From assembly GCF_003570715.1 (NCBI RefSeq), contig NZ_QXXQ01000008.1:1-64000 (forward strand): DNA of 64,000 nt, given 5' to 3'. Source of the stretch: Gemmobacter lutimaris (GTDB taxonomy: Bacteria > Pseudomonadota > Alphaproteobacteria > Rhodobacterales > Rhodobacteraceae). The stretch's first letter is position 1. Each line of letters begins with the position of its first letter. The position numbers were made by a program, and so were the translations under genes. Below the pieces are notes generated by a model, which worked only from the letters and a program-made list of their open reading frames with translations, had not been told where the DNA came from and ran no database searches. Below are positions 1-64,000 of this stretch, piece by piece.

Positions 1-548
1 AGCGCGGCGGCTTGCAGGATGGCCGGGTCGATCTTCCTGATGACACCCAGCAGCGGCAGGATCATGAAAGGCAGCATGATATAGACCATGCCGATGGTCA
101 CGCCGATCAGGTTGTTGGTCAGTTGCAGCGGCTGGTCGATCAGCCCGATGGCCTTCAGCATCCGGTTGATGAGCCCGGTCTGTTGCAGCAGCACCATCCA
201 GGCATAGGTGCGGGCCAGCAGATTGGTCCACATCGACAGCAGGATCACCGCGAAGATCACGGCAGCCCAACGGGCGGGCATGATGGCCAGTGCCCAGGCG
301 ACGGGAAAGGCGATCAGCACGGTGATGGCCGTCACCACCCCCGCCACGAAGAAAGTGTTGAAGAAGATCTTCGCATAGGTCGTGCTGCCCAGCAGGGTCG
401 CATAGTTCTGCAAGCCCGGCGCAGGCTCGGTCACCGAACGCATCAGCAGGAATGCGACGGGGATGACGAAGAAAGCCAGCAGCAGCAGGATCGCGGGCAT
501 GGCGAAGCCAAGCCCCGAACCGCGGCCGCCGGAAGTGGCGGAGAGCAT
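1..548 (-). CDS. ABC transporter permease, PotB type (partial, 3' end outside window)
   Basis: Reading the minus strand from the ATG at 548 gives about 182 residues of an inner-membrane protein before the window ends. It has a hydrophobic segment at residues 15-37, further membrane segments around 62-85, 94-112 and 145-165, and a conserved cytoplasmic-loop start (PAILQAAA) where PotB-type permeases contact the ATPase. It should form the channel of a spermidine/putrescine-class importer with the binding protein encoded just upstream (619-1629). The missing C-terminus, a second permease and an ATPase are expected to the left of the window. The substrate is unknown; the link to the monooxygenase operon suggests it imports that pathway's substrate. 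Confidence 0.85.
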   Translation of the reverse strand, partial: MLSATSGGRGSGLGFAMPAILLLLAFFVIPVAFLLMRSVTEPAPGLQNYATLLGSTTYAKIFFNTFFVAGVVTAITVLIAFPVAWALAIMPARWAAVIFAVILLSMWTNLLARTYAWMVLLQQTGLINRMLKAIGLIDQPLQLTNNLIGVTIGMVYIMLPFMILPLLGVIRKIDPAILQAAA

Positions 549-577
549 TGCAGAACCTCCAGAAAGTCGGGAAAGGA

Positions 578-604
578 CCCGGATGCGCGCGGCGGGCATC
601 CGGG
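578..604. promoter_or_regulatory. stem-loop between binding-protein and permease genes
   Basis: CCCGGATGC (578-586) and GCATCCGGG (596-604) form a perfect 9-bp stem with a 9-nt loop. No T-run follows it on the minus strand, so it is more likely an mRNA-stabilising or attenuating element than a full terminator. Such stem-loops behind the binding-protein gene are common in ABC operons and raise the amount of binding protein over permease. Confidence 0.5.
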
Positions 605-618
605 CGGGCGGTCAGGCG

Positions 619-1629
619 TTACTGTGCCTGCCAAGCATACCAGCGGTTGCCGATCTCGTCGCGGTGTTCGGCCCAATAGGCCATATCGGCATTCACCTGC
701 ACGGCGGTCTGCGCATCGGGCAGCGTGGCGCGGACGGCGGGGTCCATCAGATCAGCCGACCCGAGGTTAACAGGCGCGTAGCCGGTCGCGGCGGCAAAGG
801 CGGCCTGCCCCTCGGCGCTGGTCGCTTGGGCGATGAACTTCATCGCGGCCTCCTTGTGGGCGGTGCCCTTCGGCACGACCAGCGCGTCGGCGGCGGTGAT
901 GTTCTGGTCCCAGCTGATGCCGACCGGCATGCCATCGGCTTGCAGCGCCGCCAGACGGCCGTTCCAGAAGAAGCCGATCGGTGCCTCACCCGACGCCAGA
1001 AGTTGCTGGCTTTGCGCGCCGCCTTCCCACCAGATGATGTCGGACTTGATGGTATCGAGCTTCTTGAACGCCCGGTCCAGATCCAGCGGATACAGCGCAT
1101 CCGGGGCCACGCCATCGGCCAGCAGAGCCGCCTCGATCACACCGGGGGCGGACCATTTGTAGAAGGTCCGCTTGCCGGGGAACTTGGTGGTGTCGAACAG
1201 ATCGGCCAGCGTGGCAGGCTGCGCATCGCTGAAATTCGCCGGATTCCAGCCCAACACGAAGGAATAGTAGAACGACCCTACCGCGAAATCCGACACGAAG
1301 CGCGGGTCGAGCTTGGCCTTGTCGATCACCGCAAAATCCAGTGGCTCCAGCAGGCCCTGTTTGCCCGCTTGCAGCGCCCAGTCGAATTCTGCATCGACCA
1401 CATCCCAGGTCACGGCACCCGCCTCGACCATGGCCTTGATCTTGCCGTAGTCGGTCGGCCCGTCCTGCACGACGGCGGTTCCGGTCTTCTCGGAGAAGGG
1501 CTGCGCCCAGTTGGCGGCCTGCGCGTCCTGGGTGGTGCCACCCCAGGAGGTGAAGACCATATCCTCTGCCGAGGCCGCATGCGCCGTCAGGGCGCTGGCG
1601 ACGGCCAGCGCGAAGATCGTTTTTTTCAT
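619..1629 (-). CDS. ABC transporter periplasmic substrate-binding protein, PotD type
   Basis: 336 residues, the usual length for PotD-like proteins. The N-terminus (KK, hydrophobic stretch, AHAASA before EDMV) is a standard Sec signal peptide with cleavage near residue 21. The mature start (VFTSWGGTTQDAQ) and the motif WNGRLAAL fit the spermidine/putrescine type of extracellular solute-binding protein. It should capture the substrate in the periplasm and pass it to the permease encoded downstream at 1-548. It lies 30 bp after the aldehyde dehydrogenase stop in the same operon. The specificity of this family is broad (polyamines, amino acids, opines, organic acids), so the ligand cannot be named. 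Confidence 0.9.
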   Translation of the reverse strand: MKKTIFALAVASALTAHAASAEDMVFTSWGGTTQDAQAANWAQPFSEKTGTAVVQDGPTDYGKIKAMVEAGAVTWDVVDAEFDWALQAGKQGLLEPLDFAVIDKAKLDPRFVSDFAVGSFYYSFVLGWNPANFSDAQPATLADLFDTTKFPGKRTFYKWSAPGVIEAALLADGVAPDALYPLDLDRAFKKLDTIKSDIIWWEGGAQSQQLLASGEAPIGFFWNGRLAALQADGMPVGISWDQNITAADALVVPKGTAHKEAAMKFIAQATSAEGQAAFAAATGYAPVNLGSADLMDPAVRATLPDAQTAVQVNADMAYWAEHRDEIGNRWYAWQAQ

Positions 1630-1659
1630 GGCATTCTTCCCTGTTCTGTTTTTCAGATA

Positions 1660-3117
1660 TCAGCGCATGACGAACGGGTCCGGGATCGGATCGTCCGAGG
1701 TGCGCAGCCACACGGTTTTCACCGTCGTGTAGTCCAGCGCCGCCGCCAGCCCGCCCTCGCGGCCATGGCCGGAAAGACCGTGGCCACCAAAAGGCGCGAT
1801 GGGAGAAACGGCGCGATAAGTATTCACCCAGACGATGCCGGCACGGATGCCGCGGATCATCCGGTGCGCCCGCGTCAGGCTGCGGGTGAACACGCCCGAG
1901 GCAAGGCCATAGGCGGTGTCGTTGGCCAGTTGCAGCGCCTCGGCCTCGGTGTCGAAGGTGACGACGGAAAGGACTGGCCCGAACAGTTCTTGCCTGACCG
2001 AAGGCGCATCGGGCACGTCGGAGCAATCAAGGATCGTCGGCGGATAGTAGAAACCCGCGCCTTCCGGCATCTGCCCGCCGGTCACCAGCCTTGCCCCCGC
2101 CCTCAGCGTCTCGGTCACCAGCCCGTGCAGCCGGTCGCGCTGCCGCGCGGTGCACAGCGGGCCGACCTCGGTCGCCATCACATCGGGGGCGCCGATGGCC
2201 ACCGCCTCAGCCTTGGCCTTCAGCCGCGCAAGGAAAGCGTCCTTTACGCTGCGCTGCACCAGCAGGCGCGAACCGGCAACACAGCTTTGCCCGGTGGCGG
2301 CGAAGATCCCCGCCACCTGCGCATTGGCTGCGCTGTCCAGATCGGCGTCGTCAAACACGATGAAGGGCGACTTGCCGCCCAGCTCCAGAGAGGTCTTCGA
2401 CAGGTTCTCGGCCGAGGCGCGCACGATATGCCGCGCGGTCTCCGGCCCGCCGGTGAAGGCGATATGGGCAACCTTCGGATGGGTGGTCAGCGCCACCCCC
2501 GCCTCAGGCCCGCCGGTCAGGATATTGACCACCCCGGCCGGGAATCCCGCCTGATCGACCAGCCGCGCGAATTCCAGGAGGGGCGCGGGGCCGTCCTCGC
2601 TTGCCTTCAACACCACCGTGCAACCGGCCGCCAGCGCCGGGCCCAGCTTTACCGCGCTGAGGAACAACTGGCTGTTCCACGGCACGATGGCCGCCACCAC
2701 GCCCACGGGTTCACGCCGCAGCCAGACCTCCATATCCGGTTTGTCGATGGGCAGATGCGCGCCCTCGATCTTGTCGGCCAGCCCTGCGTAATAGCGGTAG
2801 TATTCCGCGACATAGGCGATCTGCGCGCTGGTCTCGCGGATGATCTTGCCGGTATCACGGGTTTCCAGCGCCGCCAGACGCGGCGCCGCTTCCTGCACCA
2901 GATCGGCCAGACGATAAAGCAGCTTGCCCCGCGCGGTCGCCGGGGTCGCGGCCCAGGTGCCAAAAGCCCGGTCCGCCGCCACCACCGCCCGGCCCACATC
3001 TTCGGCCGAGGCAGCGGGCATCCGCGCCCAAGGGTTGCCAGTCGCGGGGTCGATGCTGTCGAACCCCTGCGCGGCATCCTCGAAACGCCCGTCGATATAA
3101 TGCTGGAAACGGTCCAT
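1660..3117 (-). CDS. NAD(P)-dependent aldehyde dehydrogenase
   Basis: 485 residues, full length for the ALDH superfamily. The cofactor segment PWNSQLFLSAVKLGPAL is at about 146-162, the general-base glutamate is E245 in LELGG, and the catalytic cysteine is C279 in GQSC. It oxidises an aldehyde to its carboxylic acid in the cytoplasm. It sits 9 bp after the flavin monooxygenase gene, so the most economical reading is that it removes the aldehyde formed by that enzyme or by the hydrolase. The aldehyde is not identifiable; the sequence is of the betaine-aldehyde/phenylacetaldehyde dehydrogenase grade. Start chosen at the ATG at 3117, beginning MDRFQHYIDG. Confidence 0.93.
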   Translation of the reverse strand: MDRFQHYIDGRFEDAAQGFDSIDPATGNPWARMPAASAEDVGRAVVAADRAFGTWAATPATARGKLLYRLADLVQEAAPRLAALETRDTGKIIRETSAQIAYVAEYYRYYAGLADKIEGAHLPIDKPDMEVWLRREPVGVVAAIVPWNSQLFLSAVKLGPALAAGCTVVLKASEDGPAPLLEFARLVDQAGFPAGVVNILTGGPEAGVALTTHPKVAHIAFTGGPETARHIVRASAENLSKTSLELGGKSPFIVFDDADLDSAANAQVAGIFAATGQSCVAGSRLLVQRSVKDAFLARLKAKAEAVAIGAPDVMATEVGPLCTARQRDRLHGLVTETLRAGARLVTGGQMPEGAGFYYPPTILDCSDVPDAPSVRQELFGPVLSVVTFDTEAEALQLANDTAYGLASGVFTRSLTRAHRMIRGIRAGIVWVNTYRAVSPIAPFGGHGLSGHGREGGLAAALDYTTVKTVWLRTSDDPIPDPFVMR

Positions 3118-3126
3118 GGTCTGTCC

Positions 3127-4164
3127 TCAGGCGAAGGCGGGCATCACGTCACGGATAAAGCGTTCGAGCGAAGCCTTTTTCCGCGCGAAGCTCATGCCGC
3201 TGTCGATCCAGAAGCTGAATTCATCATAGCCCATCGCCTCATAGGATTTGATGCGTTCGATAACCTCGGGCGCCTCGCCAATGATCTGGTTCTTGCGCAT
3301 CGCCTCGGCTGAATAGAACGGATGGGCGGCGACATCCTCGGGGGTCAGCGTTTCGATCAGCCCCATGGAAATGGGACGTTCGTTTTTGAACCATGCGCCG
3401 AAGTAGTTGTAGAACATGTTCAGCTCCTCCGCGCCCTGCTGGGCATCGGCTTCGCTGTCCGCGACATAGGTGTGGCGCAGGACCATGATCCTTGGCCGGG
3501 CAATCTCGGGGAATTTGGCGCAGGCCGCGTTGAAGCGATCCATCAGGCTTTGCACTTCCTCATCGCCCAGATGCAGCGGCGTCACCTGCACATTGCAGCC
3601 TTGCGAGACGGCAAACTCATGGCTGTTCGGGTCACGCGCCGCCACCCAGATCGGCGGATGCGGCTGTTGCACCGGCAGGGGCGCCGAGGTGGTTTTCGGG
3701 AACTGCCAATACTCGCCGTCATGGGCGTAATCGCCCTGCCACAGCGCCTTGATGGCTGGCACCAGCTCGCGCATCCGGCCGCCCGCGCCCCAGGCATCCA
3801 TCCCCGGCATCAGCCGTTCGTATTCAAAGTTGTAGGCGCCGCGTGCGATACCCAGTTCCAGCCGCCCGCCGGTGATGATGTCGGCCATGGCGGCCTCGCC
3901 CGCCAGCCGGATCGGATGCCAGAACGGCGCGATGACGGTGCCGGTGCCCAGACGCACGTTCTTCGTCCGATGCGCCAGATCGACGAGGTTCAACAGCGGA
4001 TTGGGCGCGATGGTGAAGTTCATGCCGTGATGTTCGCCCGTCCAGATGGCATGCATCCCGCCTTCGTCGGCAATCCGGCACAGCGCGATCATCTCGTCAT
4101 AAAGCTGCTTCTGGTCCTCTTCGGCCGAGACGCGCTCCATATGGATGAAAAGTGAGAATTTCAT
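3127..4164 (-). CDS. LLM-class flavin-dependent monooxygenase (bacterial luciferase family)
   Basis: 345 residues with the luciferase-like TIM-barrel pattern: IADEGGMHAIWTGEHHG near residues 32-48, the FMN-site segment RLGTGTVIAPFWHPIRLAGEAA at about 71-92, and GRLELGIARGAYNFEY near 100-115. Such enzymes use reduced FMN from a separate reductase and O2 to oxygenate a carbon or to cleave C-C, C-N or C-S bonds. The flavin reductase gene lies only 3 bp upstream (4168-5091), giving a two-component monooxygenase. It is the probable central enzyme of the operon. The substrate is unknown: family members act on long-chain aldehydes, terpenoid ketones, sulfonates, nitrilotriacetate and pyrimidines. 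Confidence 0.92.
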   Translation of the reverse strand: MKFSLFIHMERVSAEEDQKQLYDEMIALCRIADEGGMHAIWTGEHHGMNFTIAPNPLLNLVDLAHRTKNVRLGTGTVIAPFWHPIRLAGEAAMADIITGGRLELGIARGAYNFEYERLMPGMDAWGAGGRMRELVPAIKALWQGDYAHDGEYWQFPKTTSAPLPVQQPHPPIWVAARDPNSHEFAVSQGCNVQVTPLHLGDEEVQSLMDRFNAACAKFPEIARPRIMVLRHTYVADSEADAQQGAEELNMFYNYFGAWFKNERPISMGLIETLTPEDVAAHPFYSAEAMRKNQIIGEAPEVIERIKSYEAMGYDEFSFWIDSGMSFARKKASLERFIRDVMPAFA

Positions 4165-4167
4165 GGG

Positions 4168-5091
4168 TTACCTTTCCCCGGTCCTTTGCACGCGTCCCTG
4201 TTCGTGGGTGCCGAAATAGATGCCGTAATTGCCGATCCGCGCTTCGTCGGCCAACCGCTCCAGCATGACGCGCATCGCCGGGTCCGTCACCTCGGCCACG
4301 CCTTCGGCTGTCAGGTCAACGAAAGCGCCCCGTGCGGGGCGGCCTGTCTCGGCGGCGCAGCGGAAGGCGATATGCTGCCGTCCCTGCGCGACATCCTCGT
4401 AAACGGCGTAGATCGAGCCCGGCGCGGCTGTCAGCCCGGTCGCGGCGATCAGCGCGGCCAGTGCGGTCTGCACCCCTTCGCGGCCCACGCGCGCGGTCGG
4501 CAGCGTGAGGCCACCGCCCTGCCCGTCATCCACCAGCAGGATCTGTCCGCTGGCTTCCAGAATGGCCGAGATCACCACATCCGGCCCGGTCGGCAGTTGC
4601 GCCGCCGTCTGCGCCGGGGTGACATAGGCGCCGCGGTAATAGCCCAGCCCCGGCGCAGGCGTGGCCTCGAAGCCGCCGATGCGGCCGATGAGAATGGTGT
4701 GATCCCCCGCTGCAACGGCCTGTTCCAGCGTGCAGTCGAACCATGCCGAAACCCCCGCGATCAGCGGCGATCCGACCGGCCCCTTGCGCCAATAGACGGT
4801 GGCAAAGCGATCCTCCACCGGCCGCGCGAAAGTGGCGGAAACATCCTTCTGCCCCTCGGCCAGAATGTTCACGGCAAAGCCCGGCGCGCTTTCAAAAGCG
4901 GCGCGGTTGATTGAACTGTTGGCAATGGACACCAGCAGCAGCGGCGGGTCCAGCGAGACCGAGGAAAACGAATTGGCGGTAAAGCCCAGGGGCCTGTCAT
5001 CCGGCCCGATGGTGGTGATCACGGTCACCCCGGTCATGAAGCAACCGAAGGCATCGCGCAGCGCGCGGGGGTCCAGCGGGGTTCCGGTCAT
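4168..5091 (-). CDS. flavin reductase with a Nudix-like C-terminal extension
   Basis: 307 residues. Residues 1-165 are a standard flavin reductase domain (FMTGVTVITT, GFTANSFSSVSLDPPLLLVS, GDHTILIGRI) that supplies reduced FMN to the neighbouring monooxygenase. Residues about 170-300 are an extension absent from ordinary 160-190 residue members of the family. The stretch ISAILEASGQILLVDDGQ followed by LPTARVGREGVQTALAALIA resembles a Nudix fold, but the catalytic REUxEE signature is missing, so it would be a binding or structural domain rather than a hydrolase. It overlaps the hydrolase stop by 4 bp (ATGA). The reductase role is secure; the Nudix assignment is by eye. Confidence 0.85.
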   Translation of the reverse strand: MTGTPLDPRALRDAFGCFMTGVTVITTIGPDDRPLGFTANSFSSVSLDPPLLLVSIANSSINRAAFESAPGFAVNILAEGQKDVSATFARPVEDRFATVYWRKGPVGSPLIAGVSAWFDCTLEQAVAAGDHTILIGRIGGFEATPAPGLGYYRGAYVTPAQTAAQLPTGPDVVISAILEASGQILLVDDGQGGGLTLPTARVGREGVQTALAALIAATGLTAAPGSIYAVYEDVAQGRQHIAFRCAAETGRPARGAFVDLTAEGVAEVTDPAMRVMLERLADEARIGNYGIYFGTHEQGRVQRTGER

Positions 5092-5882
5092 GCCTGCGCC
5101 TCCGTCGTTGCAAGCCAGCGTTTCATCTCGGCCGTAACGGCCTCGGGCGCGGTGAGGTTGACCATATGCCGGTGCCCGGCGATCACAACCGCCCGGCCCT
5201 GCGGCGCCATGGCGGCCATCGCTTCGGTCATCGCCGGGGTCGAATTGGCGTCACCGTCGCCGGTCAACACCAGCAGCGGGCAGCGGATGGCCGACAGGCG
5301 GTCGGCATAGACGTCATCGCCTTCGGCGAAGGCGCGATAGGCGGCGGCATAGCCCGCCGGGTTGACGGCCCGCAGCCAGCCTGCGACCTGATCGCGCGCC
5401 GCCTCTTCCCCCGGCCCGAACCAGCGCGCCAGCGGCACCTCGATCCCGTTTGCCCCGGCAGCGATTTCCGTCGCCCGCGCCTCGACTGCCGCGCGCGCCT
5501 CGGCGCTGCGGCGATGCACGCCATTCAGAAGTGCAACCCCGCGCACGAGATCCGGGCGTTCAACCGCAAGGCCACCGGCGATCAGCGCGCCCATCGAATG
5601 CCCGGCCACATTGACCGGCCCCAGCATCAGCGCCTCGACCACCCGCGCTGCCCATGCGACGTAATCGGGCAGGCGCGCGCCTTTGGGCAGCGGATCACTG
5701 CCGCCATGGCCCGGCATGTCCACCGCGATCACATGCGCGGTATCGGCCAGCGCCGCGATCTGCGGTCCCCATGCTTCGGCCCGGAGGCCGACGCCGTGGA
5801 TCAGCAGCAGGGCCGCGCCGGTTCCGGCCTCCAGCAGCCGGACCGCGCTGCCGTCAGACAGCGGCAGGGTTCGAGACATCAT
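5088..5882 (-). CDS. alpha/beta hydrolase
   Basis: 264 residues with a complete alpha/beta-hydrolase set: oxyanion motif HGVG near 29-32, nucleophile elbow GHSMG with S96, an acid in LTGDGDAN near 210, and the histidine in GHRHMV near 240. It is cytoplasmic, with no signal peptide. It probably hydrolyses an ester, lactone or C-C bond product of the flavin monooxygenase; a Baeyer-Villiger-type ester would fit, but this is inference. Its 5' end overlaps the DUF1185 gene by 29 bp and its stop overlaps the flavin reductase start by 4 bp, indicating translational coupling. The second in-frame ATG (5879) is an equally possible start. Confidence 0.88.
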   Translation of the reverse strand: MMSRTLPLSDGSAVRLLEAGTGAALLLIHGVGLRAEAWGPQIAALADTAHVIAVDMPGHGGSDPLPKGARLPDYVAWAARVVEALMLGPVNVAGHSMGALIAGGLAVERPDLVRGVALLNGVHRRSAEARAAVEARATEIAAGANGIEVPLARWFGPGEEAARDQVAGWLRAVNPAGYAAAYRAFAEGDDVYADRLSAIRCPLLVLTGDGDANSTPAMTEAMAAMAPQGRAVVIAGHRHMVNLTAPEAVTAEMKRWLATTEAQA

Positions 5883-6456
5883 GCCCCAGATCCTTCAGAT
5901 CCTGATAGCGGTCGCCGATACGATGATGCGGGCGCCCGCCGGTCGAGGCCCCCAGCGCCACCACGATCTCATCCGCCGCCGGTGCGTCGGGGATGGAGAA
6001 GTGGATGGTCTGGTAATGCGAGCGGCGACCCTCGTCGTTCTTGTCCATCAGCGGGATCATCACCGGGCAGTTCGCGGCACCGCGCACATTGGTGAAGGCA
6101 AGATAGGTCTTGGCGGCCAGTGCCTGACGGTAGTGATTACCGAAGCGCAGCGTGTGGATCAGCGCATTGGCATGTTCCAGCTCGCCCTCCAGCCCGACGA
6201 CCGCCGCCTTGCCATAGCCCTCGACATTCTCGGCGCCACCTGCCGCATCGAGGATCATCCCGGTCAGCAGCGCGCCCAGTTCCGGTGCGACGACGTGGAT
6301 TTCGGGCTTCAGATCCTCGACGAAGCCACGCCCGGCCCAGGGGTTCTTCAGCACCGCCGCCGCCGCAATCAGCTTCAGCGGGCTGGGCGCGGCGCGGCCG
6401 CCTTCGACCAGCGTGGTTTCAATGGTGATGAGCGTCTTGCGAATCTGCGCCGACAT
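5854..6456 (-). CDS. DUF1185 'amino acid synthesis' family protein
   Basis: 200 residues, first gene of the catabolic operon. The sequence (IRKTLITIETTLVEGG, LTGMILDAAGG, YGKAAVVGLEGELEHANALIH, GASTGGRPHHRIGDR) matches my recollection of the AA_synth/DUF1185 family (PF06684), whose biochemical role has not been established. The gene recurs beside ABC importers and flavin monooxygenases, so an enzymatic or accessory role in the catabolic route is likely. A GGAGGG ribosome-binding site precedes the ATG at 6456. The upstream region is shared with the divergent GntR gene and contains a palindrome, so this gene is the probable regulated entry to the operon. Confidence 0.8.
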   Translation of the reverse strand: MSAQIRKTLITIETTLVEGGRAAPSPLKLIAAAAVLKNPWAGRGFVEDLKPEIHVVAPELGALLTGMILDAAGGAENVEGYGKAAVVGLEGELEHANALIHTLRFGNHYRQALAAKTYLAFTNVRGAANCPVMIPLMDKNDEGRRSHYQTIHFSIPDAPAADEIVVALGASTGGRPHHRIGDRYQDLKDLGHDVSNPAAV

Positions 6457-6482
6457 GCCCTGAGTCCCTCCGGTTCGTTGTG

Positions 6483-6502
6483 ATGGTATGTTGGTATACC
6501 AT
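6483..6502. promoter_or_regulatory. candidate GntR operator
   Basis: Arms ATGGTAT (6483-6489) and ATACCAT (6496-6502) are a perfect 7-bp inverted repeat, and inside it TGGTATACCA (6492-6501) is itself a 10-bp palindrome. The site lies in the 103-bp gap between the operon start (6456, minus) and the GntR gene (6560, plus). FadR/FCD-type GntR proteins commonly bind such T-G-G-T-A-T-A-C-C-A sites, so it is the best candidate operator for both directions. Confidence 0.7.
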
Positions 6503-6559
6503 AATACGGAATGTCAAGAACAACTTGCGCGAAGACCGGGGCGCGTCTAATCTGCGACC

Positions 6560-7243
6560 ATGGATCAGACACCCGAACACGACCTGCGTATCGCCCATTC
6601 GCCCACCACCCTGCGGGAACTGGCGGTTGAACGGCTCCGCCATGCCATCATCACCGGGCGGTTCACCGGCGGTGACCGCTTGGTGGAACGCACACTCTGT
6701 GATCAACTGGGCGTATCGCGGTCCGTGGTGCGCGAGGCGATCCGCTATCTGGAGGCCGAGGGGCTGGTGGAAACGCTGGGCCGCAGTGGCCCGGTGGTGG
6801 CGACACTGGACTGGCCGCGCGCGCGACAGATCTATGACATCCGCCGCCTGCTGGAGGCTGATGCCGCCGCTGCCTGCGCGCGCGTTGCGGATGTGGTGGT
6901 AAAAGACCGGCTGCGCGCCGCGCTGGCAGAGCTTGAGGCCGCCTTCACCGATGCGGCCCCGCAGAAACTTTATGCTGCCACAACTGCGTTTTACGAGGTG
7001 ATCTTCACCTCCGCCGGGCATGACATCGCATGGGAGATCGTGCAGCGCCTGAACAGCCGTATCTCGCGGCTGCGGGCGCTGACGCTGGCAACGACGGACC
7101 GTCGGATTTCCGGCCCCGCGCATATGGCGCGGATCTGTGCCGCCATCTGCGCCAATGCCCCCGATGCCGCCGCCGAAGCGGTGCGCGCGCATCTGCGGGA
7201 TGCCGCCGACATCGCCCGGCATCTGCTGGAGGATCAGGGATGA
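6560..7243 (+). CDS. GntR-family transcriptional regulator, FCD subfamily
   Basis: 227 residues. The winged-helix DNA-binding domain is at about 12-75 (LRELAVERLRHAIITGRF, LCDQLGVSRSVVREAIRYLE) and the all-helical FCD ligand domain at about 88-222 (IRRLLEADAAAACA, HMARICAAIC, AVRAHLRDAADIARHLL). Metal- or acid-binding FCD proteins usually repress a neighbouring catabolic operon until its substrate appears. It is divergent from the monooxygenase operon and beside a palindromic site, so it likely controls that operon and itself. Its stop codon overlaps the next ATG by 4 bp. Confidence 0.92.
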   Translation: MDQTPEHDLRIAHSPTTLRELAVERLRHAIITGRFTGGDRLVERTLCDQLGVSRSVVREAIRYLEAEGLVETLGRSGPVVATLDWPRARQIYDIRRLLEADAAAACARVADVVVKDRLRAALAELEAAFTDAAPQKLYAATTAFYEVIFTSAGHDIAWEIVQRLNSRISRLRALTLATTDRRISGPAHMARICAAICANAPDAAAEAVRAHLRDAADIARHLLEDQG

Positions 7244-7530
7244 GCGCCTACTGGATCGCCCATGTGACGGTCACAGACCCGGATGCCTATGCCGGATATC
7301 AGGCATTGGCCCCGGCAGCCTTCGTCGCACATGGTGCCCGGTTTCTGGCACGGGGCGGCAAGGCCGAGGTGCTGGAAGGCCCGGCGCTTGACCGCCATGT
7401 GGTGATCGAATTCCCGACGCTCGCGGATGCGCGGGCCTGCTACGACTCGGCCGAATACCGGGCCGCGCGTGCCCGGCGCGCAGGGGCAGCGACAGTGCAT
7501 GTGGTCATCGTCGAGGGGCTGCCGGACTGA
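7240..7530 (+). CDS. small DUF1330-family protein
   Basis: 96 residues, translationally coupled to the GntR gene through an ATGA overlap. The pattern SAYWIAHVTVTDPDAYAGYQ at the start, FLARGGKAEVLEGP in the middle and FPTLADARACYDSAEYRAARARR near 64-86 is the dimeric alpha+beta-barrel DUF1330 family. Members resemble small monooxygenase or isomerase barrels, but no reaction is established. Co-transcription with the regulator, rather than with the enzymes, is slightly unusual. It is followed closely by a strong terminator. Confidence 0.85.
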   Translation: MSAYWIAHVTVTDPDAYAGYQALAPAAFVAHGARFLARGGKAEVLEGPALDRHVVIEFPTLADARACYDSAEYRAARARRAGAATVHVVIVEGLPD

Positions 7531-7550
7531 GTTGCCGGACCGGCAATGAA

Positions 7551-7578
7551 AAACCGGGCGCCGCTTGGCGCCCGGTTT
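7551..7578. terminator. bidirectional rho-independent terminator
   Basis: AAACCGGGCGCC (7551-7562), loop GCTT, and GGCGCCCGGTTT (7567-7578) form a perfect 12-bp stem. T-runs flank it on both strands (TTTCTTTTT after it on the plus strand, TTTTT from the preceding A-run on the minus strand). It separates the convergent GntR-DUF1330 transcript and katG. Confidence 0.93.
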
Positions 7579-7596
7579 CTTTTTCCGCAGAGCCGA

Positions 7597-9831
<2,235 letters not shown>

Positions 9832-9880
9832 TCAGGCCGGCCGGCGCTTGATGCCCCGGTTGTGGCACGGTTCTTTCATA

Positions 9881-9902
9881 ATTAGAATTTGCATTTTCTA
9901 AT
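9881..9902. promoter_or_regulatory. candidate OxyR binding site in katG-oxyR intergenic region
   Basis: ATTAGAA (9881-9887) and TTCTAAT (9896-9902) are a perfect inverted repeat with an 8-bp AT-rich centre, located in the 148-bp gap between the divergent katG and oxyR genes. LysR-type regulators bind this kind of spaced AT-rich dyad upstream of their divergent target. It could serve katG activation and oxyR autoregulation. Confidence 0.65.
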
Positions 9903-9922
9903 GAAGGCAATATGAATTTCTT

Positions 9923-10825
9923 ATGATTGGTCTTTCGATGCGCCACCTGCGCTACTTCGATGCGCTCGCCCAGAACGGTCATTTCGGCCGTGCCGCCGAG
10001 GCTTGTGCCATCTCGCAACCCGCGCTGTCGCTTCAGATCAAGGAACTTGAGGAAATTCTTGGAACCCCGCTGGTCGAACGCGGGGCGCGGCGCATCCGGC
10101 TGACGGCCCTTGGTGAGGAATTCGCTGGCCGTGTGCGCGATATTCTGCGGGCGGTGGATGAACTTGGGGCATTGGCGCGGGCCTCGCAGGGGCCGCTGGT
10201 GGGGCAATTGCGCATCGGCGTCATTCCAACCGTTGCCCCCTATCTGCTGCCCGCCGTCATCAAGGCGCTGTCCGCCGCCTTTCCGGGGATTGACCTGCGC
10301 CCGCGTGAGGCGGTGACCCAGCGTCTGATCGAGGATCTGGCCGAGGGCCGCATGGATGCCGCCATTGTGGCCCTTCCGGTCTCGGAACCCTTTCTGCATG
10401 AGGAGGCACTGTTTGACGAGGAATTCGTGCTGGTCCGCGCGCTGGAGGATGCCGAGAAGCCGGTTCCCAAACCCGAAAAGCTGCGTGAAATGCGGCTTTT
10501 GCTGCTGGAAGAGGGGCACTGCTTCCGTGATCAGGCGCTTTCGTTCTGCAACATGGCCTCGCCCGCGCCGCGCGACCTGATGGAAGGCAGTTCACTTTCG
10601 ACTCTGGTGCAGATGGTCGGGGCCGGGATCGGGGTGACCTTGATCCCGGAAATGGCGGTGCAGATCGAAACCCGCTCGGCCGCCGTGTCACTGGCGCGCC
10701 TGTCTGACCCGCGCCCGCGCCGCACCATCGGCATGGTCTGGCGCAAGACGAATCCGCTGGCCGCGCAACTCCTGCACATTGCTGCCATTCTGCGCGAGGT
10801 TGAGGCTACGCGAGACCAAACATGA
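9923..10825 (+). CDS. oxyR: hydrogen peroxide-sensing LysR regulator OxyR
   Basis: 300 residues from the ATG at 9923. The helix-turn-helix is at about 18-50 (FGRAAEACAISQPALSLQI). The redox motif GHCFRDQALSFC places the two cysteines at 200 and 209, matching the spacing of the sensing pair C199/C208 in Escherichia coli OxyR. Oxidation by H2O2 forms a disulfide and switches on katG, which is divergent. Neither possible start has a strong ribosome-binding site; the ATG at 9938 (MRHLRYF) fits the family N-terminus better and would shorten it by five residues. A terminator follows at once. Confidence 0.95.
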   Translation: MIGLSMRHLRYFDALAQNGHFGRAAEACAISQPALSLQIKELEEILGTPLVERGARRIRLTALGEEFAGRVRDILRAVDELGALARASQGPLVGQLRIGVIPTVAPYLLPAVIKALSAAFPGIDLRPREAVTQRLIEDLAEGRMDAAIVALPVSEPFLHEEALFDEEFVLVRALEDAEKPVPKPEKLREMRLLLLEEGHCFRDQALSFCNMASPAPRDLMEGSSLSTLVQMVGAGIGVTLIPEMAVQIETRSAAVSLARLSDPRPRRTIGMVWRKTNPLAAQLLHIAAILREVEATRDQT

Positions 10826-10849
10826 CTCTGGAAAGCAATTAATTGGAGA

Positions 10850-10875
10850 AAAGCGACATAATACGTCGCTTTTTT
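10850..10875 (+). terminator. rho-independent terminator of oxyR
   Basis: AAAGCGAC (10850-10857), a 7-nt loop, and GTCGCTTT (10865-10872) form an 8-bp stem running into TTTTTT on the plus strand. It lies 25 bp after the oxyR stop. Confidence 0.9.
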
Positions 10876-11152
10876 CCGCGTTGGGGTGGACACTCGCAGG
10901 CAGGTTTCCTAGTCAGGCATCTCGGAAACGTGAAGGAAGAGTATGTTCGACAGGACCATGGTTTCGGTGAACCTCCATGCGCTTGGCCAAAGGGCAATCC
11001 CATGGACCACCGCCCGGAGCTTGCAGACAGGATCACGGTTGCGAACGGCCTGAACCGCATGTGGCAGGTCAGGCATCTTTCCGCCGCATGGCGTTCTGAT
11101 GCGCGGACAAGCGCATATTACGATACATTCATATCACGAGAGGAGGCAGGTC
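10876..11152. other. leader of the BCCT gene; no gene seen
   Basis: About 280 bp without a convincing gene. A 105-codon open frame across it has no ribosome-binding site and no recognisable protein. Near the 3' end, TTCTGA, a 16-bp gap and TATTAC (about 11093-11120) could be a weak promoter. AGGAGG at 11141-11146 is the ribosome-binding site of the transporter. Confidence 0.4.
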
Positions 11153-12793
11153 ATGGCTGAGTCCGACGATACGCAAGGCATACCCGCGCCCGAGGGTGCG
11201 ACAGAGATCATCGACACCGAATACGAGATCGGGCAACACAATATCGAGGGCAGTCTTGGCCCTTTCGGTTTCGACATCCATAATCCGGTTTTCGGGGTTT
11301 CGGCCATTGCGGTCGTGGCCTTCGTCTTTTACGCCCTTGCGCTGCCGGAACAGGCAGGCGCGGCCTTCGGCTGGCTGCGGCCGTGGCTGACCTCGACCTT
11401 CGACTGGTTTTTCCTGATCGCCGCGAACATCTTCGTGCTGTTCTGCCTTGTGCTGATCGTCAGCCCCTGGGGCAATGTTCGCCTGGGCGGGCGCGATGCG
11501 ACGCCGGATTACAGCTATACTGGCTGGTTCGCCATGCTGTTCGCCGCAGGTATGGGCATCGGGCTGATGTTCTTCGGCGTGCTGGAGCCGGTCTATCACA
11601 TGGCGATTTCCGCACCGCTGGGCACGCCCTCGCCCTTTGACGCAGCGGGCAACCTGATCCCGGAGAACGTGGACCGCGCGAAGGCGATGGGCCTTGCCGC
11701 GACGATCTATCACTGGGGTCTGCACCCTTGGGCGATCTATGCCGTGGTTGCGCTGGCGCTGGCGCTGTTTTCCTTCAACAAGGGGCTGCCGCTGACCATC
11801 CGCTCCGCCTTTTACCCGATCTTCGGGGAAAGGATCTGGGGCTGGACCGGGCATGTCATCGACATTCTGGCGGTATTCGCTACACTTTTTGGCCTTGCCA
11901 CCAGCCTTGGTTTCGGCGCGCAACAGGCAAATGCCGGGCTGAACCATGTCTTCGGCATTCCGGTCGATACCACGGTGCAGGTCATCCTGATCACGCTGAT
12001 CACCGGCGTCGCGCTGTTTTCGGTGCTGCGCGGGCTGGATGGCGGGGTGAAGCTGCTGTCCGAAATCAACATGGGGCTGGCGGCGCTGCTGCTGCTCTTT
12101 GTGCTGCTCGCGGGGCCGACGCTGGCCATTCTGGGCGATTTCGGGCAGGGCCTTCTGGCCTATGCGCAGGATCTGGTGCCACTGTCGAACCCCTTCGGCC
12201 GCACGGATGACGATTACCGCGAGGGCTGGACTGCGTTCTACTGGGCGTGGTGGATCAGCTGGTCGCCGTTTGTCGGCATGTTCATCGCGCGGGTGTCGCG
12301 CGGTCGCACGGTGCGCGAATTCATCACCTGTGTCCTGATCATCCCCTCGCTGGTCTGCGTGCTGTGGATGGCGGTCTTCGGCGGCGTGGCGATTGATCAG
12401 GTTCTGTCGGACCCGGCATCGTCGGCGGTGAAGGCGCAGGTGATTGACAGCTATAACCCGCCGCTGTCCCTGTTCGCCATGCTGGAGGGGTTGCCGCTCA
12501 GCTCCATCACCTCGGTCATCGCCATCGTGCTGGTCATCGTGTTCTTCGTCACCTCGTCGGATTCCGGCTCGCTGGTGATCGATACGATCACGGCGGGCGG
12601 CAAGGTCGATGCGCCGGTGCCGCAGCGGGTGTTCTGGGCGACGTTTGAAGGCGCCGTGGCCATCGTGCTGCTGGTCGGTGGCGGTCTTGGTGCCTTGCAG
12701 GCCATGGTGATCTCGACCGGGCTACCTTTCACCGTGGTCCTGCTGCTGATGTGCTGGGCTGTGCTGAAGGGGCTGATGTCCGAGCCGCGCTGA
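11153..12793 (+). CDS. BCCT-family betaine/carnitine/choline transporter
   Basis: 546 residues from the ATG at 11153, chosen because AGGAGG lies 6 bp before it; an upstream ATG at 11099 has none. About twelve membrane helices. The BCCT signatures are clear: GWFAMLFAAGMGIGLMF, HWGLHPWAIYAVV and the substrate-site segment WAWWISWSPFVGMFIARVSRG with its Trp cluster. It imports quaternary ammonium compounds or ectoine-like solutes with sodium or proton coupling. There is no long regulatory C-terminal tail; it ends at SEPR. The substrate (glycine betaine, choline, carnitine or dimethylsulfoniopropionate) cannot be decided from sequence. Confidence 0.95.
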   Translation: MAESDDTQGIPAPEGATEIIDTEYEIGQHNIEGSLGPFGFDIHNPVFGVSAIAVVAFVFYALALPEQAGAAFGWLRPWLTSTFDWFFLIAANIFVLFCLVLIVSPWGNVRLGGRDATPDYSYTGWFAMLFAAGMGIGLMFFGVLEPVYHMAISAPLGTPSPFDAAGNLIPENVDRAKAMGLAATIYHWGLHPWAIYAVVALALALFSFNKGLPLTIRSAFYPIFGERIWGWTGHVIDILAVFATLFGLATSLGFGAQQANAGLNHVFGIPVDTTVQVILITLITGVALFSVLRGLDGGVKLLSEINMGLAALLLLFVLLAGPTLAILGDFGQGLLAYAQDLVPLSNPFGRTDDDYREGWTAFYWAWWISWSPFVGMFIARVSRGRTVREFITCVLIIPSLVCVLWMAVFGGVAIDQVLSDPASSAVKAQVIDSYNPPLSLFAMLEGLPLSSITSVIAIVLVIVFFVTSSDSGSLVIDTITAGGKVDAPVPQRVFWATFEGAVAIVLLVGGGLGALQAMVISTGLPFTVVLLLMCWAVLKGLMSEPR

Positions 12794-12813
12794 ACCCACG
12801 CCGGGCCGCGGTT

Positions 12814-13974
12814 TCAGCCGCGGTCCAGCACCTCCACCGAAAGGATGGTCGGCAGGTGACGGGCGATTTCCTCCCAGCTTTCGCCTTCGTCGATGCTGGC
12901 GAAGACCGAGCCGGAATTGGTGCCGAAATAGACCCCGGCGGGGTCACGCGCATCGCCCGCCATCGCCTGCCGCAGCACGGTGAAGAAACAGCCCTGTTGT
13001 GGCAGGCCTGTGCGTTGCGCCCGCCAGCTTGCCCCCGCATCGTCCGATTGCCAGACCGCCGCCGCCGCGCCGGGCGGGAAACGGCCATCACGATCCCCGT
13101 TCAGCGGCAGGGTCCACAGCCGGTTCGGATCGCGCGGGTGCACGCGGATCGGAAAGCCGAAGGTCGAGGGCAATCCTGCGGTAATGTCATCCCAGCTGCG
13201 CCCGCCATCAGGTGAACGCCAGACGCCATGGTGGTTCTGCTGATACAGCACGTCCCCCGTCCCCGGTGCGCGCATCATGTTGTGCACGCAATGGCCGATC
13301 TCGCCGCCCTGCGGTCCTGCGGGATGGTCATGCCCGGCACAGCCGCCCAGATTGGACAGGCGGTTCCGTCGCTCCCATGTCTTGCCGCCATCTTCCGAGG
13401 CAAAGACCCCGGCGGCAGAAATTCCGATCCACAGCTTTTCCGGCGCCTCCGGGTCTGACAGGATGGTATGCAGCACCAACCCCGCCGCACCGGGGTTCCA
13501 GCTTCCGGCGGAGGGGTGATTGTCCAGCCCCTCGACCAGCGCGAAACTTTGCCCGCCGTCGGTGCTGGCCAGAAGATGCGCCGGTTTGGTGCCCGCGTAA
13601 AGCGTGCCGCCCACCAGCGCCAGCGACCAGATCTGAGTTATGGTCTCGCCAAAGGGCAGAGGTTCCGGGCTCCAGCCCATCATCGCGGCAAAATCGGCAT
13701 CGCTTTCGGCCCAGCGGTCAAGCTGACCCCGGCTGAGCCGCGTCACCGTCCAGCTTTCCCCTCCGTCGAGCGACCGCCAGACCCCCGCGCCATGCCAGTC
13801 ACCACCGCCGCCCGCCCAGATCGTGCCGGTTTCAGGATCGCCGATGATATGGTTAATCGGCCAACCGTCGCAGAACGGGCCGCTAACCTGCCAAGCCCGC
13901 CGCCCCTCCTGTGATGTCAGTAGAAAGGCTCCTTTGGTGGTGCCCAGCAGAATACGAAACGGCCCTGTAGTCAT
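12814..13974 (-). CDS. Asp-box (BNR/sialidase-like) repeat protein
   Basis: 386 residues from the ATG at 13974, which has a GGGGAGG ribosome-binding site; a longer frame to 14013 does not. Six Asp-box motifs of the S-x-D-x-G-x-x-W/F form are spread through it (RSLDGGESW, ASTDGGQSF, ASEDGGKTW, RSPDGGRSW, QSDDAGASW, ASIDEGESW), giving a beta-propeller as in sialidases and the photosystem assembly factor Ycf48. The sialidase arginine triad is not evident and there is no signal peptide, so glycosidase activity is doubtful. It converges on the BCCT gene with only 20 bp between stops. Function unknown. Confidence 0.8.
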   Translation of the reverse strand: MTTGPFRILLGTTKGAFLLTSQEGRRAWQVSGPFCDGWPINHIIGDPETGTIWAGGGGDWHGAGVWRSLDGGESWTVTRLSRGQLDRWAESDADFAAMMGWSPEPLPFGETITQIWSLALVGGTLYAGTKPAHLLASTDGGQSFALVEGLDNHPSAGSWNPGAAGLVLHTILSDPEAPEKLWIGISAAGVFASEDGGKTWERRNRLSNLGGCAGHDHPAGPQGGEIGHCVHNMMRAPGTGDVLYQQNHHGVWRSPDGGRSWDDITAGLPSTFGFPIRVHPRDPNRLWTLPLNGDRDGRFPPGAAAAVWQSDDAGASWRAQRTGLPQQGCFFTVLRQAMAGDARDPAGVYFGTNSGSVFASIDEGESWEEIARHLPTILSVEVLDRG

Positions 13975-14037
13975 CGTGCGCCTCCCCGCCTGTGGGGGGA
14001 TGCTAACACGCAACCCTGTGCGGCCGAAGCGGCTTCG

Positions 14038-14898
14038 TCAGCGGGTAAAACGCAGCGGCAAGTTGAAGCTGTGGCTGTCTGCGGCAAAGCCCTTCGGCGC
14101 GGCGGGCAGGCGCCCTGCGGCCCGAACGGCCCGCATCGCCGCTTCGTCCAGCGCGGGCTGCCCCGAGGATCTGGCGATCTTCATGGCGAGCAATTGCCCC
14201 GACCGCGCAACCGTCACCTGAACCGTCACGCGCCCCACGCCGACCGATTTGCGCAGGCGGCGCTCGATCCGTGCCTGAATCGCGGCGCCCCATTGCTTTG
14301 CCAGATTGGCGGTTTGCGCTTTCGAAGGTTTGGCTGTGCCTGCGGTATCGCCACCGCCGCGACCCGCCGCCTTTTGCGACTGTCCTTGCGCGGCTTTGGT
14401 TTTCCGGGATTTTTCGGCCTTGGGTTTCGCCGCAGGTTTTTCGACCTTCGGCTGTTCTGCCTGCTTCGGCGACGGCCTCTTTGGCGCAGGTTCCCGTGCC
14501 GCAAGTGGCAATGGTGCAGCCGATGGCTTGGCCTGTTTCGGCGGTGCTTCGGGTGGTGGCAGGCTGACATCTGCGGTTGGCGGTGCCTCTGCCACAGGCT
14601 GTGCCAGCGCCAAAGGGGCAGCAAGTTGCGGTAGGGTCTCGGCTTGAGGCACTTCTGGCAGAGTGGTCTCAGGCGGCGGGGCGACGGGTGCCTCAGATTG
14701 TGCAGGCATATCGGGGGCGGTGTCCCAAGTGGCAACCAGCTCTGTCAATGCCGGATGGGCGGCGGCAATCGTCGCCGTATCCATCCCCCCTACCCCGCCC
14801 GAGCTTGCCCCCGCCACATCGGGACGCAGGGCAAAAGCCACCAGATGCAGGGCAATCGCCAACACCAGCGCCAGCGCGGCCTGCCAGCGTCCGGTCAT
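14038..14898 (-). CDS. tonB: energy-transducer TonB
   Basis: 286 residues: one N-terminal membrane anchor (residues about 6-24), a long Pro/Glu/Ala/Lys-rich periplasmic spacer (about 60-195) and a C-terminal TonB domain ending RLPAAPKGFAADSHSFNLPLRF. It carries proton-motive energy from ExbB-ExbD to the outer-membrane receptor BtuB. It is the last gene of the corrinoid operon, with an ATGA overlap to the preceding exbD, so this TonB appears dedicated to the operon's receptor. The YP motif typical of enteric TonB is not obvious, as in many alphaproteobacterial versions. Confidence 0.88.
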   Translation of the reverse strand: MTGRWQAALALVLAIALHLVAFALRPDVAGASSGGVGGMDTATIAAAHPALTELVATWDTAPDMPAQSEAPVAPPPETTLPEVPQAETLPQLAAPLALAQPVAEAPPTADVSLPPPEAPPKQAKPSAAPLPLAAREPAPKRPSPKQAEQPKVEKPAAKPKAEKSRKTKAAQGQSQKAAGRGGGDTAGTAKPSKAQTANLAKQWGAAIQARIERRLRKSVGVGRVTVQVTVARSGQLLAMKIARSSGQPALDEAAMRAVRAAGRLPAAPKGFAADSHSFNLPLRFTR

Positions 14899-15317
14899 CC
14901 CGCCTCTCCCGGACGCGCGACCAATTCGATCCGCGGGAAGCCCAGCGTCGACAGACGCGGCAACAACTGCGCCAGATCGGCAGCGGGCATGGCGGCATCG
15001 GCGCGCAGCGTCAGGTGCGGCGGGTCAGCGGCGCAATCCGTTCTGGCACAATGGTCGGCCCGCGCATCGGCAATGGCCTGCAACGCAGCCTCGTTTTCCA
15101 TCGCGCGATAGCCGATCCGGCCATCCGCCGCGAGGAACAGGGTAAATTCGCCCTGCGCTTCTGTCTCGGACAGCGCCTCTGGCGGGGTGACGGCAAAAGG
15201 TTCGGGCGCCGTCAGCCGGGCCGCGATCAGAAAGAAGATCAGCAGCAGGAAGACCACGTTGATCATCGGCAGCAGGTTTTCATCGCCACGACGGCGGGGC
15301 GGGCCCGAGAAATCCAT
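14895..15317 (-). CDS. exbD: ExbD/TolR-family protein (second copy)
   Basis: 140 residues with one N-terminal membrane helix carrying the functional aspartate region LLPMINVVFLLLIFFLIAAR and a periplasmic domain. In place of the usual MIDVVF of ExbD it reads MINVVF, so the position of the proton-conducting Asp is Asn here, while the neighbouring paralogue (15320-15697) keeps the Asp. This suggests that one of the two ExbD subunits is non-conducting. It is placed 2 bp after the other exbD and overlaps tonB by 4 bp. Confidence 0.88.
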   Translation of the reverse strand: MDFSGPPRRRGDENLLPMINVVFLLLIFFLIAARLTAPEPFAVTPPEALSETEAQGEFTLFLAADGRIGYRAMENEAALQAIADARADHCARTDCAADPPHLTLRADAAMPAADLAQLLPRLSTLGFPRIELVARPGEAG

Positions 15318-15319
15318 GG

Positions 15320-15697
15320 CTACGGCACCAGAACAAGGCGGGAAAACCCCACCGCCGCCAGACGGTCCATCACCGAGACCAGCGCCTGAAGATCGGCGCC
15401 GTCACGGGCGCGCAGCACGATCACATCCGATCCGCTTTCGGTCAGCCGGTCCAGTTCCGCAATCAGCGCCTCGGGGGTGATGGGCACACCATTCAGCCGC
15501 AATCCTGCCGGTGCAAGCTCCACCAGACGAGGCGGGCCACTATAGGCCCCCCCGGTTCCTGCCGTGGCGACGGGCAGCGCCCGATCTGTGCCGAAACGTG
15601 ACGCCAACATGAAGAACACCAGCAGCAGGAACACAACGTCGATCATCGGCGTCAGGTTAGGCCGACGGCGCGGCCTCTCCGGGCCGAAGCGGATCAT
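15320..15697 (-). CDS. exbD: ExbD/TolR-family protein (first copy)
   Basis: 125 residues; the N-terminal helix LTPMIDVVFLLLVFFMLASR keeps the conserved aspartate of the proton channel. The C-terminal periplasmic part (LAPAGLRLNGVPITPEALIAEL, VIVLRARDGADLQALVSVMD) is a normal ExbD fold. With ExbB it forms the proton-driven motor for TonB. It overlaps exbB by 4 bp (ATGA). Together with the next gene it gives two different ExbD chains in one operon. Confidence 0.92.
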   Translation of the reverse strand: MIRFGPERPRRRPNLTPMIDVVFLLLVFFMLASRFGTDRALPVATAGTGGAYSGPPRLVELAPAGLRLNGVPITPEALIAELDRLTESGSDVIVLRARDGADLQALVSVMDRLAAVGFSRLVLVP

Positions 15698-16362
15698 TCC
15701 GCGGCCTGCCGTAGCTTCGGCGCGGCGGGGGCGCCATGCAGGATCTGCGTCGCCGCATCCTCCATGTCATGCCGCAGCGCATCGACCACGCTGTCGAACC
15801 ATGTCAGCGCCACCTGAGCGGGGATTGCGACTGCCATGCCTGCGGCTGTGGTCAGCAGCGCCTCCCAGATACCGCCGGCCAGCGTGGCGGGATCGGCGCG
15901 GCTACCCGCCTCTTGCAGTGCCTGAAACGCCGCGATCATGCCGGTCACGGTGCCCAGCAGCCCCAGCAGCGGCCCGATGGTCGAGGCAAGCTCCAGACCG
16001 CGCATCCCTGCGCGCGCCTGTGCCAGCAACTTGCGCGCGACCCGTGCGGTTTCCGCCTCGGCCGCCTCGCGGTCCAGCGCGGGGTTCTGCGCCGCGCGCA
16101 TCGCCGCCAGCGCCAGTTGCGCGCGCAGCGAGCCGCGCCCGTCCAGCAGCGCCATTGCCGCCTCGCGCTGCCCGGCATGCCAGAGCCGCAGCGCCTCGGC
16201 CGTGCGGCGCCCGCCGGACCATGCCCCGAAAGACAGAAGTCGCATGATCTTCCACAGGATCAGCGCCAGCGCCAGCACCGACAGAACGGCGATGGCCCAC
16301 ATGGCGGGGCCACCCATCGTGATGAAGGAAATCAGCGTGGGGACGGGTTCCTGACCGGACAT
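15694..16362 (-). CDS. exbB: ExbB/TolQ/MotA-family proton channel protein
   Basis: 222 residues with three membrane segments: about 18-38, 122-145 (GLELASTIGPLLGLLGTVTGMIAAF) and 167-187 (EALLTTAAGMAVAIPAQVAL). The last two carry the conserved Gly/Thr residues that line the ExbB channel. It scaffolds the ExbD subunits and powers TonB. It starts 85 bp after cbiZ and overlaps the first exbD by 4 bp. Its place in a riboswitch-led operon points to corrinoid rather than iron transport. Confidence 0.93.
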   Translation of the reverse strand: MSGQEPVPTLISFITMGGPAMWAIAVLSVLALALILWKIMRLLSFGAWSGGRRTAEALRLWHAGQREAAMALLDGRGSLRAQLALAAMRAAQNPALDREAAEAETARVARKLLAQARAGMRGLELASTIGPLLGLLGTVTGMIAAFQALQEAGSRADPATLAGGIWEALLTTAAGMAVAIPAQVALTWFDSVVDALRHDMEDAATQILHGAPAAPKLRQAAE

Positions 16363-16447
16363 CGGTATTCCCTCAACTCTGCGGCAGCTGCGTCATGGTT
16401 AGCAAAAATCCGGCCCCGGCGAAAGCGCGGGCGCCCGGCGGGTGGGT

Positions 16448-17116
16448 TCACGGCGGATAACCATCGGCCACACCGCCATTTTCGGCGATCCAGTCTGCCG
16501 CCCCTGCGGCCACGGCATCGCGCACGGCACGGCCTGTTGCCTCGCCAAGCGCGGTGTGCAGCCCGGCGAAGCGAGTTTGGCCGGGCAGGCAGGCCAGCGC
16601 GATGCAATCCGTGCCGGTGCCCGTGGCGCGGGCACCATTGCCAAGGCGCAAGCCGCTGTCCATCACCGCCGCCGTGCGAGCCTCGGCCGCGATGGTCAGC
16701 GCCTCAAGCTGCGCGGTTTCGGTTAGCCCGGCATTGATGACAACGGCGAGATTGATGGTGCCGGCCGGTGCCGGCGGCCTCCCGCGCCGCGCCCCCACCG
16801 CCTCGGCATTTCCAAGGCCGACGGTGGCAATACAGGTGACGGCGATGCCCTCCACCTCCACACGCATCTGAAAGTGACGCCCGATGTCGCGCGAGGTCAG
16901 CATACCGATGTCGCCCGTCGCCCCCTGCCTTGCCATTTCGGCTGCGAACCAGCGGTCCACGTCAAGATCGGGGGTCAGATCGGCATTGCGCACCTCGCGC
17001 CACAGGATGCGGCGGGCGGTGGCAAAGCCGGGTCGCCAGGGCGCGAAGCTGAGCACGCGCATCTCCTGCCCCAGATCGGCAATCAGCCAGGGCCGGGCGA
17101 GCGTCAGCGTGATCAT
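16448..17116 (-). CDS. cbiZ: adenosylcobinamide amidohydrolase CbiZ
   Basis: 222 residues. The signature run GTINLAVVINAGLTETAQLEA near 119-139 and ATGTGTDCIALACL near 163-176 identify CbiZ. The enzyme removes the aminopropanol arm of adenosylcobinamide to give adenosylcobyric acid, and in some relatives also cleaves pseudocobalamin, so imported incomplete or foreign corrinoids can be rebuilt into usable B12. It overlaps the ATPase gene by 4 bp. Its presence means the operon salvages corrinoids rather than only importing cobalamin. Downstream genes for re-assembly are not in this window. Confidence 0.92.
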   Translation of the reverse strand: MITLTLARPWLIADLGQEMRVLSFAPWRPGFATARRILWREVRNADLTPDLDVDRWFAAEMARQGATGDIGMLTSRDIGRHFQMRVEVEGIAVTCIATVGLGNAEAVGARRGRPPAPAGTINLAVVINAGLTETAQLEALTIAAEARTAAVMDSGLRLGNGARATGTGTDCIALACLPGQTRFAGLHTALGEATGRAVRDAVAAGAADWIAENGGVADGYPP

Positions 17117-17856
17117 TGCGACACCGTGGCAAGCGGCTGAAAGCTGGGGCCTTCGGGCGTGTCGGCGCGGTGGGCGATGATGTCAAAGACTCCGGCCAGC
17201 AGGTCGGGGGTCAGCACGGTTTCCGGCGGGCCATCAGCCACCAGAGCGCCCCTGTGCAGCACCAGAAGCCGGGTGCAATGCCGTGCCGCCAGCCCGAGAT
17301 CGTGTAGCGAGACCACGATCCCGCGCCCCTCGTCCGCCAGCGCGCGCAAGACCCGCATGCTGCGGATCTGCTGCGCGGGGTCAAGGCCCGCAACGGGTTC
17401 ATCCGCCATCAGAAGCGGCGTGTCCTGTGCCAGTGCGCGCGCCAGCAGAACCCGCGCCTGTTCGCCGCCCGACAGCGCGGTGGCCACCCGGTCGCGGTAA
17501 GTTTCCAGACCCATGCGGGCCATGGCGGCTGCGACCGAGGGGTGATCCTCGGCCCGGCCCCGTGCCATGGCGCCAAGCGACACCAGATGCGCCACACTGA
17601 CCGGCCATGCGATCTCGCGCGCCTGCGGCAGCCAGGCGACACGGGCAGCGCGGTCGGCGGCGCGCAGACGGGCAAGCGAGCTTTGGCCCGAAGCCGGCAC
17701 CAGCCCCAGCGCTGCGCGCATCAGCGTGGATTTCCCCGCCCCGTTCGGCCCCAGCAGGCCCACACATTCACCCGGCTCGATCGACAGGGAAATGTCACGC
17801 AATACGGGGGTGTCATTGCGTGACAGGCTCAGATGATCCAGCGTCAAAAGGCTCAT
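17113..17856 (-). CDS. btuD: corrinoid ABC transporter ATP-binding protein
   Basis: 247 residues with Walker A GPNGAGKST near 36-44, the signature LSGGEQAR near 127-134, Walker B LLMADEPVAGLDP near 148-160 and the switch histidine in VSLHDLGLAARH. It is of the FecE/BtuD type and energises import through the permease encoded upstream. Overlaps of 4 bp on both sides (btuC, cbiZ) show tight coupling. Sequence alone would also allow haem or siderophore transport; the riboswitch and CbiZ decide for corrinoids. Confidence 0.92.
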   Translation of the reverse strand: MSLLTLDHLSLSRNDTPVLRDISLSIEPGECVGLLGPNGAGKSTLMRAALGLVPASGQSSLARLRAADRAARVAWLPQAREIAWPVSVAHLVSLGAMARGRAEDHPSVAAAMARMGLETYRDRVATALSGGEQARVLLARALAQDTPLLMADEPVAGLDPAQQIRSMRVLRALADEGRGIVVSLHDLGLAARHCTRLLVLHRGALVADGPPETVLTPDLLAGVFDIIAHRADTPEGPSFQPLATVSQ

Positions 17857-18839
17857 GTCTGCCCTCTCATGCGCCAGATCAGATGCAGAAACACCGGCGC
17901 GCCAACCAGTGCCATCAGGACACCGAGCTTCAGGTCGCGCCCCGACAGGATGACCCGCACGCCGATGTCGGCAGCCAGCACCAGTGCCGCGCCACCCAAG
18001 GCGGCGGCAGGCAGCAACCGCGACGGCCGCCCGCCAACCGCCCCTCGCAGCAGATGCGGCACCACCAGCCCGACGAAGCCCACGGCCCCCGCGACCGCCG
18101 TGGCGGCGCCGACCGAGGCCGCGACGCCGGTCACCACCATCAGCCGCAGGCGGCGCAGGTCGGTCCCCATGGCGGCGGCGGCATCTTCGCCCAGCGTCAG
18201 CGCCTCCAGCCCCCGGCCGGTATTCGCCAGCGCCAGCCAGCCGACAGCCATGACCGGCAGCGCGATCCAGACGTGGGCAAAGCTGCGATCGGCCAGCGAC
18301 CCCATCATCCAGAACACGATTTCATTGGCGGCAAAGGGATTGGGTGACAGGTTCAGCACAAGCGAGGTCATCGCCGCCGCCAACGCAGACAGGGCCACCC
18401 CGGCGAGGATCAGCCCCAGCGCCCCCCCACCCTGCCCTGCAAGCAGCAGGATCAACAGCACACCGGCCAGCGCACCCAGCAGCGCCGCCATCGGCAGTGC
18501 AAGCGTGAAGGCTGCCGCGAGCCCGGTCTGCAAGGCCAGAACTGCCCCCAGCGCGGCCGAGGCCGATACGCCGATCAGCCCCGGTTCGGCCAACGGATTG
18601 CGCAGCAACCCCTGCATTGCAGCCCCCGACAGCCCGAGGCTCACACCCACCATCACTGCCAGCAGGGCGCGTGGCAGGCGGATTTCCCGCATCACGAGCG
18701 TCAGCGGTCCGCCATCGCCGAAAACCAGCGCCCGGAAGGACTCACCCGGACCTGCGGCTGCAACGCCCGTCACCAGCGAGGCAAGGAAAAGCAGCATGAC
18801 CAGCACGGTCAGCAGGGTCAGCAGCCGCGAAAAGCTCAT
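17853..18839 (-). CDS. btuC: corrinoid ABC transporter permease, FecCD/BtuC family
   Basis: 328 residues, about nine to ten membrane helices. The family motifs PRALLAVMVGVSLGLSGAAMQGLLRNPLAEPGLIG (near 53-87) and GFVGLVVPHLLR (near 268-279) are intact. It forms the inner-membrane channel for corrinoids delivered by the binding protein. It overlaps btuF by 4 bp at its start and btuD by 4 bp at its end. Confidence 0.93.
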   Translation of the reverse strand: MSFSRLLTLLTVLVMLLFLASLVTGVAAAGPGESFRALVFGDGGPLTLVMREIRLPRALLAVMVGVSLGLSGAAMQGLLRNPLAEPGLIGVSASAALGAVLALQTGLAAAFTLALPMAALLGALAGVLLILLLAGQGGGALGLILAGVALSALAAAMTSLVLNLSPNPFAANEIVFWMMGSLADRSFAHVWIALPVMAVGWLALANTGRGLEALTLGEDAAAAMGTDLRRLRLMVVTGVAASVGAATAVAGAVGFVGLVVPHLLRGAVGGRPSRLLPAAALGGAALVLAADIGVRVILSGRDLKLGVLMALVGAPVFLHLIWRMRGQT

Positions 18840-19666
18840 GGCGCGGCCCCGGCGCGGGTGGCGGCCAGCCGCTCGGTCGCATCCAGCAGCGCGGGCAAGC
18901 CACAGACCCAGTCGTTTTCCTCAAGCACCGTCTGCCCGCCGGTCAACGCGGCAAGGGCGGGGTGGTGCAGCACTTCTTCGGCGCGCGAGGCGCCGGGATA
19001 GGGATCACCCGCGATAACCAGATCGGGATCAGCCATCACCAGCGCCTCCAGCGGCAGGAAGCCCCCCATGGGCATCCCCAGATCCTCGGCCAGATGGTGA
19101 TAGCCTGCGCGTTCAATGATCTCGCCCGCGAGGCTGCGGCTGCCCGAGGCATAGCCATTGGCGGCGAAGGTCGCGGCGGTGGGACGTTGTGCAGGCACCG
19201 GCGGCAGATGCGCCAGACGGGCATCGAAATCGGCCAGCATGGTCTCCGAGGCCGCCTCGCGGCCCAGCACACGCCCCATGTCCAGCATGCCCTGCCGCAC
19301 ATCGGCGATGGAACTTGCGGGCGGGAAGGTGACCACGCGTATACCCAGCCGTTCCAGCATGGACACCGTGGCGCGCGCTGTATAAGCGCCCGCCAGCACC
19401 AGATCGGGTTTCATCAGGTAAACCTCTTCCGCCAGCCCCTGATTGGCGGGAAAGGCCAGCGCGGCCTCGACCATGGTCGAAGACCGCGGGTCTTGCGCCA
19501 GATCGGAGACGGAAATCAACTGGCCCGGCGCTGCCAGCAGCATCGCAAGCTGATCGGTGCAAAGGTTGATTGAAACCACACGCCGGGGCGCCTCTGACCC
19601 CGCCGCAACCGGACCGGCAAGAACCGGACCGGCCAGCAGCAAAAGCAGCAAAAGCTGCCTTACCAT
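18836..19666 (-). CDS. btuF: corrinoid ABC transporter periplasmic binding protein
   Basis: 276 residues from the ATG at 19666, which has GGAGG five bases upstream; a longer in-frame start (19687) would lie deeper inside btuB. A Sec signal peptide (VRQLLLLLLLAGPVLAGPVAAG) precedes the mature class III binding fold: RRVVSINLCTDQLAMLL, LMKPDLVLAGAYTA and a long linker helix. It catches corrinoids in the periplasm for BtuCD. The gene overlaps the last seven bases of btuB. Confidence 0.9.
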   Translation of the reverse strand: MVRQLLLLLLLAGPVLAGPVAAGSEAPRRVVSINLCTDQLAMLLAAPGQLISVSDLAQDPRSSTMVEAALAFPANQGLAEEVYLMKPDLVLAGAYTARATVSMLERLGIRVVTFPPASSIADVRQGMLDMGRVLGREAASETMLADFDARLAHLPPVPAQRPTAATFAANGYASGSRSLAGEIIERAGYHHLAEDLGMPMGGFLPLEALVMADPDLVIAGDPYPGASRAEEVLHHPALAALTGGQTVLEENDWVCGLPALLDATERLAATRAGAAP

Positions 19667-21546
19667 TTCGCCTCCAGCCCCAGCCACGCGGTGCGACCCT
19701 GCGTCGCGTAGCCCCAGGTTTCGACGTTCTTGCGGTCAAAGATGTTGGTCACACGGCCGGTCAACTGGACAGCATCCGTCAGATCATAGCGCGCAGCCAC
19801 GTTGACCGTGGTGAAAACCGGCGTCTTTCGGGTGGCATAGGCGCCCCAGTATTCGGTGCTGTAGTTGCCCGCTGCATAGCGCACGTCCGCCGTGACCGAT
19901 CCACGGCCGCCGAAGGTCTGCAAGGTGCCGGAAAGGCCGACCTCATGCCGGGGGCGCAGGATCTCGACCGAGCCATCGGGGTTCTTCGCGTCCAGATAGG
20001 TGTAGTTCATCGCCAGCGTCAGCGTGTCGGTCGCTTGCAGGCGGCCACTGATCTCCACCCCCTGACGCGGGCTTTTGCCCGGCTGGTTGACATAGGTCGC
20101 CCGGCCCGAGCCATCGGCGGCCGCGCCATAGGCATAGGTGATCTCGTCCTCCAGTTTCTCGTTGAAATAGGTGACGTCGATCAGGCCGCGCCCGCCCAGA
20201 ACCTCGGCCTCGATCCCCAGATCGAAGCCGGTGTTGCGCTCGGGCGCCAGACGGGGATTGCCCAGCGTGTAGCTGTCATCGGCATAAAGTTCGTAATAGG
20301 ACGGGTTGACCGAGGCGCGGCCGGCAGAGGCGTGAACGCGCAGACCGGTATCCGGCACGCGCCACGACAGACCGATGTTCCAGCTTGTGAAATCCTCGAA
20401 GGTCTTGTTGTTGTCGCGGCGGATACCGGCCTGAATGTCCAGCCCGTTGTCAAGGAAGCCGCGATATTCCAGCGCAACCGAGGTCATACCGCGCTTGTAG
20501 CCCGGCGCGGCCGAGGATTTGTCATCCTCCTTGTCCACCAGCACGTTGAGCAGATGCGCCGCATCCGCCACCTGCTGCCCGTCAAGCGCGTAGCTGAGCC
20601 GGTATTTCAGCTTCTCGGTCTCGCCCCGCGTGGTCGGGCCGCCGTTGAAGCTTTGTTTGAACACGGTATCCTGCCATTCGATCCGATGGCTCATCCGGCC
20701 GTCCAGCATGGCATATTCGGTCCAGAGCGCGCCTGTCGCCTCATCCCGCTTGCTGTAGGGTGCCGGGTCATCGACGACATAGCTGTCGGCATCGGTCGCG
20801 GCCCAGTTTTCGGAATCATAGTCATACCGCTCTTTCGAACGGCGCAGGTTGAAGCCGAGCGTCAGGTCGTCGGTCGCCTGCCAGTCACCCGACAGATTCA
20901 GGGTGCGGCGGCGAAGCCCATCCTTCTCGCCGCCATCCCCCGACTGGTCATAGCCCTTGTCATTGCGGTCCGACAGGCTCAGCTTCAGGCCGCCGCGCGC
21001 GCTGCGCTGCGACAGGAAGGCCGAAGCGGCGGTGCCGTTGCCGAACTCCACGCTACCGCCGTAATGGGTGCCCTCGTCGCCTTTTTTCGTGATGATGTTG
21101 ATCACACCGGCCGAGGCGTTGGATCCGTATGAGGCCGATTGCGGGCCGCGCAGCACCTCGATGCGTTCGATGTCGGCGGTCTCCAGCCCGGTGAAGACAT
21201 ATTCATCGGAACCGGCGCTGGCCTCGATTCCGTCGATCAGCACAAGCGTATGGCTCGCCTCGCCGCCGCGGATACGCACCTGCGTATAGGTGCTGCCCGA
21301 GCCGGTCACCGCGACGCCCGGCAAAGCGCGCAGCGCATCCTGCACCGTGGTAATGCCACGGTCGGCCATTTCTTCCGCATCCAGCACGGTTACGGCGCGG
21401 CCATAGGTTTCGGCGGCAATGCTGGTCAACCCGCCGGAAATGATGATCTCGCCGAGATCGGTCACCTCCTGCGCCATGACAGCGCCGGGTGCCAGCAGGC
21501 AGGTGGTGGCCAGCAGGCCAAGTTGCGACAGTCGTCTGGAACCCAT
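19660..21546 (-). CDS. btuB: TonB-dependent outer-membrane corrinoid receptor BtuB
   Basis: 628 residues from the ATG at 21546, preceded by GGGGAGAA; the frame is open further upstream but that part lies in the leader. A signal peptide ends at GAVMA-QE near residue 24. The plug domain has the TonB-box region near the N-terminus, ALRALPGVAVTGSG and IRGGEASHTLVLIDGIE. The rest is a 22-strand barrel ending in TAWLGLEAKW with the aromatic terminal residue needed for outer-membrane insertion. It takes up corrinoids with energy from TonB. It is the first gene after the cobalamin riboswitch. Confidence 0.95.
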   Translation of the reverse strand: MGSRRLSQLGLLATTCLLAPGAVMAQEVTDLGEIIISGGLTSIAAETYGRAVTVLDAEEMADRGITTVQDALRALPGVAVTGSGSTYTQVRIRGGEASHTLVLIDGIEASAGSDEYVFTGLETADIERIEVLRGPQSASYGSNASAGVINIITKKGDEGTHYGGSVEFGNGTAASAFLSQRSARGGLKLSLSDRNDKGYDQSGDGGEKDGLRRRTLNLSGDWQATDDLTLGFNLRRSKERYDYDSENWAATDADSYVVDDPAPYSKRDEATGALWTEYAMLDGRMSHRIEWQDTVFKQSFNGGPTTRGETEKLKYRLSYALDGQQVADAAHLLNVLVDKEDDKSSAAPGYKRGMTSVALEYRGFLDNGLDIQAGIRRDNNKTFEDFTSWNIGLSWRVPDTGLRVHASAGRASVNPSYYELYADDSYTLGNPRLAPERNTGFDLGIEAEVLGGRGLIDVTYFNEKLEDEITYAYGAAADGSGRATYVNQPGKSPRQGVEISGRLQATDTLTLAMNYTYLDAKNPDGSVEILRPRHEVGLSGTLQTFGGRGSVTADVRYAAGNYSTEYWGAYATRKTPVFTTVNVAARYDLTDAVQLTGRVTNIFDRKNVETWGYATQGRTAWLGLEAKW

Positions 21547-21554
21547 GTTCCGTT

Positions 21555-21579
21555 CTCCCCAGTGGCGGGCGAATGCCCG
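21555..21579 (-). promoter_or_regulatory. btuB ribosome-binding region with hairpin and repeated B12-box decamer
   Basis: On the minus strand, the hairpin CGGGC-ATTC-GCCCG (21579-21566) runs directly into GCCACTGGGG (21566-21557), whose GGGG is part of the btuB Shine-Dalgarno GGGGAG (21560-21555). The same decamer GCCACTGGGG occurs inside the riboswitch (21754-21745). This is the likely expression platform, acting on translation. Confidence 0.5.
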
Positions 21580-21682
21580 ACAGACCCGATATGTCGCAGG
21601 GAAAGCCCCGCAGACAGTGCTTGCTGTCACCGCTGCGGTTCATGCCGCTTCCATGGCGCCCCTCGCGCCCGGAAAGGGTGAT

Positions 21683-21857
21683 CGTCCAAGCAGGTCTCCT
21701 GGCTCGCGGGTCGTAGCGTTGCCGGCCTTCCCGAGGCTTTGCCGCCCCAGTGGCATGATCGACGTCGCTCACCGCTGACAGTTGCGGGGGCAGCTACGGC
21801 CAGAACGCGGGCGTCCCTCCGTATTCCCTTTTCATCCGGCGGGCCGGAACTTGGTCT
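21683..21857 (-). promoter_or_regulatory. cobalamin riboswitch
   Basis: On the minus strand the conserved elements occur in order: CCAAG (P1 5' side, 21854-21850), GAAAAGGGAA (21833-21824), GCTGCCCCCGCAAC (21794-21781), GCGGTGAG, GCCACTGG (21754-21747), GGGAAGGC, GAGCCAGGAGACCTGC (the B12 box, 21705-21690) and CTTGG (P1 3' side, 21690-21686). This is the full consensus of the AdoCbl riboswitch class. Bound cobalamin should turn off the downstream uptake operon btuB to tonB. No strong intrinsic terminator follows, so control is probably at translation. Confidence 0.96.
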
Positions 21858-21863
21858 GCGCGG

Positions 21864-21892
21864 TGTTAGGGCCGGGGCTTGGGCCGAGTCAA
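21864..21892 (-). promoter_or_regulatory. predicted sigma-70 promoter of the corrinoid operon
   Basis: Minus-strand TTGACT (21892-21887), a 17-bp spacer and CTAACA (21869-21864). Transcription would begin near 21857, exactly where the riboswitch's first paired element begins. Confidence 0.7.
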
Positions 21893-22008
21893 GGCCACGT
21901 CTGGGCCTGCCAGCGGATCGCCGGGGTTTGTGGCGTGATCCACGCACCCCGCATGGCTTGACGCCACCGGGCGCAGCGGCAAATCTCGGCCCGCCGGAGG
22001 AGGACCGC

Positions 22009-23295
22009 ATGACCAGACAGGATGACATTGCCGGAATGACGGCTGAAGACCGTGTCTTTCTGACCGGGTTGTTCGAGGCTGCCGTTGCGGCGGCCGATCC
22101 TGCGCTTGCGCTGAAGGCGCATTTGCCATCGCCGCCAAAGGGGCGGACGGTGGTGATCGGCGCAGGCAAGGGAGTGGCGCAGCTTGCGGCGGCGTTCGAG
22201 GCGCTCTGGTCCACGCCGGTCGAAGGGGTGGTCGTCACCCGCTACGGCTACGGTTGCCCGACGCGGCACATCCGGGTGCTGGAGGCTGCGCATCCGGTGC
22301 CCGATGCGGCGGGTCTGGCGGCCAGCGCCGCGCTGTTCGAGGCGGTGAAGGGCCTTACGCCCGACGATCTGGTGGTAGCGCTGGTTTGCGGCGGCGGTTC
22401 GGCGCTGCTGCCCTGCCCGCCGGGCAATCTGACGCTGGAGGACGAGGCGGCGCTGAACCGGGCGCTTCTGGCCTCGGGCGCGCCGATTTCGGTGATGAAC
22501 GCGATCCGCAAGCAGGTGTCGGGCATCAAGGGCGGTCGGCTGGCGGCGGCCTGCCATCCCGCGCGCGTGGTCAGCCTGATTGTGTCGGACGTGCCGGGCG
22601 ATGATCCGGCGCAGGTGGCCAGCGGGCCGACGGTGCCGGACGCGGTGACCCGGGCAGAGGCGCGGGCTTTGGGGACAAGCTGGCGCATCGACCTGCCGCC
22701 GCGCGTGGCGGTGTGGCTGGCTGGTGAAGAAGGCCCGGCCCCCGATCCCGCCGATCCGGTCTTTGCGGGGCATGAGGTGCACGTCATCGCCTCGGCCCGG
22801 CTGTCGCTGGAGGCGGCGGCGGCGACGTCAGAGGCGCAGGGGGTTCCCGCCGTGATCCTGTCGGATGCCATCGAGGGCGAGGCGCGTGATGTCGCCCGCG
22901 TCCATGCTGCCATCGCCCGCGAAGTGGCTTTGCGAGATCGTCCGTTCCGGCGCCCCGTGGTGATCCTGTCGGGCGGCGAAACCACGGTGACGCTGCGCGG
23001 CCAGGGACGGGGCGGGCGCAACAGCGAATTCCTGTTGGCGCTCGCGCTGGCCGCCGAAGGGGTGCCCTTCGCCGCTTTGGCCGCCGATACCGATGGCATC
23101 GACGGGTCCGAGGACAATGCCGGCGCCTTCGCCTCCGCCAGCACCGCAGCCCGTCTGCGCACCACTGGCCACGACCCCGCCGCGCTGTTGGCCGCGAACG
23201 ACGCCTATACCGCCTTCGAGGCGCTGGACGATCTGTTCGCCCCCGGCCCCACCGGCACCAACGTCAACGACTTCCGCGCTATCCTGATCCGCTGA
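22009..23295 (+). CDS. glycerate 2-kinase (GckA/TtuD, MOFRL family)
   Basis: 428 residues from the ATG at 22009, preceded by GGAGGAGG; the frame continues upstream without a ribosome-binding site. The N-terminal DUF4147 domain shows VVIGAGKGVAQLA and VCGGGSALL; the C-terminal MOFRL domain shows GGETTVTLRG-type and ADTDGIDGSEDNAGAF motifs and ends GPTGTNVNDF. The family phosphorylates D-glycerate to 2-phosphoglycerate and was once called hydroxypyruvate reductase TtuD. It would send glycerate from tartronate, serine-cycle or sugar-acid routes to glycolysis. It is 15 bp from the decarboxylase gene, with which it may be co-transcribed. Confidence 0.9.
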   Translation: MTRQDDIAGMTAEDRVFLTGLFEAAVAAADPALALKAHLPSPPKGRTVVIGAGKGVAQLAAAFEALWSTPVEGVVVTRYGYGCPTRHIRVLEAAHPVPDAAGLAASAALFEAVKGLTPDDLVVALVCGGGSALLPCPPGNLTLEDEAALNRALLASGAPISVMNAIRKQVSGIKGGRLAAACHPARVVSLIVSDVPGDDPAQVASGPTVPDAVTRAEARALGTSWRIDLPPRVAVWLAGEEGPAPDPADPVFAGHEVHVIASARLSLEAAAATSEAQGVPAVILSDAIEGEARDVARVHAAIAREVALRDRPFRRPVVILSGGETTVTLRGQGRGGRNSEFLLALALAAEGVPFAALAADTDGIDGSEDNAGAFASASTAARLRTTGHDPAALLAANDAYTAFEALDDLFAPGPTGTNVNDFRAILIR

Positions 23296-23310
23296 CCGCA
23301 AGGAAACCCG

Positions 23311-24708
23311 ATGAACTGGACCGAATTCGCCCGCTGGGGCGCCCGCATCGCCGATTGGGGCGCGCGTTATCATCAGGGCCTGCGCGACCGTCCGGTTCGC
23401 GCCAGCACCCGCCCCGGTGACGTGGCCGCCGCCCTGCCCGCCAGCCCGCCGGAAATGCCCGAGGCGATGGAAACCATCTTCGCCGATTTCGAACAGATCG
23501 TGATGCCCGGTATGACGCACTGGCAGCACCCGCGCTTCTTCGCCTATTTCCCGGCCAATGCCACGCCGCCCTCGATGCTGGCCGAGTTTCTGGCCAGCAC
23601 CGTCGCCGCGCAATGCATGCTGTGGCAGACCTCGCCCGCCGCGACCGAAATGGAGACTGTGATGATGGACTGGCTGCGTCAGTCGGTCGGTCTGCCAGAA
23701 GGATTCAAGGGGGTCATTCAGGACAGCGCCTCGTCCGCCACGCTCGCCGCTGTGCTGACGATGCGGGAGCGCGCACTGGACTGGGCGGGCAATGAACAGG
23801 GCCTGAGCGACCAGCCGCGCCTGCGGGTCTATTGTTCGGGCGAGGTGCATACCTCCATCGACCGGGCGATCTGGATTTCCGGCATCGGGGCCGCGAACCT
23901 CGTCCGCATCCCGACGCAAGGCCCGCGCCGCAGCATGGACCCGGCGGCGCTGGATGCCGCCATCCGTGCCGATCTGGCGGCGGGGCTGCACCCCTGCGGG
24001 GTGATCGCCTGCACCGGCGGCACTGGCACCGGCGCCTGCGACGATATCGCGGCCACGCTTGCGGTGGCGAAGGCGCACGGGCTTTACACCCATATCGATG
24101 CTGCATGGGCCGGTGCGGCGATGATCTGCCCGGAGTTCCGCACGCTCTGGACCGGGATCGAGGGCGCAGATTCCATCGTCTTCAACCCGCATAAATGGCT
24201 GGGCGTGCAATTCGACTGTGCTGCGCATTTTCTGCGCGACCCGGAACCGCTGGTGCGGACGCTGGCGATCCGGCCGGAATACCTGAAGACCCATGGCGCG
24301 GACGGGATCGTCAATTATTCGGAATGGTCGATCCCGCTGGGCCGCCGCTTCCGGGCGCTGAAACTCTGGTTCGTGTTGCGGCACTACGGACTGGACGGGC
24401 TGCGTGCCCGCATCCGCAACCATGTGCGCTGGTCACAGGCGCTGGCAGACCGGCTGCGCGCCGATCCGCGCTTCGAGATCGTGACCGAGCCTGTGCTGTC
24501 ACTGTTTACCTTCCGGCTGAAAGGCGCGGACGAGGCGGCGCAGCAGGCCTTCATCAACAGGATCAATGATGACGGCCGCATCTATGTCACGCAGACGCGG
24601 GTCCAGGATGGGCTGGTGATCCGCTTTCAGGTCGGCCAGCTCGACGCGACCGAGGCCGATGTGGCGACCGCATTCGAGGTGATCACCGCGCTAGCCGGGA
24701 ACGGTTAA
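23311..24708 (+). CDS. PLP-dependent group II amino acid decarboxylase (aromatic type)
   Basis: 465 residues. The PLP lysine is K295 in FNPHKWLGV and the cofactor aspartate is D263 in HIDAAWAGA; MTHWQHPRFFAYFPAN near 68-83 is the characteristic aromatic-L-amino-acid decarboxylase segment. It would release CO2 from an aromatic amino acid such as phenylalanine, tyrosine, tryptophan or DOPA, giving the amine; some relatives instead form phenylacetaldehyde. The two coding frames facing it share its stop region: the convergent SRPBCC gene stops within the same TTAA (24705-24708). The substrate is not certain. Confidence 0.9.
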   Translation: MNWTEFARWGARIADWGARYHQGLRDRPVRASTRPGDVAAALPASPPEMPEAMETIFADFEQIVMPGMTHWQHPRFFAYFPANATPPSMLAEFLASTVAAQCMLWQTSPAATEMETVMMDWLRQSVGLPEGFKGVIQDSASSATLAAVLTMRERALDWAGNEQGLSDQPRLRVYCSGEVHTSIDRAIWISGIGAANLVRIPTQGPRRSMDPAALDAAIRADLAAGLHPCGVIACTGGTGTGACDDIAATLAVAKAHGLYTHIDAAWAGAAMICPEFRTLWTGIEGADSIVFNPHKWLGVQFDCAAHFLRDPEPLVRTLAIRPEYLKTHGADGIVNYSEWSIPLGRRFRALKLWFVLRHYGLDGLRARIRNHVRWSQALADRLRADPRFEIVTEPVLSLFTFRLKGADEAAQQAFINRINDDGRIYVTQTRVQDGLVIRFQVGQLDATEADVATAFEVITALAGNG

Positions 24709-25133
24709 CTCCGTTCCAGAAGGCCCCGGATCAGAAACATCTCGGCCTCGTGGATGCAGCCCATCTGCTCCCATTCCGCATCGGTCTGGGTGGCAAGGCG
24801 CCATGTCAGCAGCGTCACCACGCATTTGTCGGCGCCGATCTTCAGCACCTCACCGGGGATCACCCGCGACATGTTGCGAAACTGCATGGCCTCTTTCGAC
24901 GGGCCGACGTCGTAATCCACCTGAAACCGCGCAGGATCGGCGTTCAGCCGCACCCAGGTTTCCTTGCCCGAAAAGACCGAGGTGCCGACGAACAGCCCCG
25001 GTTCCGTCTCGCGCCGGTTGGCGCTGCCCCAGGCCCACTGGCCCTGCGCGATCCCGTCGGACATGATGGCAAAAGCCACCTCGGCCGGGCGGTTCACCAC
25101 GATGCTGCTGGTGTGACAATGATGATCCTGCAT
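24705..25133 (-). CDS. SRPBCC-fold (START-like) small protein
   Basis: 142 residues from the ATG at 25133, preceded by GGAGGGGGC; a longer frame exists but lacks a ribosome-binding site. The pattern SSIVVNRPAEVAFAIMSDGIAQGQWAWG, a central set of strands and a final helix IHEAEMFLIRGLLER are typical of the SRPBCC ligand-binding fold. It lies 50 bp downstream of the AraC gene on the same strand. Its ligand and role are unknown; it could bind or turn over an aromatic amine-derived compound. Confidence 0.7.
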   Translation of the reverse strand: MQDHHCHTSSIVVNRPAEVAFAIMSDGIAQGQWAWGSANRRETEPGLFVGTSVFSGKETWVRLNADPARFQVDYDVGPSKEAMQFRNMSRVIPGEVLKIGADKCVVTLLTWRLATQTDAEWEQMGCIHEAEMFLIRGLLERS

Positions 25134-25183
25134 GGCGCCCCCTCCTGTTCGCGGGTCAGGCTGCGCAGCACCCGGCCCGCCTG

Positions 25184-26137
25184 TCAAGCATCGCTGGCCT
25201 GCCTGCGCCAGTCAGTCGGGGTCAGGCCGAACAGCGCCTTGAACAGCCGCGAGAACTGCGCCTGATCGGAAAAGCCGAAGCGATAGGCGATCTCGGCCAT
25301 CGGCAGATGCCTTGAGGCCCCGATGATGTCGCGCGCCGCGATCAGCCGTTCCTCGCGGATGAATTGCGAGACGGTCTTGTTGGTATCGCTGAACAACTCA
25401 TGCAGGTAGCGTTTGGAAATGCCGCAGGCATCCGCCACATAATCAGGCGACAGCGCGGTATTCGACAGGTTCTGCCGGATCACCTGTTCCGCCCGCCGCA
25501 GATGCGCGGCCCGAACGGCGGTGCGTACCCCGGCCTCGCCATCATCCATATTGCCTTCCAGCGCCAGCGCCAGAACCTCGACCGCCTGTCGGCCAAGGAT
25601 CGCCGCCGCCCGCGCCTCGGTCACGGGCAGGGCCTGCAACTGCGTCATCATCGCGGTGAACAGCGCGGGCAACCCCTGCCCCGCGTCGATGATCCGCGCG
25701 CAGAACCGATCCGGGTCGCGCAGCTTCTCCGCCAGCATGCGCTTTGAAATCTTGAGCACCGTCAGTTCGTTCGCAGCACCGTAGGAAAAGCGATAGGGCT
25801 CATCCCCGCGTTCAAGGATGAACCCGCCGGGATCACAGCGCACCTGACGGCCAAGCTGATGAAACTCGACCGGGCTCTGGCGCGGGATGGTGACGAGATA
25901 CTCCTCCTCCCGCGTGTGCGAGATGTGGTCGGGCAGGCGTTCATATTGCAACGGCTCGGTGCAGAGCCGCGACAGCGACACTTGCCCCATCTCACGCCGT
26001 TCCAGCGTGCCGGTAAAGCTGCGCGCATCCCGATAGGTCAGGTGCAGTGGGAAATAGGTCTCGGCGATGACACGGTTCCAGTGCGCCGCCCGCTGCGCGG
26101 GGGCCGTCAGGGCCGTGCTGTGGGCAGTGATGTCCAT
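25184..26137 (-). CDS. AraC-family transcriptional regulator
   Basis: 317 residues from the ATG at 26137. The N-terminal part (about 30-185, HLTYRDARSFTGTLERREMGQVSLSRL, HQLGRQVRCDPGGFILERGDEPYRF) is the AraC-binding-like domain found in FeaR/NphR-type regulators of aromatic or amine catabolism. The C-terminal double helix-turn-helix (about 215-312) contains YVADACGISKRYLHELF and IAYRFGFSDQAQFSRLFKALFGLTPTDWRR. It diverges from hyuB and could control hyuB onward, the decarboxylase, or both. It is of the activator type. Confidence 0.9.
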   Translation of the reverse strand: MDITAHSTALTAPAQRAAHWNRVIAETYFPLHLTYRDARSFTGTLERREMGQVSLSRLCTEPLQYERLPDHISHTREEEYLVTIPRQSPVEFHQLGRQVRCDPGGFILERGDEPYRFSYGAANELTVLKISKRMLAEKLRDPDRFCARIIDAGQGLPALFTAMMTQLQALPVTEARAAAILGRQAVEVLALALEGNMDDGEAGVRTAVRAAHLRRAEQVIRQNLSNTALSPDYVADACGISKRYLHELFSDTNKTVSQFIREERLIAARDIIGASRHLPMAEIAYRFGFSDQAQFSRLFKALFGLTPTDWRRQASDA

Positions 26138-26443
26138 GGCGGTCTCCCCGGAGGGCCTGCAAGAATCGCTAATAAGGAAAGCCCTCCGGTTCAAGAAAAT
26201 TTCGCAGACGCCCGCATGGACTGCGCGGAATGACAAAGGGTCATGCGCGGGGCATCAAGCCCCTGCCCATCCCTGCGCCGGTTTGCAAATGATCCCGCGC
26301 CGGGCTGCAAGATCGCCGCCGCATCCCGCGTCATCCTGTCTGTCATCTTGAGAGGCCGGCAAGCGGCCCGGAAACAGGGAGAAGGACAACCGCGCCCCCG
26401 GCGTGCCTGTTTTCGTGGCCGCTTCCCAACGGGAAGGACCGAC
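26138..26443. promoter_or_regulatory. divergent AraC-hyuB intergenic region
   Basis: 306 bp with no gene. CCGGAGGGC (26148-26156) and GCCCTCCGG (26181-26189) are perfect 9-bp arms around a 24-bp AT-richer spacer containing CTAATAAGG, close to the AraC start. This could be a regulator site or a leader hairpin of the araC-type mRNA. The plus-strand part ends with GGGAAGGACC before the hyuB ATG. No clear -35/-10 pair stands out. Confidence 0.45.
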
Positions 26444-28192
26444 ATGACCAAACGCAACGTGGACCCGATCACCCTTTCGGTGGTGCGCGGGGTGCTGGAA
26501 ACCACCCAGCGCGAAATGACCCTGACGCTGGAACAGACGGCGCGCAGCTCCGTCTTCAACCTCGCACATGATTATTCGACGGCGCTGTTCAACCACACGC
26601 CCGAGATGATCCTGCAAGGGCAGGACATCCCGATCCACCTCGGCTCGCTGATCCCCGCTATGAAATCAGTGGCGAAGTTCTTCGAGGGCGAGATCCACGA
26701 GGGCGACCTGATCCTGCACAACGACCCGGCCTATGGCGGCTCGCATATCATTGACACCTGCATGTATTACCCGGTGTTCTATGAAGGCGAACTGGTGTTC
26801 TGGACGGTCTGCAAGGGTCACCTGACCGACATCGGCGGCCCGGTGCCCGCGGGCTACAACCCCAATGCGACCGAGATCTTCGCCGAAGGCCTGCGCATCC
26901 CGCCGGTGAAACTGTGGGACAAGGGCAAGCCGCGCCATGACGTGATGAATCTGCTTCTGACCAACATGCGCGCGCGCCGCGACCAGGAGGGCGATTTCAA
27001 TGCGCTGATCGGTGCCTGTCAGGTCGGGGCACGCAATCTCATCAACCTGATGAAGAAATACGGGAAAGACGTGGTGCAGGACTGCATCGCCGAACTGCTC
27101 GACATGGCCGAGGCGCATATGCGCAAGCTGATCGCGGGCGTGCCCGACGGCACCTATACCGGCACCGCGATCCTTGAGGACGCGGGCCACGGCTTTGGTG
27201 ATTTCGACATCACCGCCACCGTCACCATCAAGGGCGATGCCTGCCATATCGAGATCGCCTCGCCGCCGCAGGTGCCCTATTTCATCAACAGCTACGAAGG
27301 GAACAGCCATTCCGGCGTTTATCTCGGGCTGATGATGTTTGCCCAACTGCCGCCGCCCTATAACGAGGGGCTCTATCGCTGCGTCACCACCGACATGGGG
27401 CCGAAGGGCACGCTGTGCAACGCGAAATCCCCTGCCCCGCACATGAACTGCACCACCACGCCGATGGAAACCCTGACCGACGCCGTGCGCCTCGCCTTTG
27501 AACAGGCCGCACCCGCCAAGGTCTCGGCCAGCTGGGGCCATGCCAATGGCTGCAACATCGCAGGCTGGGACAAGCGCCATGACGAGGAATATGTGACCAT
27601 GGTGCTGGCCTCCATCATCTCGGGCGCCGGGGCCACGGCCGCACAGGATGGCTGGCACGCCTGCGGCCCGGAATGCTGCTTCGGCGCGCTGACCTCGGGC
27701 GATATCGAGATGCTGGAACACAGCTACCCGATCATCATCCACCGCTACGGGCTGATGGAAGATTCGGGCGGCGCCGGCAAGAATCGCGGCGGCTCCGGCA
27801 CCTGCTGGGAAGTGGAACCGATGGATGCCCCCATGACCCTCGTCACCTTCGGCGAAGGCCGCCGCATTCCCGCCATGGGCGCGGCCGGGGCGAAATCGGC
27901 GCTGGTCCAGCCAAAGGTCGGACGGCTTGAGGTCACCCGCAATGGCCAGACCCAGATCATCACCGAAAACGTGATCGAGACGATCCAGCCCGGCGAACGC
28001 GCCGCCAACAAGAACCCCGGCGGCGGCGGTTACGGCAACCCGTTCGAACGCGACATCCAGAAGGTCGTCGAAGACGTGCGCAACGGCCTCGTCAGCCTCG
28101 AAGGCGCCCGCCTCGACTATGGCGTCGTCATCACCGACCGCGACAGCCTGAGCGTCGATCACGCCGCCACAGCGAAACTCCGCGCCGCCTGA
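26444..28192 (+). CDS. hyuB: hydantoinase B/oxoprolinase-family subunit
   Basis: 582 residues from the ATG at 26444 (ribosome-binding site GGGAAGG); the frame is open to 26243 but begins inside the promoter region. The family start DPITLSVVRGVLETTQREMTLTLEQTARS, the metal-site region KGHLTDIGGPVPAG near 120 and the terminal NPGGGGYGNPFERD are all present. With HyuA it forms an ATP-dependent enzyme that opens cyclic amides (hydantoins, 5-oxoproline, pyrrolidone, caprolactam) or, in carboxylase relatives, activates ketones. It is the first gene of a catabolic run that includes an importer. The ring substrate is not determined by the sequence. Confidence 0.92.
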   Translation: MTKRNVDPITLSVVRGVLETTQREMTLTLEQTARSSVFNLAHDYSTALFNHTPEMILQGQDIPIHLGSLIPAMKSVAKFFEGEIHEGDLILHNDPAYGGSHIIDTCMYYPVFYEGELVFWTVCKGHLTDIGGPVPAGYNPNATEIFAEGLRIPPVKLWDKGKPRHDVMNLLLTNMRARRDQEGDFNALIGACQVGARNLINLMKKYGKDVVQDCIAELLDMAEAHMRKLIAGVPDGTYTGTAILEDAGHGFGDFDITATVTIKGDACHIEIASPPQVPYFINSYEGNSHSGVYLGLMMFAQLPPPYNEGLYRCVTTDMGPKGTLCNAKSPAPHMNCTTTPMETLTDAVRLAFEQAAPAKVSASWGHANGCNIAGWDKRHDEEYVTMVLASIISGAGATAAQDGWHACGPECCFGALTSGDIEMLEHSYPIIIHRYGLMEDSGGAGKNRGGSGTCWEVEPMDAPMTLVTFGEGRRIPAMGAAGAKSALVQPKVGRLEVTRNGQTQIITENVIETIQPGERAANKNPGGGGYGNPFERDIQKVVEDVRNGLVSLEGARLDYGVVITDRDSLSVDHAATAKLRAA

Positions 28193-28207
28193 TCCTCATT
28201 TTCTGTC

Positions 28208-28250
28208 GAAAAATATCCTCGGGGGGTTCGGGGGGCAGACAGCCCCCCGT
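28208..28250. repeat. Rhodobacterial-type intergenic repeat, copy 1
   Basis: AAAATATCCTCGGGGGG at 28209-28225 is followed by the stem-loop GGGGGGC-AGACA-GCCCCCC (28230-28248). The same module recurs twice at 59013-59141. It lies between hyuB and hyuA and could attenuate transcription or stabilise the upstream message. Confidence 0.7.
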
Positions 28251-28281
28251 CCGGCCCCGCCATCCCAAAGGACCGCATCCC

Positions 28282-30402
28282 ATGCAGAACCAGTATCGTC
28301 TCGGCATCGACGCCGGCGGCACCTTCACCGATTTCATCCTGGCCGACCGCAAGGGCGGTGTGCGCATCTTCAAGGCGCTCTCCACCCCCAACGACCCGAC
28401 CGCCGCCATCCGCAACGGGCTGAAGCTGATCGAAGAGGAAACCGGGCTTTCGCCGGAGACCATCGTCTCCAATGCCGATCTCTGCATCAATGGCACCACG
28501 GTCGGGCTGAACGCGCTGATCACCCATAACGGCGCGAAGACCGGCCTGATCGCCACCCGTGGCCACGAGGACAGTATCGAGATCCGCCTTGGCCACAAGG
28601 AAGACGGCTATCGCTACGACCCCGACTATCCGCCCGCCACCATGCTGGTGCCGCGCTACCTGCGCCGTGGCGTGGCCGAACGGGTGCTGTCGAACGGCAA
28701 GGTTCACACCCCCCTGAACGAAGACGACGTGCGCGAGGCCTGCCGGCATTTCATCCGCGAAGGCGTCGAATCCGTCGCCATCAGCTTCGTCTGGTCGGTG
28801 CTGCACCCGGAACATGAAAACCGCGCCGCCGAAATCGTGCGCGAGATGATGCCGCATGTCCGCCTGACAGTGGGCAGCCAGCTTTACCCGCAGGTGCGCG
28901 AATATACCCGCACCTCCACCGCCATCGTGAACGCCTATCTCGCCCCGATCCTGCAACGCTATGTCGAGGCGGTGGACGCCTACTTCCGCAGCCTCGGCGC
29001 CCGCCATCCCGTGCGCTACTTCCAGTCGAACGGCGGGCTGGCGCTTGGCAAGGTTGTGTCGGACCAGTCGGTCTATGCCATCAATTCCGGCCCCGCCTCG
29101 GCGCCGCAGGCGGCGCTCTGGCTGGGTCAGCCCTGGGATATGAAGGACATCATCACCGTCGATATGGGCGGCACCTCATTCGACATCACGCTGACCCGCG
29201 ACGGCCGGGCGAATGTGTCGAAGAACGTCGATTTCCTGCGCTATCGCATCGGCATTCCGATGATCCAGGTTGAAACGCTGGGCGCCGGTGGCGGCTCGAT
29301 CGGCTGGATCGACAGCATGGGCCTCATGCAGATGGGGCCGCAATCGGCGGGGTCCGAACCCGGCCCGGCCTGTTACGATCAGGGCGGCGAGAAACCCACC
29401 ACCACCGACGCCAATCTGGTGCTTGGCTATCTGAACCCAGACGGTCTGGTAGGTGGCCGCCTGCCGCTGAACGTCGAGAAGGCCCGCGCCGCGATCAAGA
29501 CCCATCTGGCCGACCCGCTGGGCATCAGCGTGGAAAAGGCCGCCTATGGCATGTTCACCATTGTCAACAATAACATGGTGAACGCCATCCGCCGCGTCTC
29601 GGTCGAGCGGGGCTATGACCCGCGCGATTTCGTGCTGAACTGCGCGGGCGGCGCGACGGCCGCGCATATCACGGCGCTGGCGCGCGAGATGGGCACCCGC
29701 AAGGTGCTGATCTCCAAACTCGCCTCGGGGCTTTGCGCCTTCGGTCAGATCATCTCGGACGTGAAATACAACTACATGGCCCCCGCCGCCGCCCGTCTGG
29801 AAGGCGCCGAGTCCGCCGCAAAACTGAACGGCCTTTTCAACGGGCTGGAAGCCCGCGGCCGCGAGGATCTCAAATCCGACGGTTTCACCGACGACACGAT
29901 CAGCATCCGTCGCAGCCTCGACATGCGCTATGTCGGACAGGTGCATGAATGCACCGTGGACGTGGACCCGTTCGAGGTGACCGAGGCCGCGCTGGAGCGC
30001 CTGAAGGCCGCCTTTCACGCCCGGCATGAAGAGCTTTACACCTATGCCGAGCCGAACAGCGCGGTCGAGGTGGTCAATGTCGAAAGTGCCATCACCGGCG
30101 CGGTGGACAAGCCCGGCCGCATGACCGTCGCCCCCGGCAAGGGCGCGCATTCGGCGCTGAAGGGCACGCGCGAGATGATCTTCAACGCCGACGGCATCGC
30201 GCATGAAACCCCGGTCTATGACGGCGCGGCGCTTGGCGCGGGCGACCGCATCAGCGGCCCGGCGGTCATTCAGGAGGTCACGACCACCATCGTGATCGAA
30301 CCCGGCTGGCTGGCAGAGCTGGATGCCTCGGGCGTTTACGTCCTGACGCTGGGCGCCCAGACTGGCGCGGTGCAGCCGCAGCGCGCGACCGAGGTCGCCT
30401 GA
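28282..30402 (+). CDS. hyuA: hydantoinase A/oxoprolinase-family subunit
   Basis: 706 residues, full length. The N-terminal nucleotide-binding motif GIDAGGTFTDFILAD is near 8-22; the central ASKHA motifs are VDMGGTSFDI near 293-302 and GAGGGSIGWID near 334-344; GPQSAGSEPGPACYDQGG follows. It provides the ATP-dependent phosphorylation of the amide that precedes ring opening by HyuB. It lies 89 bp after hyuB, the gap being filled by a stem-loop repeat, and only 1 bp before the first transporter gene. Confidence 0.93.
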   Translation: MQNQYRLGIDAGGTFTDFILADRKGGVRIFKALSTPNDPTAAIRNGLKLIEEETGLSPETIVSNADLCINGTTVGLNALITHNGAKTGLIATRGHEDSIEIRLGHKEDGYRYDPDYPPATMLVPRYLRRGVAERVLSNGKVHTPLNEDDVREACRHFIREGVESVAISFVWSVLHPEHENRAAEIVREMMPHVRLTVGSQLYPQVREYTRTSTAIVNAYLAPILQRYVEAVDAYFRSLGARHPVRYFQSNGGLALGKVVSDQSVYAINSGPASAPQAALWLGQPWDMKDIITVDMGGTSFDITLTRDGRANVSKNVDFLRYRIGIPMIQVETLGAGGGSIGWIDSMGLMQMGPQSAGSEPGPACYDQGGEKPTTTDANLVLGYLNPDGLVGGRLPLNVEKARAAIKTHLADPLGISVEKAAYGMFTIVNNNMVNAIRRVSVERGYDPRDFVLNCAGGATAAHITALAREMGTRKVLISKLASGLCAFGQIISDVKYNYMAPAAARLEGAESAAKLNGLFNGLEARGREDLKSDGFTDDTISIRRSLDMRYVGQVHECTVDVDPFEVTEAALERLKAAFHARHEELYTYAEPNSAVEVVNVESAITGAVDKPGRMTVAPGKGAHSALKGTREMIFNADGIAHETPVYDGAALGAGDRISGPAVIQEVTTTIVIEPGWLAELDASGVYVLTLGAQTGAVQPQRATEVA

Positions 30403-30403
30403 G

Positions 30404-31132
30404 ATGGCCCTGACGCTGGAACAGGTGGGGGTCGCCTTCGGCGGCTTCCGGGCGCTGACCGAAGTCAGCCTTGCCATCGAACCCGGGCAGGTCACCGGGC
30501 TGATCGGGCCGAACGGGGCGGGCAAGACGACCTGTGTCAACACGCTCACCGGCTTCCAGCGTCCGGGCACGGGCCGGGTGGTGCTGGAGGGGCGCGACTT
30601 GTCGCGCCTGCCCGCCCATGGCTTTCGCCGCGCAGGTGTGGCGCGCACCTTTCAGGCCGGGCGGCTGTTCGGGGGCCTCGATGTGCTGGACAACCTTGCC
30701 TGCACCGGCGTGGGCCTCGGGCTGCGCCGGGCCGCTGCGGAGCAGGCGGCGGCAGAGGTGCTGCACTGGATGGGGCTTGAGGCGCTGGAAAGCCGTCCCG
30801 CCGCCGGCCTGCCCTATACCGACGAACGACGCGTCGCCATTGCCCGCGCGCTGATCGGGAACCCGCGTTACCTGCTGCTGGATGAACCCGCCGCCGGCAT
30901 GTCGGAAAAGGAAGCCGCCGATCTGGCCGATCTGATCCGCCGTATCGCCACGGAAAAGGGCACCGGCTGTCTGCTCATTGAACACAATGTCGGGCTGGTG
31001 CTCTCGCTCTGCGCGCATGTCGTGGTGCTGGATGGCGGGCGCGTCATCGAACAGGGCGACCGCGCCGCGATCCTTGCCTCTGCCGCCGTACGCGAGGCCT
31101 ATTTCGGCGCCGACCAGCAGGAGGCCGCGTGA
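30404..31132 (+). CDS. livG: LIV-type ABC transporter ATP-binding protein (LivG-like)
   Basis: 242 residues with Walker A GPNGAGKTT near 35-43, Walker B LLLDEPAAGM near 157-166 and switch histidine IEHNVGLV. The usual ABC signature LSGGQ is replaced by LPYTDERRVAIAR, as seen in LivG relatives where it reads L-x-Y-G-x-Q-R; here the Gly/Gln are Thr-Asp-Glu, a notable deviation. It pairs with the LivF-like ATPase. It starts 1 bp after hyuA, implying the importer delivers the HyuBA substrate. Confidence 0.9.
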   Translation: MALTLEQVGVAFGGFRALTEVSLAIEPGQVTGLIGPNGAGKTTCVNTLTGFQRPGTGRVVLEGRDLSRLPAHGFRRAGVARTFQAGRLFGGLDVLDNLACTGVGLGLRRAAAEQAAAEVLHWMGLEALESRPAAGLPYTDERRVAIARALIGNPRYLLLDEPAAGMSEKEAADLADLIRRIATEKGTGCLLIEHNVGLVLSLCAHVVVLDGGRVIEQGDRAAILASAAVREAYFGADQQEAA

Positions 31133-31851
31133 TGGCAAAGCTGGGTATCCATGACCTTGCGGTGCGCTACGGCAAGCTGACCGCGATTTCCGACCTGTCC
31201 TTCACCGTGGCGGAAGGCGAACGCCTGTTCATCTCGGGCCCCAATGGCGCGGGCAAATCCTCGCTGCTGGGGGCCATCTCGGGCGCGGTGCGCGCGGCGC
31301 ATGGCCGGATCGAGATGGATGGCGACATCCTGTCCGGCCTCGGCCCCGAACGCATCGCGCGGCGTGGGCTTTCCATGGTGCCGGAGGGGCGCCGCATCTT
31401 CGGCGGGCTGACCGTACGCGAGAACCTGATGGTCGGCACAGGCATCCGCCGCGACCGCGCCGCCGTCGCCGATGATCTGGAGACAGCTTTCACCGCCTTC
31501 CCGATCCTGCGCGACCGGGCCAATGCCCCGGCCGGGGCGCTTTCGGGGGGCCAGCAACAGATGCTGGCCATCGCCCGCGCGCTGATGACCAACCCCAAGG
31601 TCATGCTGGTCGATGAACCCTCGCTCGGCCTCGCGCCCAAGGTGGTGGACGAGGTCTATGACCGGCTGTGCAGCCTGCAAGCCCTGCGCGGGCTGACGCT
31701 GGTGATCGTGGAACAATCCTCGACCCGCGCCGCGCGGGTGGGCGGGCGCATGATCCTGATGCGTGGCGGGCGCATCGTCGCCGATGGCGATGCCGCCGGT
31801 TTCGCCGCCGCCGACCTGCTGTCGGAAGCCTATTTCGGAGACCCGGCATGA
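31132..31851 (+). CDS. livF: LIV-type ABC transporter ATP-binding protein (LivF-like)
   Basis: 239 residues from the ATG at 31132, which shares its A with the preceding TGA; a GTG three bases upstream is possible. Walker A GPNGAGKSS, signature LSGGQQQM and Walker B VMLVDEPSLGLAP are all intact. It forms the second ATPase of the importer. Its stop overlaps the next ATG by 4 bp. Confidence 0.92.
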   Translation: MAKLGIHDLAVRYGKLTAISDLSFTVAEGERLFISGPNGAGKSSLLGAISGAVRAAHGRIEMDGDILSGLGPERIARRGLSMVPEGRRIFGGLTVRENLMVGTGIRRDRAAVADDLETAFTAFPILRDRANAPAGALSGGQQQMLAIARALMTNPKVMLVDEPSLGLAPKVVDEVYDRLCSLQALRGLTLVIVEQSSTRAARVGGRMILMRGGRIVADGDAAGFAAADLLSEAYFGDPA

Positions 31852-32756
31852 GCCTGCAACTTCTGTTCGATGCCCTGTCGCTGGGCGGCATCTATGCCAT
31901 CGCGGCCCTGGGAATCGCGCTGATCTTCGGCGTGATGAAGCTGGTGAACTTTGCCCATGGCCAGTTCATCGCCTGCGCGGTCTTCGCGCTGATCCTGCCC
32001 TCCACCGATGCGGTGGCGGCGCTGGGGCTGGGCCTCTTGCCCACGCCGTTGCTGATCCTCGCCATCCTCGGCTTCGGCGCGGGGCTGGCCATGGCGGCCG
32101 AGGCTCTGGTGTTCCGGCCGCTGCGCAATGCCTCGCCCGTGGCCTTGATGGTGGGCAGTTTCGCGCTCGGCGTGGCGCTGCAAAACCTATTGCTGGTGCT
32201 TTATGGCGGGCGGCCCAAGGCGATCAGCCTCTGGGCCGGGCTTGGCGCCCCGGTGCAGATAGGCCCGGCGGAGGTGCCCTTGCTGCAACTGATCGTCATC
32301 GCTGCGGTCATCGCCATCCTGCTGGCGCTGGGGCTGATGCTGAAACGCTCGCGCCTCGGGCTGGAGATGCGCGCCGCGGCCGAGGATTTCGGCATGGCGC
32401 AACTGCTGGGCGTGCGGGCAAACCACGTGATCTCGGGCGCCTTCGCGCTGTCGGGGGCACTGGCGGCGGTGGTAGCGCTGGTCATGGTGGCACAGACCGG
32501 GGTCGCCGATGTGCGGATGGGCGGGCAGATCATGCTGATCGCCTTCATCGCCACCGTGGTCGGTGGCATGGGCAGCCTGCCCGGCGCGGTGGCGGCGGGG
32601 CTGGCGATCGGCGCGGCCTCGGCCCTGCTGCAAGCCGGCCTGCCCGATGCGGCGCGGCCGTTCCGCGATGCCTTCCTTTACGCGCTGGTCATCTTTGTCC
32701 TGCTGTTCCGCCCGCAGGGCCTGTTCGCCGCCGCCGGCGCCAAACCGAGGGTCTGA
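31848..32756 (+). CDS. livH: LIV-type ABC transporter permease (LivH-like)
   Basis: 302 residues from the ATG at 31848 (ATGA overlap with livF). About eight membrane helices; GGIYAIAALGIALIFGVMKLVNFAHG at the N-terminus and MRAAAEDFGMAQLLGV in the loop that contacts the ATPases are hallmark LivH segments. It forms half of the inner-membrane channel for branched-chain-amino-acid-type substrates, in this case probably an amide or amino acid analogue used by the surrounding enzymes. Confidence 0.92.
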   Translation: MSLQLLFDALSLGGIYAIAALGIALIFGVMKLVNFAHGQFIACAVFALILPSTDAVAALGLGLLPTPLLILAILGFGAGLAMAAEALVFRPLRNASPVALMVGSFALGVALQNLLLVLYGGRPKAISLWAGLGAPVQIGPAEVPLLQLIVIAAVIAILLALGLMLKRSRLGLEMRAAAEDFGMAQLLGVRANHVISGAFALSGALAAVVALVMVAQTGVADVRMGGQIMLIAFIATVVGGMGSLPGAVAAGLAIGAASALLQAGLPDAARPFRDAFLYALVIFVLLFRPQGLFAAAGAKPRV

Positions 32757-32759
32757 GCC

Positions 32760-33812
32760 ATGATTACCCAACACCGTATCCGCCGCCGCATGGCGGCCAC
32801 CACGCCGGTCCTGCTGGCGCTGCTGCTGCTGGCCTTCGTGGCGCTGACGCTTGCCTTCGGCGACCGCGCGGCCGGGCGCATGGCCTCGGAAACCCTGATC
32901 CGGGTCACGTTGGTCGTGGGGTTCTGGATCTTTGCGGGCAATTCCGGGGTCATCAGCTTTGGCCATGCCGCCTTCGCCTGCGTCGGCGCCTATGTCTCGG
33001 CCTGGACGACGCTGAACCCCGCGATGAAGGCGACGCTGCTGCCCGGCCTGCCGCCCGCGCTGGCTGAGGCGCACTGGCACGTCCTGCCCGCCGCGCTGAC
33101 CGCCGGGCTGGTGGCGGCCGCGCTGGCGCTGGGGACCGGGGCTGCGATCCTGCGGCTTTCGGGCATCGCCGCCTCCATCGCCACTTTCGCCTTTCTTGCC
33201 ATGGTCAACACGATCTGGGCGAACTGGACCCCGGTCACTGGCGGCACTTCGTCTGTCGTGGGGCTGGCGCGCTATGTCACCCCTTGGGTGGCGCTTGGCT
33301 GGGCCGTCGCCGCGATCCTTGCCGCCAGCCTTTACGCCGCCTCCGCCTCGGGCCTCGCCCTGCGCGCCACGCGTGAGGATGAGGTGGCAGCCTCTGCCTC
33401 CGGCATCGACCAATACCGCCACCGCCTGCTGGCCTATACGCTGTCGGCCTTTTTCTGTGGCGTGGGCGGGGCGCTGGCCGGACATTTCATCGGCGTCATC
33501 AACCCCGACGGGTTCTACCTGAGCCTGACCTTCCTCATGCTTGCCATGCTTGTGGTCGGCGGCATCGGCTCGCTTTCGGGCGCGGTGGTCGGCGTGCTGG
33601 CGGTATCCCTGGCAGTAGAGGCGCTGGTGCGGCTGGAAAAGGGCTTCACCCTTGGCGCCACCACCTTCGCCCTGCCCCCCGGCAGTCAGGAAATCATCAT
33701 CGCCCTTGCGATGATCCTCGTCCTTGTCTTTCGCCCCGCCGGTCTGATGGCCGGGCGCGAGATCATGCTGCCCGCCCGCTGGGTCACCGGGCGCGGCACA
33801 TCGCAAAACTGA
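32760..33812 (+). CDS. livM: LIV-type ABC transporter permease (LivM-like)
   Basis: 350 residues with about nine membrane helices. SGVISFGHAAFACVGAY near 62-78, the coupling-loop motif GLALRATREDEVAASASGI near 199-217 and the final LVFRPAGLMAGRE mark LivM. It forms the second half of the channel and follows livH by 3 bp. Confidence 0.92.
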   Translation: MITQHRIRRRMAATTPVLLALLLLAFVALTLAFGDRAAGRMASETLIRVTLVVGFWIFAGNSGVISFGHAAFACVGAYVSAWTTLNPAMKATLLPGLPPALAEAHWHVLPAALTAGLVAAALALGTGAAILRLSGIAASIATFAFLAMVNTIWANWTPVTGGTSSVVGLARYVTPWVALGWAVAAILAASLYAASASGLALRATREDEVAASASGIDQYRHRLLAYTLSAFFCGVGGALAGHFIGVINPDGFYLSLTFLMLAMLVVGGIGSLSGAVVGVLAVSLAVEALVRLEKGFTLGATTFALPPGSQEIIIALAMILVLVFRPAGLMAGREIMLPARWVTGRGTSQN

Positions 33813-33836
33813 CCCATATCCAACAGGAGACTTGCC

Positions 33837-35012
33837 ATGAAATACGCCTGCTCGTTGCTGGCCCTGCTGGCGCTGACCGCGCCGGCGCGCGCCGCCGATG
33901 ACATCACCGTGGGCTTCGCCATCGCCAAATCCGGCTGGATGGAAGCTTATGACACCCCCGCCGCCACCGCAGCGAAGATCCGGATCGACGAGATCAACGC
34001 CGCCGGCGGCCTGCTGGGCCAGCAGATCAAGGTTGTGGAAGCCGACACCCGCACCGACCGGGCAGAGGCCGCCAAGGCCGGGCTCGACGTGCTGGATCAG
34101 GGCGCGCAGATGATGGTCGTGTCCTGCGACTATGACTTCGGTGCCCCCGCCGCGCTGGTGGCCGAAGGCGAGGGGATGAACAGCTTCTTTCTCTGCGCCG
34201 AGGATGTGAAGGCCGGGCTGCAGGGTGTTGGCCCGAACAGCTTTTCATCGTCCGTCCTCGCCCCGGTGCAGGGCGCGACCATGGCGGAATGGGCCTATGC
34301 GAAGCGCGACGCCCGCACCGCCTTCGTGCTGGAAGATACCTTCATCGAATATAACAAGGGCATTTGCACCGGCTTTGACTGGATGTTCCCGCAACTGGAA
34401 GGCGCGGAAATCCTTGGCCGTGACACGTTCAAGAACGACGACGCCTCCATCGCCAGCCAGATCACCCGCATCAAATCGCTGGAAAAGACGCCCGACGTGA
34501 TCATGCTCTGCTCGGTCATGCCCGGTGCGGCGGCGGCAGTGCGCCAGATCCGCGCGGCGGGAATCGAGGCGTTGATCCTCAATGGCTCGGCGGTGGACGG
34601 GTCTTACTGGCTGGATGCGGTGCCGGGGCTTTCGGGCTTTGCCCTGCCGGTGCAGGGGGCGATCTACGGCGACGATCCGCGCCCCGAGGTTGAGGCTTTC
34701 AACGCCGCCTATGAGGCCAAGACCGGCGCGCGTCCGGCCAGCCAATACGCCTATCCCGGCTATGTGCTGATCGACCTCTGGGCCAAGGCGGTGGAACGCG
34801 CGGGCACCGTGGACGGTGCTGCCGTCACCGCCGAGCTGGAGAAGATGCAGGCCGAACCCACCGCCTTCGGCCCGCGCAGCTTCAGCGCCGAGCTGCACCA
34901 CCAGAACACCGCGCTGATGCAGATCGTTGAAATCACCGGCGGCAAACCCGCGCGCGTCGATGAATGGCAGATCTCTCAGCCCGTGCCGCTGGATGTGCTG
35001 ATGGGCAAGTGA
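33837..35012 (+). CDS. LIV-type ABC transporter periplasmic binding protein
   Basis: 391 residues with a Sec signal peptide (CSLLALLALTAPARA, cleavage near residue 19). The mature part is a type I periplasmic binding fold: VGFAIAKSGWMEAYDTPAATAAKIRIDEINAAGG with a typical N-terminal strand and later NGSAVDGSYWLDAVP. It gives the importer its specificity. A GGAGA ribosome-binding site and a 24-bp gap follow livM. Ligands of this class include branched amino acids, amides, urea and aromatic acids; here a lactam, hydantoin or omega-amino acid is the contextual guess. Confidence 0.9.
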   Translation: MKYACSLLALLALTAPARAADDITVGFAIAKSGWMEAYDTPAATAAKIRIDEINAAGGLLGQQIKVVEADTRTDRAEAAKAGLDVLDQGAQMMVVSCDYDFGAPAALVAEGEGMNSFFLCAEDVKAGLQGVGPNSFSSSVLAPVQGATMAEWAYAKRDARTAFVLEDTFIEYNKGICTGFDWMFPQLEGAEILGRDTFKNDDASIASQITRIKSLEKTPDVIMLCSVMPGAAAAVRQIRAAGIEALILNGSAVDGSYWLDAVPGLSGFALPVQGAIYGDDPRPEVEAFNAAYEAKTGARPASQYAYPGYVLIDLWAKAVERAGTVDGAAVTAELEKMQAEPTAFGPRSFSAELHHQNTALMQIVEITGGKPARVDEWQISQPVPLDVLMGK

Positions 35013-35019
35013 GGCCATG

Positions 35020-35042
35020 GCGCGCCCTGTTACGGGGCGCGC
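35020..35042. terminator. stem-loop between convergent genes
   Basis: GCGCGCCC (35020-35027), 7-nt loop, GGGCGCGC (35035-35042): a perfect 8-bp GC stem in the 33-bp gap between the convergent importer and XRE-cupin genes. There is no long T-run, so termination strength is uncertain. Confidence 0.5.
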
Positions 35043-35045
35043 GTC

Positions 35046-35624
35046 TTACAGATAGGGCGGCGTGCAGGCCGAAACCACCAGCGCCTCGCGGTCACCGATG
35101 TTGCGAAAGCGGTGTGGCAGCGTCGAATCGAACAGATAGCTGTCGCCCGCCTTCAGCACCGCGCAATGGTCGCCCGCCGTCACCTCGATTTCCCCCGCCA
35201 CCACCACGCCACCCTCGTGCGAGGCATGTTCCAGCATCTGCTCGCCGGTATCGGCGCCGGGTTCATAGCGTTCGTAAAGGATTTGCAGGTTATGCGCCCG
35301 CGCGTCCCCGACCTGCTGCAAGGTGATCCGCCCGCGCGGGCCTTCCAGCGTGGAATACAGCCGGGTGGTCAGGTCGCGCAATTCATGCGGTTTGAAGAAC
35401 ACCGCCTGGGTGACCGGGGCATCGGGTTCAAAGAATTCCGACATGGTGACGCCCAGACCGCCCAGAATCTTGCGCAGAGACGAGACCGAAGGGCTGGAGC
35501 GGTTGGTCTCGATCATCGAAATCTGGCCATGCGGCACATCCGACGCCTCGGCCAATTGCCGTTGCGAAAGGTTTGCCGCCTGCCGCATCTGCTTCAGCCG
35601 TGCGCCCACATCGAAATCCTGCAT
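35046..35624 (-). CDS. XRE-cupin transcriptional regulator (PuuR-like)
   Basis: 192 residues from the ATG at 35624 (AAGGGG upstream); the frame continues upstream through the regulatory gap and is not used. The helix-turn-helix is at about 7-62 (RLKQMRQAANLSQRQLAEASDVPHGQISMIE) and a cupin sensor domain at about 105-190 (ILYERYEPGADTGEQMLEHASHEGGVVVAGEIEV, LFDSTLPHRFRN). This is the architecture of PuuR, the putrescine/GABA catabolism repressor. It diverges from a GabT-type aminotransferase, which it probably controls. Confidence 0.9.
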   Translation of the reverse strand: MQDFDVGARLKQMRQAANLSQRQLAEASDVPHGQISMIETNRSSPSVSSLRKILGGLGVTMSEFFEPDAPVTQAVFFKPHELRDLTTRLYSTLEGPRGRITLQQVGDARAHNLQILYERYEPGADTGEQMLEHASHEGGVVVAGEIEVTAGDHCAVLKAGDSYLFDSTLPHRFRNIGDREALVVSACTPPYL

Positions 35625-35689
35625 GCCGAACCCCTTGGTTTTGCACAGCATAATCAGACTGCCGAAAACGCGCAATCTTTTGCCATGCA

Positions 35690-35734
35690 GCGCATTGTCA
35701 CATCGCATCATATTGCTCAATATATTGCGCATTG
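35690..35734. promoter_or_regulatory. candidate operator region of the XRE-cupin regulator
   Basis: In the 145-bp divergent gap, GCGCATTG occurs twice (35690-35697 and 35727-35734) and the palindrome CAATATATTG sits at 35718-35727; another half-site GCGCAAT is at 35670-35676. The AT-rich dyad lies about 40 bp upstream of the aminotransferase start, a suitable place for repression. Confidence 0.6.
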
Positions 35735-35769
35735 ATACACAGAATCACCGCATAACCCCGGAGAGAGCA

Positions 35770-37065
35770 ATGTCCGAATCCGCCCGCCTTGCCAGCCGTA
35801 AATCCGCCGCCGTCGCCCGTGGCGTCGCCACGCGCGGCATCTATGCAACCCGCGCCGAAAACGCTGAACTCTGGGATGCCGAGGGGCGCCGCTTCCTCGA
35901 TTTCGCCGCCGGGATCGCGGTGAACAACACCGGCCACCGCCATCCGCGCGTGATGGCCGCCGCCGCCGAACAGGCGCAGGCCTTCACCCATACCTGCTTC
36001 CACGTCGCGCCCTATGAGGGCTACATCGCGCTGGCCGAACGGCTGAATGCGGCAACGCCGGGCGACTTTGACAAGAAAACCATGCTGGTAACGACCGGCG
36101 CCGAGGCGGTGGAGAACGCCATCAAGATGGCCCGCGCCTTCACCGGGCGGTCTGGCGTCATCGCCTTTTCAGGTGCCTTCCACGGCCGCACCCTGCTGGG
36201 CATGGCGCTGACCGGCAAGGTCGCGCCCTACAAGAAGGGGTTCGGCGCCATGCCGCCCGAAATCGTGCACGCCCCCTTCCCGAACGCCTTTCACGGCGTG
36301 ACCGAGGCCGATGCGCTGGGACATCTGGAGCGGCTTTTCGCCTCGTCCGTGGACCCGGAACGGGTGGCTGCCATCATCATCGAACCTGTGCAGGGGGAAG
36401 GCGGTTTCAATATCGCTCCGTTCAGCTTCCTGCGCGCGCTGCGCGAGATTTGTGACCAACATGGCATCGTGCTGATCGCAGATGAGGTGCAGGCTGGCAT
36501 GGCCCGCACCGGCCGCATGTTCGGCTTCGATCATTCAGGCGTCGCCCCCGATCTGGTGACCATGGCAAAGGGCCTGGCCGGTGGCTTCCCGCTTTCGGCG
36601 GTAACTGGCCGCGCCGAGATCGTCGATGCGCCGAACCCCGGCGGCGTTGGTGGCACCTACGCGGGCAACCCGCTGGCGGTGGCCGCGGCCCACGCCGTTC
36701 TGGATGTGATCGAAGACGAACAGCTTTGCCTGCGCGCCGCGGAGATCGGCGAGGTGATCCGCGCCCGCCTGACCCAGATCGCGGCCCGGCAGGGGATGGA
36801 GTGCATCGGTGAGGTGCGCGGCCTTGGCGCGATGAACGCGCTGGAACTGGTGACCGACCGCACCACCAACGGGCCCGACGCCGCGCTGACCGCCGCCGTG
36901 GTGGCCGAGGCCGAAGCGCGCGGGCTGATCCTCTTGTCCTGCGGCACGCGCTACAACGTCATCCGCCTGCTGCCGCCGCTGACCATCCCGATGGATCAGC
37001 TGAACGAGGCACTGGACATCATCGAAGCCTCGATCGAGGCCGCCGTGATGGCCCGCGCCGCCTGA
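35770..37065 (+). CDS. gabT: class III omega-aminotransferase (4-aminobutyrate aminotransferase type)
   Basis: 431 residues from the ATG at 35770 (GAGAGAG upstream). Class III PLP motifs are complete: TTGAEAVENAIKMAR near 99-113, GAFHGRTLLGMALTGK, the cofactor Asp in LIADEVQAGMARTG and the PLP lysine in TMAKGLAGGFPLSAV. It moves the terminal amino group of GABA or a longer omega-amino acid to 2-oxoglutarate, giving the semialdehyde. Position after a PuuR-like regulator and before an aldehyde dehydrogenase matches the GABA route and also the product of lactam opening by HyuBA. Confidence 0.92.
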   Translation: MSESARLASRKSAAVARGVATRGIYATRAENAELWDAEGRRFLDFAAGIAVNNTGHRHPRVMAAAAEQAQAFTHTCFHVAPYEGYIALAERLNAATPGDFDKKTMLVTTGAEAVENAIKMARAFTGRSGVIAFSGAFHGRTLLGMALTGKVAPYKKGFGAMPPEIVHAPFPNAFHGVTEADALGHLERLFASSVDPERVAAIIIEPVQGEGGFNIAPFSFLRALREICDQHGIVLIADEVQAGMARTGRMFGFDHSGVAPDLVTMAKGLAGGFPLSAVTGRAEIVDAPNPGGVGGTYAGNPLAVAAAHAVLDVIEDEQLCLRAAEIGEVIRARLTQIAARQGMECIGEVRGLGAMNALELVTDRTTNGPDAALTAAVVAEAEARGLILLSCGTRYNVIRLLPPLTIPMDQLNEALDIIEASIEAAVMARAA

Positions 37066-37091
37066 TCCCCTGCCACCCTTGCGCGACGCCC

Positions 37092-37112
37092 GCCCTGCCC
37101 CACCGGCAGGGC
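37092..37112 (+). promoter_or_regulatory. intergenic stem-loop between aminotransferase and dehydrogenase genes
   Basis: GCCCTGCC (37092-37099), loop CCACC, GGCAGGGC (37105-37112): a perfect 8-bp stem without a T-run in the 74-bp gap. It may attenuate or process the transcript rather than end it. Confidence 0.45.
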
Positions 37113-37139
37113 GCGGCCCCGCTTTGCCCGGAGCTTGCC

Positions 37140-38579
37140 ATGTCTGACCCGCATCTGAACCTGATCAACGGCGCATGGGTGCCGGGCGATCATCTGAGTG
37201 AAAACCGCAACCCCTCGGACCTCGCGGATCTGATCGGGCTTTACGCCGCAGGCACCGCCGGGGATGTGACTGCGGCAGCCGAGGCGGCGGCAGCCGCGCA
37301 ACCCGGCTGGTTTGCCGCCGGTCCGCAGGCGCGCACCGATCTGCTGGACCGCATCGCCACCCGGATCGAGGCAGAAGCGACAGACATCGCCACCATGCTT
37401 GCGCGCGAGGAGGGCAAGATCCTGCCCGAAGCGCTGGCCGAGACCCGCCGTGCGGCGCAGATCTTCCGCTTCTTCGCGGGCGAGGCGCTGCGCATGTCGG
37501 GCGAGGCGCTGGCCTCTGTCCGCCCCGGCGTGGACATCGAAGTCACACGCGAGCCGGTGGGTGTGGTCGGCCTGATCACCCCATGGAACTTTCCCGCCGC
37601 CATCCCGGCGTGGAAGATCGCGCCCGCGCTGGCCTATGGCAATGCAGTGGTGCTGAAGCCGGCCGAACTGGTGCCCGGCACCGCCCATATGCTCGCCCGG
37701 ATCATCCATGAGGCGGGCTGCCCGGCGGGGGTGTTCAACCTTGTCATGGGGCCGGGTTCCGTTGTGGGCCGCGCCATGGTCGAGGCGCCGCAGATCGGGG
37801 CGATTTCCTTCACCGGCTCGGTCCCGACGGGGCGCGCCATCGCCCGCGCGGCGGCCGAGAGGATGAAGAAAGTGCAGCTCGAAATGGGCGGCAAGAACCC
37901 GATGGTGGTGCTGGATGATGCCGACCTGCCCACCGCCGTTGCGGCCTGCCTGAACGGCGCGTTCTTTTCCACCGGGCAACGCTGCACCGCCTCGTCACGG
38001 CTGATCGTGCAGGCGGGGATTCACGATGCCTTCGTGGCGGAACTGACGCGGCAGATGATGGCGTTGCGTGTCGGCCCGGCGCTGGCGCCTGACAGCCAGA
38101 TCGGCCCGGTGGTTTCCGCACAGCAACTGGCCGGAAACCTGTCTTATGTCGATCTGGCCCGCGCGGAAGGTTGCGAAGTCATCGGCGGCGAACGGCTGAA
38201 CCTGCCGACCGAGGGGCATTTTCAGCGCCCGGCCCTGTTCCTGAACGCCCGCAACGACATGCGCGTGGCGCGGGAGGAAATCTTTGGCCCCTGCGCCGCC
38301 GTCATCCGCGTCGCGGATTTTGACGAGGTGCTGGCGGTGGCAAATGACAGTGATTTTGGCCTGTCTGCGGGGATCTGCACCACCTCGTTGCGGCACGCGC
38401 GGGAGTTCCGACGTCAGGCGCGGGTGGGCATGGTCATGGTGAACCTGCCGACCGCCGGGGTGGATTACCATGTGCCCTTCGGTGGAACCAAAGGCAGCTC
38501 GCTGGGCCCGCGCGAACAGGGGCGGCACGCGGCGGAGTTCTATACCACGGTTAAAACCTCTTATAGTTTCGCGGGTTAG
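37140..38579 (+). CDS. aldehyde dehydrogenase (semialdehyde dehydrogenase type)
   Basis: 479 residues. TPWNFPAAIPAWKIAPAL near 148-165, VLKPAE near 171-176 for the cofactor, general base E248 in LEMGGKNP and catalytic C282 in GQRCTASS. The sequence is of the succinate-semialdehyde/2-oxoglutarate-semialdehyde dehydrogenase grade. It would oxidise the semialdehyde made by the upstream aminotransferase to a dicarboxylate. It is 3 bp from the butyrate-kinase-like gene, suggesting that its acid product is then activated. Confidence 0.92.
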   Translation: MSDPHLNLINGAWVPGDHLSENRNPSDLADLIGLYAAGTAGDVTAAAEAAAAAQPGWFAAGPQARTDLLDRIATRIEAEATDIATMLAREEGKILPEALAETRRAAQIFRFFAGEALRMSGEALASVRPGVDIEVTREPVGVVGLITPWNFPAAIPAWKIAPALAYGNAVVLKPAELVPGTAHMLARIIHEAGCPAGVFNLVMGPGSVVGRAMVEAPQIGAISFTGSVPTGRAIARAAAERMKKVQLEMGGKNPMVVLDDADLPTAVAACLNGAFFSTGQRCTASSRLIVQAGIHDAFVAELTRQMMALRVGPALAPDSQIGPVVSAQQLAGNLSYVDLARAEGCEVIGGERLNLPTEGHFQRPALFLNARNDMRVAREEIFGPCAAVIRVADFDEVLAVANDSDFGLSAGICTTSLRHAREFRRQARVGMVMVNLPTAGVDYHVPFGGTKGSSLGPREQGRHAAEFYTTVKTSYSFAG

Positions 38580-38582
38580 GCC

Positions 38583-39683
38583 ATGGATGCAATCCTGACC
38601 ATCAATCCCGGCACCACGACCACGCGGCTGGGCCTGTTCACCTCGGATGGCGCCGGGGTGCGGGCGCTGGCCGAAGTGACGCTGGACCATGACGAGGCGG
38701 TCATGGCCGCTTTCCCCGACATCGCCGCACAACTGCCGTTCCGGGCCGAGGCGATTGGGACTTTCCTGCGCGGCCGCCCTTCGGTTCGGCTGGTGGCCGT
38801 GGCAGGGCGTGGCGGGATGCTGACGCCGGTGCCGCCAGGGGTGATCGCCGTCGATGACGCGCTGGTGGATTTTGCGCTGCACCGGCCACTGCATCCGCAT
38901 GCCTCGAACCTCGGGGCGCCGCTGGCGCAGCGTATCGCGGCGGCGGCGGGCTGCCCGGCCTTCATCGTCGATCCGGTGTCGGTGGATGAACTGCCGCCGG
39001 TCGCCCGTATATCGGGCTGCCCGGACATCCCCCGCTTTTCCTTCGTCCATGCGCTGAACATCCGGGCCTGCGGACGCAGGCTGGCAGGCGAACTGGGCAA
39101 GCCCTTCGCCGCGCTGGATGCCGTGGTCGCCCATCTGGGCGCGGGCATTTCGATTGCCGCACTGAAAGGGGGCCGGATCGTCGAAAGCACCAACCGCATG
39201 GAAAATTCGCCCTTTTCCCCGGAACGGGCGGGCGGACTGCCACCGATGGCGCTGATCGACCTGTGCTACTCTGGCGGTTATGACAAGACCGCGCTGAAGC
39301 AGCGGCTTTACGGACGGGGCGGGGTTTTCGCCTATCTGGGCACCAAGGACATGCGCCGGGTCGAGGCGATGATTGACGCGGGCGACGCGCGGGCCGATCT
39401 GGTCTGGCAGGCCATGGTCTATCAGATTGTGAAGGCCATCGGCGCCATGGCGGCGGTGCTGGACTTCCGGCCCGATGCGGTGCTGCTGACCGGCGGCATG
39501 GCGCAATCGGCCCGGCTGCGCGCGGCGATCACCGCCCGCTGTTCGGCACTGGCACCTGTGGTCTGCTATCCCGGCAGTCACGAAAGCGCGGCACTGGCCG
39601 AGGGGGCAGCCCGTGTTCTGGCCGGGCAGGAGATTGCGCGGGCCTGGCCGCCAGCCCCCGAGGTGGAGCCGATGCCATGGTGA
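38583..39683 (+). CDS. buk: butyrate kinase-family acid kinase
   Basis: 366 residues of the acetate/butyrate kinase superfamily: TINPGTTTTRLGLF near 5-18, HLGAGISIAAL near 187-197 and LLTGGMAQSARLR near 300-312. Butyrate kinase interconverts acyl phosphate + ADP with acid + ATP. It overlaps the phosphotransbutyrylase gene by 7 bp. In an aerobic catabolic cluster the pair more likely runs toward activation (acid, acyl phosphate, acyl-CoA) or recovers ATP from a CoA ester than makes butyrate by fermentation. Confidence 0.9.
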   Translation: MDAILTINPGTTTTRLGLFTSDGAGVRALAEVTLDHDEAVMAAFPDIAAQLPFRAEAIGTFLRGRPSVRLVAVAGRGGMLTPVPPGVIAVDDALVDFALHRPLHPHASNLGAPLAQRIAAAAGCPAFIVDPVSVDELPPVARISGCPDIPRFSFVHALNIRACGRRLAGELGKPFAALDAVVAHLGAGISIAALKGGRIVESTNRMENSPFSPERAGGLPPMALIDLCYSGGYDKTALKQRLYGRGGVFAYLGTKDMRRVEAMIDAGDARADLVWQAMVYQIVKAIGAMAAVLDFRPDAVLLTGGMAQSARLRAAITARCSALAPVVCYPGSHESAALAEGAARVLAGQEIARAWPPAPEVEPMPW

Positions 39684-40579
39684 TCCGCAGCTTCACCGAA
39701 CTGGAACGCGCGCTGAAAGGCACCCGCCCCCTGCGCCCCGCCGTCGCCGGGGCCGCCGATCCTGCGGTGCTGGAGGCACTGGCCGAGGCACAGGCGCGCG
39801 GGTTGATCGACAGCGCGGTCCTCGCCGATGACGCGGCACTGCTGCACCCGATGCTGCCCCCCGGTCTGAGGGCGCGCATCATAGATGCCCGAGATCCCGC
39901 CACCGCAGCAGTGGCCGAGGTGCGGGCGGGGCATGCCGATGTGCTGGTCAAGGGTCGGGTGGATAGCGCGGCCTATCTTCGGGCCGTGGTGGCGCGGGAA
40001 ACCGGCCTGCGCGCCTCGGCCACGCTGTCGAACGTGACGCTGGCCGAAATGCCCGGCCTCGACCGGCTGATCGGCGCCACCGACAATGGCATCGTGCCCT
40101 TGCCGACACTGGACCAGAAGCGCGCCATGATCCTGAATGCGGTGCCGCTGTTCCGGGGTCTTGGCGTCACGCCGCTGCGGGTTGCCGCCATTGCGGCGTC
40201 TGAAAAGGTCAGCGCCAGCCAGCCTGCGACGGCAGATGCCAGCGCCCTGACCACCGAGGCAGCCGCCGGGCAGATCCTCGGTGCGCTGGTTGACGGGCCC
40301 TTCGGCTATGACGTGGCGCTGTCGGCAGCCGCTGCCGCGAAGAAGGGCCTGGCCTCGGCAGTGGCGGGTCGCGCCGATCTGATCCTGTTTCCGTCGATCG
40401 AGGCAGGCAATGCCACGGTGAAGGCGTGGAAACTGCATGGCCATGCCCGCACTGCCAGTCTTGTGCTGGGCGGGTGCGTGCCGATCCTGCTGAACTCGCG
40501 CGCGGATGGGGCAGAGCAGCGCTGGCTGGGCCTGTTGCTGGCCGCCGCGCTGCGGGCCGGGCAGGCCGCCGCGCTATAG
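39677..40579 (+). CDS. ptb: phosphate acyl(butyryl)transferase
   Basis: 300 residues of the PTA/PTB family: EVRAGHADVLVKGRVDSAAYLRAVV near 94-118, GPFGYDVALSAAAAAKKG and LILFPSIEAGNATVKAW near 236-252. It exchanges phosphate and CoA on an acyl group and pairs with the kinase encoded just before it. Its stop codon lies in a 6-bp palindrome, CTATAG (40574-40579), which also holds the stop of the facing mutase gene. Confidence 0.88.
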   Translation: MVIRSFTELERALKGTRPLRPAVAGAADPAVLEALAEAQARGLIDSAVLADDAALLHPMLPPGLRARIIDARDPATAAVAEVRAGHADVLVKGRVDSAAYLRAVVARETGLRASATLSNVTLAEMPGLDRLIGATDNGIVPLPTLDQKRAMILNAVPLFRGLGVTPLRVAAIAASEKVSASQPATADASALTTEAAAGQILGALVDGPFGYDVALSAAAAAKKGLASAVAGRADLILFPSIEAGNATVKAWKLHGHARTASLVLGGCVPILLNSRADGAEQRWLGLLLAAALRAGQAAAL

Positions 40580-42289
40580 CAGCTTTCGCAGCGCGGGCAG
40601 CATGTCATCCAGCCCCGCGCAGGGCGTGGCGCCAAGAGCCGCAATCTCGGCCGTTACATCGACCGGCAGGCCGGTGTTCGACGTATCGGGGATCTGGTTC
40701 AGTTTGCCGCCGATCAGCACCGGCAGCGCCACCCCCTGCCGCGCCAGCGCCGCCATCACCGCCTGCGCATAACCAAGCGCCACGCCATTATAGGTGCTGA
40801 TCGCCAGCGCCTCGGCCCCTTCGGCCAGCGCCTGCGCAACCAACGCTTCGGCGTCGGTGCTGACCCCGCCGTCCAGAACCTCGGCGCCCATGCCTTCCAG
40901 CGCCTGTTCGACCAGATACTTGCCATGTTCATGCACATCGCTCGTGCCGACACAGACCCGCAATCGCCGCGGCAACGCGGATTGCCCGGCAACCCAGCGT
41001 TCGGCCTTTTCATCCAGTTCGCGCGCCCATTCGGCGGCGACCAATGGCGCCCGACCGCGCGCGGCCAGCGGGCCTTGCCCGAACAGCGCCTCCAGTCGTT
41101 TCGGCCCCATGCGGCGGATCGCCAGCAACAGGGCCGCCGGGTCATCCCCCGGCACACCCCGGTCAGCCAGCCCCGTCAGCACACTTGCGGCAAAGGCACG
41201 GCCCCCCGCAACCAGCCGGTCGGCCAGCGCCTCGACCCGCGGCCAGTCAGTCAGCGCGGCGTGATGCGGCGCATGATCGGCCAGGCGACGGGCAAAAGCC
41301 TGCGCCTCGACGATTTCATCGACATCCGGGATGCGCTGGTTCTCGGTCACCGGCACCGGGTTCACCGCATGGCCCGTCGCCCAGCGACCCAGCGCCATCA
41401 TGTCAGCCAGCAAGTAGCTTGCAAGGCTTGCATAATTCCCGGCCGAACCAGTCTGATAGGCTACGGTATTGCCAAAGATCATGGTGCCCGGCGTGTCTGA
41501 CACCCGCGCCAGAGCAGCATGGAAGGCCATGCGCGACAGCGGATCGCTGAAATGGTGGCCATGGCAATGCGCCAGCCGTGCGCCGATCAGCCCTTCGACG
41601 ATGTGCTTTTCCACCAGCACCATGCCAAGCGCCGAGGCCATGTCCAGAAACAGCCCCGCAAAGCCGTCGTCGAGATTGGAATGCACCAGAACCTGTGTTT
41701 CCTGCGCGGCGATCAGGCCAAGGGCGGTCACGGTCGCCTCGGTCGTTGCCACATCATCATCCCAATAGGGCAGGCGGAAGGTGAAATACTGGCCCAGATT
41801 GCCGACCGAGGTGGCACCGGCCGCCAGCGCGGCGCAGGTGTTTTCCACACAGCCCGGCAGGCCGATCATGAAATCGCCGAAATGCGCGGCGGCGGGCGCG
41901 GCATGGGTGATGCGGGCGAAATCTTCTGGCCCCGTCAGCACGATGCCGGTGCCACGCGCAGCCTTTTCCCGCAACGGCTGCGGATAGCCCATCGACCAGT
42001 CGAGCGTGATGCCGAAGCGGTCCACCGTCACGCCTTGGGTGGTGCAGCGGTCATGCACCTCGGCAATGGCGCCCAGCGTGCGTTCGACATTGCGAAAACC
42101 AATATGGGCGTGCTGCATGATACGGCTGTTGCCGATGCGGCGCTTCCATTCCACCTCGGACGTCACGGCCTTCTCGGCAAAGAACGGGCAAGGACCGACG
42201 CGCCAGTCACGGGCAAGCGCGCGGCCACGCGACAGAAGGTCAGCACCGGGAGGAAGGCGCGGGTCAGTGAGCAGCGGGGATTCGGACAT
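40574..42289 (-). CDS. cobalamin-binding carbon-skeleton mutase-like enzyme, single chain (glutamate-mutase-like)
   Basis: 571 residues from the ATG at 42289. Residues about 440-571 are a B12-binding domain with the textbook spacing: DVHEHG at 451-456, 41 residues, STY, 26 residues, GG. This is the DxHxxG-x41-SxL-x26-GG signature of base-off/His-on mutases, with Tyr instead of Leu. Residues 1-430 look like the glutamate mutase E TIM barrel (GLPGCVENTCAALAAGATSVGNLGQYFTF, then DDDVATTEATVTALGLIA). In glutamate mutase the two parts are separate subunits; here they are fused with the small domain last. It should need adenosylcobalamin and rearrange a carbon skeleton, but the substrate is unknown. 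Homology of the barrel is judged by eye. Confidence 0.75.
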   Translation of the reverse strand: MSESPLLTDPRLPPGADLLSRGRALARDWRVGPCPFFAEKAVTSEVEWKRRIGNSRIMQHAHIGFRNVERTLGAIAEVHDRCTTQGVTVDRFGITLDWSMGYPQPLREKAARGTGIVLTGPEDFARITHAAPAAAHFGDFMIGLPGCVENTCAALAAGATSVGNLGQYFTFRLPYWDDDVATTEATVTALGLIAAQETQVLVHSNLDDGFAGLFLDMASALGMVLVEKHIVEGLIGARLAHCHGHHFSDPLSRMAFHAALARVSDTPGTMIFGNTVAYQTGSAGNYASLASYLLADMMALGRWATGHAVNPVPVTENQRIPDVDEIVEAQAFARRLADHAPHHAALTDWPRVEALADRLVAGGRAFAASVLTGLADRGVPGDDPAALLLAIRRMGPKRLEALFGQGPLAARGRAPLVAAEWARELDEKAERWVAGQSALPRRLRVCVGTSDVHEHGKYLVEQALEGMGAEVLDGGVSTDAEALVAQALAEGAEALAISTYNGVALGYAQAVMAALARQGVALPVLIGGKLNQIPDTSNTGLPVDVTAEIAALGATPCAGLDDMLPALRKLL

Positions 42290-42399
42290 GATCGCTCTCG
42301 CAAGGGTCGGCGGCAGGATAGCGCGGCGCTGCCAGCGCGCCAGCCCTTGCCTGCGCCTTCGCTGCGCGCGAGGATGCGGCACCGAAAAAGGGGGCAGCC

Positions 42400-43146
42400 A
42401 TGCTGGGGATCATCGGAGTCGGGCATCTGGCGGCGGCGCTGTTGGCCGGGCTGCACCGGGCCGGGTTCGCACCCGGCGAGGTGCTCCTGTCGCCGCGCGG
42501 CCGGGCGGCAGAAATGGCGGTGCGATATGGGCATGCACTGGCCCGCGACAACGCCGATCTGGTGGCGCGCTGCGATCTGGTCCTGCTAGCGGTCCGGCCA
42601 GCCGCTGCGGCGGGCGCGGTGGCGGGGCTGCCTTGGCGCGCGGGGCAGGTGCTGGTTTCGGCCTGCGCCGGTGTGCCACTTGCGGCGCTGGACGCAGGCC
42701 CTGCGCAGCGCATGCGCATCATGCCACTCACGGCGGCCGAGGTCGGCGCCAGCCCGACCACCTGCTTTCCTGATCTGCCCGAGGCGCGACAGTTACTGGA
42801 GGCACTCGGCCCCGTCATCCCGCTGACCAGCGAAGCGGAGTTCGAAATCGCCACCGTTTCCGCCGCGATCTATGGCTGGGCGCAGGACCTCATCGCGCGC
42901 AGCACCGAATGGGCCGCCGCGCAGGGGCTTGACCCGCAGGTGGCGCGGCGATTGAACGCGCTGACCTTCGCCGCCGCCGGGGCGCTGATCGACGGTAAGC
43001 CACAGCCGATGGCGCAGATGCTGCGCGAGCTTGTCACCCCCGGTGGCATCACCGAACGCGGCTTTCAGGTGCTGGCGGCGCATGGCGTAGGCCCCGGATG
43101 GGAGGCCGCCTGCGACGCTGTGCTGGACAAGCTGAAAGGGCGTTAA
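42400..43146 (+). CDS. ProC-like NAD(P)H-dependent imine reductase
   Basis: 248 residues with the N-terminal Rossmann motif LGIIGVGHLAAALLAGL, the second segment CDLVLLAVRP near 62-71, VSACAGVPLAAL near 86-97, RIMPLTAAEVGAS near 106-118, and a helical C-terminal dimer domain containing QMLRELVTPGGITERGF with the pattern of pyrroline-5-carboxylate reductase. True ProC reads MPNTP at the second position; here it is MPLTA, so a housekeeping proline role is doubtful. It may reduce another cyclic imine of this cluster. Its stop shares TTAA (43143-43146) with the P450 gene. Confidence 0.85.
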   Translation: MLGIIGVGHLAAALLAGLHRAGFAPGEVLLSPRGRAAEMAVRYGHALARDNADLVARCDLVLLAVRPAAAAGAVAGLPWRAGQVLVSACAGVPLAALDAGPAQRMRIMPLTAAEVGASPTTCFPDLPEARQLLEALGPVIPLTSEAEFEIATVSAAIYGWAQDLIARSTEWAAAQGLDPQVARRLNALTFAAAGALIDGKPQPMAQMLRELVTPGGITERGFQVLAAHGVGPGWEAACDAVLDKLKGR

Positions 43147-45413
43147 AGCGCCAGCTTCAACCGCCCCTCCCCGCGCGAGCGGCAGCACATCATCCGGGTG
43201 CCTGCCGCCTTTTCAGCGGAGCTCAGCACCTTGTCGCGGTGATCGACCGTGCCGTCCAGCACCGCGACTTCGCAACTGCCACACAGCCCCTCCTCGCAAT
43301 CCGAGGCGATGTCGATCCCGGCCGCGCGCAGCACCTGCAACAGGGTGCGGTCAGCGGGCACGGGCAGGGTGAAGCCGCTGTCGGCCAGTTCGACCTCGAA
43401 GGGGCGGTTGTCAGCAGGGTCGGTATCGTCGCCCGCGCTGAAATGTTCGATGGCCAGCACCAGATCGGGGCGCGTGGTCGTCAGGGTTTGCAAAGCCTCA
43501 AGCATTCGCGCCGGACCGCAGGCCGAGATCCGGGTGCCCGGCGCGGCAGCGACGACCAGCGCCGCCAGATTTGCGTGTGGCACCCGGTCGCGCGGATGCG
43601 CCGTCACCCGCCCCGCGTGATCGCGGTTCAGCCGCGCCAGATGCGCCATCCGCGCCTCGGCGCCGCCAAGGTAATGCAGATGGTAAGGCGCCCCGATCCG
43701 CTTCAGCCGGTCGGCCATGGCCAGAAGCGGCGTGATGCCGATCCCCCCGGCGATCAGCAGGTGCTCGGGCGCCGTCTCGTCCAGCGGGAAGTGATTGCGC
43801 GGCCCGCGCAACCGCAGCACCGTGCCGGGTGTCACCTTATGAAACCGGCACGAACCGCCGCGCCCGGCCTCCTCGCGCAGGATCGAGACGGTATAGCCCG
43901 GCGCATCCGGATCACCGCAAAGCGAATAGCTGCGGTCGAAGCCGTCAAGCTCCAGATCCACATGTGCACCAGCGGTCCAGCGCGGCAGCGGGCGCCCCTG
44001 CGGATCGGCCAGTTGCAGAGAAATGACGCCTTCAGCCTCCGTCTGCACCGCTGTCACCACCACGCTGCGGGCGATGTCCTTGCGGCGTGGGGCACCGATC
44101 TCGAACCGCGTGCGCTCGGCGCCTTCCGCCGGATTGGCGGCAACATCCCATTCCACCCAAAGGTGATCCGGCCCCCGGAACGAGGTATTGGGCAGATAGG
44201 TGAAATCCTGTTCGGCCAGCCGCAGATGCGGCAGGCGGCGGGACAGTTCCTCAAGGATGATACGCAGTTCCAGCCGGGCAAGGTTTTTGCCCATGCACTG
44301 ATGCGCGCCATAACCGAAGGTCAGATGGTCGGTGGCATTATCGCGGTAGATGTCGAAACTGTCGGCATTCTGAAACTGGCGTTCGTCATGGTTGGCGCTG
44401 GCCATGACGATCAGCAGCTTCGCCCCCGCAGGCAAATCGGTGCCGCCCACCGTGGCGGGCGCCGTCAACTGCCGCCGCCAGGCCACGACCGACCCCGCAT
44501 AGCGCAGGCATTCCTCCACCGCATTGGGGATCAGCGCCGCATCCTCGCAGATCGCGCGCCAGCCCGCGCCATCGGTCAGCAACAGCTTGATCGCATTGGC
44601 CGCCGCATGGGCGGTGGTTTCATGCGCGGCCACGATGATCGCCATCATCATCGAATGCAGATAGCTGTCGGTCACGATGTCAGGGTGCAGGGCGTTCTGC
44701 CGGATCGCCTCATGCATCCAGCCCTTGCCCTCGGGTTCCGCCCGCATGCGGTCCAGCACCTCGCCCGCGAACTGCCAGAACCGGCCCACCTCATGCGCCA
44801 GCGCGATCTGATCCTCGCGCGAGGGGCGGCCCCAGGTATTGACGGTATGCGCCATGGAAAACTCGCGCAGACGCGCCATGTCGCTTTCCGGCACGCCAAG
44901 GAAATGCAGCGCCACGGTCAGCGGAATTTCCCACAGCATCTCCTCCACCAGATCGGCGCGGCCTTTGGCGACGAAGGCATCCACCTTCTCGCGCGTCAGC
45001 GCCCGCACGCGATCGCGGTGCGCCTCAAGATTGGCGGGCAGGAAATGCGCCATCAACAAGCGGCGGCGTTCGGTATGGGCGGGCTCGTCCTCGTTCACCA
45101 GCGTCCGGTTCATCGCATAGCCATAAGAGGCCAGCACTGCCATCGCCTCCTCCGGGAAGGGCGTGATCTTTTCCAGAACATTGCAGGGCGAGAACAGCAG
45201 TGGATCGCGGAACACCGCCTTCACATCGGCGTAGCGGCTGACCACCCAATAGCCGGTTTCAGGGTTGAAGAACACAGGCTCCTCCGCCCGTGCCCAGGCC
45301 AACGCGGCGGCGGGATCAAGCTGATAGGCCCCGGTGAACGGATCGAAGGCACGGGCGCGGTCCGACACGGGGCAGGCTGCGCCATCGGCATGGGCCGGGC
45401 ATCCGGTGGTCAT
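43143..45413 (-). CDS. self-sufficient cytochrome P450, CYP116B type (P450-FMN reductase-ferredoxin fusion)
   Basis: 756 residues in one chain. P450 domain at 1-430: I-helix AHETT at 263-267, ExxR at 301-304 and haem ligand C373 in FGYGAHQCMG. Reductase domain at about 440-665: FMN motif RSYSLCG and GGIGITPLLAMADRL. The C-terminal plant-type [2Fe-2S] domain has cysteines at 706, 711, 714 and 743. This is the P450RhF/CYP116B architecture, which takes electrons from NAD(P)H without partners. Relatives hydroxylate and N- or O-dealkylate aromatic and thiocarbamate compounds. It is divergent from an IclR gene and probably controlled by it. Confidence 0.95.
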   Translation of the reverse strand: MTTGCPAHADGAACPVSDRARAFDPFTGAYQLDPAAALAWARAEEPVFFNPETGYWVVSRYADVKAVFRDPLLFSPCNVLEKITPFPEEAMAVLASYGYAMNRTLVNEDEPAHTERRRLLMAHFLPANLEAHRDRVRALTREKVDAFVAKGRADLVEEMLWEIPLTVALHFLGVPESDMARLREFSMAHTVNTWGRPSREDQIALAHEVGRFWQFAGEVLDRMRAEPEGKGWMHEAIRQNALHPDIVTDSYLHSMMMAIIVAAHETTAHAAANAIKLLLTDGAGWRAICEDAALIPNAVEECLRYAGSVVAWRRQLTAPATVGGTDLPAGAKLLIVMASANHDERQFQNADSFDIYRDNATDHLTFGYGAHQCMGKNLARLELRIILEELSRRLPHLRLAEQDFTYLPNTSFRGPDHLWVEWDVAANPAEGAERTRFEIGAPRRKDIARSVVVTAVQTEAEGVISLQLADPQGRPLPRWTAGAHVDLELDGFDRSYSLCGDPDAPGYTVSILREEAGRGGSCRFHKVTPGTVLRLRGPRNHFPLDETAPEHLLIAGGIGITPLLAMADRLKRIGAPYHLHYLGGAEARMAHLARLNRDHAGRVTAHPRDRVPHANLAALVVAAAPGTRISACGPARMLEALQTLTTTRPDLVLAIEHFSAGDDTDPADNRPFEVELADSGFTLPVPADRTLLQVLRAAGIDIASDCEEGLCGSCEVAVLDGTVDHRDKVLSSAEKAAGTRMMCCRSRGEGRLKLAL

Positions 45414-45444
45414 TGGCGATCCTCCCTTGCGGCTTGCGATATGA

Positions 45445-45455
45445 GCGATAATCGC
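45445..45455. promoter_or_regulatory. palindrome in the P450-IclR divergent gap
   Basis: GCGATAATCGC is a perfect 11-bp palindrome in the 85-bp gap between the P450 (start 45413) and IclR (start 45499) genes, flanked by ATATG and ATAT. It is the best candidate operator for this IclR protein. Confidence 0.5.
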
Positions 45456-45498
45456 ATATTAATGTGCTATATATGACGCTACAGAAAGGACAGCACTC

Positions 45499-46194
45499 GT
45501 GTCAACTGCAACGACCCCTGAGCGGGTGCAGACGCTCGACCGTGGCTTGCAAGCGTTGAGCGTCATTGCCGCGCGCGGGCCGATCGGCATGGCCACGCTG
45601 GCGCAGGCGTTGGGGGTAGACCGGCGCATCTGTTACCGGCTGGTTGCCACGCTGGAGGCGCATGCCTTCGTCACGCGGCTGGCGGATGGCACGGCGATCC
45701 TCGGGCCGGGGCTCTTGCCGCTGATGCAGGGGGTGCACGCGCGGCTGCGGCTGCATGGGCAAACCGCGGTAGATGCGCTGGCCCGTGATACCGGGCAGAC
45801 GGCCTTCCTTTCGGTCGCGGCGGGCGAGGACTGTCTGGCGCTGCTGGCCAGCCCGGGGCGTGGCGGGCTGCTGGAGATCACCTATCGCGTCGGTGCCCGC
45901 CATCCCATCGGGCGCGGCGCGGCGGGTATCGCCATCCTGTCGGCACGGCCACCGCAGCCGGACGACAGCGCGCAGGTCATGCAGGCACGGCGTGACGGCT
46001 GGTCGGCGACCAGCGGCGAGTTGCAGCCGGGCGCGCATGGCGTGGCTGTGCCGCTGCACGCAGGATTCCTGAGCCGTGCCGGAATCGAGGCGTGTCTGGG
46101 CGTGGTCAGCGCCCAGCCCCCTGACCTGTCAAGCACCGTAGACGCACTGGATACCGCCGCAACACGACTGGCCGCGCAACTGGACGGCGCTTAG
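45499..46194 (+). CDS. IclR-family transcriptional regulator
   Basis: 231 residues from a GTG start at 45499, with GAAAGGA as ribosome-binding site. The winged helix is at about 8-70 (LDRGLQALSVIAARGPIGMATLAQALGVDRRICYRLVATLEAH) and the effector domain at about 85-225 with reduced length compared with the usual 250-270 residues. It diverges from the P450 gene. Its stop TAG (46192-46194) overlaps the stop of the molybdenum hydroxylase gene coming from the other side. It probably senses the P450 substrate or a pathway intermediate. Confidence 0.9.
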   Translation: MSTATTPERVQTLDRGLQALSVIAARGPIGMATLAQALGVDRRICYRLVATLEAHAFVTRLADGTAILGPGLLPLMQGVHARLRLHGQTAVDALARDTGQTAFLSVAAGEDCLALLASPGRGGLLEITYRVGARHPIGRGAAGIAILSARPPQPDDSAQVMQARRDGWSATSGELQPGAHGVAVPLHAGFLSRAGIEACLGVVSAQPPDLSSTVDALDTAATRLAAQLDGA

Positions 46195-48431
46195 GCGAAA
46201 TCGACGAACTTGCCGAAGGGCATTTCGCGCAGCCTTTGCCCGGTTGCAGCAAAGATCGCATTGGCCAGCGCCGGCGCGGCGGGGGGCACCGGCGGCTCAC
46301 CGATGCCGCGCACTTCGGGCGCGGTTTCCAGCACCCGCACCACAATCTCGGGGCATTGGTCCAGCCGCATGCCGCTGTGACTGTCGTAATTGGTCTGCTC
46401 CGCCATGCCGTCGGCATAGGTGATCTCGCAATTCATCGCGTGACCCAGACCCCAGATGACCGCGCCCTGAATCTGGTTCTCGATATTCACCGGATCGACG
46501 ACGCGGCCCACATCGGCCACGCAGAACACCCGGTCGATACGCAGCCCGGCGCCGGTCATGCGCACATCCACCACTTCGGCGACATTGACCCCGAAGCTCT
46601 GCACCAGCGCGACGCCCCTGCCCTGCCCCGGCGCGTGGCTTGGACCTTGCCAGCCCGACAATTCCGCCACCGCCTCCAACACGCCGCGCGCTACCGGGTC
46701 GGCACAGAGGCGCAACCGTTCGGCCATCGGGTCGGCCCCGGCGGCGTGGATCAGCTCGTCCAGAAAGCTTTCAAGGAAGAACCCGCCGAGCGAAGCGCCG
46801 ACCGAACGCCAGCTGGATACCGGCGCCAGCCCTTCCACCGCATGCGCGCGCACCCGGAAGGCGGTGGGGGCGTAAGGCGCGTTCCAGATGCCGGCAGGAA
46901 GCTGATTGTCCGGCCCCGGCACCGAATAGCCCGCGCGCGCCAGTTGCGAGCGACTGGGCGAGGGGCCGGAGGTCACGATCTCCACCGCCTGCACCTGCCC
47001 GTTCGCCACCGTGCCGCGCCCGCGCGCCATGCCCAGCGGGCGGGTGAAATCCTGCGCGAAATCCTCTTCGCGGGAATAGGTCAGCTTGACCGGGGTGCCG
47101 GGCATCTGCCGCGCAATCTCGGCCGCGCGCAGCACATGGTCAAATTCCAGCCGGTGCCCGAAACTGCCCCCCGCGAACTGGTTGTGCAACGTGATCTGGC
47201 CGGATTTCTGGCCGGTGACGCCCGCCACCAGATCCTGCAACATCCGGGGAAGCTGATGCGCCGTCCAGACCTCGGTTTCCGCCTCCGAATAGCGGACAAT
47301 CGCGTTCAGCGGTTCCAGCGGCTGATGCGCCAGATAGGGCGCGCGGTATTCGGCGCTGACGACATCGGCGGCGGAGAGCGCCGCGTCCATATTGCCATCG
47401 ACACGCCATTCCTTGTCCAGATGCGCAGGATCAAAGCCTGCCTCCACCGCCGTCCAGTGATCGGCCATTTTGGCGGGGTAAGGCGCAGGCCCCCATTCAC
47501 AGACCACCGCCTGCGCCGCCTGAATGGCGCGCCATGTGTTATCGGCGATGACCGCCACGCCGTCGCGGATTGGCAGCACCTGCGCGACGCCGCGCATCGC
47601 CTTCGCCCCGGTCGCATCATGGCTGAGCAGTGCGCCTCGACGCGGGTTCAGTCGCACCGCCGCATGGACCATGCCCTCGACCTTCAGGTCGATACCATAG
47701 ACCTGTGTGCCGGTGGATTTGGGCAAGATATCCAGCCGCCGCATCGGCTTGCCGATCAGCCGCCAGTCACTTGCCGGCCGCAAGGGCACATCCTGCACCG
47801 GGTCGGCCTGCGCTGCATCAACCGCCAGCGCGGTATAGGGCACCGCCGTGCCATCCGGCAGGATCACCGCGCCGTTCTCGCTGCGCAGCAGGGCCACATC
47901 GACACCGTGGCGCTGTGCCACCACCCGCTTCAGCGTTTCGCGGGCCATGGCGCCCGCCTGCCGCAGCTTCACGAAACTGTCCGGCACCGCACTGGAGCCG
48001 CCCGTGCCCTGCATCCCGACCAACTTGAACGCTGCATTCATCGCGCCGCGCGTGGCACGGGCGGCCAGACCAGCATCTCCCGGCAAGAAAGGCGCGCTTT
48101 CAGCGCCCAGGGCAGTGTTCCAATAGGCGGCGGCGGGCGGGCCGAATTCGGTGGCGACCTGCGCGGGGTCGACGTCCAGCTCCTCGGCGATCAGCAGCGC
48201 CTGCATCGACATCGCCCCCTGCCCCAGATCGGCATGCGGGGTGATCAGGATGATGCGGTCGGCGGTGATCTTGACCCAAGGGTTGAAGCTCGCCTCCCCC
48301 TGCGCCAACCCGGGCAGCAGCGGGTTTTCAGGGGTCTTGCGCCAGCTATAGACGCCGAAAGCCACACCCCCCGCGATGGCGGCAGAGCCAACCAGAAAGC
48401 TGCGCCTCGCGATCTTGCCGATCCGGGACAT
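46191..48431 (-). CDS. molybdopterin-dependent oxidoreductase large subunit (isoquinoline 1-oxidoreductase beta type)
   Basis: 746 residues. The N-terminus has a Tat-type motif (ARRSFLVGSAAIAGGVAFGVY), as in many IorB relatives, so it may be membrane-tethered or exported. Molybdenum-hydroxylase features follow: ITPHADLGQGAMSMQALLIAEEL near 62-85, QFAGGSFGHR near 345-354 and RSVGASLGGFFLESFLDEL in the cofactor region, and a terminal IGEPPVPPAAPALANAIFAATGQRLREMPF carrying the family's catalytic-Glu-type GEPP segment. It hydroxylates a carbon next to a ring nitrogen, or oxidises an aldehyde, with water as oxygen donor. It partners with the [2Fe-2S] subunit 3 bp upstream. Confidence 0.9.
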   Translation of the reverse strand: MSRIGKIARRSFLVGSAAIAGGVAFGVYSWRKTPENPLLPGLAQGEASFNPWVKITADRIILITPHADLGQGAMSMQALLIAEELDVDPAQVATEFGPPAAAYWNTALGAESAPFLPGDAGLAARATRGAMNAAFKLVGMQGTGGSSAVPDSFVKLRQAGAMARETLKRVVAQRHGVDVALLRSENGAVILPDGTAVPYTALAVDAAQADPVQDVPLRPASDWRLIGKPMRRLDILPKSTGTQVYGIDLKVEGMVHAAVRLNPRRGALLSHDATGAKAMRGVAQVLPIRDGVAVIADNTWRAIQAAQAVVCEWGPAPYPAKMADHWTAVEAGFDPAHLDKEWRVDGNMDAALSAADVVSAEYRAPYLAHQPLEPLNAIVRYSEAETEVWTAHQLPRMLQDLVAGVTGQKSGQITLHNQFAGGSFGHRLEFDHVLRAAEIARQMPGTPVKLTYSREEDFAQDFTRPLGMARGRGTVANGQVQAVEIVTSGPSPSRSQLARAGYSVPGPDNQLPAGIWNAPYAPTAFRVRAHAVEGLAPVSSWRSVGASLGGFFLESFLDELIHAAGADPMAERLRLCADPVARGVLEAVAELSGWQGPSHAPGQGRGVALVQSFGVNVAEVVDVRMTGAGLRIDRVFCVADVGRVVDPVNIENQIQGAVIWGLGHAMNCEITYADGMAEQTNYDSHSGMRLDQCPEIVVRVLETAPEVRGIGEPPVPPAAPALANAIFAATGQRLREMPFGKFVDFA

Positions 48432-48434
48432 GAC

Positions 48435-48896
48435 TCAACCCTCCCGCATCAGTTGCGCCGCGCGATGCACCGCCGCACGGATGCGCGGGTAGGTGCCGCA
48501 GCGGCAGAGGTTACCCGCCATCACCTCGTCGATCTCGGCATCGCTCGGGTTCGGGGTCTGCGCCAGCAGGGCGGCGGCCTGCATGATCTGGCCCGACTGG
48601 CAGTAACCGCATTGCGCCACCTGCCCCTCCAGCCATGCCGCCTGCACCGCATGCAGCGCGGCGGGGGTGCCCAGCCCTTCGATGGTGGTGATCTCGGCGC
48701 CTTCCGCCTCGGCTGCCGGGATCTGGCAGGACCGCATCGCCTCGCCGCCCAGCCAGACGGTGCAGGCACCGCATTGCGCAATGCCGCAGCCGTATTTGGT
48801 GCCGGTCAGGCCCAGTTCATCGCGCAACACCCACAACAGCGGCATGTCGGGTTCGACATCCACCTCGTGCATGGTCCCGTTCACATTCAGTCGCAT
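48435..48896 (-). CDS. [2Fe-2S] small subunit of the molybdenum hydroxylase (isoquinoline 1-oxidoreductase alpha type)
   Basis: 153 residues with both iron-sulfur sites of the xanthine-oxidase family small subunit: plant-type cysteines in [15 protein letters not shown] and a later C, then the helical domain with [11 protein letters not shown] and [12 protein letters not shown]. It passes electrons from the molybdenum site to an acceptor. No FAD subunit gene is present nearby, which fits the IorAB type that donates to a cytochrome or other acceptor rather than to NAD. It is the first gene of the two-gene unit. Confidence 0.95.
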
Positions 48897-48977
48897 CGGC
48901 TGCCTCCTGCTTCGGCACGATCATAGCACGGGCCGAAGCGAAGGGCCGGGTCACGTTGCGTCACGTGGGGCAGCGGC

Positions 48978-49003
48978 GGGCGGGGGCAGGAAGGCCCCCG
49001 CCC
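48978..49003. terminator. GC-rich stem-loop downstream of the sugar-binding-protein gene
   Basis: GGGCGGGGGC (48978-48987), loop AGGAAG, GCCCCCGCCC (48994-49003): a perfect 10-bp stem just after the stop of the minus-strand sugar importer operon. No T-run follows on the minus strand, so it may act as a 3' stabiliser or weak terminator. Confidence 0.6.
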
Positions 49004-49009
49004 TTCCCG

Positions 49010-49969
49010 TCAGAACGGGCTGTCGGGGAAGTAGAACTGCGCCGCATTCTCGGGCGTCACCAGGGTCGAGCCGATGATGAACCGCCCCGAGACCGGCGCC
49101 GCCGAGACGAAATGCAGCGTCGTCATCTCGATGGCCGAAGAGATTTGCGCGGGCGGATAGGTCACGTTCACCGGGATCTGCTTGTCGCCGTCCATGATGC
49201 GCTTGATGATTTCCTTCATCCCGGCGCCACCGACAATCCACATCTCATCGCTGCGCCCGGCGGCAGCAATGGCCTCCATCACACCCAGCGCCATATCGTC
49301 ATCCGCCGCCCAGACCGCGTCGATCTTGGGATATTTCGACAGATAGTCCTGCATCACGGTGAAGGCGTCATCGCGATTCCAGTTGCCGTGCTGCTTGTCC
49401 AGCACCTCGATCCCCGAGCCGTCGATGGCCTTCTCGAAGGCGTCCACCCGCTCGTTGTCCAGCGTGGTGGGGATACCGCGCAGGATCACCACCTTGGCGC
49501 CCGAGGGCAGGTTGGCGCGGAAATATTCGCCCGCGACCCGGCCGAAGGCAGTGTTGTCGCCCGCGACATACAGATCCTCGATCCCCGGCTGCGAGAGGCC
49601 GCGATCCACGACCGTCACCCATTTGCCCGCATCCTTCACCGCCTTGACCGGCCCGGTCAGCGGCTCGGATTCGAAGGGCAGCACCACCAGCCCGTCGATG
49701 TTGCGGGTGGCCAGCATATCCTCGATGTCATCGACCTGCTTGCCCGGCTCGCCCGCCGTGGCCAGCACGAATTTGACGTTGGGGTAGGTGGTCTCCAGCC
49801 GCTTGATCGTGTCCTGCGCATGCCAGTTCAGCCCGCCCATGAAGCCATGCGTGGCCGAGGGGATAGAGACGCCGATGGTATAGGTCTTGTCCTCGGCCAC
49901 TACCATGGTGGCAAGGCTGGCGGACATGGCAAGCGCTGCGGTGGCACCGAAGAACTGTCTGCGTTTCAT
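49010..49969 (-). CDS. sugar ABC transporter periplasmic binding protein (RbsB/IbpA type)
   Basis: 319 residues. MKRRQFFGATAALAMSASLATMVVA has a twin-arginine-like motif followed by a hydrophobic run, so export may be by Tat. The mature protein is a type I pentose/hexose binding fold: TIGVSIPSATHGFMGGLNWHAQ, DDIEDMLATRNIDGLVVLPFES, IDAVWAADDDMALGVMEAI. It delivers a monosaccharide or cyclitol to the permease encoded upstream. The sugar is not identified; the linked oxidoreductase and isomerase suggest an inositol-like or modified sugar. Confidence 0.92.
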   Translation of the reverse strand: MKRRQFFGATAALAMSASLATMVVAEDKTYTIGVSIPSATHGFMGGLNWHAQDTIKRLETTYPNVKFVLATAGEPGKQVDDIEDMLATRNIDGLVVLPFESEPLTGPVKAVKDAGKWVTVVDRGLSQPGIEDLYVAGDNTAFGRVAGEYFRANLPSGAKVVILRGIPTTLDNERVDAFEKAIDGSGIEVLDKQHGNWNRDDAFTVMQDYLSKYPKIDAVWAADDDMALGVMEAIAAAGRSDEMWIVGGAGMKEIIKRIMDGDKQIPVNVTYPPAQISSAIEMTTLHFVSAAPVSGRFIIGSTLVTPENAAQFYFPDSPF

Positions 49970-50011
49970 GGTCTTTCCTCCCTGAGCGCCGCCCTCCCCG
50001 GCGGCGGATGG

Positions 50012-50983
50012 TTACCGCCCTTCGGCGGAAGATTTCCCGCGTTGCAGCACAACGGCGAGCACGATGATGACCCCCTGAATGGCCCCGTTCAGATAGGGCG
50101 ACACGAGGTCGGCAAGGTTCAGGATATTGTCGATGAGGCTGAGGATCAGAACGCCCACCACCGTGCCCCAGACCCGGCCATAGCCGCCCTTCAGCGCGGT
50201 GCCTCCGATGATGACGGCGGCGATGGCTTCCAGCTCCCACAACAGGCCAGTGGAGCCGGAGGCAGAGCCAAGGCGCGGGACGTAAAGGATGGTCGCGAGG
50301 CCGACCAGCACGCCAAGCGCGACATAGGTCATCAACTGCACCCGTTCGACCTTCACCGCCGAATAGCGCGCCACGCGGTCATTCGATCCGATCGCCTCGC
50401 AATAGCGGCCAAAGCGGGTATGGCGCATGGCAAGTTCGCCCAGCACGGCCACCACGGCAAAGACCAGAATGGGCCATGTGATGCCGAAAATACCGCCGTA
50501 ATAGACCGGGCGATAGAATTGCCGTGCCTCGAAATCGAGGCTGAGCGTGCCACCGTCGGCAATCCAGGTCACAAGGCTGCGGAAGATGCCCATGGTGCCC
50601 AGCGTGACGATGAAAGGCTCGATACCCGCACGGGTGATCAGCAAGCCATTCGCCAGCCCCGCCAGCAGGCCGACGCCAAGCGCAACAGCCATACCCGCCA
50701 GCACCAGCGGCACGCCAATCCCCAGCGTGGGCAGCATGGCGTTCATCGCAAGGATCATCATGCCCGCGATGAAAGCCGCCATCGACCCGACCGACAGGTC
50801 CAGCCCGCCCGAGGTGATGACGAAAGTCATCCCCACGGCGATCATGCCGATGAAGGCGGACCGCGCCAGCACATTGGTAATATTGCCCGCCGACAGGAAG
50901 TTGGCGTTCAGAAAGGCCCCCAGCACCACCAGAAGGATCAGCGCCGCCAGCGGCCCGAGGGTGGAAAGCGAAAGGTTACGCAT
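50012..50983 (-). CDS. sugar ABC transporter permease (RbsC type)
   Basis: 323 residues, about nine to ten membrane helices, with the family motif TSGGLDLSVGSMAAFIAGM near 58-76 and IIGGTALKGGYGRVWGTVVG near 250-269, which contacts the ATPase. It overlaps the ATPase gene by 8 bp. It forms the channel of the importer as a homodimer, since no second permease gene is present. Confidence 0.93.
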   Translation of the reverse strand: MRNLSLSTLGPLAALILLVVLGAFLNANFLSAGNITNVLARSAFIGMIAVGMTFVITSGGLDLSVGSMAAFIAGMMILAMNAMLPTLGIGVPLVLAGMAVALGVGLLAGLANGLLITRAGIEPFIVTLGTMGIFRSLVTWIADGGTLSLDFEARQFYRPVYYGGIFGITWPILVFAVVAVLGELAMRHTRFGRYCEAIGSNDRVARYSAVKVERVQLMTYVALGVLVGLATILYVPRLGSASGSTGLLWELEAIAAVIIGGTALKGGYGRVWGTVVGVLILSLIDNILNLADLVSPYLNGAIQGVIIVLAVVLQRGKSSAEGR

Positions 50984-52472
50984 CGGCTGTGGCCTCTTCG
51001 GTTGTGCCCATGACCAGCCGGACCACGGCGGTTTCGGTAATCGCCGCGCCCTGCAACTCGCCCGCCACCCGGCCCTGCCGCATCACCAGAACGCGGTCGG
51101 AGAGGCCGAGGATTTCCGGCATGTCAGAGGAGATGACGATGACACTCAGCCCGTCGCGGGCGAGGCGGTCGATGAAATGGTAGATCTGGCTCTTGGTGCC
51201 GATGTCGATGCCGCGCGTGGGCTCGTCGATGATGACGATCTGCGGATCGGGCAACATGGTCTTGGCAAGCAACAGCTTCTGCTGGTTGCCGCCGGACAGG
51301 TTGCCCACCGCCATGTCGCGGCGCGGGGCGCGGATGTCGAAATCCTCGATGGCGCGGGTCAGCGCGGTTTCCTCGGCGGGCCGCGAGATCATCAGGCGGC
51401 CAAAACGGCCCAGCGTCGAAAGCGTCAGGTTCTCGCGCAGTGATTTGTCGAGCAGCAAGCCCAGTTCCTTGCGATCCTCGGTCAGATAGGCAAGGCCACG
51501 GACGGCCGCATCGGCAGCGGAATGCAGCGTGATCGATTGGCCCTCGCGGCGCAGACTGCCGTGATGCGAGCGCAGGCCCACCAGCCCCTCGGCCAGTTCG
51601 GTGCGCCCCGAGCCGACCAGACCGGAAATCCCCAGAACCTCGCCGCGCCTGAGGGTGAAACTGACATCCCGCACCACCGGCGGCACGCTGAAACCCTGCA
51701 CCTCCAGCACGACGGGGCCGAAACTGTCGCGCCGGGGCGGGAAGATGTCTTTCAGATCCCGCCCGACCATGGCAGTGGCCATGCCATCCTCGGTCAGCTC
51801 GCCACGAAGCGCCTGCCGCACCACGGCACCGTCGCGCAGCACGGTGATGCGGTCGGCGAGATGACGCACCTCGTCCAGCCGGTGCGAGGTATAAAGCAGC
51901 GCGACGCCACTGGCGCGCAGGCGGTCGATCTGGCGGAACAGCACCTCCACCTCACGGTGGGTCAGCACAGCGGAAGGCTCGTCCATGATCAGGACGCGCG
52001 CCTTGCGCCCCAGCGCCTTGGCGATCTCGACCATCTGGCGATCCGAGACCGCGAGATCGCGGATGCGGGCATCCGGGCTGACCCGGCAATCCAGTTGATC
52101 GAGCAGCGCCTGCGTCTCGCGCCGCATCGCGCGATGATCCAGCAGGAACCGCCCCGGCTCGCGTCCCAGGAACACATTCTGCGCCACCGACAGATCGGGG
52201 GCGAGGTTGAATTCCTGATGGATGACGACGACGCCCGCCGCCTCGGCCTCGGCCCCGCTGCGATAGGGCGCGGGCTGGCCGTCCAGCAGCACCTGACCGG
52301 AGGTCGGCGCCAGAAAACCACCGAGGATCTTCATGATGGTCGATTTGCCGGCGCCGTTTTCACCGATCAGCGCATGAACCTCGCCGGGTCTCAGCGCGAA
52401 GTCGATGCCATGCAGCACCTCGATCGGGCCGAAGCTCTTGTGCACATCCTGAAGCGCCAGCGCCGGGGTCAT
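50976..52472 (-). CDS. sugar ABC transporter ATP-binding protein with two ABC domains (RbsA type)
   Basis: 498 residues from the ATG at 52472, which overlaps the oxidoreductase stop as ATGA; a TTG twelve bases upstream is less likely. The first ABC domain (1-235) has Walker A GENGAGKST and Walker B VLIMDEPSAVL. The second (250-495) has the degenerate Walker A GLVGSGRTEL usual for this family, LSGGNQQKLLLAK and IVIIDEPTRGIDIGTK. It energises the importer. Confidence 0.94.
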   Translation of the reverse strand: MTPALALQDVHKSFGPIEVLHGIDFALRPGEVHALIGENGAGKSTIMKILGGFLAPTSGQVLLDGQPAPYRSGAEAEAAGVVVIHQEFNLAPDLSVAQNVFLGREPGRFLLDHRAMRRETQALLDQLDCRVSPDARIRDLAVSDRQMVEIAKALGRKARVLIMDEPSAVLTHREVEVLFRQIDRLRASGVALLYTSHRLDEVRHLADRITVLRDGAVVRQALRGELTEDGMATAMVGRDLKDIFPPRRDSFGPVVLEVQGFSVPPVVRDVSFTLRRGEVLGISGLVGSGRTELAEGLVGLRSHHGSLRREGQSITLHSAADAAVRGLAYLTEDRKELGLLLDKSLRENLTLSTLGRFGRLMISRPAEETALTRAIEDFDIRAPRRDMAVGNLSGGNQQKLLLAKTMLPDPQIVIIDEPTRGIDIGTKSQIYHFIDRLARDGLSVIVISSDMPEILGLSDRVLVMRQGRVAGELQGAAITETAVVRLVMGTTEEATADA

Positions 52473-53593
52473 GGCGCGACCCAAGCCGCGTTGCGTTTCG
52501 CCGATTGCACACAGGCCGCGACGAAGCGCATCCCCGAAAGCCCGTCAGAGAGGCCGGGAAACAACACGCCCTCCGGGCGCGCATCGCCCGCTTCATGCGC
52601 CCGGATCGCCTGCGCGGCTTCGGTATAGATATTGGCGAAACCTTCCAGATAGCCCTCCGGGTGGCCTGGCGGCACGCGGGAGACGCGTTGCGCCTCGGGC
52701 AGCGCCCCGGCGCCATTGCGGGTCAGCAGGCGTTTCGGTTGGCCGAAGGGCGTGAACCACAGGCGGTTGGGGTTCTCCTGTTCCCATTCCAACCCACCTT
52801 TGGCGCCGTAAACCCGCAGCCGCAGCCCGTTCTCGTTCCCCGGCGCCACCTGACTGGCCCAGAGCATCCCCTTCGCCCCGCCGGGATAGCGCAGCATCAC
52901 ATGCGCATTGTCATCCAGCGCCCGCCCCGGCACGAAGCTGGAAAGATCGGCAGCCAGAGCCTCCGGCTCCATCCCCGTGACGAAAGCCGCGAGATTCCAG
53001 GCATGCGTGCCAATGTCCCCCAGCGCGCCACCAAGGCCGGACCTTGACGGATCGGTGCGCCAGTCGGCCTGTTTGCTGGCCACCGCCTCGGTCAGCCAGT
53101 CCTGCGCATATTCCACCTGCACCAGCCGCAGCGCGCCCAGATCGCCCGCCGCAATCATGGCGCGGGCCTGCCGGATCAGCGGATAGCCGGTGTAATTATG
53201 GGTCAGGATGAACAGCGCCTTCGAGGCTTCGGCCACCTTTGCCAGCCGCTTCGCCTCGGCCATGGTCGCGGTCAGCGGCTTGTCGCAAATGACGTGGATG
53301 CCGCGTTTGAGGAACTCGATGGCCGGTCCCGCGTGCATATGGTTCGGCGTCACGATGGCCACGGCCTGAATGCCATCCTTGCGCCGCGCCTCGCGCGCCG
53401 CCATCTGGCGATAATCGTCATAGCTGCGCGCCAGCCCGAGTTCCGCCGCCGAGGCCGCCGCCCGCGTGGGATCGGAGGACAGCGCCCCCGCCACCAGCGC
53501 ATATTGGCCATCAAGCCGCGCCGCTATGCGATGCACCCCGCCGATGAAGGCCCCCTGCCCGCCGCCCACCATGCCCAGCCGGATCGGTTCCAT
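52469..53593 (-). CDS. Gfo/Idh/MocA-family oxidoreductase
   Basis: 374 residues from the ATG at 53593. The Rossmann motif GMVGGGQGAFIGGVHRIAA is near 6-24 and the family's EKP-like motif appears as HVICDKPLTATMAEAKRL near 95-112, with the catalytic histidine expected in DIGTHAWNLAAF near 185. It oxidises or reduces a sugar or inositol derivative with NAD(P). It sits between the isomerase gene and the importer ATPase, as in inositol and related catabolic operons. Confidence 0.92.
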   Translation of the reverse strand: MEPIRLGMVGGGQGAFIGGVHRIAARLDGQYALVAGALSSDPTRAAASAAELGLARSYDDYRQMAAREARRKDGIQAVAIVTPNHMHAGPAIEFLKRGIHVICDKPLTATMAEAKRLAKVAEASKALFILTHNYTGYPLIRQARAMIAAGDLGALRLVQVEYAQDWLTEAVASKQADWRTDPSRSGLGGALGDIGTHAWNLAAFVTGMEPEALAADLSSFVPGRALDDNAHVMLRYPGGAKGMLWASQVAPGNENGLRLRVYGAKGGLEWEQENPNRLWFTPFGQPKRLLTRNGAGALPEAQRVSRVPPGHPEGYLEGFANIYTEAAQAIRAHEAGDARPEGVLFPGLSDGLSGMRFVAACVQSAKRNAAWVAP

Positions 53594-53597
53594 CGTC

Positions 53598-54656
53598 TCA
53601 GCCCCCCAGCCCGAGCATGCGGCGATTGGCAGCGCGGTCAGTGCCTGCATCCGCGAAATCGTCGAACGCCTTTTCGGTGACGCGGATGATATGGGCCTGC
53701 ACGAATTCGGCCCCCTCCCGCGCGCCATCCTCGGGGTGTTTCAGGCAGCATTCCCATTCGACGACCGCCCAGCCATCGAACCCGTATTGCGTCAGCTTCG
53801 AGAAGACACCGCCGAAATCCACCTGCCCATCGCCAAGGCTGCGGAAGCGCCCGGCGCGGTTCACCCAAGGTTGATAGCCACCATAGACCCCCTGCCGCCC
53901 GGTCGGGTTCAGCTCGGCGTCCTTCACATGGAACATGCGGATGCGGTCGTGATAGATGTCGATGTGTTCCAGATAGTCGAGATGCTGGAGCACATAATGC
54001 GACGGGTCATACAGCATGCAGGCCCGCGCGTGATTGCCGGTGCGCTCAAGGAACATCTCGTAGCTGATGCCGTCGTGCAGGTCCTCGCCGGGGTGGATTT
54101 CATAGCAGAGATCCACGCCGCAGTCCTCGGCATGGTCGAGCAGCGGGCGCCAGCGGCGGGCAAGCTCGTCAAAGGCTTCCTCGATCAGCCCGGCAGGGCG
54201 CTGCGGCCAAGGGTAGACATAGGGCCATGCCAGCGCACCCGAAAAGGTCGCCATGGCCCCAAGCCCCAGACGGCGCGAGGCGGTCAGCGCCTTTTTCACC
54301 TGATCCTGCGCCCATTCCGCCCGCACCGCCGGATTGCCACGCACAGCGGGCACTGCGAAGCCGTCAAAGGCCACATCATAGGCCGGATGCACCGCGACAA
54401 GCTGGCCTTGCAGATGGGTGGAAAGTTCGGTGATCGACAGGCCAGCCTCGGCCGCGATGCCCTTCACCTCGTCGCAATAGTCCTGCGAGGCGGCGGCGCG
54501 GTCCAGATCGAACAGCCGCGCGTCCCATGTCGGGATCTGCACCCCTCTGTAGCCGCAACCGGCAGCCCAACGAGTGATTTCGGCAAAGCTGTTGAACGGC
54601 GCTTCGTCCCCCGCGAATTGCGCAAGGAACAGGCCGGGGCCTTTGATCGTCCGCAT
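53598..54656 (-). CDS. sugar phosphate isomerase/epimerase (xylose-isomerase-like TIM barrel)
   Basis: 352 residues from the ATG at 54656 with GGAGGAGC upstream; the frame continues into the operator region but is not used. Metal-ligand segments CYEIHPGEDLHDGISYEMFL, MLYDPSHYVLQHLDYLEHI and VVEWECCLKHPEDGAREG identify the AP-endonuclease-2/xylose-isomerase fold. It probably isomerises or epimerises the ketose or inosose made by the neighbouring oxidoreductase. It is the first gene of the sugar operon, 140 bp from the divergent LacI gene. Confidence 0.9.
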   Translation of the reverse strand: MRTIKGPGLFLAQFAGDEAPFNSFAEITRWAAGCGYRGVQIPTWDARLFDLDRAAASQDYCDEVKGIAAEAGLSITELSTHLQGQLVAVHPAYDVAFDGFAVPAVRGNPAVRAEWAQDQVKKALTASRRLGLGAMATFSGALAWPYVYPWPQRPAGLIEEAFDELARRWRPLLDHAEDCGVDLCYEIHPGEDLHDGISYEMFLERTGNHARACMLYDPSHYVLQHLDYLEHIDIYHDRIRMFHVKDAELNPTGRQGVYGGYQPWVNRAGRFRSLGDGQVDFGGVFSKLTQYGFDGWAVVEWECCLKHPEDGAREGAEFVQAHIIRVTEKAFDDFADAGTDRAANRRMLGLGG

Positions 54657-54690
54657 CAGCTCCTCCCAAAACTGGTGACGGGACCGATTA

Positions 54691-54704
54691 TGTAATCGGT
54701 TACA
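54691..54704. promoter_or_regulatory. LacI-type operator 1
   Basis: TGTAATCGGTTACA is a near-perfect CG-centred palindrome, the shape bound by LacI/GalR-family proteins. It lies 35-48 bp upstream of the isomerase start in the divergent gap. Confidence 0.85.
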
Positions 54705-54722
54705 TAAACGATAGACATGCGA

Positions 54723-54736
54723 TGTAATCGTTTGCA
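54723..54736. promoter_or_regulatory. LacI-type operator 2
   Basis: TGTAATCGTTTGCA matches operator 1 in ten of fourteen positions. The two centres are 32 bp apart, about three helical turns, so two dimers could bind the same face of the DNA. Confidence 0.75.
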
Positions 54737-54796
54737 AGATGATTCTTGTCTCGCAGAAACGATTGAGCGCACGTCGGCCCCGGCGTATGAAAGGCC

Positions 54797-55798
54797 ATGA
54801 AACACGACCGGCCCAAAATCAGCGACGTTGCCCGCCTTGCCGGGGTTTCCACCGCCACGGTCAGCCGGGCGTTGTCTGCCCCTGAACGGGTCAGCGAGGA
54901 AACCCGCGCCGCCGTGCAACAGGCGGTGGAGGCGACGGGATACCGGCTGAACCTTGCCGCCCGCAACCTGCGTCACCGGCGAACCGGCGGGATCGTCGCG
55001 CTGGTGCCGAACCTCGCCAACCCGTTCTTTTCGCAGATCCTGTCGGGCATCGCCTCGGTCCTTGGTCCGGCCGGTTACAACCTGCTGATCGCCGACACCC
55101 GCACCGCGGACGCGCAAACCCTGCTGGATTACGCGGAACCCAGCAGGGCCGATGGCCTGATCATCCTCGACGGCACGTTGCCTGCCACCGCTTTGCAAGG
55201 GCGGGTGCCGGTGGTCGAGGCCTGCGAATGGGTGCCCGGCCTGCCCGCGCCACGCGTGAAGATCGACAATCGCGCGGCGGCGGGGCTGGCCATTGGTCAC
55301 CTGGCCGATCTGGGCCATCGCCGCATCGGCCATGTCGCCGGACCGCGCGGCAACGTGCTGACCGAGGCGCGGCTGTCGGGCACCGCCGAGGCACTGGCGG
55401 CGCGCGGATTGCCCTTTCCCGAGGAACATCTTTATCCCGGCGATTTCTCGCTCGATTCCGGGCGCGAGGCGGCGCGGATCTGGCTGGATCAGCCCGCCGC
55501 GACCCGGCCGACCGCGCTGTTCCTCGCCTCCGACGCCATGGCCTGCGGCTTCATCGGCGAGGTGCAGCGCCACGGGCTGCGCGTGCCCGGCGATCTGTCG
55601 GTGGTGGGATTCGACGACATCGAACTGGTGGCCCATATCTCGCCGCCGCTGACCACAATCCGCCAGCCCCGCACCGAGATTGGCCGTGCCGCCGCCGAAC
55701 GCATGCTGGCCTGCCTGAAGGGCGAGACGCGCGAGGCCGATACCGTGCTGCCGGTGGAGCTGATCCTGCGCGCCAGCACTGGCCCCGCCCCCGCCTGA
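54797..55798 (+). CDS. LacI-family transcriptional regulator
   Basis: 333 residues. The N-terminal helix-turn-helix and hinge (KISDVARLAGVSTATVSRALSAPERVSEETRAAV and GYRLNLAARNLR) are at about 7-58. The periplasmic-binding-like effector domain at 62-330 contains GIVALVPNLANPFFSQIL, DGLIILDG and ALFLASDAMACGFIGE. It should repress the divergent sugar operon and possibly itself through the two CG-centred operators in the 140-bp gap. The inducer is probably the imported sugar or an intermediate. Confidence 0.94.
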   Translation: MKHDRPKISDVARLAGVSTATVSRALSAPERVSEETRAAVQQAVEATGYRLNLAARNLRHRRTGGIVALVPNLANPFFSQILSGIASVLGPAGYNLLIADTRTADAQTLLDYAEPSRADGLIILDGTLPATALQGRVPVVEACEWVPGLPAPRVKIDNRAAAGLAIGHLADLGHRRIGHVAGPRGNVLTEARLSGTAEALAARGLPFPEEHLYPGDFSLDSGREAARIWLDQPAATRPTALFLASDAMACGFIGEVQRHGLRVPGDLSVVGFDDIELVAHISPPLTTIRQPRTEIGRAAAERMLACLKGETREADTVLPVELILRASTGPAPA

Positions 55799-55800
55799 CC

Positions 55801-56598
55801 TCAGCCCAAATGCGCCCCGGCACCGATCTGGCGCGAGATGCGGTCGCACATCTCGATCAGTTGTCCACGGGTCTCCGTCAGTGACACGGCCGATGTTCCG
55901 GTCAGACGCTGAACGAAGGGGATGGTCACCGCTGCAATCACGCGACCGCGGAAATCCAACACCGGCACCGACAGGTTGGTGACCCCCGCGATGGTGAAAG
56001 ACGGATTTTCACAGTAGCCGGCCGCACGCACGCCGGGCAGATCGTCGCGGAAGGCCGCGAGTTTCGCCGGGTCAATGTGCCCGCCTTCGGCCTCGGCCAT
56101 CTCTGCCAGCAGCGCGTCGCGCGCGTCATCGTCCTTCCAGGCCGCCAGCACCCGGCCCGATGCGGTTTCGAGAATCGGGATATGCGCACCCAGCCGCACA
56201 CTGGTCAGGTTGTTGTCCTGACAATCCACCTGCGCAATCACCAGCACCCGGCCGGAATGCAGGATACCCATGTGCATCGACTGGTTCACCCGGTCAGCCA
56301 AGCGTTGCATCGCGTCACCGGCGATCGAGGTCAGCCTGCGCGTCGGCGGGTGGCGATGCGCCATTTCGAACAGCTTGGTCGACAGAAGATAGCGGTCGCC
56401 ATCCTCGGCCAATTCGACATAGCCACGCTTGCGCAACACCATCAGCATCCGAAAAATCTCTGACGCTGTTCGCCCCAGTGTCTTTGCAATCTCAACCTGG
56501 CTTTTGCCCTCGGCTTCCGTCGCCAGCAATTCCAGAATGTCCAGCCCCTTGGACAGGGCGGGTGCCCGATACTTGTCGTCGTCTTCGCTGTCTGTCAT
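55801..56598 (-). CDS. IclR-family transcriptional regulator
   Basis: 265 residues, full length. The winged helix at about 12-75 (LSKGLDILELLATEAEGKSQVEIAKTLGRTASEIFRMLMVL) is followed by the effector domain (about 90-255: MQRLADRVNQSMHMGILHSGRVLVIAQVD, GAHIPILETASGRVLAAW, ITNLSVPVLDFRGRVIAAVT-like end). It diverges from the solute-binding-like/CoA-transferase pair and may also control the sugar-acid operon at 59-64 kb. It converges on the LacI gene with 2 bp between stops. Confidence 0.93.
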   Translation of the reverse strand: MTDSEDDDKYRAPALSKGLDILELLATEAEGKSQVEIAKTLGRTASEIFRMLMVLRKRGYVELAEDGDRYLLSTKLFEMAHRHPPTRRLTSIAGDAMQRLADRVNQSMHMGILHSGRVLVIAQVDCQDNNLTSVRLGAHIPILETASGRVLAAWKDDDARDALLAEMAEAEGGHIDPAKLAAFRDDLPGVRAAGYCENPSFTIAGVTNLSVPVLDFRGRVIAAVTIPFVQRLTGTSAVSLTETRGQLIEMCDRISRQIGAGAHLG

Positions 56599-56667
56599 TC
56601 GCCCGCCCCACTTTCGGCTGAGTATACACGCCCTCCGCCCCCCTCGCGCAATCCCCTCTTTGTTTGA

Positions 56668-56681
56668 GATATAAAATTATC
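56668..56681. promoter_or_regulatory. AT-rich dyad upstream of the solute-binding-like gene
   Basis: GATATAAAATTATC (arms GATA/TATC) stands out in an AT-rich stretch inside the 135-bp divergent gap between the IclR gene and the plus-strand pair. It is a candidate IclR site; the surrounding bases also supply promoter-like AT-rich DNA. Confidence 0.4.
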
Positions 56682-56733
56682 TTTTACTTGTGAAAGTATC
56701 TGCTAGGCTAGCTCCATGAGAGAGGAGCCGAGG

Positions 56734-57870
56734 ATGCAGCCCATCAGCTTGCGTGGAATGACATGGTCCGACCCGCGCGGATATGACCCTGTGGTCGCCG
56801 CCGCCACGGCCTTCGCCAAGGTGATGCCGGGGGTGACGATCACCTGGGACAAGCGCTCGCTTCAGGGGTTTGAATCGACGCCGGTCGATGAACTGGCGGC
56901 GTGCTATGACCTGATGGTCATCGACCACCCCCATGTCGGCGCAGTGGTGGCCGAAAACTGCCTGCTGCCGCTGGACCATCACGCTGAGCCGCATGCACTG
57001 GACCGGCTGCGCGGCGAAAGCGTGGGGCGCAGCTTTGACAGCTATTTCTATGCCGGTCATCAATGGGCGCTGCCGATCGACGCCGCCGCGCAGGTGCAGG
57101 CGATCCGCCCCGATCTGCTGACCGCCCCGTTGACCCGCTTCGCCGATGTGCTGACCGAGGCGAAGGCGGGGCGCGTGGTCTGGCCACTGCGCGCGCCGCA
57201 TATCCTGATGAGCTTCTTCACGCTGGCCGCCAATATCGGCGCGCCCTGTGCCGTGGTGCCCGGCCCGCTGCTGCCCCGTGCGGCGGGACTTCAGGTGCTG
57301 GCGGCGATGCAGGCGCTGGCCGAGGCGGTCGATCCCGGCTGTCACGCCATGGACCCGATTGCAGCGCTGGATACGCTGGCCGAGGGGAGCCGTTTCGCGC
57401 TGGTGCCGCTGACCTACCTTTACGCGCCCTATGCGCGCGATGCCTACCGGCCGCACCGGCTGCGGTTTCACGACATCCCGGCACTCGGAGCCAGCGGCCC
57501 GCTCGGCTCGGCGCTCGGCGGCACCGGCATCGCGGTTTCGGCGCGCACCGCAGCACCCGAGGCCGCCTGCCGCTTTGCCTTCTTCCTCGCCTCGGCCGAA
57601 GTGCAGCGCGGGATTTACGCAGCCGCAAACGGCCAGCCCGGCAATGCACTGGCATGGTCCGACGCGGCGGTGAACGCAGCCACTGGCGGGGCCTATGCCG
57701 CAACCCGCATGACGCATGAGGCCGCCTGGCTGCGCCCGCGCCATGCCGGTTACATGGGCTTTCAGGAGGAAGGCTCGGCCATTGTCGCGGATGCCCTGCG
57801 CGGTCGCACAAGCCATGATACGGCGCTGGACGCGCTCGACACCGCCTTTGCACGGAGCTTTCCGCAATGA
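56734..57870 (+). CDS. solute-binding-protein-fold protein without a signal peptide
   Basis: 378 residues from the ATG at 56734, preceded at 6 bp by AGGAG; an ATG at 56716 has no ribosome-binding site. The body resembles carbohydrate-type extracellular solute-binding proteins (YDLMVIDHPHVGAVVAENCLLPLDHH, GHQWALPIDAAAQVQAIRPDLL, ACRFAFFLASAEVQRGIY). The N-terminus MQPISLRGMTWSDPRG has no charged-hydrophobic signal, so the protein should stay in the cytoplasm. No permease is linked; it overlaps the CoA-transferase gene by 4 bp. A cytoplasmic sensing or substrate-channelling role is possible. Function unknown. Confidence 0.75.
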   Translation: MQPISLRGMTWSDPRGYDPVVAAATAFAKVMPGVTITWDKRSLQGFESTPVDELAACYDLMVIDHPHVGAVVAENCLLPLDHHAEPHALDRLRGESVGRSFDSYFYAGHQWALPIDAAAQVQAIRPDLLTAPLTRFADVLTEAKAGRVVWPLRAPHILMSFFTLAANIGAPCAVVPGPLLPRAAGLQVLAAMQALAEAVDPGCHAMDPIAALDTLAEGSRFALVPLTYLYAPYARDAYRPHRLRFHDIPALGASGPLGSALGGTGIAVSARTAAPEAACRFAFFLASAEVQRGIYAAANGQPGNALAWSDAAVNAATGGAYAATRMTHEAAWLRPRHAGYMGFQEEGSAIVADALRGRTSHDTALDALDTAFARSFPQ

Positions 57871-59006
57871 CCCCCGACCTGCTGCCCCTCGCGGGCCTGC
57901 GTGTACTGGATTTCAGCCAGTTCCTCGCCGGACCCTATGCCGCACTGAAACTGGCCGATCTGGGTGCCGATGTGGTGAAGGTGGAACGCAAGGGACAGGG
58001 CGACCTGTCGCGCTACCTCTACCTGACCGATACCAGGGTGGGCGGCGAAAGCACGATCTTCCACGCCATCAACCGCAACAAGCGGTCCATCGCCATCGAC
58101 CTGAAATCCGAGACCGACCGCGCGGCGGTGGCGGAACTGATCCGCGGCGCCGATGTCGTGTTGCAGAACTTCCGCCCCGGCGTGATGGAGCGGCTGGGCT
58201 TCGGCTATGATGCGGTGAAGGCGCTGAACCCGAAGATCGTCTATGGCTCGGTCACCGGCTATGGCAGCGCGGGGCCCTGGGTCGATCTGCCGGGGCAGGA
58301 TCTGCTGGCGCAGGCGCGGGCCGGGGTGATGTGGCTGAATGGCGGAGCCGAGGACGGGCCGGTTGCCATCGGCCTGCCGATTGCCGACATCCTTGCCGGG
58401 GCCGCGCTGGCGCATGGCGTGCTGGCACTGCTGTTCCGCCGCGAACGGGCGGGGATCGGCGGGCAGGTCGAAACCTCACTGATCGAGGTGCTGGCGGATC
58501 TGCAATTCGAACTGCTGACCACATGGTTCAACGATGGCGGGCGGATGCCCAGACGCTCTGCCCAGAACCCGGCGCATGCCTATCTGGCGGCGCCCTATGG
58601 CGTTTACCGCACGGCAGATGGCCATGTCGCCATTGCGATGGGCAAGCTGGACCTTCTGGCACAAATCACCGGGCTGGACGAAGCGACCGCCGCGCTGGAT
58701 GCCTTTGCGGAACGTGACCGCATCAAGGCGGGCCTCGCGGCCCGGCTGACGACCCGCCCGACCGCTGACTGGATGAAAGCCTTCGTCGCCGCCGACATCT
58801 GGGCCGCCCCGGTGATGGACTGGCAGGAGTTAACGCGCGCCGGGATGCTCGACCTGCTGGAGATGGTGCAGGAGGTGCGGCGCGGCGATGTGGCGCTCCG
58901 CACCACCCGCCTGCCACTGCGCATCGACGGCACCCGCCCCACCTCGGCGCGCGCAGCGCCGCTTCTGGGTGATGCCAACGACCTGCTGTCGCGCGGCTGG
59001 GGCTGA
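57867..59006 (+). CDS. CaiB/BaiF-family CoA transferase
   Basis: 379 residues of the class III CoA-transferase family: GLRVLDFSQFLAGPYAALKLADLGADVVKVER near 9-40, NRNKRSIAIDLKSETDR near 70-86, FRPGVMERLGFGYDAVK and the later GGQVETSLIEVLADLQFE. It moves CoA between an acyl-CoA and an organic acid. The acyl groups are unknown; small dicarboxylic and hydroxy acids are usual. It is coupled to the solute-binding-like gene by an ATGA overlap and followed by a double inverted repeat. Confidence 0.92.
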   Translation: MTPDLLPLAGLRVLDFSQFLAGPYAALKLADLGADVVKVERKGQGDLSRYLYLTDTRVGGESTIFHAINRNKRSIAIDLKSETDRAAVAELIRGADVVLQNFRPGVMERLGFGYDAVKALNPKIVYGSVTGYGSAGPWVDLPGQDLLAQARAGVMWLNGGAEDGPVAIGLPIADILAGAALAHGVLALLFRRERAGIGGQVETSLIEVLADLQFELLTTWFNDGGRMPRRSAQNPAHAYLAAPYGVYRTADGHVAIAMGKLDLLAQITGLDEATAALDAFAERDRIKAGLAARLTTRPTADWMKAFVAADIWAAPVMDWQELTRAGMLDLLEMVQEVRRGDVALRTTRLPLRIDGTRPTSARAAPLLGDANDLLSRGWG

Positions 59007-59012
59007 AGGTCG

Positions 59013-59141
59013 CCGGGGGGCTGTCTGCCCCCCACGGCTCTTCGGGCCTTCCCCCGAGGATATTTGGACCAAGGCGAATAACGTTATCGCTGTTTCATCT
59101 TGGCGCAAATATCCCGGGGGTCCGGGGGCAGCGCCCCCGGC
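59013..59141. repeat. Rhodobacterial-type intergenic repeat, copies 2 and 3, in inverted arrangement
   Basis: Copy 2 (59013-59068) has the stem GGGGGGC-TGTCT-GCCCCCC (59015-59033) and the core CCCCCGAGGATATTTG (59051-59066). Copy 3 (59106-59141) is inverted: core CAAATATCCCGGGGG (59106-59120) and stem GGGGGC-AGC-GCCCCC (59124-59138). Between them lie CCAAG (59069-59073), ATAACGTTAT (59078-59087) and CTTGG (59099-59103). The whole block fills the gap between convergent genes and probably terminates both. Confidence 0.8.
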
Positions 59142-59144
59142 TTG

Positions 59145-59984
59145 TCAGGCGTCGTTCTCGCAGACCTGCCGTTGGGTGCCGAGCCCCTCGATCCCCAGCT
59201 CCACCACATCGCCGGCCTTCAGGTAGCGCGGCGGCTTCATGCCAAGGCCGACACCGGGTGGCGTGCCGGTGGAGATGATGTCGCCCGGGTGCAGGGTGAA
59301 GAATTGCGACAGGTAGGAGATCAGGAAGGGCACCTGATAGACCATCGTCGCGGTGGACCCGTCCTGCATGGTCTGGCCGTTCACCTTGAGCCACATATGC
59401 AGGTCATTGGGGTTTGCCACCTCATCCGGGGTCACCAGCCAGGGGCCGGTGGGGCCGAAATTGTCGGAGGACTTACCCTTGGACCACTGGCCAGCACGTT
59501 CGGTCTGATAGGCGCGTTCGGACACGTCATTGATGACGCAATAACCGGCGACATGGTTCAGCGCCTCGGCCTCGGTGACATATTTTGCGGGCTTGCCGAT
59601 GACGAAGCCCAGCTCTACCTCCCAGTCGGTCTTTTCCGACCCGCGCGGGATCAGGATCGGATCATCCGGCCCGCAGATGGCGGAGGTGTATTTGGCAAAG
59701 ATCACCGGCTCGGGCGGCACTTCCATGCCGCTTTCGGCGGCATGGTCGGAATAGTTCAGCCCGATGCAGATGAACTTGCCGGTGCCGCCGACGCAGGCGC
59801 CGAGGCGGGGATTGCCTTCGACCAGCGGCAGGGTCTCCGGGTCGATAGCGGCGAGGCGGCCGAGGTCGGTCAGTACCTGCCCGGCGATGTCGGGCACATG
59901 GGCCGAGAGGTCGCGCAACCGACCGGCGGCGTCGAGCATTCCGGGTTTCTCGGCGCCGCGCGCGCCGTAACGGACGAGTTTCAT
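59145..59984 (-). CDS. fumarylacetoacetate hydrolase-family protein
   Basis: 279 residues. CIGLNYSDHAAESG near 73-86, EPVIFAKYTSAICGPDDPI near 91-109, the metal-ligand segment DWEVELGFVIGK near 121-132 and PGDIISTGTPPGVGLG near 235-250 are the FAH C-terminal-domain motifs. Behind an SDR and a sugar-acid dehydratase, it matches the position and type of 2,4-diketo-3-deoxy-L-fuconate/L-rhamnonate hydrolase, which splits the diketo acid into pyruvate and L-lactate. Other FAH-family hydrolases remain possible. It is the last gene of the operon. Confidence 0.88.
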   Translation of the reverse strand: MKLVRYGARGAEKPGMLDAAGRLRDLSAHVPDIAGQVLTDLGRLAAIDPETLPLVEGNPRLGACVGGTGKFICIGLNYSDHAAESGMEVPPEPVIFAKYTSAICGPDDPILIPRGSEKTDWEVELGFVIGKPAKYVTEAEALNHVAGYCVINDVSERAYQTERAGQWSKGKSSDNFGPTGPWLVTPDEVANPNDLHMWLKVNGQTMQDGSTATMVYQVPFLISYLSQFFTLHPGDIISTGTPPGVGLGMKPPRYLKAGDVVELGIEGLGTQRQVCENDA

Positions 59985-60005
59985 GGGTCTTCCTTTCCGA
60001 AAGGC

Positions 60006-60734
60006 TCAGGTGGTCCAGCCACCGTCGATGACATGTTCGGTGCCGGTGGTGAAGGCGGATTCATCGGCGGCCAGATAGCAGACCAGTGCCGCGATCTCAT
60101 CGGCGCGGCCAAGGCGGCCCATGGCCTGCCGGGCGATGAAGGCTTTCATCGCGCCTTCGTAATCGCCGGTCGCACGCAGGCGTTCATGCAGGCTGGGGCT
60201 ATCGACCGTGCCGGGGCAGATGGCGTTGCAGCGGATGCCGCGCGTGACGTAATCAGCGGCCACGGCGCGGGTCAGGCCGACCACGGCCGCCTTGGAGGCC
60301 GAATAGACCGCGCGGTTGATCGGCCCTTTTTTCGGCCCCGCCACTGAGGACATGTTGATGATCGACCCCGCGCCCTTTTCCAGCATCCCCGGCAGCACCG
60401 CGCGGATCATGCGGAACTGCGCCTTGGCGTTCAGGTCAAAGGCGAAGTCCCATTCCGCCTCGGTCGCCTCCAGCACGGTGCCGTTATGAACGACGCCAGC
60501 GCAGTTGAACAGAATGTCCACCGGGCCGATCTCGTCCATCAGGGCGGCGATGGCGGCGCCGTCCAGCACGTTCAGCGCGCGGGTGGTCAGGCCCGGCATA
60601 TCGGCCAGCAGCGCGGGATTCACATCGGTCGCAATGACCTCGGCGCCCTCGGCCGCCATGCGCAGCGCCGAGGCGCGGCCGATCCCTTGCCCCGCCGCAG
60701 TAATGAGCGCGCGTTTGCCTTGCAGTCTTTGCAT
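60006..60734 (-). CDS. SDR-family dehydrogenase (2-keto-3-deoxy-L-fuconate dehydrogenase type)
   Basis: 242 residues, classical SDR: cofactor motif TAAGQGIGRAS near 12-22 with D37 (ATDVN) favouring NAD, NNAG-equivalent NCAG, catalytic Ser in NMSSVAG, and YSASK near 144-148. The short form and the flanking genes match 2-keto-3-deoxy-L-fuconate/L-rhamnonate 4-dehydrogenase, which makes the diketo acid hydrolysed by the FAH-family enzyme. It lies 21 bp before that gene. Confidence 0.88.
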   Translation of the reverse strand: MQRLQGKRALITAAGQGIGRASALRMAAEGAEVIATDVNPALLADMPGLTTRALNVLDGAAIAALMDEIGPVDILFNCAGVVHNGTVLEATEAEWDFAFDLNAKAQFRMIRAVLPGMLEKGAGSIINMSSVAGPKKGPINRAVYSASKAAVVGLTRAVAADYVTRGIRCNAICPGTVDSPSLHERLRATGDYEGAMKAFIARQAMGRLGRADEIAALVCYLAADESAFTTGTEHVIDGGWTT

Positions 60735-60744
60735 CTTTCCCTCC

Positions 60745-61938
60745 TCAGGCGGCGCCGGGCAGACAGGCCGGGCCGATCGGCTCGAATGACTTGTAGGTCA
60801 GGATGAATTCGCGGTGACCCAGATCTTCGGATTTCGTCTTTGCGCCCCCGGCCACGGCCACCACCAGATCGCGGATTTCGCGGCCCACTTCGGCGATGCT
60901 GCGCGTGCCCTCGATGATGTCGCCGGCGTTCACGTCCATGTCGTCGGCCAATGCACGATAGGTATCGGGGTTGGCGCAGATCTTGATGACCGGCGAGATG
61001 GCGGAACCCACGACCGAGCCGCGCCCGGTGACAAACAACGTCAGATGCGCGCCCGAAGCGATCATTTCCACGATTTCGGCATTGTCGCTGATGTTCGGGA
61101 AGCCGAAGCGCACCTCGCCATCGGGCACGACATCCATCAGGTAAAGCCCGCCCTGCGGCGGCACGTCGCCGGGTTTGATCAGGCCAGAAATCGGGCTGTC
61201 ACCGGATTTCACATAGGCGCCCAGCGATTTTTCCTCGATGGTGGACAGGCCCCCGGCGGCGTTGCCGGCGGCAAAGCTGCCATAGCCCAGCGTCGCGTAA
61301 TAGCGTTCGGCCTTTTGCACGCTGTCGCGCAGGGCTTGCCCCAGTTCGGGGGTGATGGCGCGGGCGGCCATGATTTCCTCGCAGCCGATCAGCTCGCCGG
61401 TTTCCTCGAAGATGCAGGCCGCGCCCTCGGCGACCAGCAGGTCAAAGGCCCGCCCAGCCGCCGGGTTGCCGGAAATGCCCGAGGTGCCATCGGAGCCGCC
61501 GCAGACGGTGCCGACGATCAGCTCATGCACGCCCATGACGACGCGCGGCACCCCGGCGATCTGCGTCAGCGCGCCTGCCACCCAATCGCGTCCGGCCTGC
61601 ACCGTGGCCCGCGTGCCCCCGGATTTCTGGATCACCAGCGTTTTCACCGGGCGGCCCGAGGCATCGACGGCGTTGGCGGCGCGCACCTTGTCGAAGCTTT
61701 CGCAGCCAAGGCTGACGAACAGCACGGCACCGACATTCGGGTGGGTGCAAAGCCGCTCCATCATGCGGGCGGCGTATTCGTTGGGAAAGCAGCCGGGAAA
61801 GCCAATCAGTTGCACATCCTGATCGCGGAAACCCGCGACGATCTCGCTGGCCACGAAATGCGCGCATTCCACCAGATAAGCCACCACCACCGTATTGCGA
61901 ATGCCCTTGCGCCCGTCGGCGCGCAACCAGCCCTTCAT
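60745..61938 (-). CDS. UxaA-family sugar-acid dehydratase, C-terminal (catalytic) subunit
   Basis: 397 residues of the altronate/galactarate dehydratase C-terminal family: GRKGIRNTVVVAYLVECAHFVASEI near 9-33, GFPGCFPNEYAARMMERL near 46-63, LFVSLGCESFD, GTVCGGSDGTSGISGNPAAG near 167-186. In UxaA the N- and C-terminal parts are one protein; here they are separate genes overlapping by 4 bp. It would dehydrate a C6 sugar acid such as L-fuconate or L-rhamnonate to the 2-keto-3-deoxy acid. Confidence 0.9.
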   Translation of the reverse strand: MKGWLRADGRKGIRNTVVVAYLVECAHFVASEIVAGFRDQDVQLIGFPGCFPNEYAARMMERLCTHPNVGAVLFVSLGCESFDKVRAANAVDASGRPVKTLVIQKSGGTRATVQAGRDWVAGALTQIAGVPRVVMGVHELIVGTVCGGSDGTSGISGNPAAGRAFDLLVAEGAACIFEETGELIGCEEIMAARAITPELGQALRDSVQKAERYYATLGYGSFAAGNAAGGLSTIEEKSLGAYVKSGDSPISGLIKPGDVPPQGGLYLMDVVPDGEVRFGFPNISDNAEIVEMIASGAHLTLFVTGRGSVVGSAISPVIKICANPDTYRALADDMDVNAGDIIEGTRSIAEVGREIRDLVVAVAGGAKTKSEDLGHREFILTYKSFEPIGPACLPGAA

Positions 61939-62249
61939 CGTGACACCCCCGCGCTGATCCCGTCGGCATCCTGCAAGGCGTGGGTCGCCGTATAGGCCGA
62001 GCGGATATTGTGGATATGCACATGCGCGCCCGGCGCGATGTCTTGGGTCGCGATGCCGATGGGCATGCCGTATTTCAGGATCGCCTCCCCCGCCGCGATG
62101 GCATGGCGGGCAATCTTGTGTGCCATGGGAATGGGGCGGGTCAGGCGCACCGGGCCGGATTCCAACCCCACCTCCAGCCCCTCGGGCGCGTTGGCGCGCG
62201 CGACCAGCACGTTGTCGGCGTCATGCAGCAGCAGGAAGGGGCCGGTCAT
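61935..62249 (-). CDS. UxaA-family dehydratase, N-terminal SAF-domain subunit
   Basis: 104 residues from the ATG at 62249, which overlaps the MaoC stop as ATGA; an ATG nine bases upstream is possible. FLLLHDADNVLVARANAPEG, the RPIPMAHKIARHAIAAGEAILKYGMPIG segment and IAPGAHVHIHNI are the SAF domain of altronate/galactarate dehydratases. It completes the split dehydratase with the next gene. Confidence 0.92.
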   Translation of the reverse strand: MTGPFLLLHDADNVLVARANAPEGLEVGLESGPVRLTRPIPMAHKIARHAIAAGEAILKYGMPIGIATQDIAPGAHVHIHNIRSAYTATHALQDADGISAGVSR

Positions 62250-62692
62250 CGGCGACACTCCACCATATAGATATGATCGGCGACCAGCGCGGTTTCGCCG
62301 GTCTGTTTGGTGACGGTCAGGCGTTCGGTGACGCGGCCGAAGCCGGGGCGTTTTTCCATCAGTTCCTTGGCGATGATTTCGACCGTGCTGCGGATCGTGT
62401 CGCCGATGAACACCGGCTTCACGAAACGCATGCGGTCATAACCGTAGGAAAACGCCACCGGGTTGATGACGGTCGCGGTCAGGCCGACGCCGATGGTAAA
62501 GACCATGGTGCCATGCGCGATGCGCTGGCCAAAAGGCAGGGTCTTGCAGAATTCGGCATCCAGGTGATGCGGAAAGAAATCGCCCGAATGGCCGGCATGG
62601 ACCACGAAATCGGTTTCCGTGATGGTGCGGCCGACAGTTTGCCGCGACTGACCGATGTCGTAATCTTCGTAATAACTGACCTGTTCAAGCAT
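62246..62692 (-). CDS. MaoC-family hot-dog hydratase
   Basis: 148 residues from the ATG at 62692; the frame is open further upstream but that part lies inside the oxidoreductase gene. ESYYEDYDIG-like start, TITETDFVVHAGHSGDFFPHHLD near 25-47 and LPFGQRIAHGTMVFTIGVGL near 55-74 carry the Asp/His catalytic pair region of R-specific enoyl-CoA hydratases. Such an enzyme acts on CoA esters, which is unexpected in a sugar-acid operon; it overlaps the oxidoreductase gene by 8 bp and the SAF subunit by 4 bp, so it is clearly part of the unit. Confidence 0.85.
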   Translation of the reverse strand: MLEQVSYYEDYDIGQSRQTVGRTITETDFVVHAGHSGDFFPHHLDAEFCKTLPFGQRIAHGTMVFTIGVGLTATVINPVAFSYGYDRMRFVKPVFIGDTIRSTVEIIAKELMEKRPGFGRVTERLTVTKQTGETALVADHIYMVECRR

Positions 62693-63722
62693 CGGGGCTG
62701 TCCTTGATCGGATGCGCGGGGGCGGCGGCGCTGTCATAGGCGGCTTCGACCAGTGCCATGGTGTGCCAGGCATCCTCGGCGCTGCCTTCCAGCGCGGGGC
62801 CAAGGCCACAGGCAAAGCGCTGCACCTGTGTCATGCGGCCGACGAAGGCCGCGATGAACCAGTTGCCGGTCAGGGGCACCTGTTGCCAGTCGCCGCCGGT
62901 ATTCAGCCAAAGCTCGTCCGGCTCGCCCTTGGGGTAATCGAGGTTCACGCCCAGCTTCATATAGGCCGCGCCTTTCGTGCCGCAGATGCGGAACTCGCAA
63001 GCCTGAAACTTGCGGCCGAAGGCGTGGTTGTGGTTGATCGACAGGCTGCACCGCTTGCCCGGCCCATAGTCGAGGATCATCGCGCTGCGGGTGTTCGACA
63101 CGGTGGAGGACGGATGCCCCGTGGTGCGGGCAAACACCCCCTGCGGGTTACCCATCAGATCGCGGATGAGATCAAGGTAATGGATGGAATGCAGCAGGAT
63201 TTCCACGCGCGGCAGGTTCGCGAGGAACTCCCACAGGTGCCACGGCGTATCCAGCGCCAGCCAGGCGTCGAAATCCACTACCTCCCCCAGAAGGCCCCGC
63301 GCAATCGCATCCTTCAAGGCCAGCGCCATGGGCGCGAAGCGGAGCTGAAAATTCACCGCCGCGCGCAGGCGGCGGGCGCGGACGATGCGCAGGATCTCGG
63401 TCGCTGCCGCCAGATCCGACCCCATGGGTTTCTGGATCAGCACGACCGCGCCTTCGGGCAGTTCGCGCAGGATGCCGGGGATCGCGGCGGGCGGCACGGC
63501 CAGATCAAAGATCGCATCAGGCACGGCGACCGCCTCGGCCAGTGTCAACGCGCGGCCAAGCGCGGCAGCCTTGGCGCTATCGGGGTCATGGATGCCCGCC
63601 ACCGGAAAGCCCGCCTGCGCATAGGCCGGCAGATGCGCGTCGCGCACGATGGACCCCGCGCCGAAGATGACGATGGGTTTCGGCTGCGCGGGCGGCGCAA
63701 GGGTCTGGATCAGGTCAGTCAT
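62685..63722 (-). CDS. Gfo/Idh/MocA-family oxidoreductase
   Basis: 345 residues. The N-terminal Rossmann motif VIFGAGSIVRDAHLPAYA is near 18-35, and the substrate-site EKP motif appears as VVLIQKPMGSDLAAATEIL near 92-110. The C-terminal domain keeps LHSIHYLDLIRDLMG with the likely catalytic histidine. It is probably the NAD(P)-dependent sugar dehydrogenase of the operon, making a lactone or keto sugar, though the substrate is not shown. It overlaps the mutarotase gene by 8 bp and the MaoC gene by 8 bp. Confidence 0.9.
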   Translation of the reverse strand: MTDLIQTLAPPAQPKPIVIFGAGSIVRDAHLPAYAQAGFPVAGIHDPDSAKAAALGRALTLAEAVAVPDAIFDLAVPPAAIPGILRELPEGAVVLIQKPMGSDLAAATEILRIVRARRLRAAVNFQLRFAPMALALKDAIARGLLGEVVDFDAWLALDTPWHLWEFLANLPRVEILLHSIHYLDLIRDLMGNPQGVFARTTGHPSSTVSNTRSAMILDYGPGKRCSLSINHNHAFGRKFQACEFRICGTKGAAYMKLGVNLDYPKGEPDELWLNTGGDWQQVPLTGNWFIAAFVGRMTQVQRFACGLGPALEGSAEDAWHTMALVEAAYDSAAAPAHPIKDSPDA

Positions 63723-64000
63723 GGTGAAACACCTCGGTCATTTCGGCCCACCATTCGCCCTCGGCCCGGGTCTCCAGCGGGCGTTGAAGGGGCATGCAGA
63801 CCGCCCACCAGCGTTGGGTTTCCGGGTCTTCGGCCATTTTCGCCATATCGGCCGCGAGATCCGCGCCGTGATATTCGAAATAGGAAAACAGCAGGTTTTC
63901 CGGCTCCTTGAGGAAGATCGAGTAATTGCGGATGCCGCATTCGGTGATCTTGCGCAGAACGCCCGGCCAGACCTCGGCATGCAGGCGGCGGTATTCGGCC
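63715..64000 (-). CDS. L-rhamnose mutarotase-family protein (partial, 5' end outside window)
   Basis: About 95 C-terminal residues are in the window, in a frame without its start. The sequence AEYRRLHAEVWPGVLRKI, IRNYSIFLKEPENLLFSYFEYHG and MAEDPETQRWWAVCMPLQRPL followed by EGEWWAEMTEVFH is the DUF718/RhaM family, which interconverts anomers of L-rhamnose and, in relatives, L-fucose. The catalytic-type His in RLHAEVWP and the Trp pair are present. Only about ten to fifteen N-terminal residues are missing. It points to a 6-deoxy-L-sugar as operon substrate. Confidence 0.9.
   Translation of the reverse strand, partial: AEYRRLHAEVWPGVLRKITECGIRNYSIFLKEPENLLFSYFEYHGADLAADMAKMAEDPETQRWWAVCMPLQRPLETRAEGEWWAEMTEVFHHD

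Follow-up and report, generated by a model that had tools for sequence, protein, structure and literature searches.

We consider it probable that positions 26444-40579 of the window, the whole 64,000-nucleotide stretch of Gemmobacter lutimaris DNA that was analysed, serve lactam utilisation as one unit, the likeliest substrate being delta-valerolactam (2-piperidone) with 5-aminovalerate as its product, and the route would end in glutaryl-CoA. A sequence-only reading had joined genes at 26444-48896 into one possible route. Every gene type named in it was found as an intact frame within this region, and lactam opening, import, deamination, acid oxidation and CoA activation indeed form a conserved unit, which is collinear in genome G001 (genome and locus handles are ours) and occurs in 5 of 12 other kinase genomes. 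The Mo hydroxylase, the P450, the ProC-like protein and the B12 protein are not supported as steps of the lactam route: each has other partners elsewhere, and G002 of the same genus has the lactam unit without them.

In the route that we infer, with its ring size, each of its reactions and the direction of its kinase step, a Liv-type importer would take in the lactam, CapBA would spend ATP to open the ring to 5-aminovalerate, and a GABA/5-aminovalerate-type aminotransferase would convert this to glutarate semialdehyde, which a semialdehyde dehydrogenase (ALDH) would oxidise to glutarate. A butyrate-kinase homologue would then form glutaryl phosphate and a phosphotransbutyrylase (PTB) homologue glutaryl-CoA, from which a glutaryl-CoA dehydrogenase with its gene at another place in the genome would produce crotonyl-CoA.

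Lactamase, importer and aminotransferase

The genes capB (26444-28192, plus strand, ATG start at 26444; caprolactamase/valerolactamase beta subunit) and capA (28282-30402, plus strand; caprolactamase alpha, ATP-binding subunit) had been read as a HyuBA pair. The pair is present, and its more exact identity is a caprolactamase pair CapBA, since both proteins pass their NCBIfam caprolactamase models, CapB with 1112.8 bits (NF050157) and CapA with 1231.8 bits (NF050156), against a cut-off of 1000 in each case. They match the PDB chains 6yra_B (CapB, 936.9 bits) and 6yra_A (CapA, 837.1 bits). The ATP motifs DxGGTxxD, DMGGT and GxxPGP named for CapA in PMC8453981 are present in the window CapA at residues 10, 294 and 357. 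The same source gives Asp41, His99, Asp101 and His124 as the metal site of P. jessenii CapB; counted by eye in the 6yra_B alignment, Asp41, His99 and His124 are conserved, and so is a nearby Asp, which has number 102 in the 6yra_B chain. Judged by these matches CapBA is a member of the ATP-dependent caprolactamase/valerolactamase family, lactam hydrolysis itself being predicted.

An importer is present as claimed: livGFHM and a gene for a substrate-binding protein, together encoding a branched-chain-type ABC importer, lie directly 3′ of capA (30404-35012, plus strand), and liv genes are kept after capA in 5/12 other kinase loci. The frame listed for livH (31668-32756) overlaps livF, and the real start is probably located further inside it. 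An AraC/FeaR-like regulator gene (25184-26236, minus strand; FeaR model 140.2 bits, cut-off 199) is divergent from capBA, and a homologue (56-67%) adjoins capB in all five capBA loci among the 12 kinase loci. A second regulator gene, overlooked before, encodes a PuuR-like cupin/HTH protein (35046-35732, minus strand; PuuR model 122.4 bits, cut-off 211) and recurs in 7/12 other kinase loci (65-82%).

The class III omega-aminotransferase of the GABA/5-aminovalerate type (35770-37065, plus strand, ATG at 35770) passes the GABA transaminase model TIGR00700 (561.9, cut-off 506.65), which does not tell GABA from 5-aminovalerate as substrate, and matches PuuE and 4-aminobutyrate aminotransferase structures in the PDB. 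The ALDH (37140-38579, plus strand), for which glutarate semialdehyde is the proposed substrate, matches Pfam Aldedh and reaches no listed specific cut-off, its best NCBIfam model being alpha-ketoglutaric semialdehyde dehydrogenase (498.7, cut-off 770).

With regard to ring size, P. putida OplAB, at 80-86% identity to CapAB of P. jessenii, favours delta-valerolactam in vitro over caprolactam and has only trace activity on gamma-butyrolactam (PMC11033972). A true caprolactam route through 6-aminohexanoate and adipate, in which kinase and PTB homologue would make adipyl-CoA, a step for which a CoA-transferase has been proposed in P. jessenii, is unlikely. A C6 substrate is possible in so far as NCBIfam names both subunits caprolactamase, and P. 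jessenii CapAB produces 6-aminocaproate (PMC8453981), but the aminotransferase is of the GABA type, a Paracoccus capBA cluster has a glutarate-type CoA-transferase, and glutaryl-CoA dehydrogenase accompanies the kinase/PTB pair in relatives, as found by a search that left adipyl-CoA beta-oxidation genes aside.

Kinase and phosphotransacylase genes

The acid kinase of the butyrate kinase family (38583-39683, plus strand), a proposed glutarate kinase, passes the butyrate-kinase model NF002834 (425.1, cut-off 222). The PTB-family acyltransferase (39677-40579, plus strand), a proposed phosphotransglutarylase, scores 217.2 bits, under its model's cut-off of 399. Butyrate kinase is rare, being found in 7/248 genomes of the family, 2/385 of the class and 8/341 of the order (own genome counted in each). 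Twelve other family genomes found carrying the kinase served as the comparison set. PTB adjoins the kinase in all 12 of these loci, an ALDH at no less than 66% lies beside it in 10, capBA-liv is next to it in 5, and glutaryl-CoA dehydrogenase occurs with the kinase/PTB pair in 5. None of the 12 loci has capBA and glutaryl-CoA dehydrogenase on one stretch; thus the assignment to glutarate is carried over from sister modules. Neither was found within 38 kb in G228 or on the 3.6-kb contig of G164, and the G275 kinase is split into two pieces that lie in different frames.

The dehydrogenase of G291 matches nine PDB sequences titled glutaryl-CoA dehydrogenase with 361-639 bits, its top PDB match (706.7 bits) being titled acyl-CoA dehydrogenase, and is followed by a 3-hydroxybutyryl-CoA dehydrogenase (502.5, cut-off 420). 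An 83% relative of it is encoded on another contig of the window genome. The lactam unit itself contains no CoA-transferase for glutarate; a succinate--glutarate CoA-transferase homologue (596.8 bits, cut-off 750) is encoded on another contig, so the kinase/PTB pair may not be needed for glutarate.

The module kinases have residues unseen in five other butyrate kinases, e.g. Arg205 in place of Ala or Gly (11/11 vs 0/5). The 11 module sequences comprise the window kinase and 10 others, with L137 (no frame found) and the two-piece G275 kinase left out. We suggest that Arg205 could be a ligand of a second carboxylate. Butyrate or some other acid may be the substrate instead of glutarate. A C4 unit for gamma-lactam and GABA, or a kinase/PTB pair running backwards to gain ATP from an acyl-CoA such as butyryl-CoA, would agree with the GABA and butyrate-kinase models passed by aminotransferase and kinase, but is quite improbable in view of the trace activity of OplAB on gamma-butyrolactam, the association of the pair with glutaryl-CoA dehydrogenase, and the fact that succinate would not need such a kinase. 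Of 137 plasmid records matched by the kinase, none reached 60% identity, and no description of glutarate activation by kinase and phosphotransacylase was found in the literature searched.

Separability of the genes at 40574-48896

The right half of the block (40574-48896) has its genes on mixed strands. They encode a B12-dependent mutase-like protein (40574-42289, minus), a ProC-like imine reductase (42400-43146, plus), a self-sufficient P450-reductase-ferredoxin (43143-45413, minus), an IclR-like regulator (45499-46194, plus) and the large (46191-48431, minus) and 2Fe-2S small (48435-48896, minus; Pfam and NCBIfam matches) subunits of a Mo hydroxylase. In one long route, P450 and Mo hydroxylase would oxidise an N-heterocycle such as piperidine to the lactam before CapBA acts, and the B12 mutase would rearrange the CoA ester at the end. 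A ring-oxidising enzyme beside a lactamase is chemically sensible, the twin-arginine-like N-terminus of the Mo large subunit (read by eye) makes periplasmic lactam formation ahead of import conceivable, and G001 has all 22 kb in the same order, 91-99% alike, so that the block was kept together at least briefly. Nevertheless, we regard such a route as improbable. Comparison across genomes, proposed with the single-route claim as a check, found homologues scattered independently in related genomes, which speaks against the full route. The complete set was seen in just two of the genomes examined, the close pair G000 and G001. Within the genus, G002 carries the lactam unit without Mo, P450, ProC and B12 genes in a 32-kb stretch, and G004 and G007 carry the B12 gene but no capBA, over 40 kb and over a 31-kb contig. 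At the 12 other kinase loci no B12, ProC or P450 match was obtained at E 1e-5, and the sole Mo match was a 46.6-bit fragment in G291, ~16 kb away.

Among 80 B12 loci with 10-kb flanks, which bring kinase, PTB and aminotransferase within reach, these three are confined to a single locus, L049, which is that of G. caeni itself; capB is too far away at the spacing of the window, and the capBA counts (capA-like 1, capB 0) are unusable, as capA and capB were missed even in this positive control. Eleven other P450 neighbourhoods, with ~7-10 kb on each side and capBA out of reach, yielded no match to B12, ProC, Mo, kinase or PTB. Separability rests on the longer stretches (same-genus genomes, 12 kinase loci) and, at the B12 loci, on kinase, PTB and aminotransferase, and not on the absence of capBA from short B12 and P450 flanks. 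Furthermore, glutaryl-CoA does not require a skeleton rearrangement. A single pathway through all genes was rejected by this comparison of kinase, B12 and P450 neighbourhoods, and B12 protein with ProC, P450 with IclR, and Mo hydroxylase appear to be neighbours from other pathways.

The P450, which we take to be of the CYP116B-like class, matches 6kbh and 6laa (PDB) across nearly its full length. An IclR-like homologue is divergent from it in 5/11 relatives, and the IclR-like protein probably regulates the P450. Neighbours of the P450 in a Roseibium and a Sulfitobacter plasmid include TRAP transporters, which give no pointer to the substrate. The Mo large subunit, earlier read as one of the isoquinoline type, matches Pfam domains of a generic Mo-cofactor kind, stays under every listed NCBIfam cut-off, and has relatives in 138/248 family genomes (own included). 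P450 and Mo genes are judged to travel separately and apart from the lactam unit.

For the B12 protein, credible matches (Pfam, NCBIfam, PDB sequences) are confined to the C-terminal B12 domain; it carries DVHEHG, which fits DxHxxG, presumably the motif of B12-binding domains. No sequence similarity of the barrel to known mutases was found in PDB, Pfam or NCBIfam, and hhalign comparison with glutamate mutase E and methylmalonyl-CoA mutase gave probabilities of 0.1-0.6% (shuffled controls 0.1-0.4%). Family models and profile comparison ruled out methylmalonyl-CoA mutase and glutamate mutase as its identity by sequence; two methylmalonyl-CoA-mutase-family matches over cut-off are located elsewhere in the window genome. 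A structure model (pLDDT 91.5, pTM 0.92) matched 6oxd_A in Foldseek (E 2.9e-13, TM 0.50/0.40, rmsd 15.7), glutamate mutase E (TM 0.45-0.54, rmsd 5.4-5.8) and also methionine synthases (from E 8.9e-9). The predicted barrel and C-terminal DxHxxG domain are shared with adenosylcobalamin mutases (methylmalonyl-CoA mutase, glutamate mutase E, ornithine 4,5- and lysine 5,6-aminomutase), whereas the barrel, which has invariant Arg, His and Asp residues, has no detectable sequence similarity to theirs. By its predicted fold the protein would be a mutase of a sequence-orphan family; the name B12 mutase given to it before thus holds for the predicted fold and not for the sequence family, where the B12 domain alone matches.

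A ProC-like gene is present in 53/80 B12 loci, at most 250 bp from the B12 gene in 20 of those, and we judge the ProC-like protein to be a partner of the B12 protein, neither belonging to the lactam unit. Many rhizobia and rhodobacteria have members of what looks like a mutase family that has no name; narrow term combinations gave no literature match, which does not imply absence from print. Tentatively, two undescribed things could adjoin here. One would be a glutarate kinase with a phosphotransglutarylase as a new way into glutaryl-CoA. The other would be a new one-chain adenosylcobalamin mutase family that has a ProC-like imine reductase as its partner and, in rhizobia, also AspDH-like, cupin, hydrolase and E1/E2-dehydrogenase-like proteins. 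Its substrate would be an amino acid, probably a cyclic or imino one, and its reaction a new skeleton or amino-group rearrangement.

Related lactam clusters and significance

The P. jessenii GO3 CapAB cluster has the CapBA equivalent by NCBIfam cut-offs and likewise combines lactam opening with an aminotransferase and a semialdehyde dehydrogenase. Its own features are an aminotransferase described as V. fluvialis-like (likened to the window enzyme by description only), a GabD-like dehydrogenase, a CoA-transferase proposed for adipate and beta-oxidation genes, and its induced ABC transporter proteins are encoded on other contigs (PMC6061476), whereas the window unit has a GABA-type aminotransferase, a kinase/PTB pair and a Liv importer inside the unit. 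The valerolactam route of P. putida KT2440 shares the CapAB family through OplBA, but the cited part of PMC11033972 describes no kinase/PTB pair, which the window has.

Paracoccus capBA clusters resemble the window unit in capBA, GABA-type aminotransferase, semialdehyde dehydrogenase and a helix-turn-helix regulator divergent from capBA, but the gene after capA is annotated as allantoin permease, and where the window has kinase/PTB they have an acyl-CoA dehydrogenase and a CoA-transferase of the succinate--glutarate type. Of these, P. ferrooxidans pFER4 was examined; it carries gabT, SSADH, an acyl-CoA dehydrogenase gene and a CoA-transferase gene, the product of which scores best with the succinate--glutarate CoA-transferase model (507 bits, cut-off 750). 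Five other records share the same two matched pieces. P. putida KT2440 proceeds from 5-aminovalerate by DavT/DavD and a CoA-transferase. Near capBA of P. seriniphilus and of a Shinella plasmid the annotation shows neither an aminotransferase nor an acid kinase.

The adjacency of genes can by itself suggest a pathway that falls apart on comparison. The substrate of the B12 family could be sought via its conserved gene clusters. If our interpretation is true, the unit would be a compact operon serving delta-valerolactam, the monomer of nylon-5, useful for recycling and lactam sensing, and bacteria of the Rhodobacteraceae could activate glutarate in a second manner, through a butyrate-kinase-like enzyme together with a phosphotransacylase.

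Gene content of the region

The G. lutimaris genome comprises 4.66 Mb in 76 contigs, and the GC content of the window lies between 61 and 70% in 2-kb blocks. All gene types listed in the sequence-only reading, which had proposed a single N-heterocycle/lactam catabolic route between 26444 and 48896, are present with intact frames and clear family matches. The pair listed as HyuBA is indeed there, and its identity is that of a caprolactamase pair (CapBA), both subunits scoring above curated NCBIfam cut-offs. The top PDB match of CapBA is 6yra, and the window pair retains the ATP motifs of CapA and the metal-site residues of CapB (positions counted by eye) that are described for P. jessenii CapAB (PMC8453981). 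A gene for a PuuR-like regulator, absent from the original list, lies on the minus strand between the importer and aminotransferase genes, and the aminotransferase starts at 35770 within a longer open frame.

Three further stretches lie outside the region. Adjacent genes for a PLP-dependent decarboxylase and a 160-aa protein without matches in Pfam or NCBIfam (23311-25187) are both retained in the near relative G001. On the minus strand, 15694-21630 is a putative iron-siderophore or haem uptake unit encoding a TonB receptor, a FecCD-type permease, an ABC protein, a periplasmic binding protein and an ExbB-like protein. The genes at 49010-55798, encoding a sugar-type ABC importer, a Gfo/Idh dehydrogenase, a xylose-isomerase-like protein and a LacI regulator, look like a separate sugar/polyol unit.

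The capBA unit and its acid kinase

The left half of the region (26444-40579), which carries capBA, the Liv importer, the PuuR-like regulator, the aminotransferase, a semialdehyde dehydrogenase (ALDH), a butyrate-kinase-family acid kinase and a phosphotransbutyrylase-family acyltransferase (PTB), is a genuine unit. G001 is collinear from the decarboxylase gene at 23311 to the end of the LacI gene at 55798 (91-99.7% protein identity), which says little because the two genomes are so close. The kinase is rare, so its neighbourhoods are an informative test. In samples of larger groups, own genome included, it was found in 7 of 248 family genomes (E 1e-40), 8 of 341 order genomes (E 1e-90) and 2 of 385 class genomes (E 1e-60).

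The class search added one further genome, G062 (41% identity); the comparison covered all 12 other genomes from the family and order searches, with the window proteins and the Paracoccus and G291 enzymes as queries. PTB adjoins the kinase in every locus, an ALDH of at least 66% identity occurs in 10, and an aminotransferase of at least 75% identity and the PuuR-like regulator occur in seven each. Five loci (G041, G275, G002, G734, G888) contain capB, capA and the entire Liv importer; another five (G243, G291, G749, G681, G784) contain a glutaryl-CoA dehydrogenase gene, which immediately adjoins the kinase in G243, G749 and G681. Absences in G164 (3.6 kb) and G784 (7.3 kb) mean little since these contigs are short. 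The G228 locus has neither capBA nor glutaryl-CoA dehydrogenase; among its neighbours are an aldehyde dehydrogenase resembling PuuC and an ABC ATPase closest to PotA, each scoring under the model cut-off. Through these, a diamine could be the source of the same amino acid. In G275 (C5:253635-254716; L152) the kinase gene is split across two frames within an otherwise complete capBA unit, which points to gene decay or to an error in the sequence.

Separability of the right half and the B12 protein

The right half (40574-48896) is, judged from gene neighbourhoods, separable. At E 1e-5 the 12 kinase loci gave no matches to the B12, ProC-like, P450 or IclR-like proteins, and the sole Mo hydroxylase match was a fragment scoring 46.6 bits, located some 16 kb away in G291. 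A near-full-length B12 gene occurs in five of 100 relatives searched (G001, G004, G007, G087, G014; two neighbouring pieces in G007). The 31-40 kb stretches of the last four lack matches to capA, capB, kinase and PTB, and three of them carry a ProC-like gene. A relative is encoded in 99 loci of the genome collection; among the best 80, a ProC-like gene occurs in 53 (within 250 bp in 20), and P450, kinase, PTB and aminotransferase occur only in L049, the G. caeni locus itself. Both 10-kb flanks are present in 59 of the 80, and flanks of this length are too short to reach capBA. The P450 has matches at E 1e-200 in twelve of the 248 family genomes, own included. At E 1e-5 nothing in its 11 other neighbourhoods (L191 being a 9-kb contig) matched the B12, ProC-like, Mo, kinase or PTB proteins; five of them contain a divergent IclR-like gene, which explains the IclR gene of the window. 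Relatives of the Mo large subunit occur in 138 of 248 family genomes (E 1e-150, own included) and are not diagnostic. The proposed route is supported in part: the genes from lactam opening to acid activation hold as a unit, and the comparisons of kinase, B12 and P450 loci do not place the B12, ProC-like, P450 and Mo proteins on it.

The B12 protein (40574-42289, minus strand) has credible sequence matches for its B12 domain alone. Its confident structure model (pLDDT 91.5, pTM 0.92; 48 aligned relatives) retrieved methylmalonyl-CoA mutases as top Foldseek matches (E 2.9e-13); glutamate mutase E and the ornithine 4,5- and lysine 5,6-aminomutases likewise scored under 0.001. Methionine synthases, a kind of methyltransferase, were retrieved too, from E 8.9e-9. 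Most full-length superpositions are poor (rmsd 11-27), possibly due to differing domain angles. Among the long matches, glutamate mutase E superposes most tightly, with an rmsd of 5.4-5.8 across some 430 columns, and this speaks for a mutase rather than a methyltransferase. When the barrel was compared by profile with glutamate mutase E and methylmalonyl-CoA mutase, at the limited sensitivity of two sequences per target, no similarity emerged. The earlier designation as a mutase is therefore probably right at the level of predicted fold.

The family has no name in the libraries searched. This orphan mutase-like family (window and L049-L128), apparently unrelated to the lactam route, is the most surprising neighbour and occurs in rhizobia and rhodobacteria in two recurring kinds of catabolic cluster. 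Many rhizobial loci combine it with a cupin, an AspDH-type dehydrogenase, an alpha/beta hydrolase, an FAD_binding_2 oxidoreductase, E1/E2-type dehydrogenase components, a NIPSNAP protein, a 3HCDH-type dehydrogenase, GntR and a Liv importer; Ancylobacter-type loci have proline racemase, a DAO-type oxidase and a DapA-like protein (DapA-like, E1/E2, GntR and importer names come from sequence reading and plasmid annotation). A 289-aa protein (cluster 13; L061:16278-17147, plus strand) without Pfam matches has relatives in 23 of the best 80 loci.

A putative route through glutarate

The G291 locus encodes, in order, a PuuR-like regulator, aminotransferase, glutaryl-CoA dehydrogenase, ALDH, kinase, PTB and 3-hydroxybutyryl-CoA dehydrogenase, which reads as a predicted path from 5-aminovalerate via glutarate to acetoacetyl-CoA. 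The glutaryl-CoA dehydrogenase assignment is based on near-full-length PDB sequence matches, the best of which (706.7 bits) is titled acyl-CoA dehydrogenase and the next nine all glutaryl-CoA dehydrogenase (361-639 bits); against the sole NCBIfam glutaryl-CoA dehydrogenase model listed, the protein scores 230, below the cut-off of 470. If glutarate is carried over to the capBA version as the acid intermediate, the substrate would be delta-valerolactam. P. putida OplAB prefers this lactam (PMC11033972), and in a Paracoccus capBA cluster a glutarate-type CoA-transferase occupies the position held by the kinase pair in the window. Both agree with a glutarate reading, in which the kinase would be a glutarate kinase and PTB a phosphotransglutarylase. 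Paracoccus plasmids (e.g. L154, L129) also carry an annotated allantoin permease after capBA, and in L129 capB is preceded, at a distance of about 2 kb, by a gene annotated as N-methyl-L-proline demethylase (hpbA).

Against glutarate, capBA and glutaryl-CoA dehydrogenase occur together in none of the 12 kinase stretches. Furthermore, G. lutimaris encodes a relative of the G291 glutaryl-CoA dehydrogenase (83%) on another contig and a succinate--glutarate CoA-transferase homologue on a separate further contig, so the kinase pair could be superfluous or have a different acid as its substrate. CapBA also keeps other company, for example in P. seriniphilus and on a Shinella plasmid, where the displayed stretch has neither an aminotransferase nor an acid kinase annotated.

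Among themselves the module kinases share 61-96% identity, against 36-47% with five other butyrate kinases; fixed differences between the two groups include Arg205 in place of Ala/Gly, Phe295 in place of Gly and Leu194 in place of His. Text searches of open-licence papers gave none on glutarate kinase or glutaryl phosphate, and of the papers listed for glutarate activation by a kinase and phosphotransacylase, judged from title and the beginning of the abstract, none dealt with the matter. All reactions of the glutarate route are predicted from genes. The unit, with its proposed activation of the acid by a kinase, would be a variation on known lactam systems.
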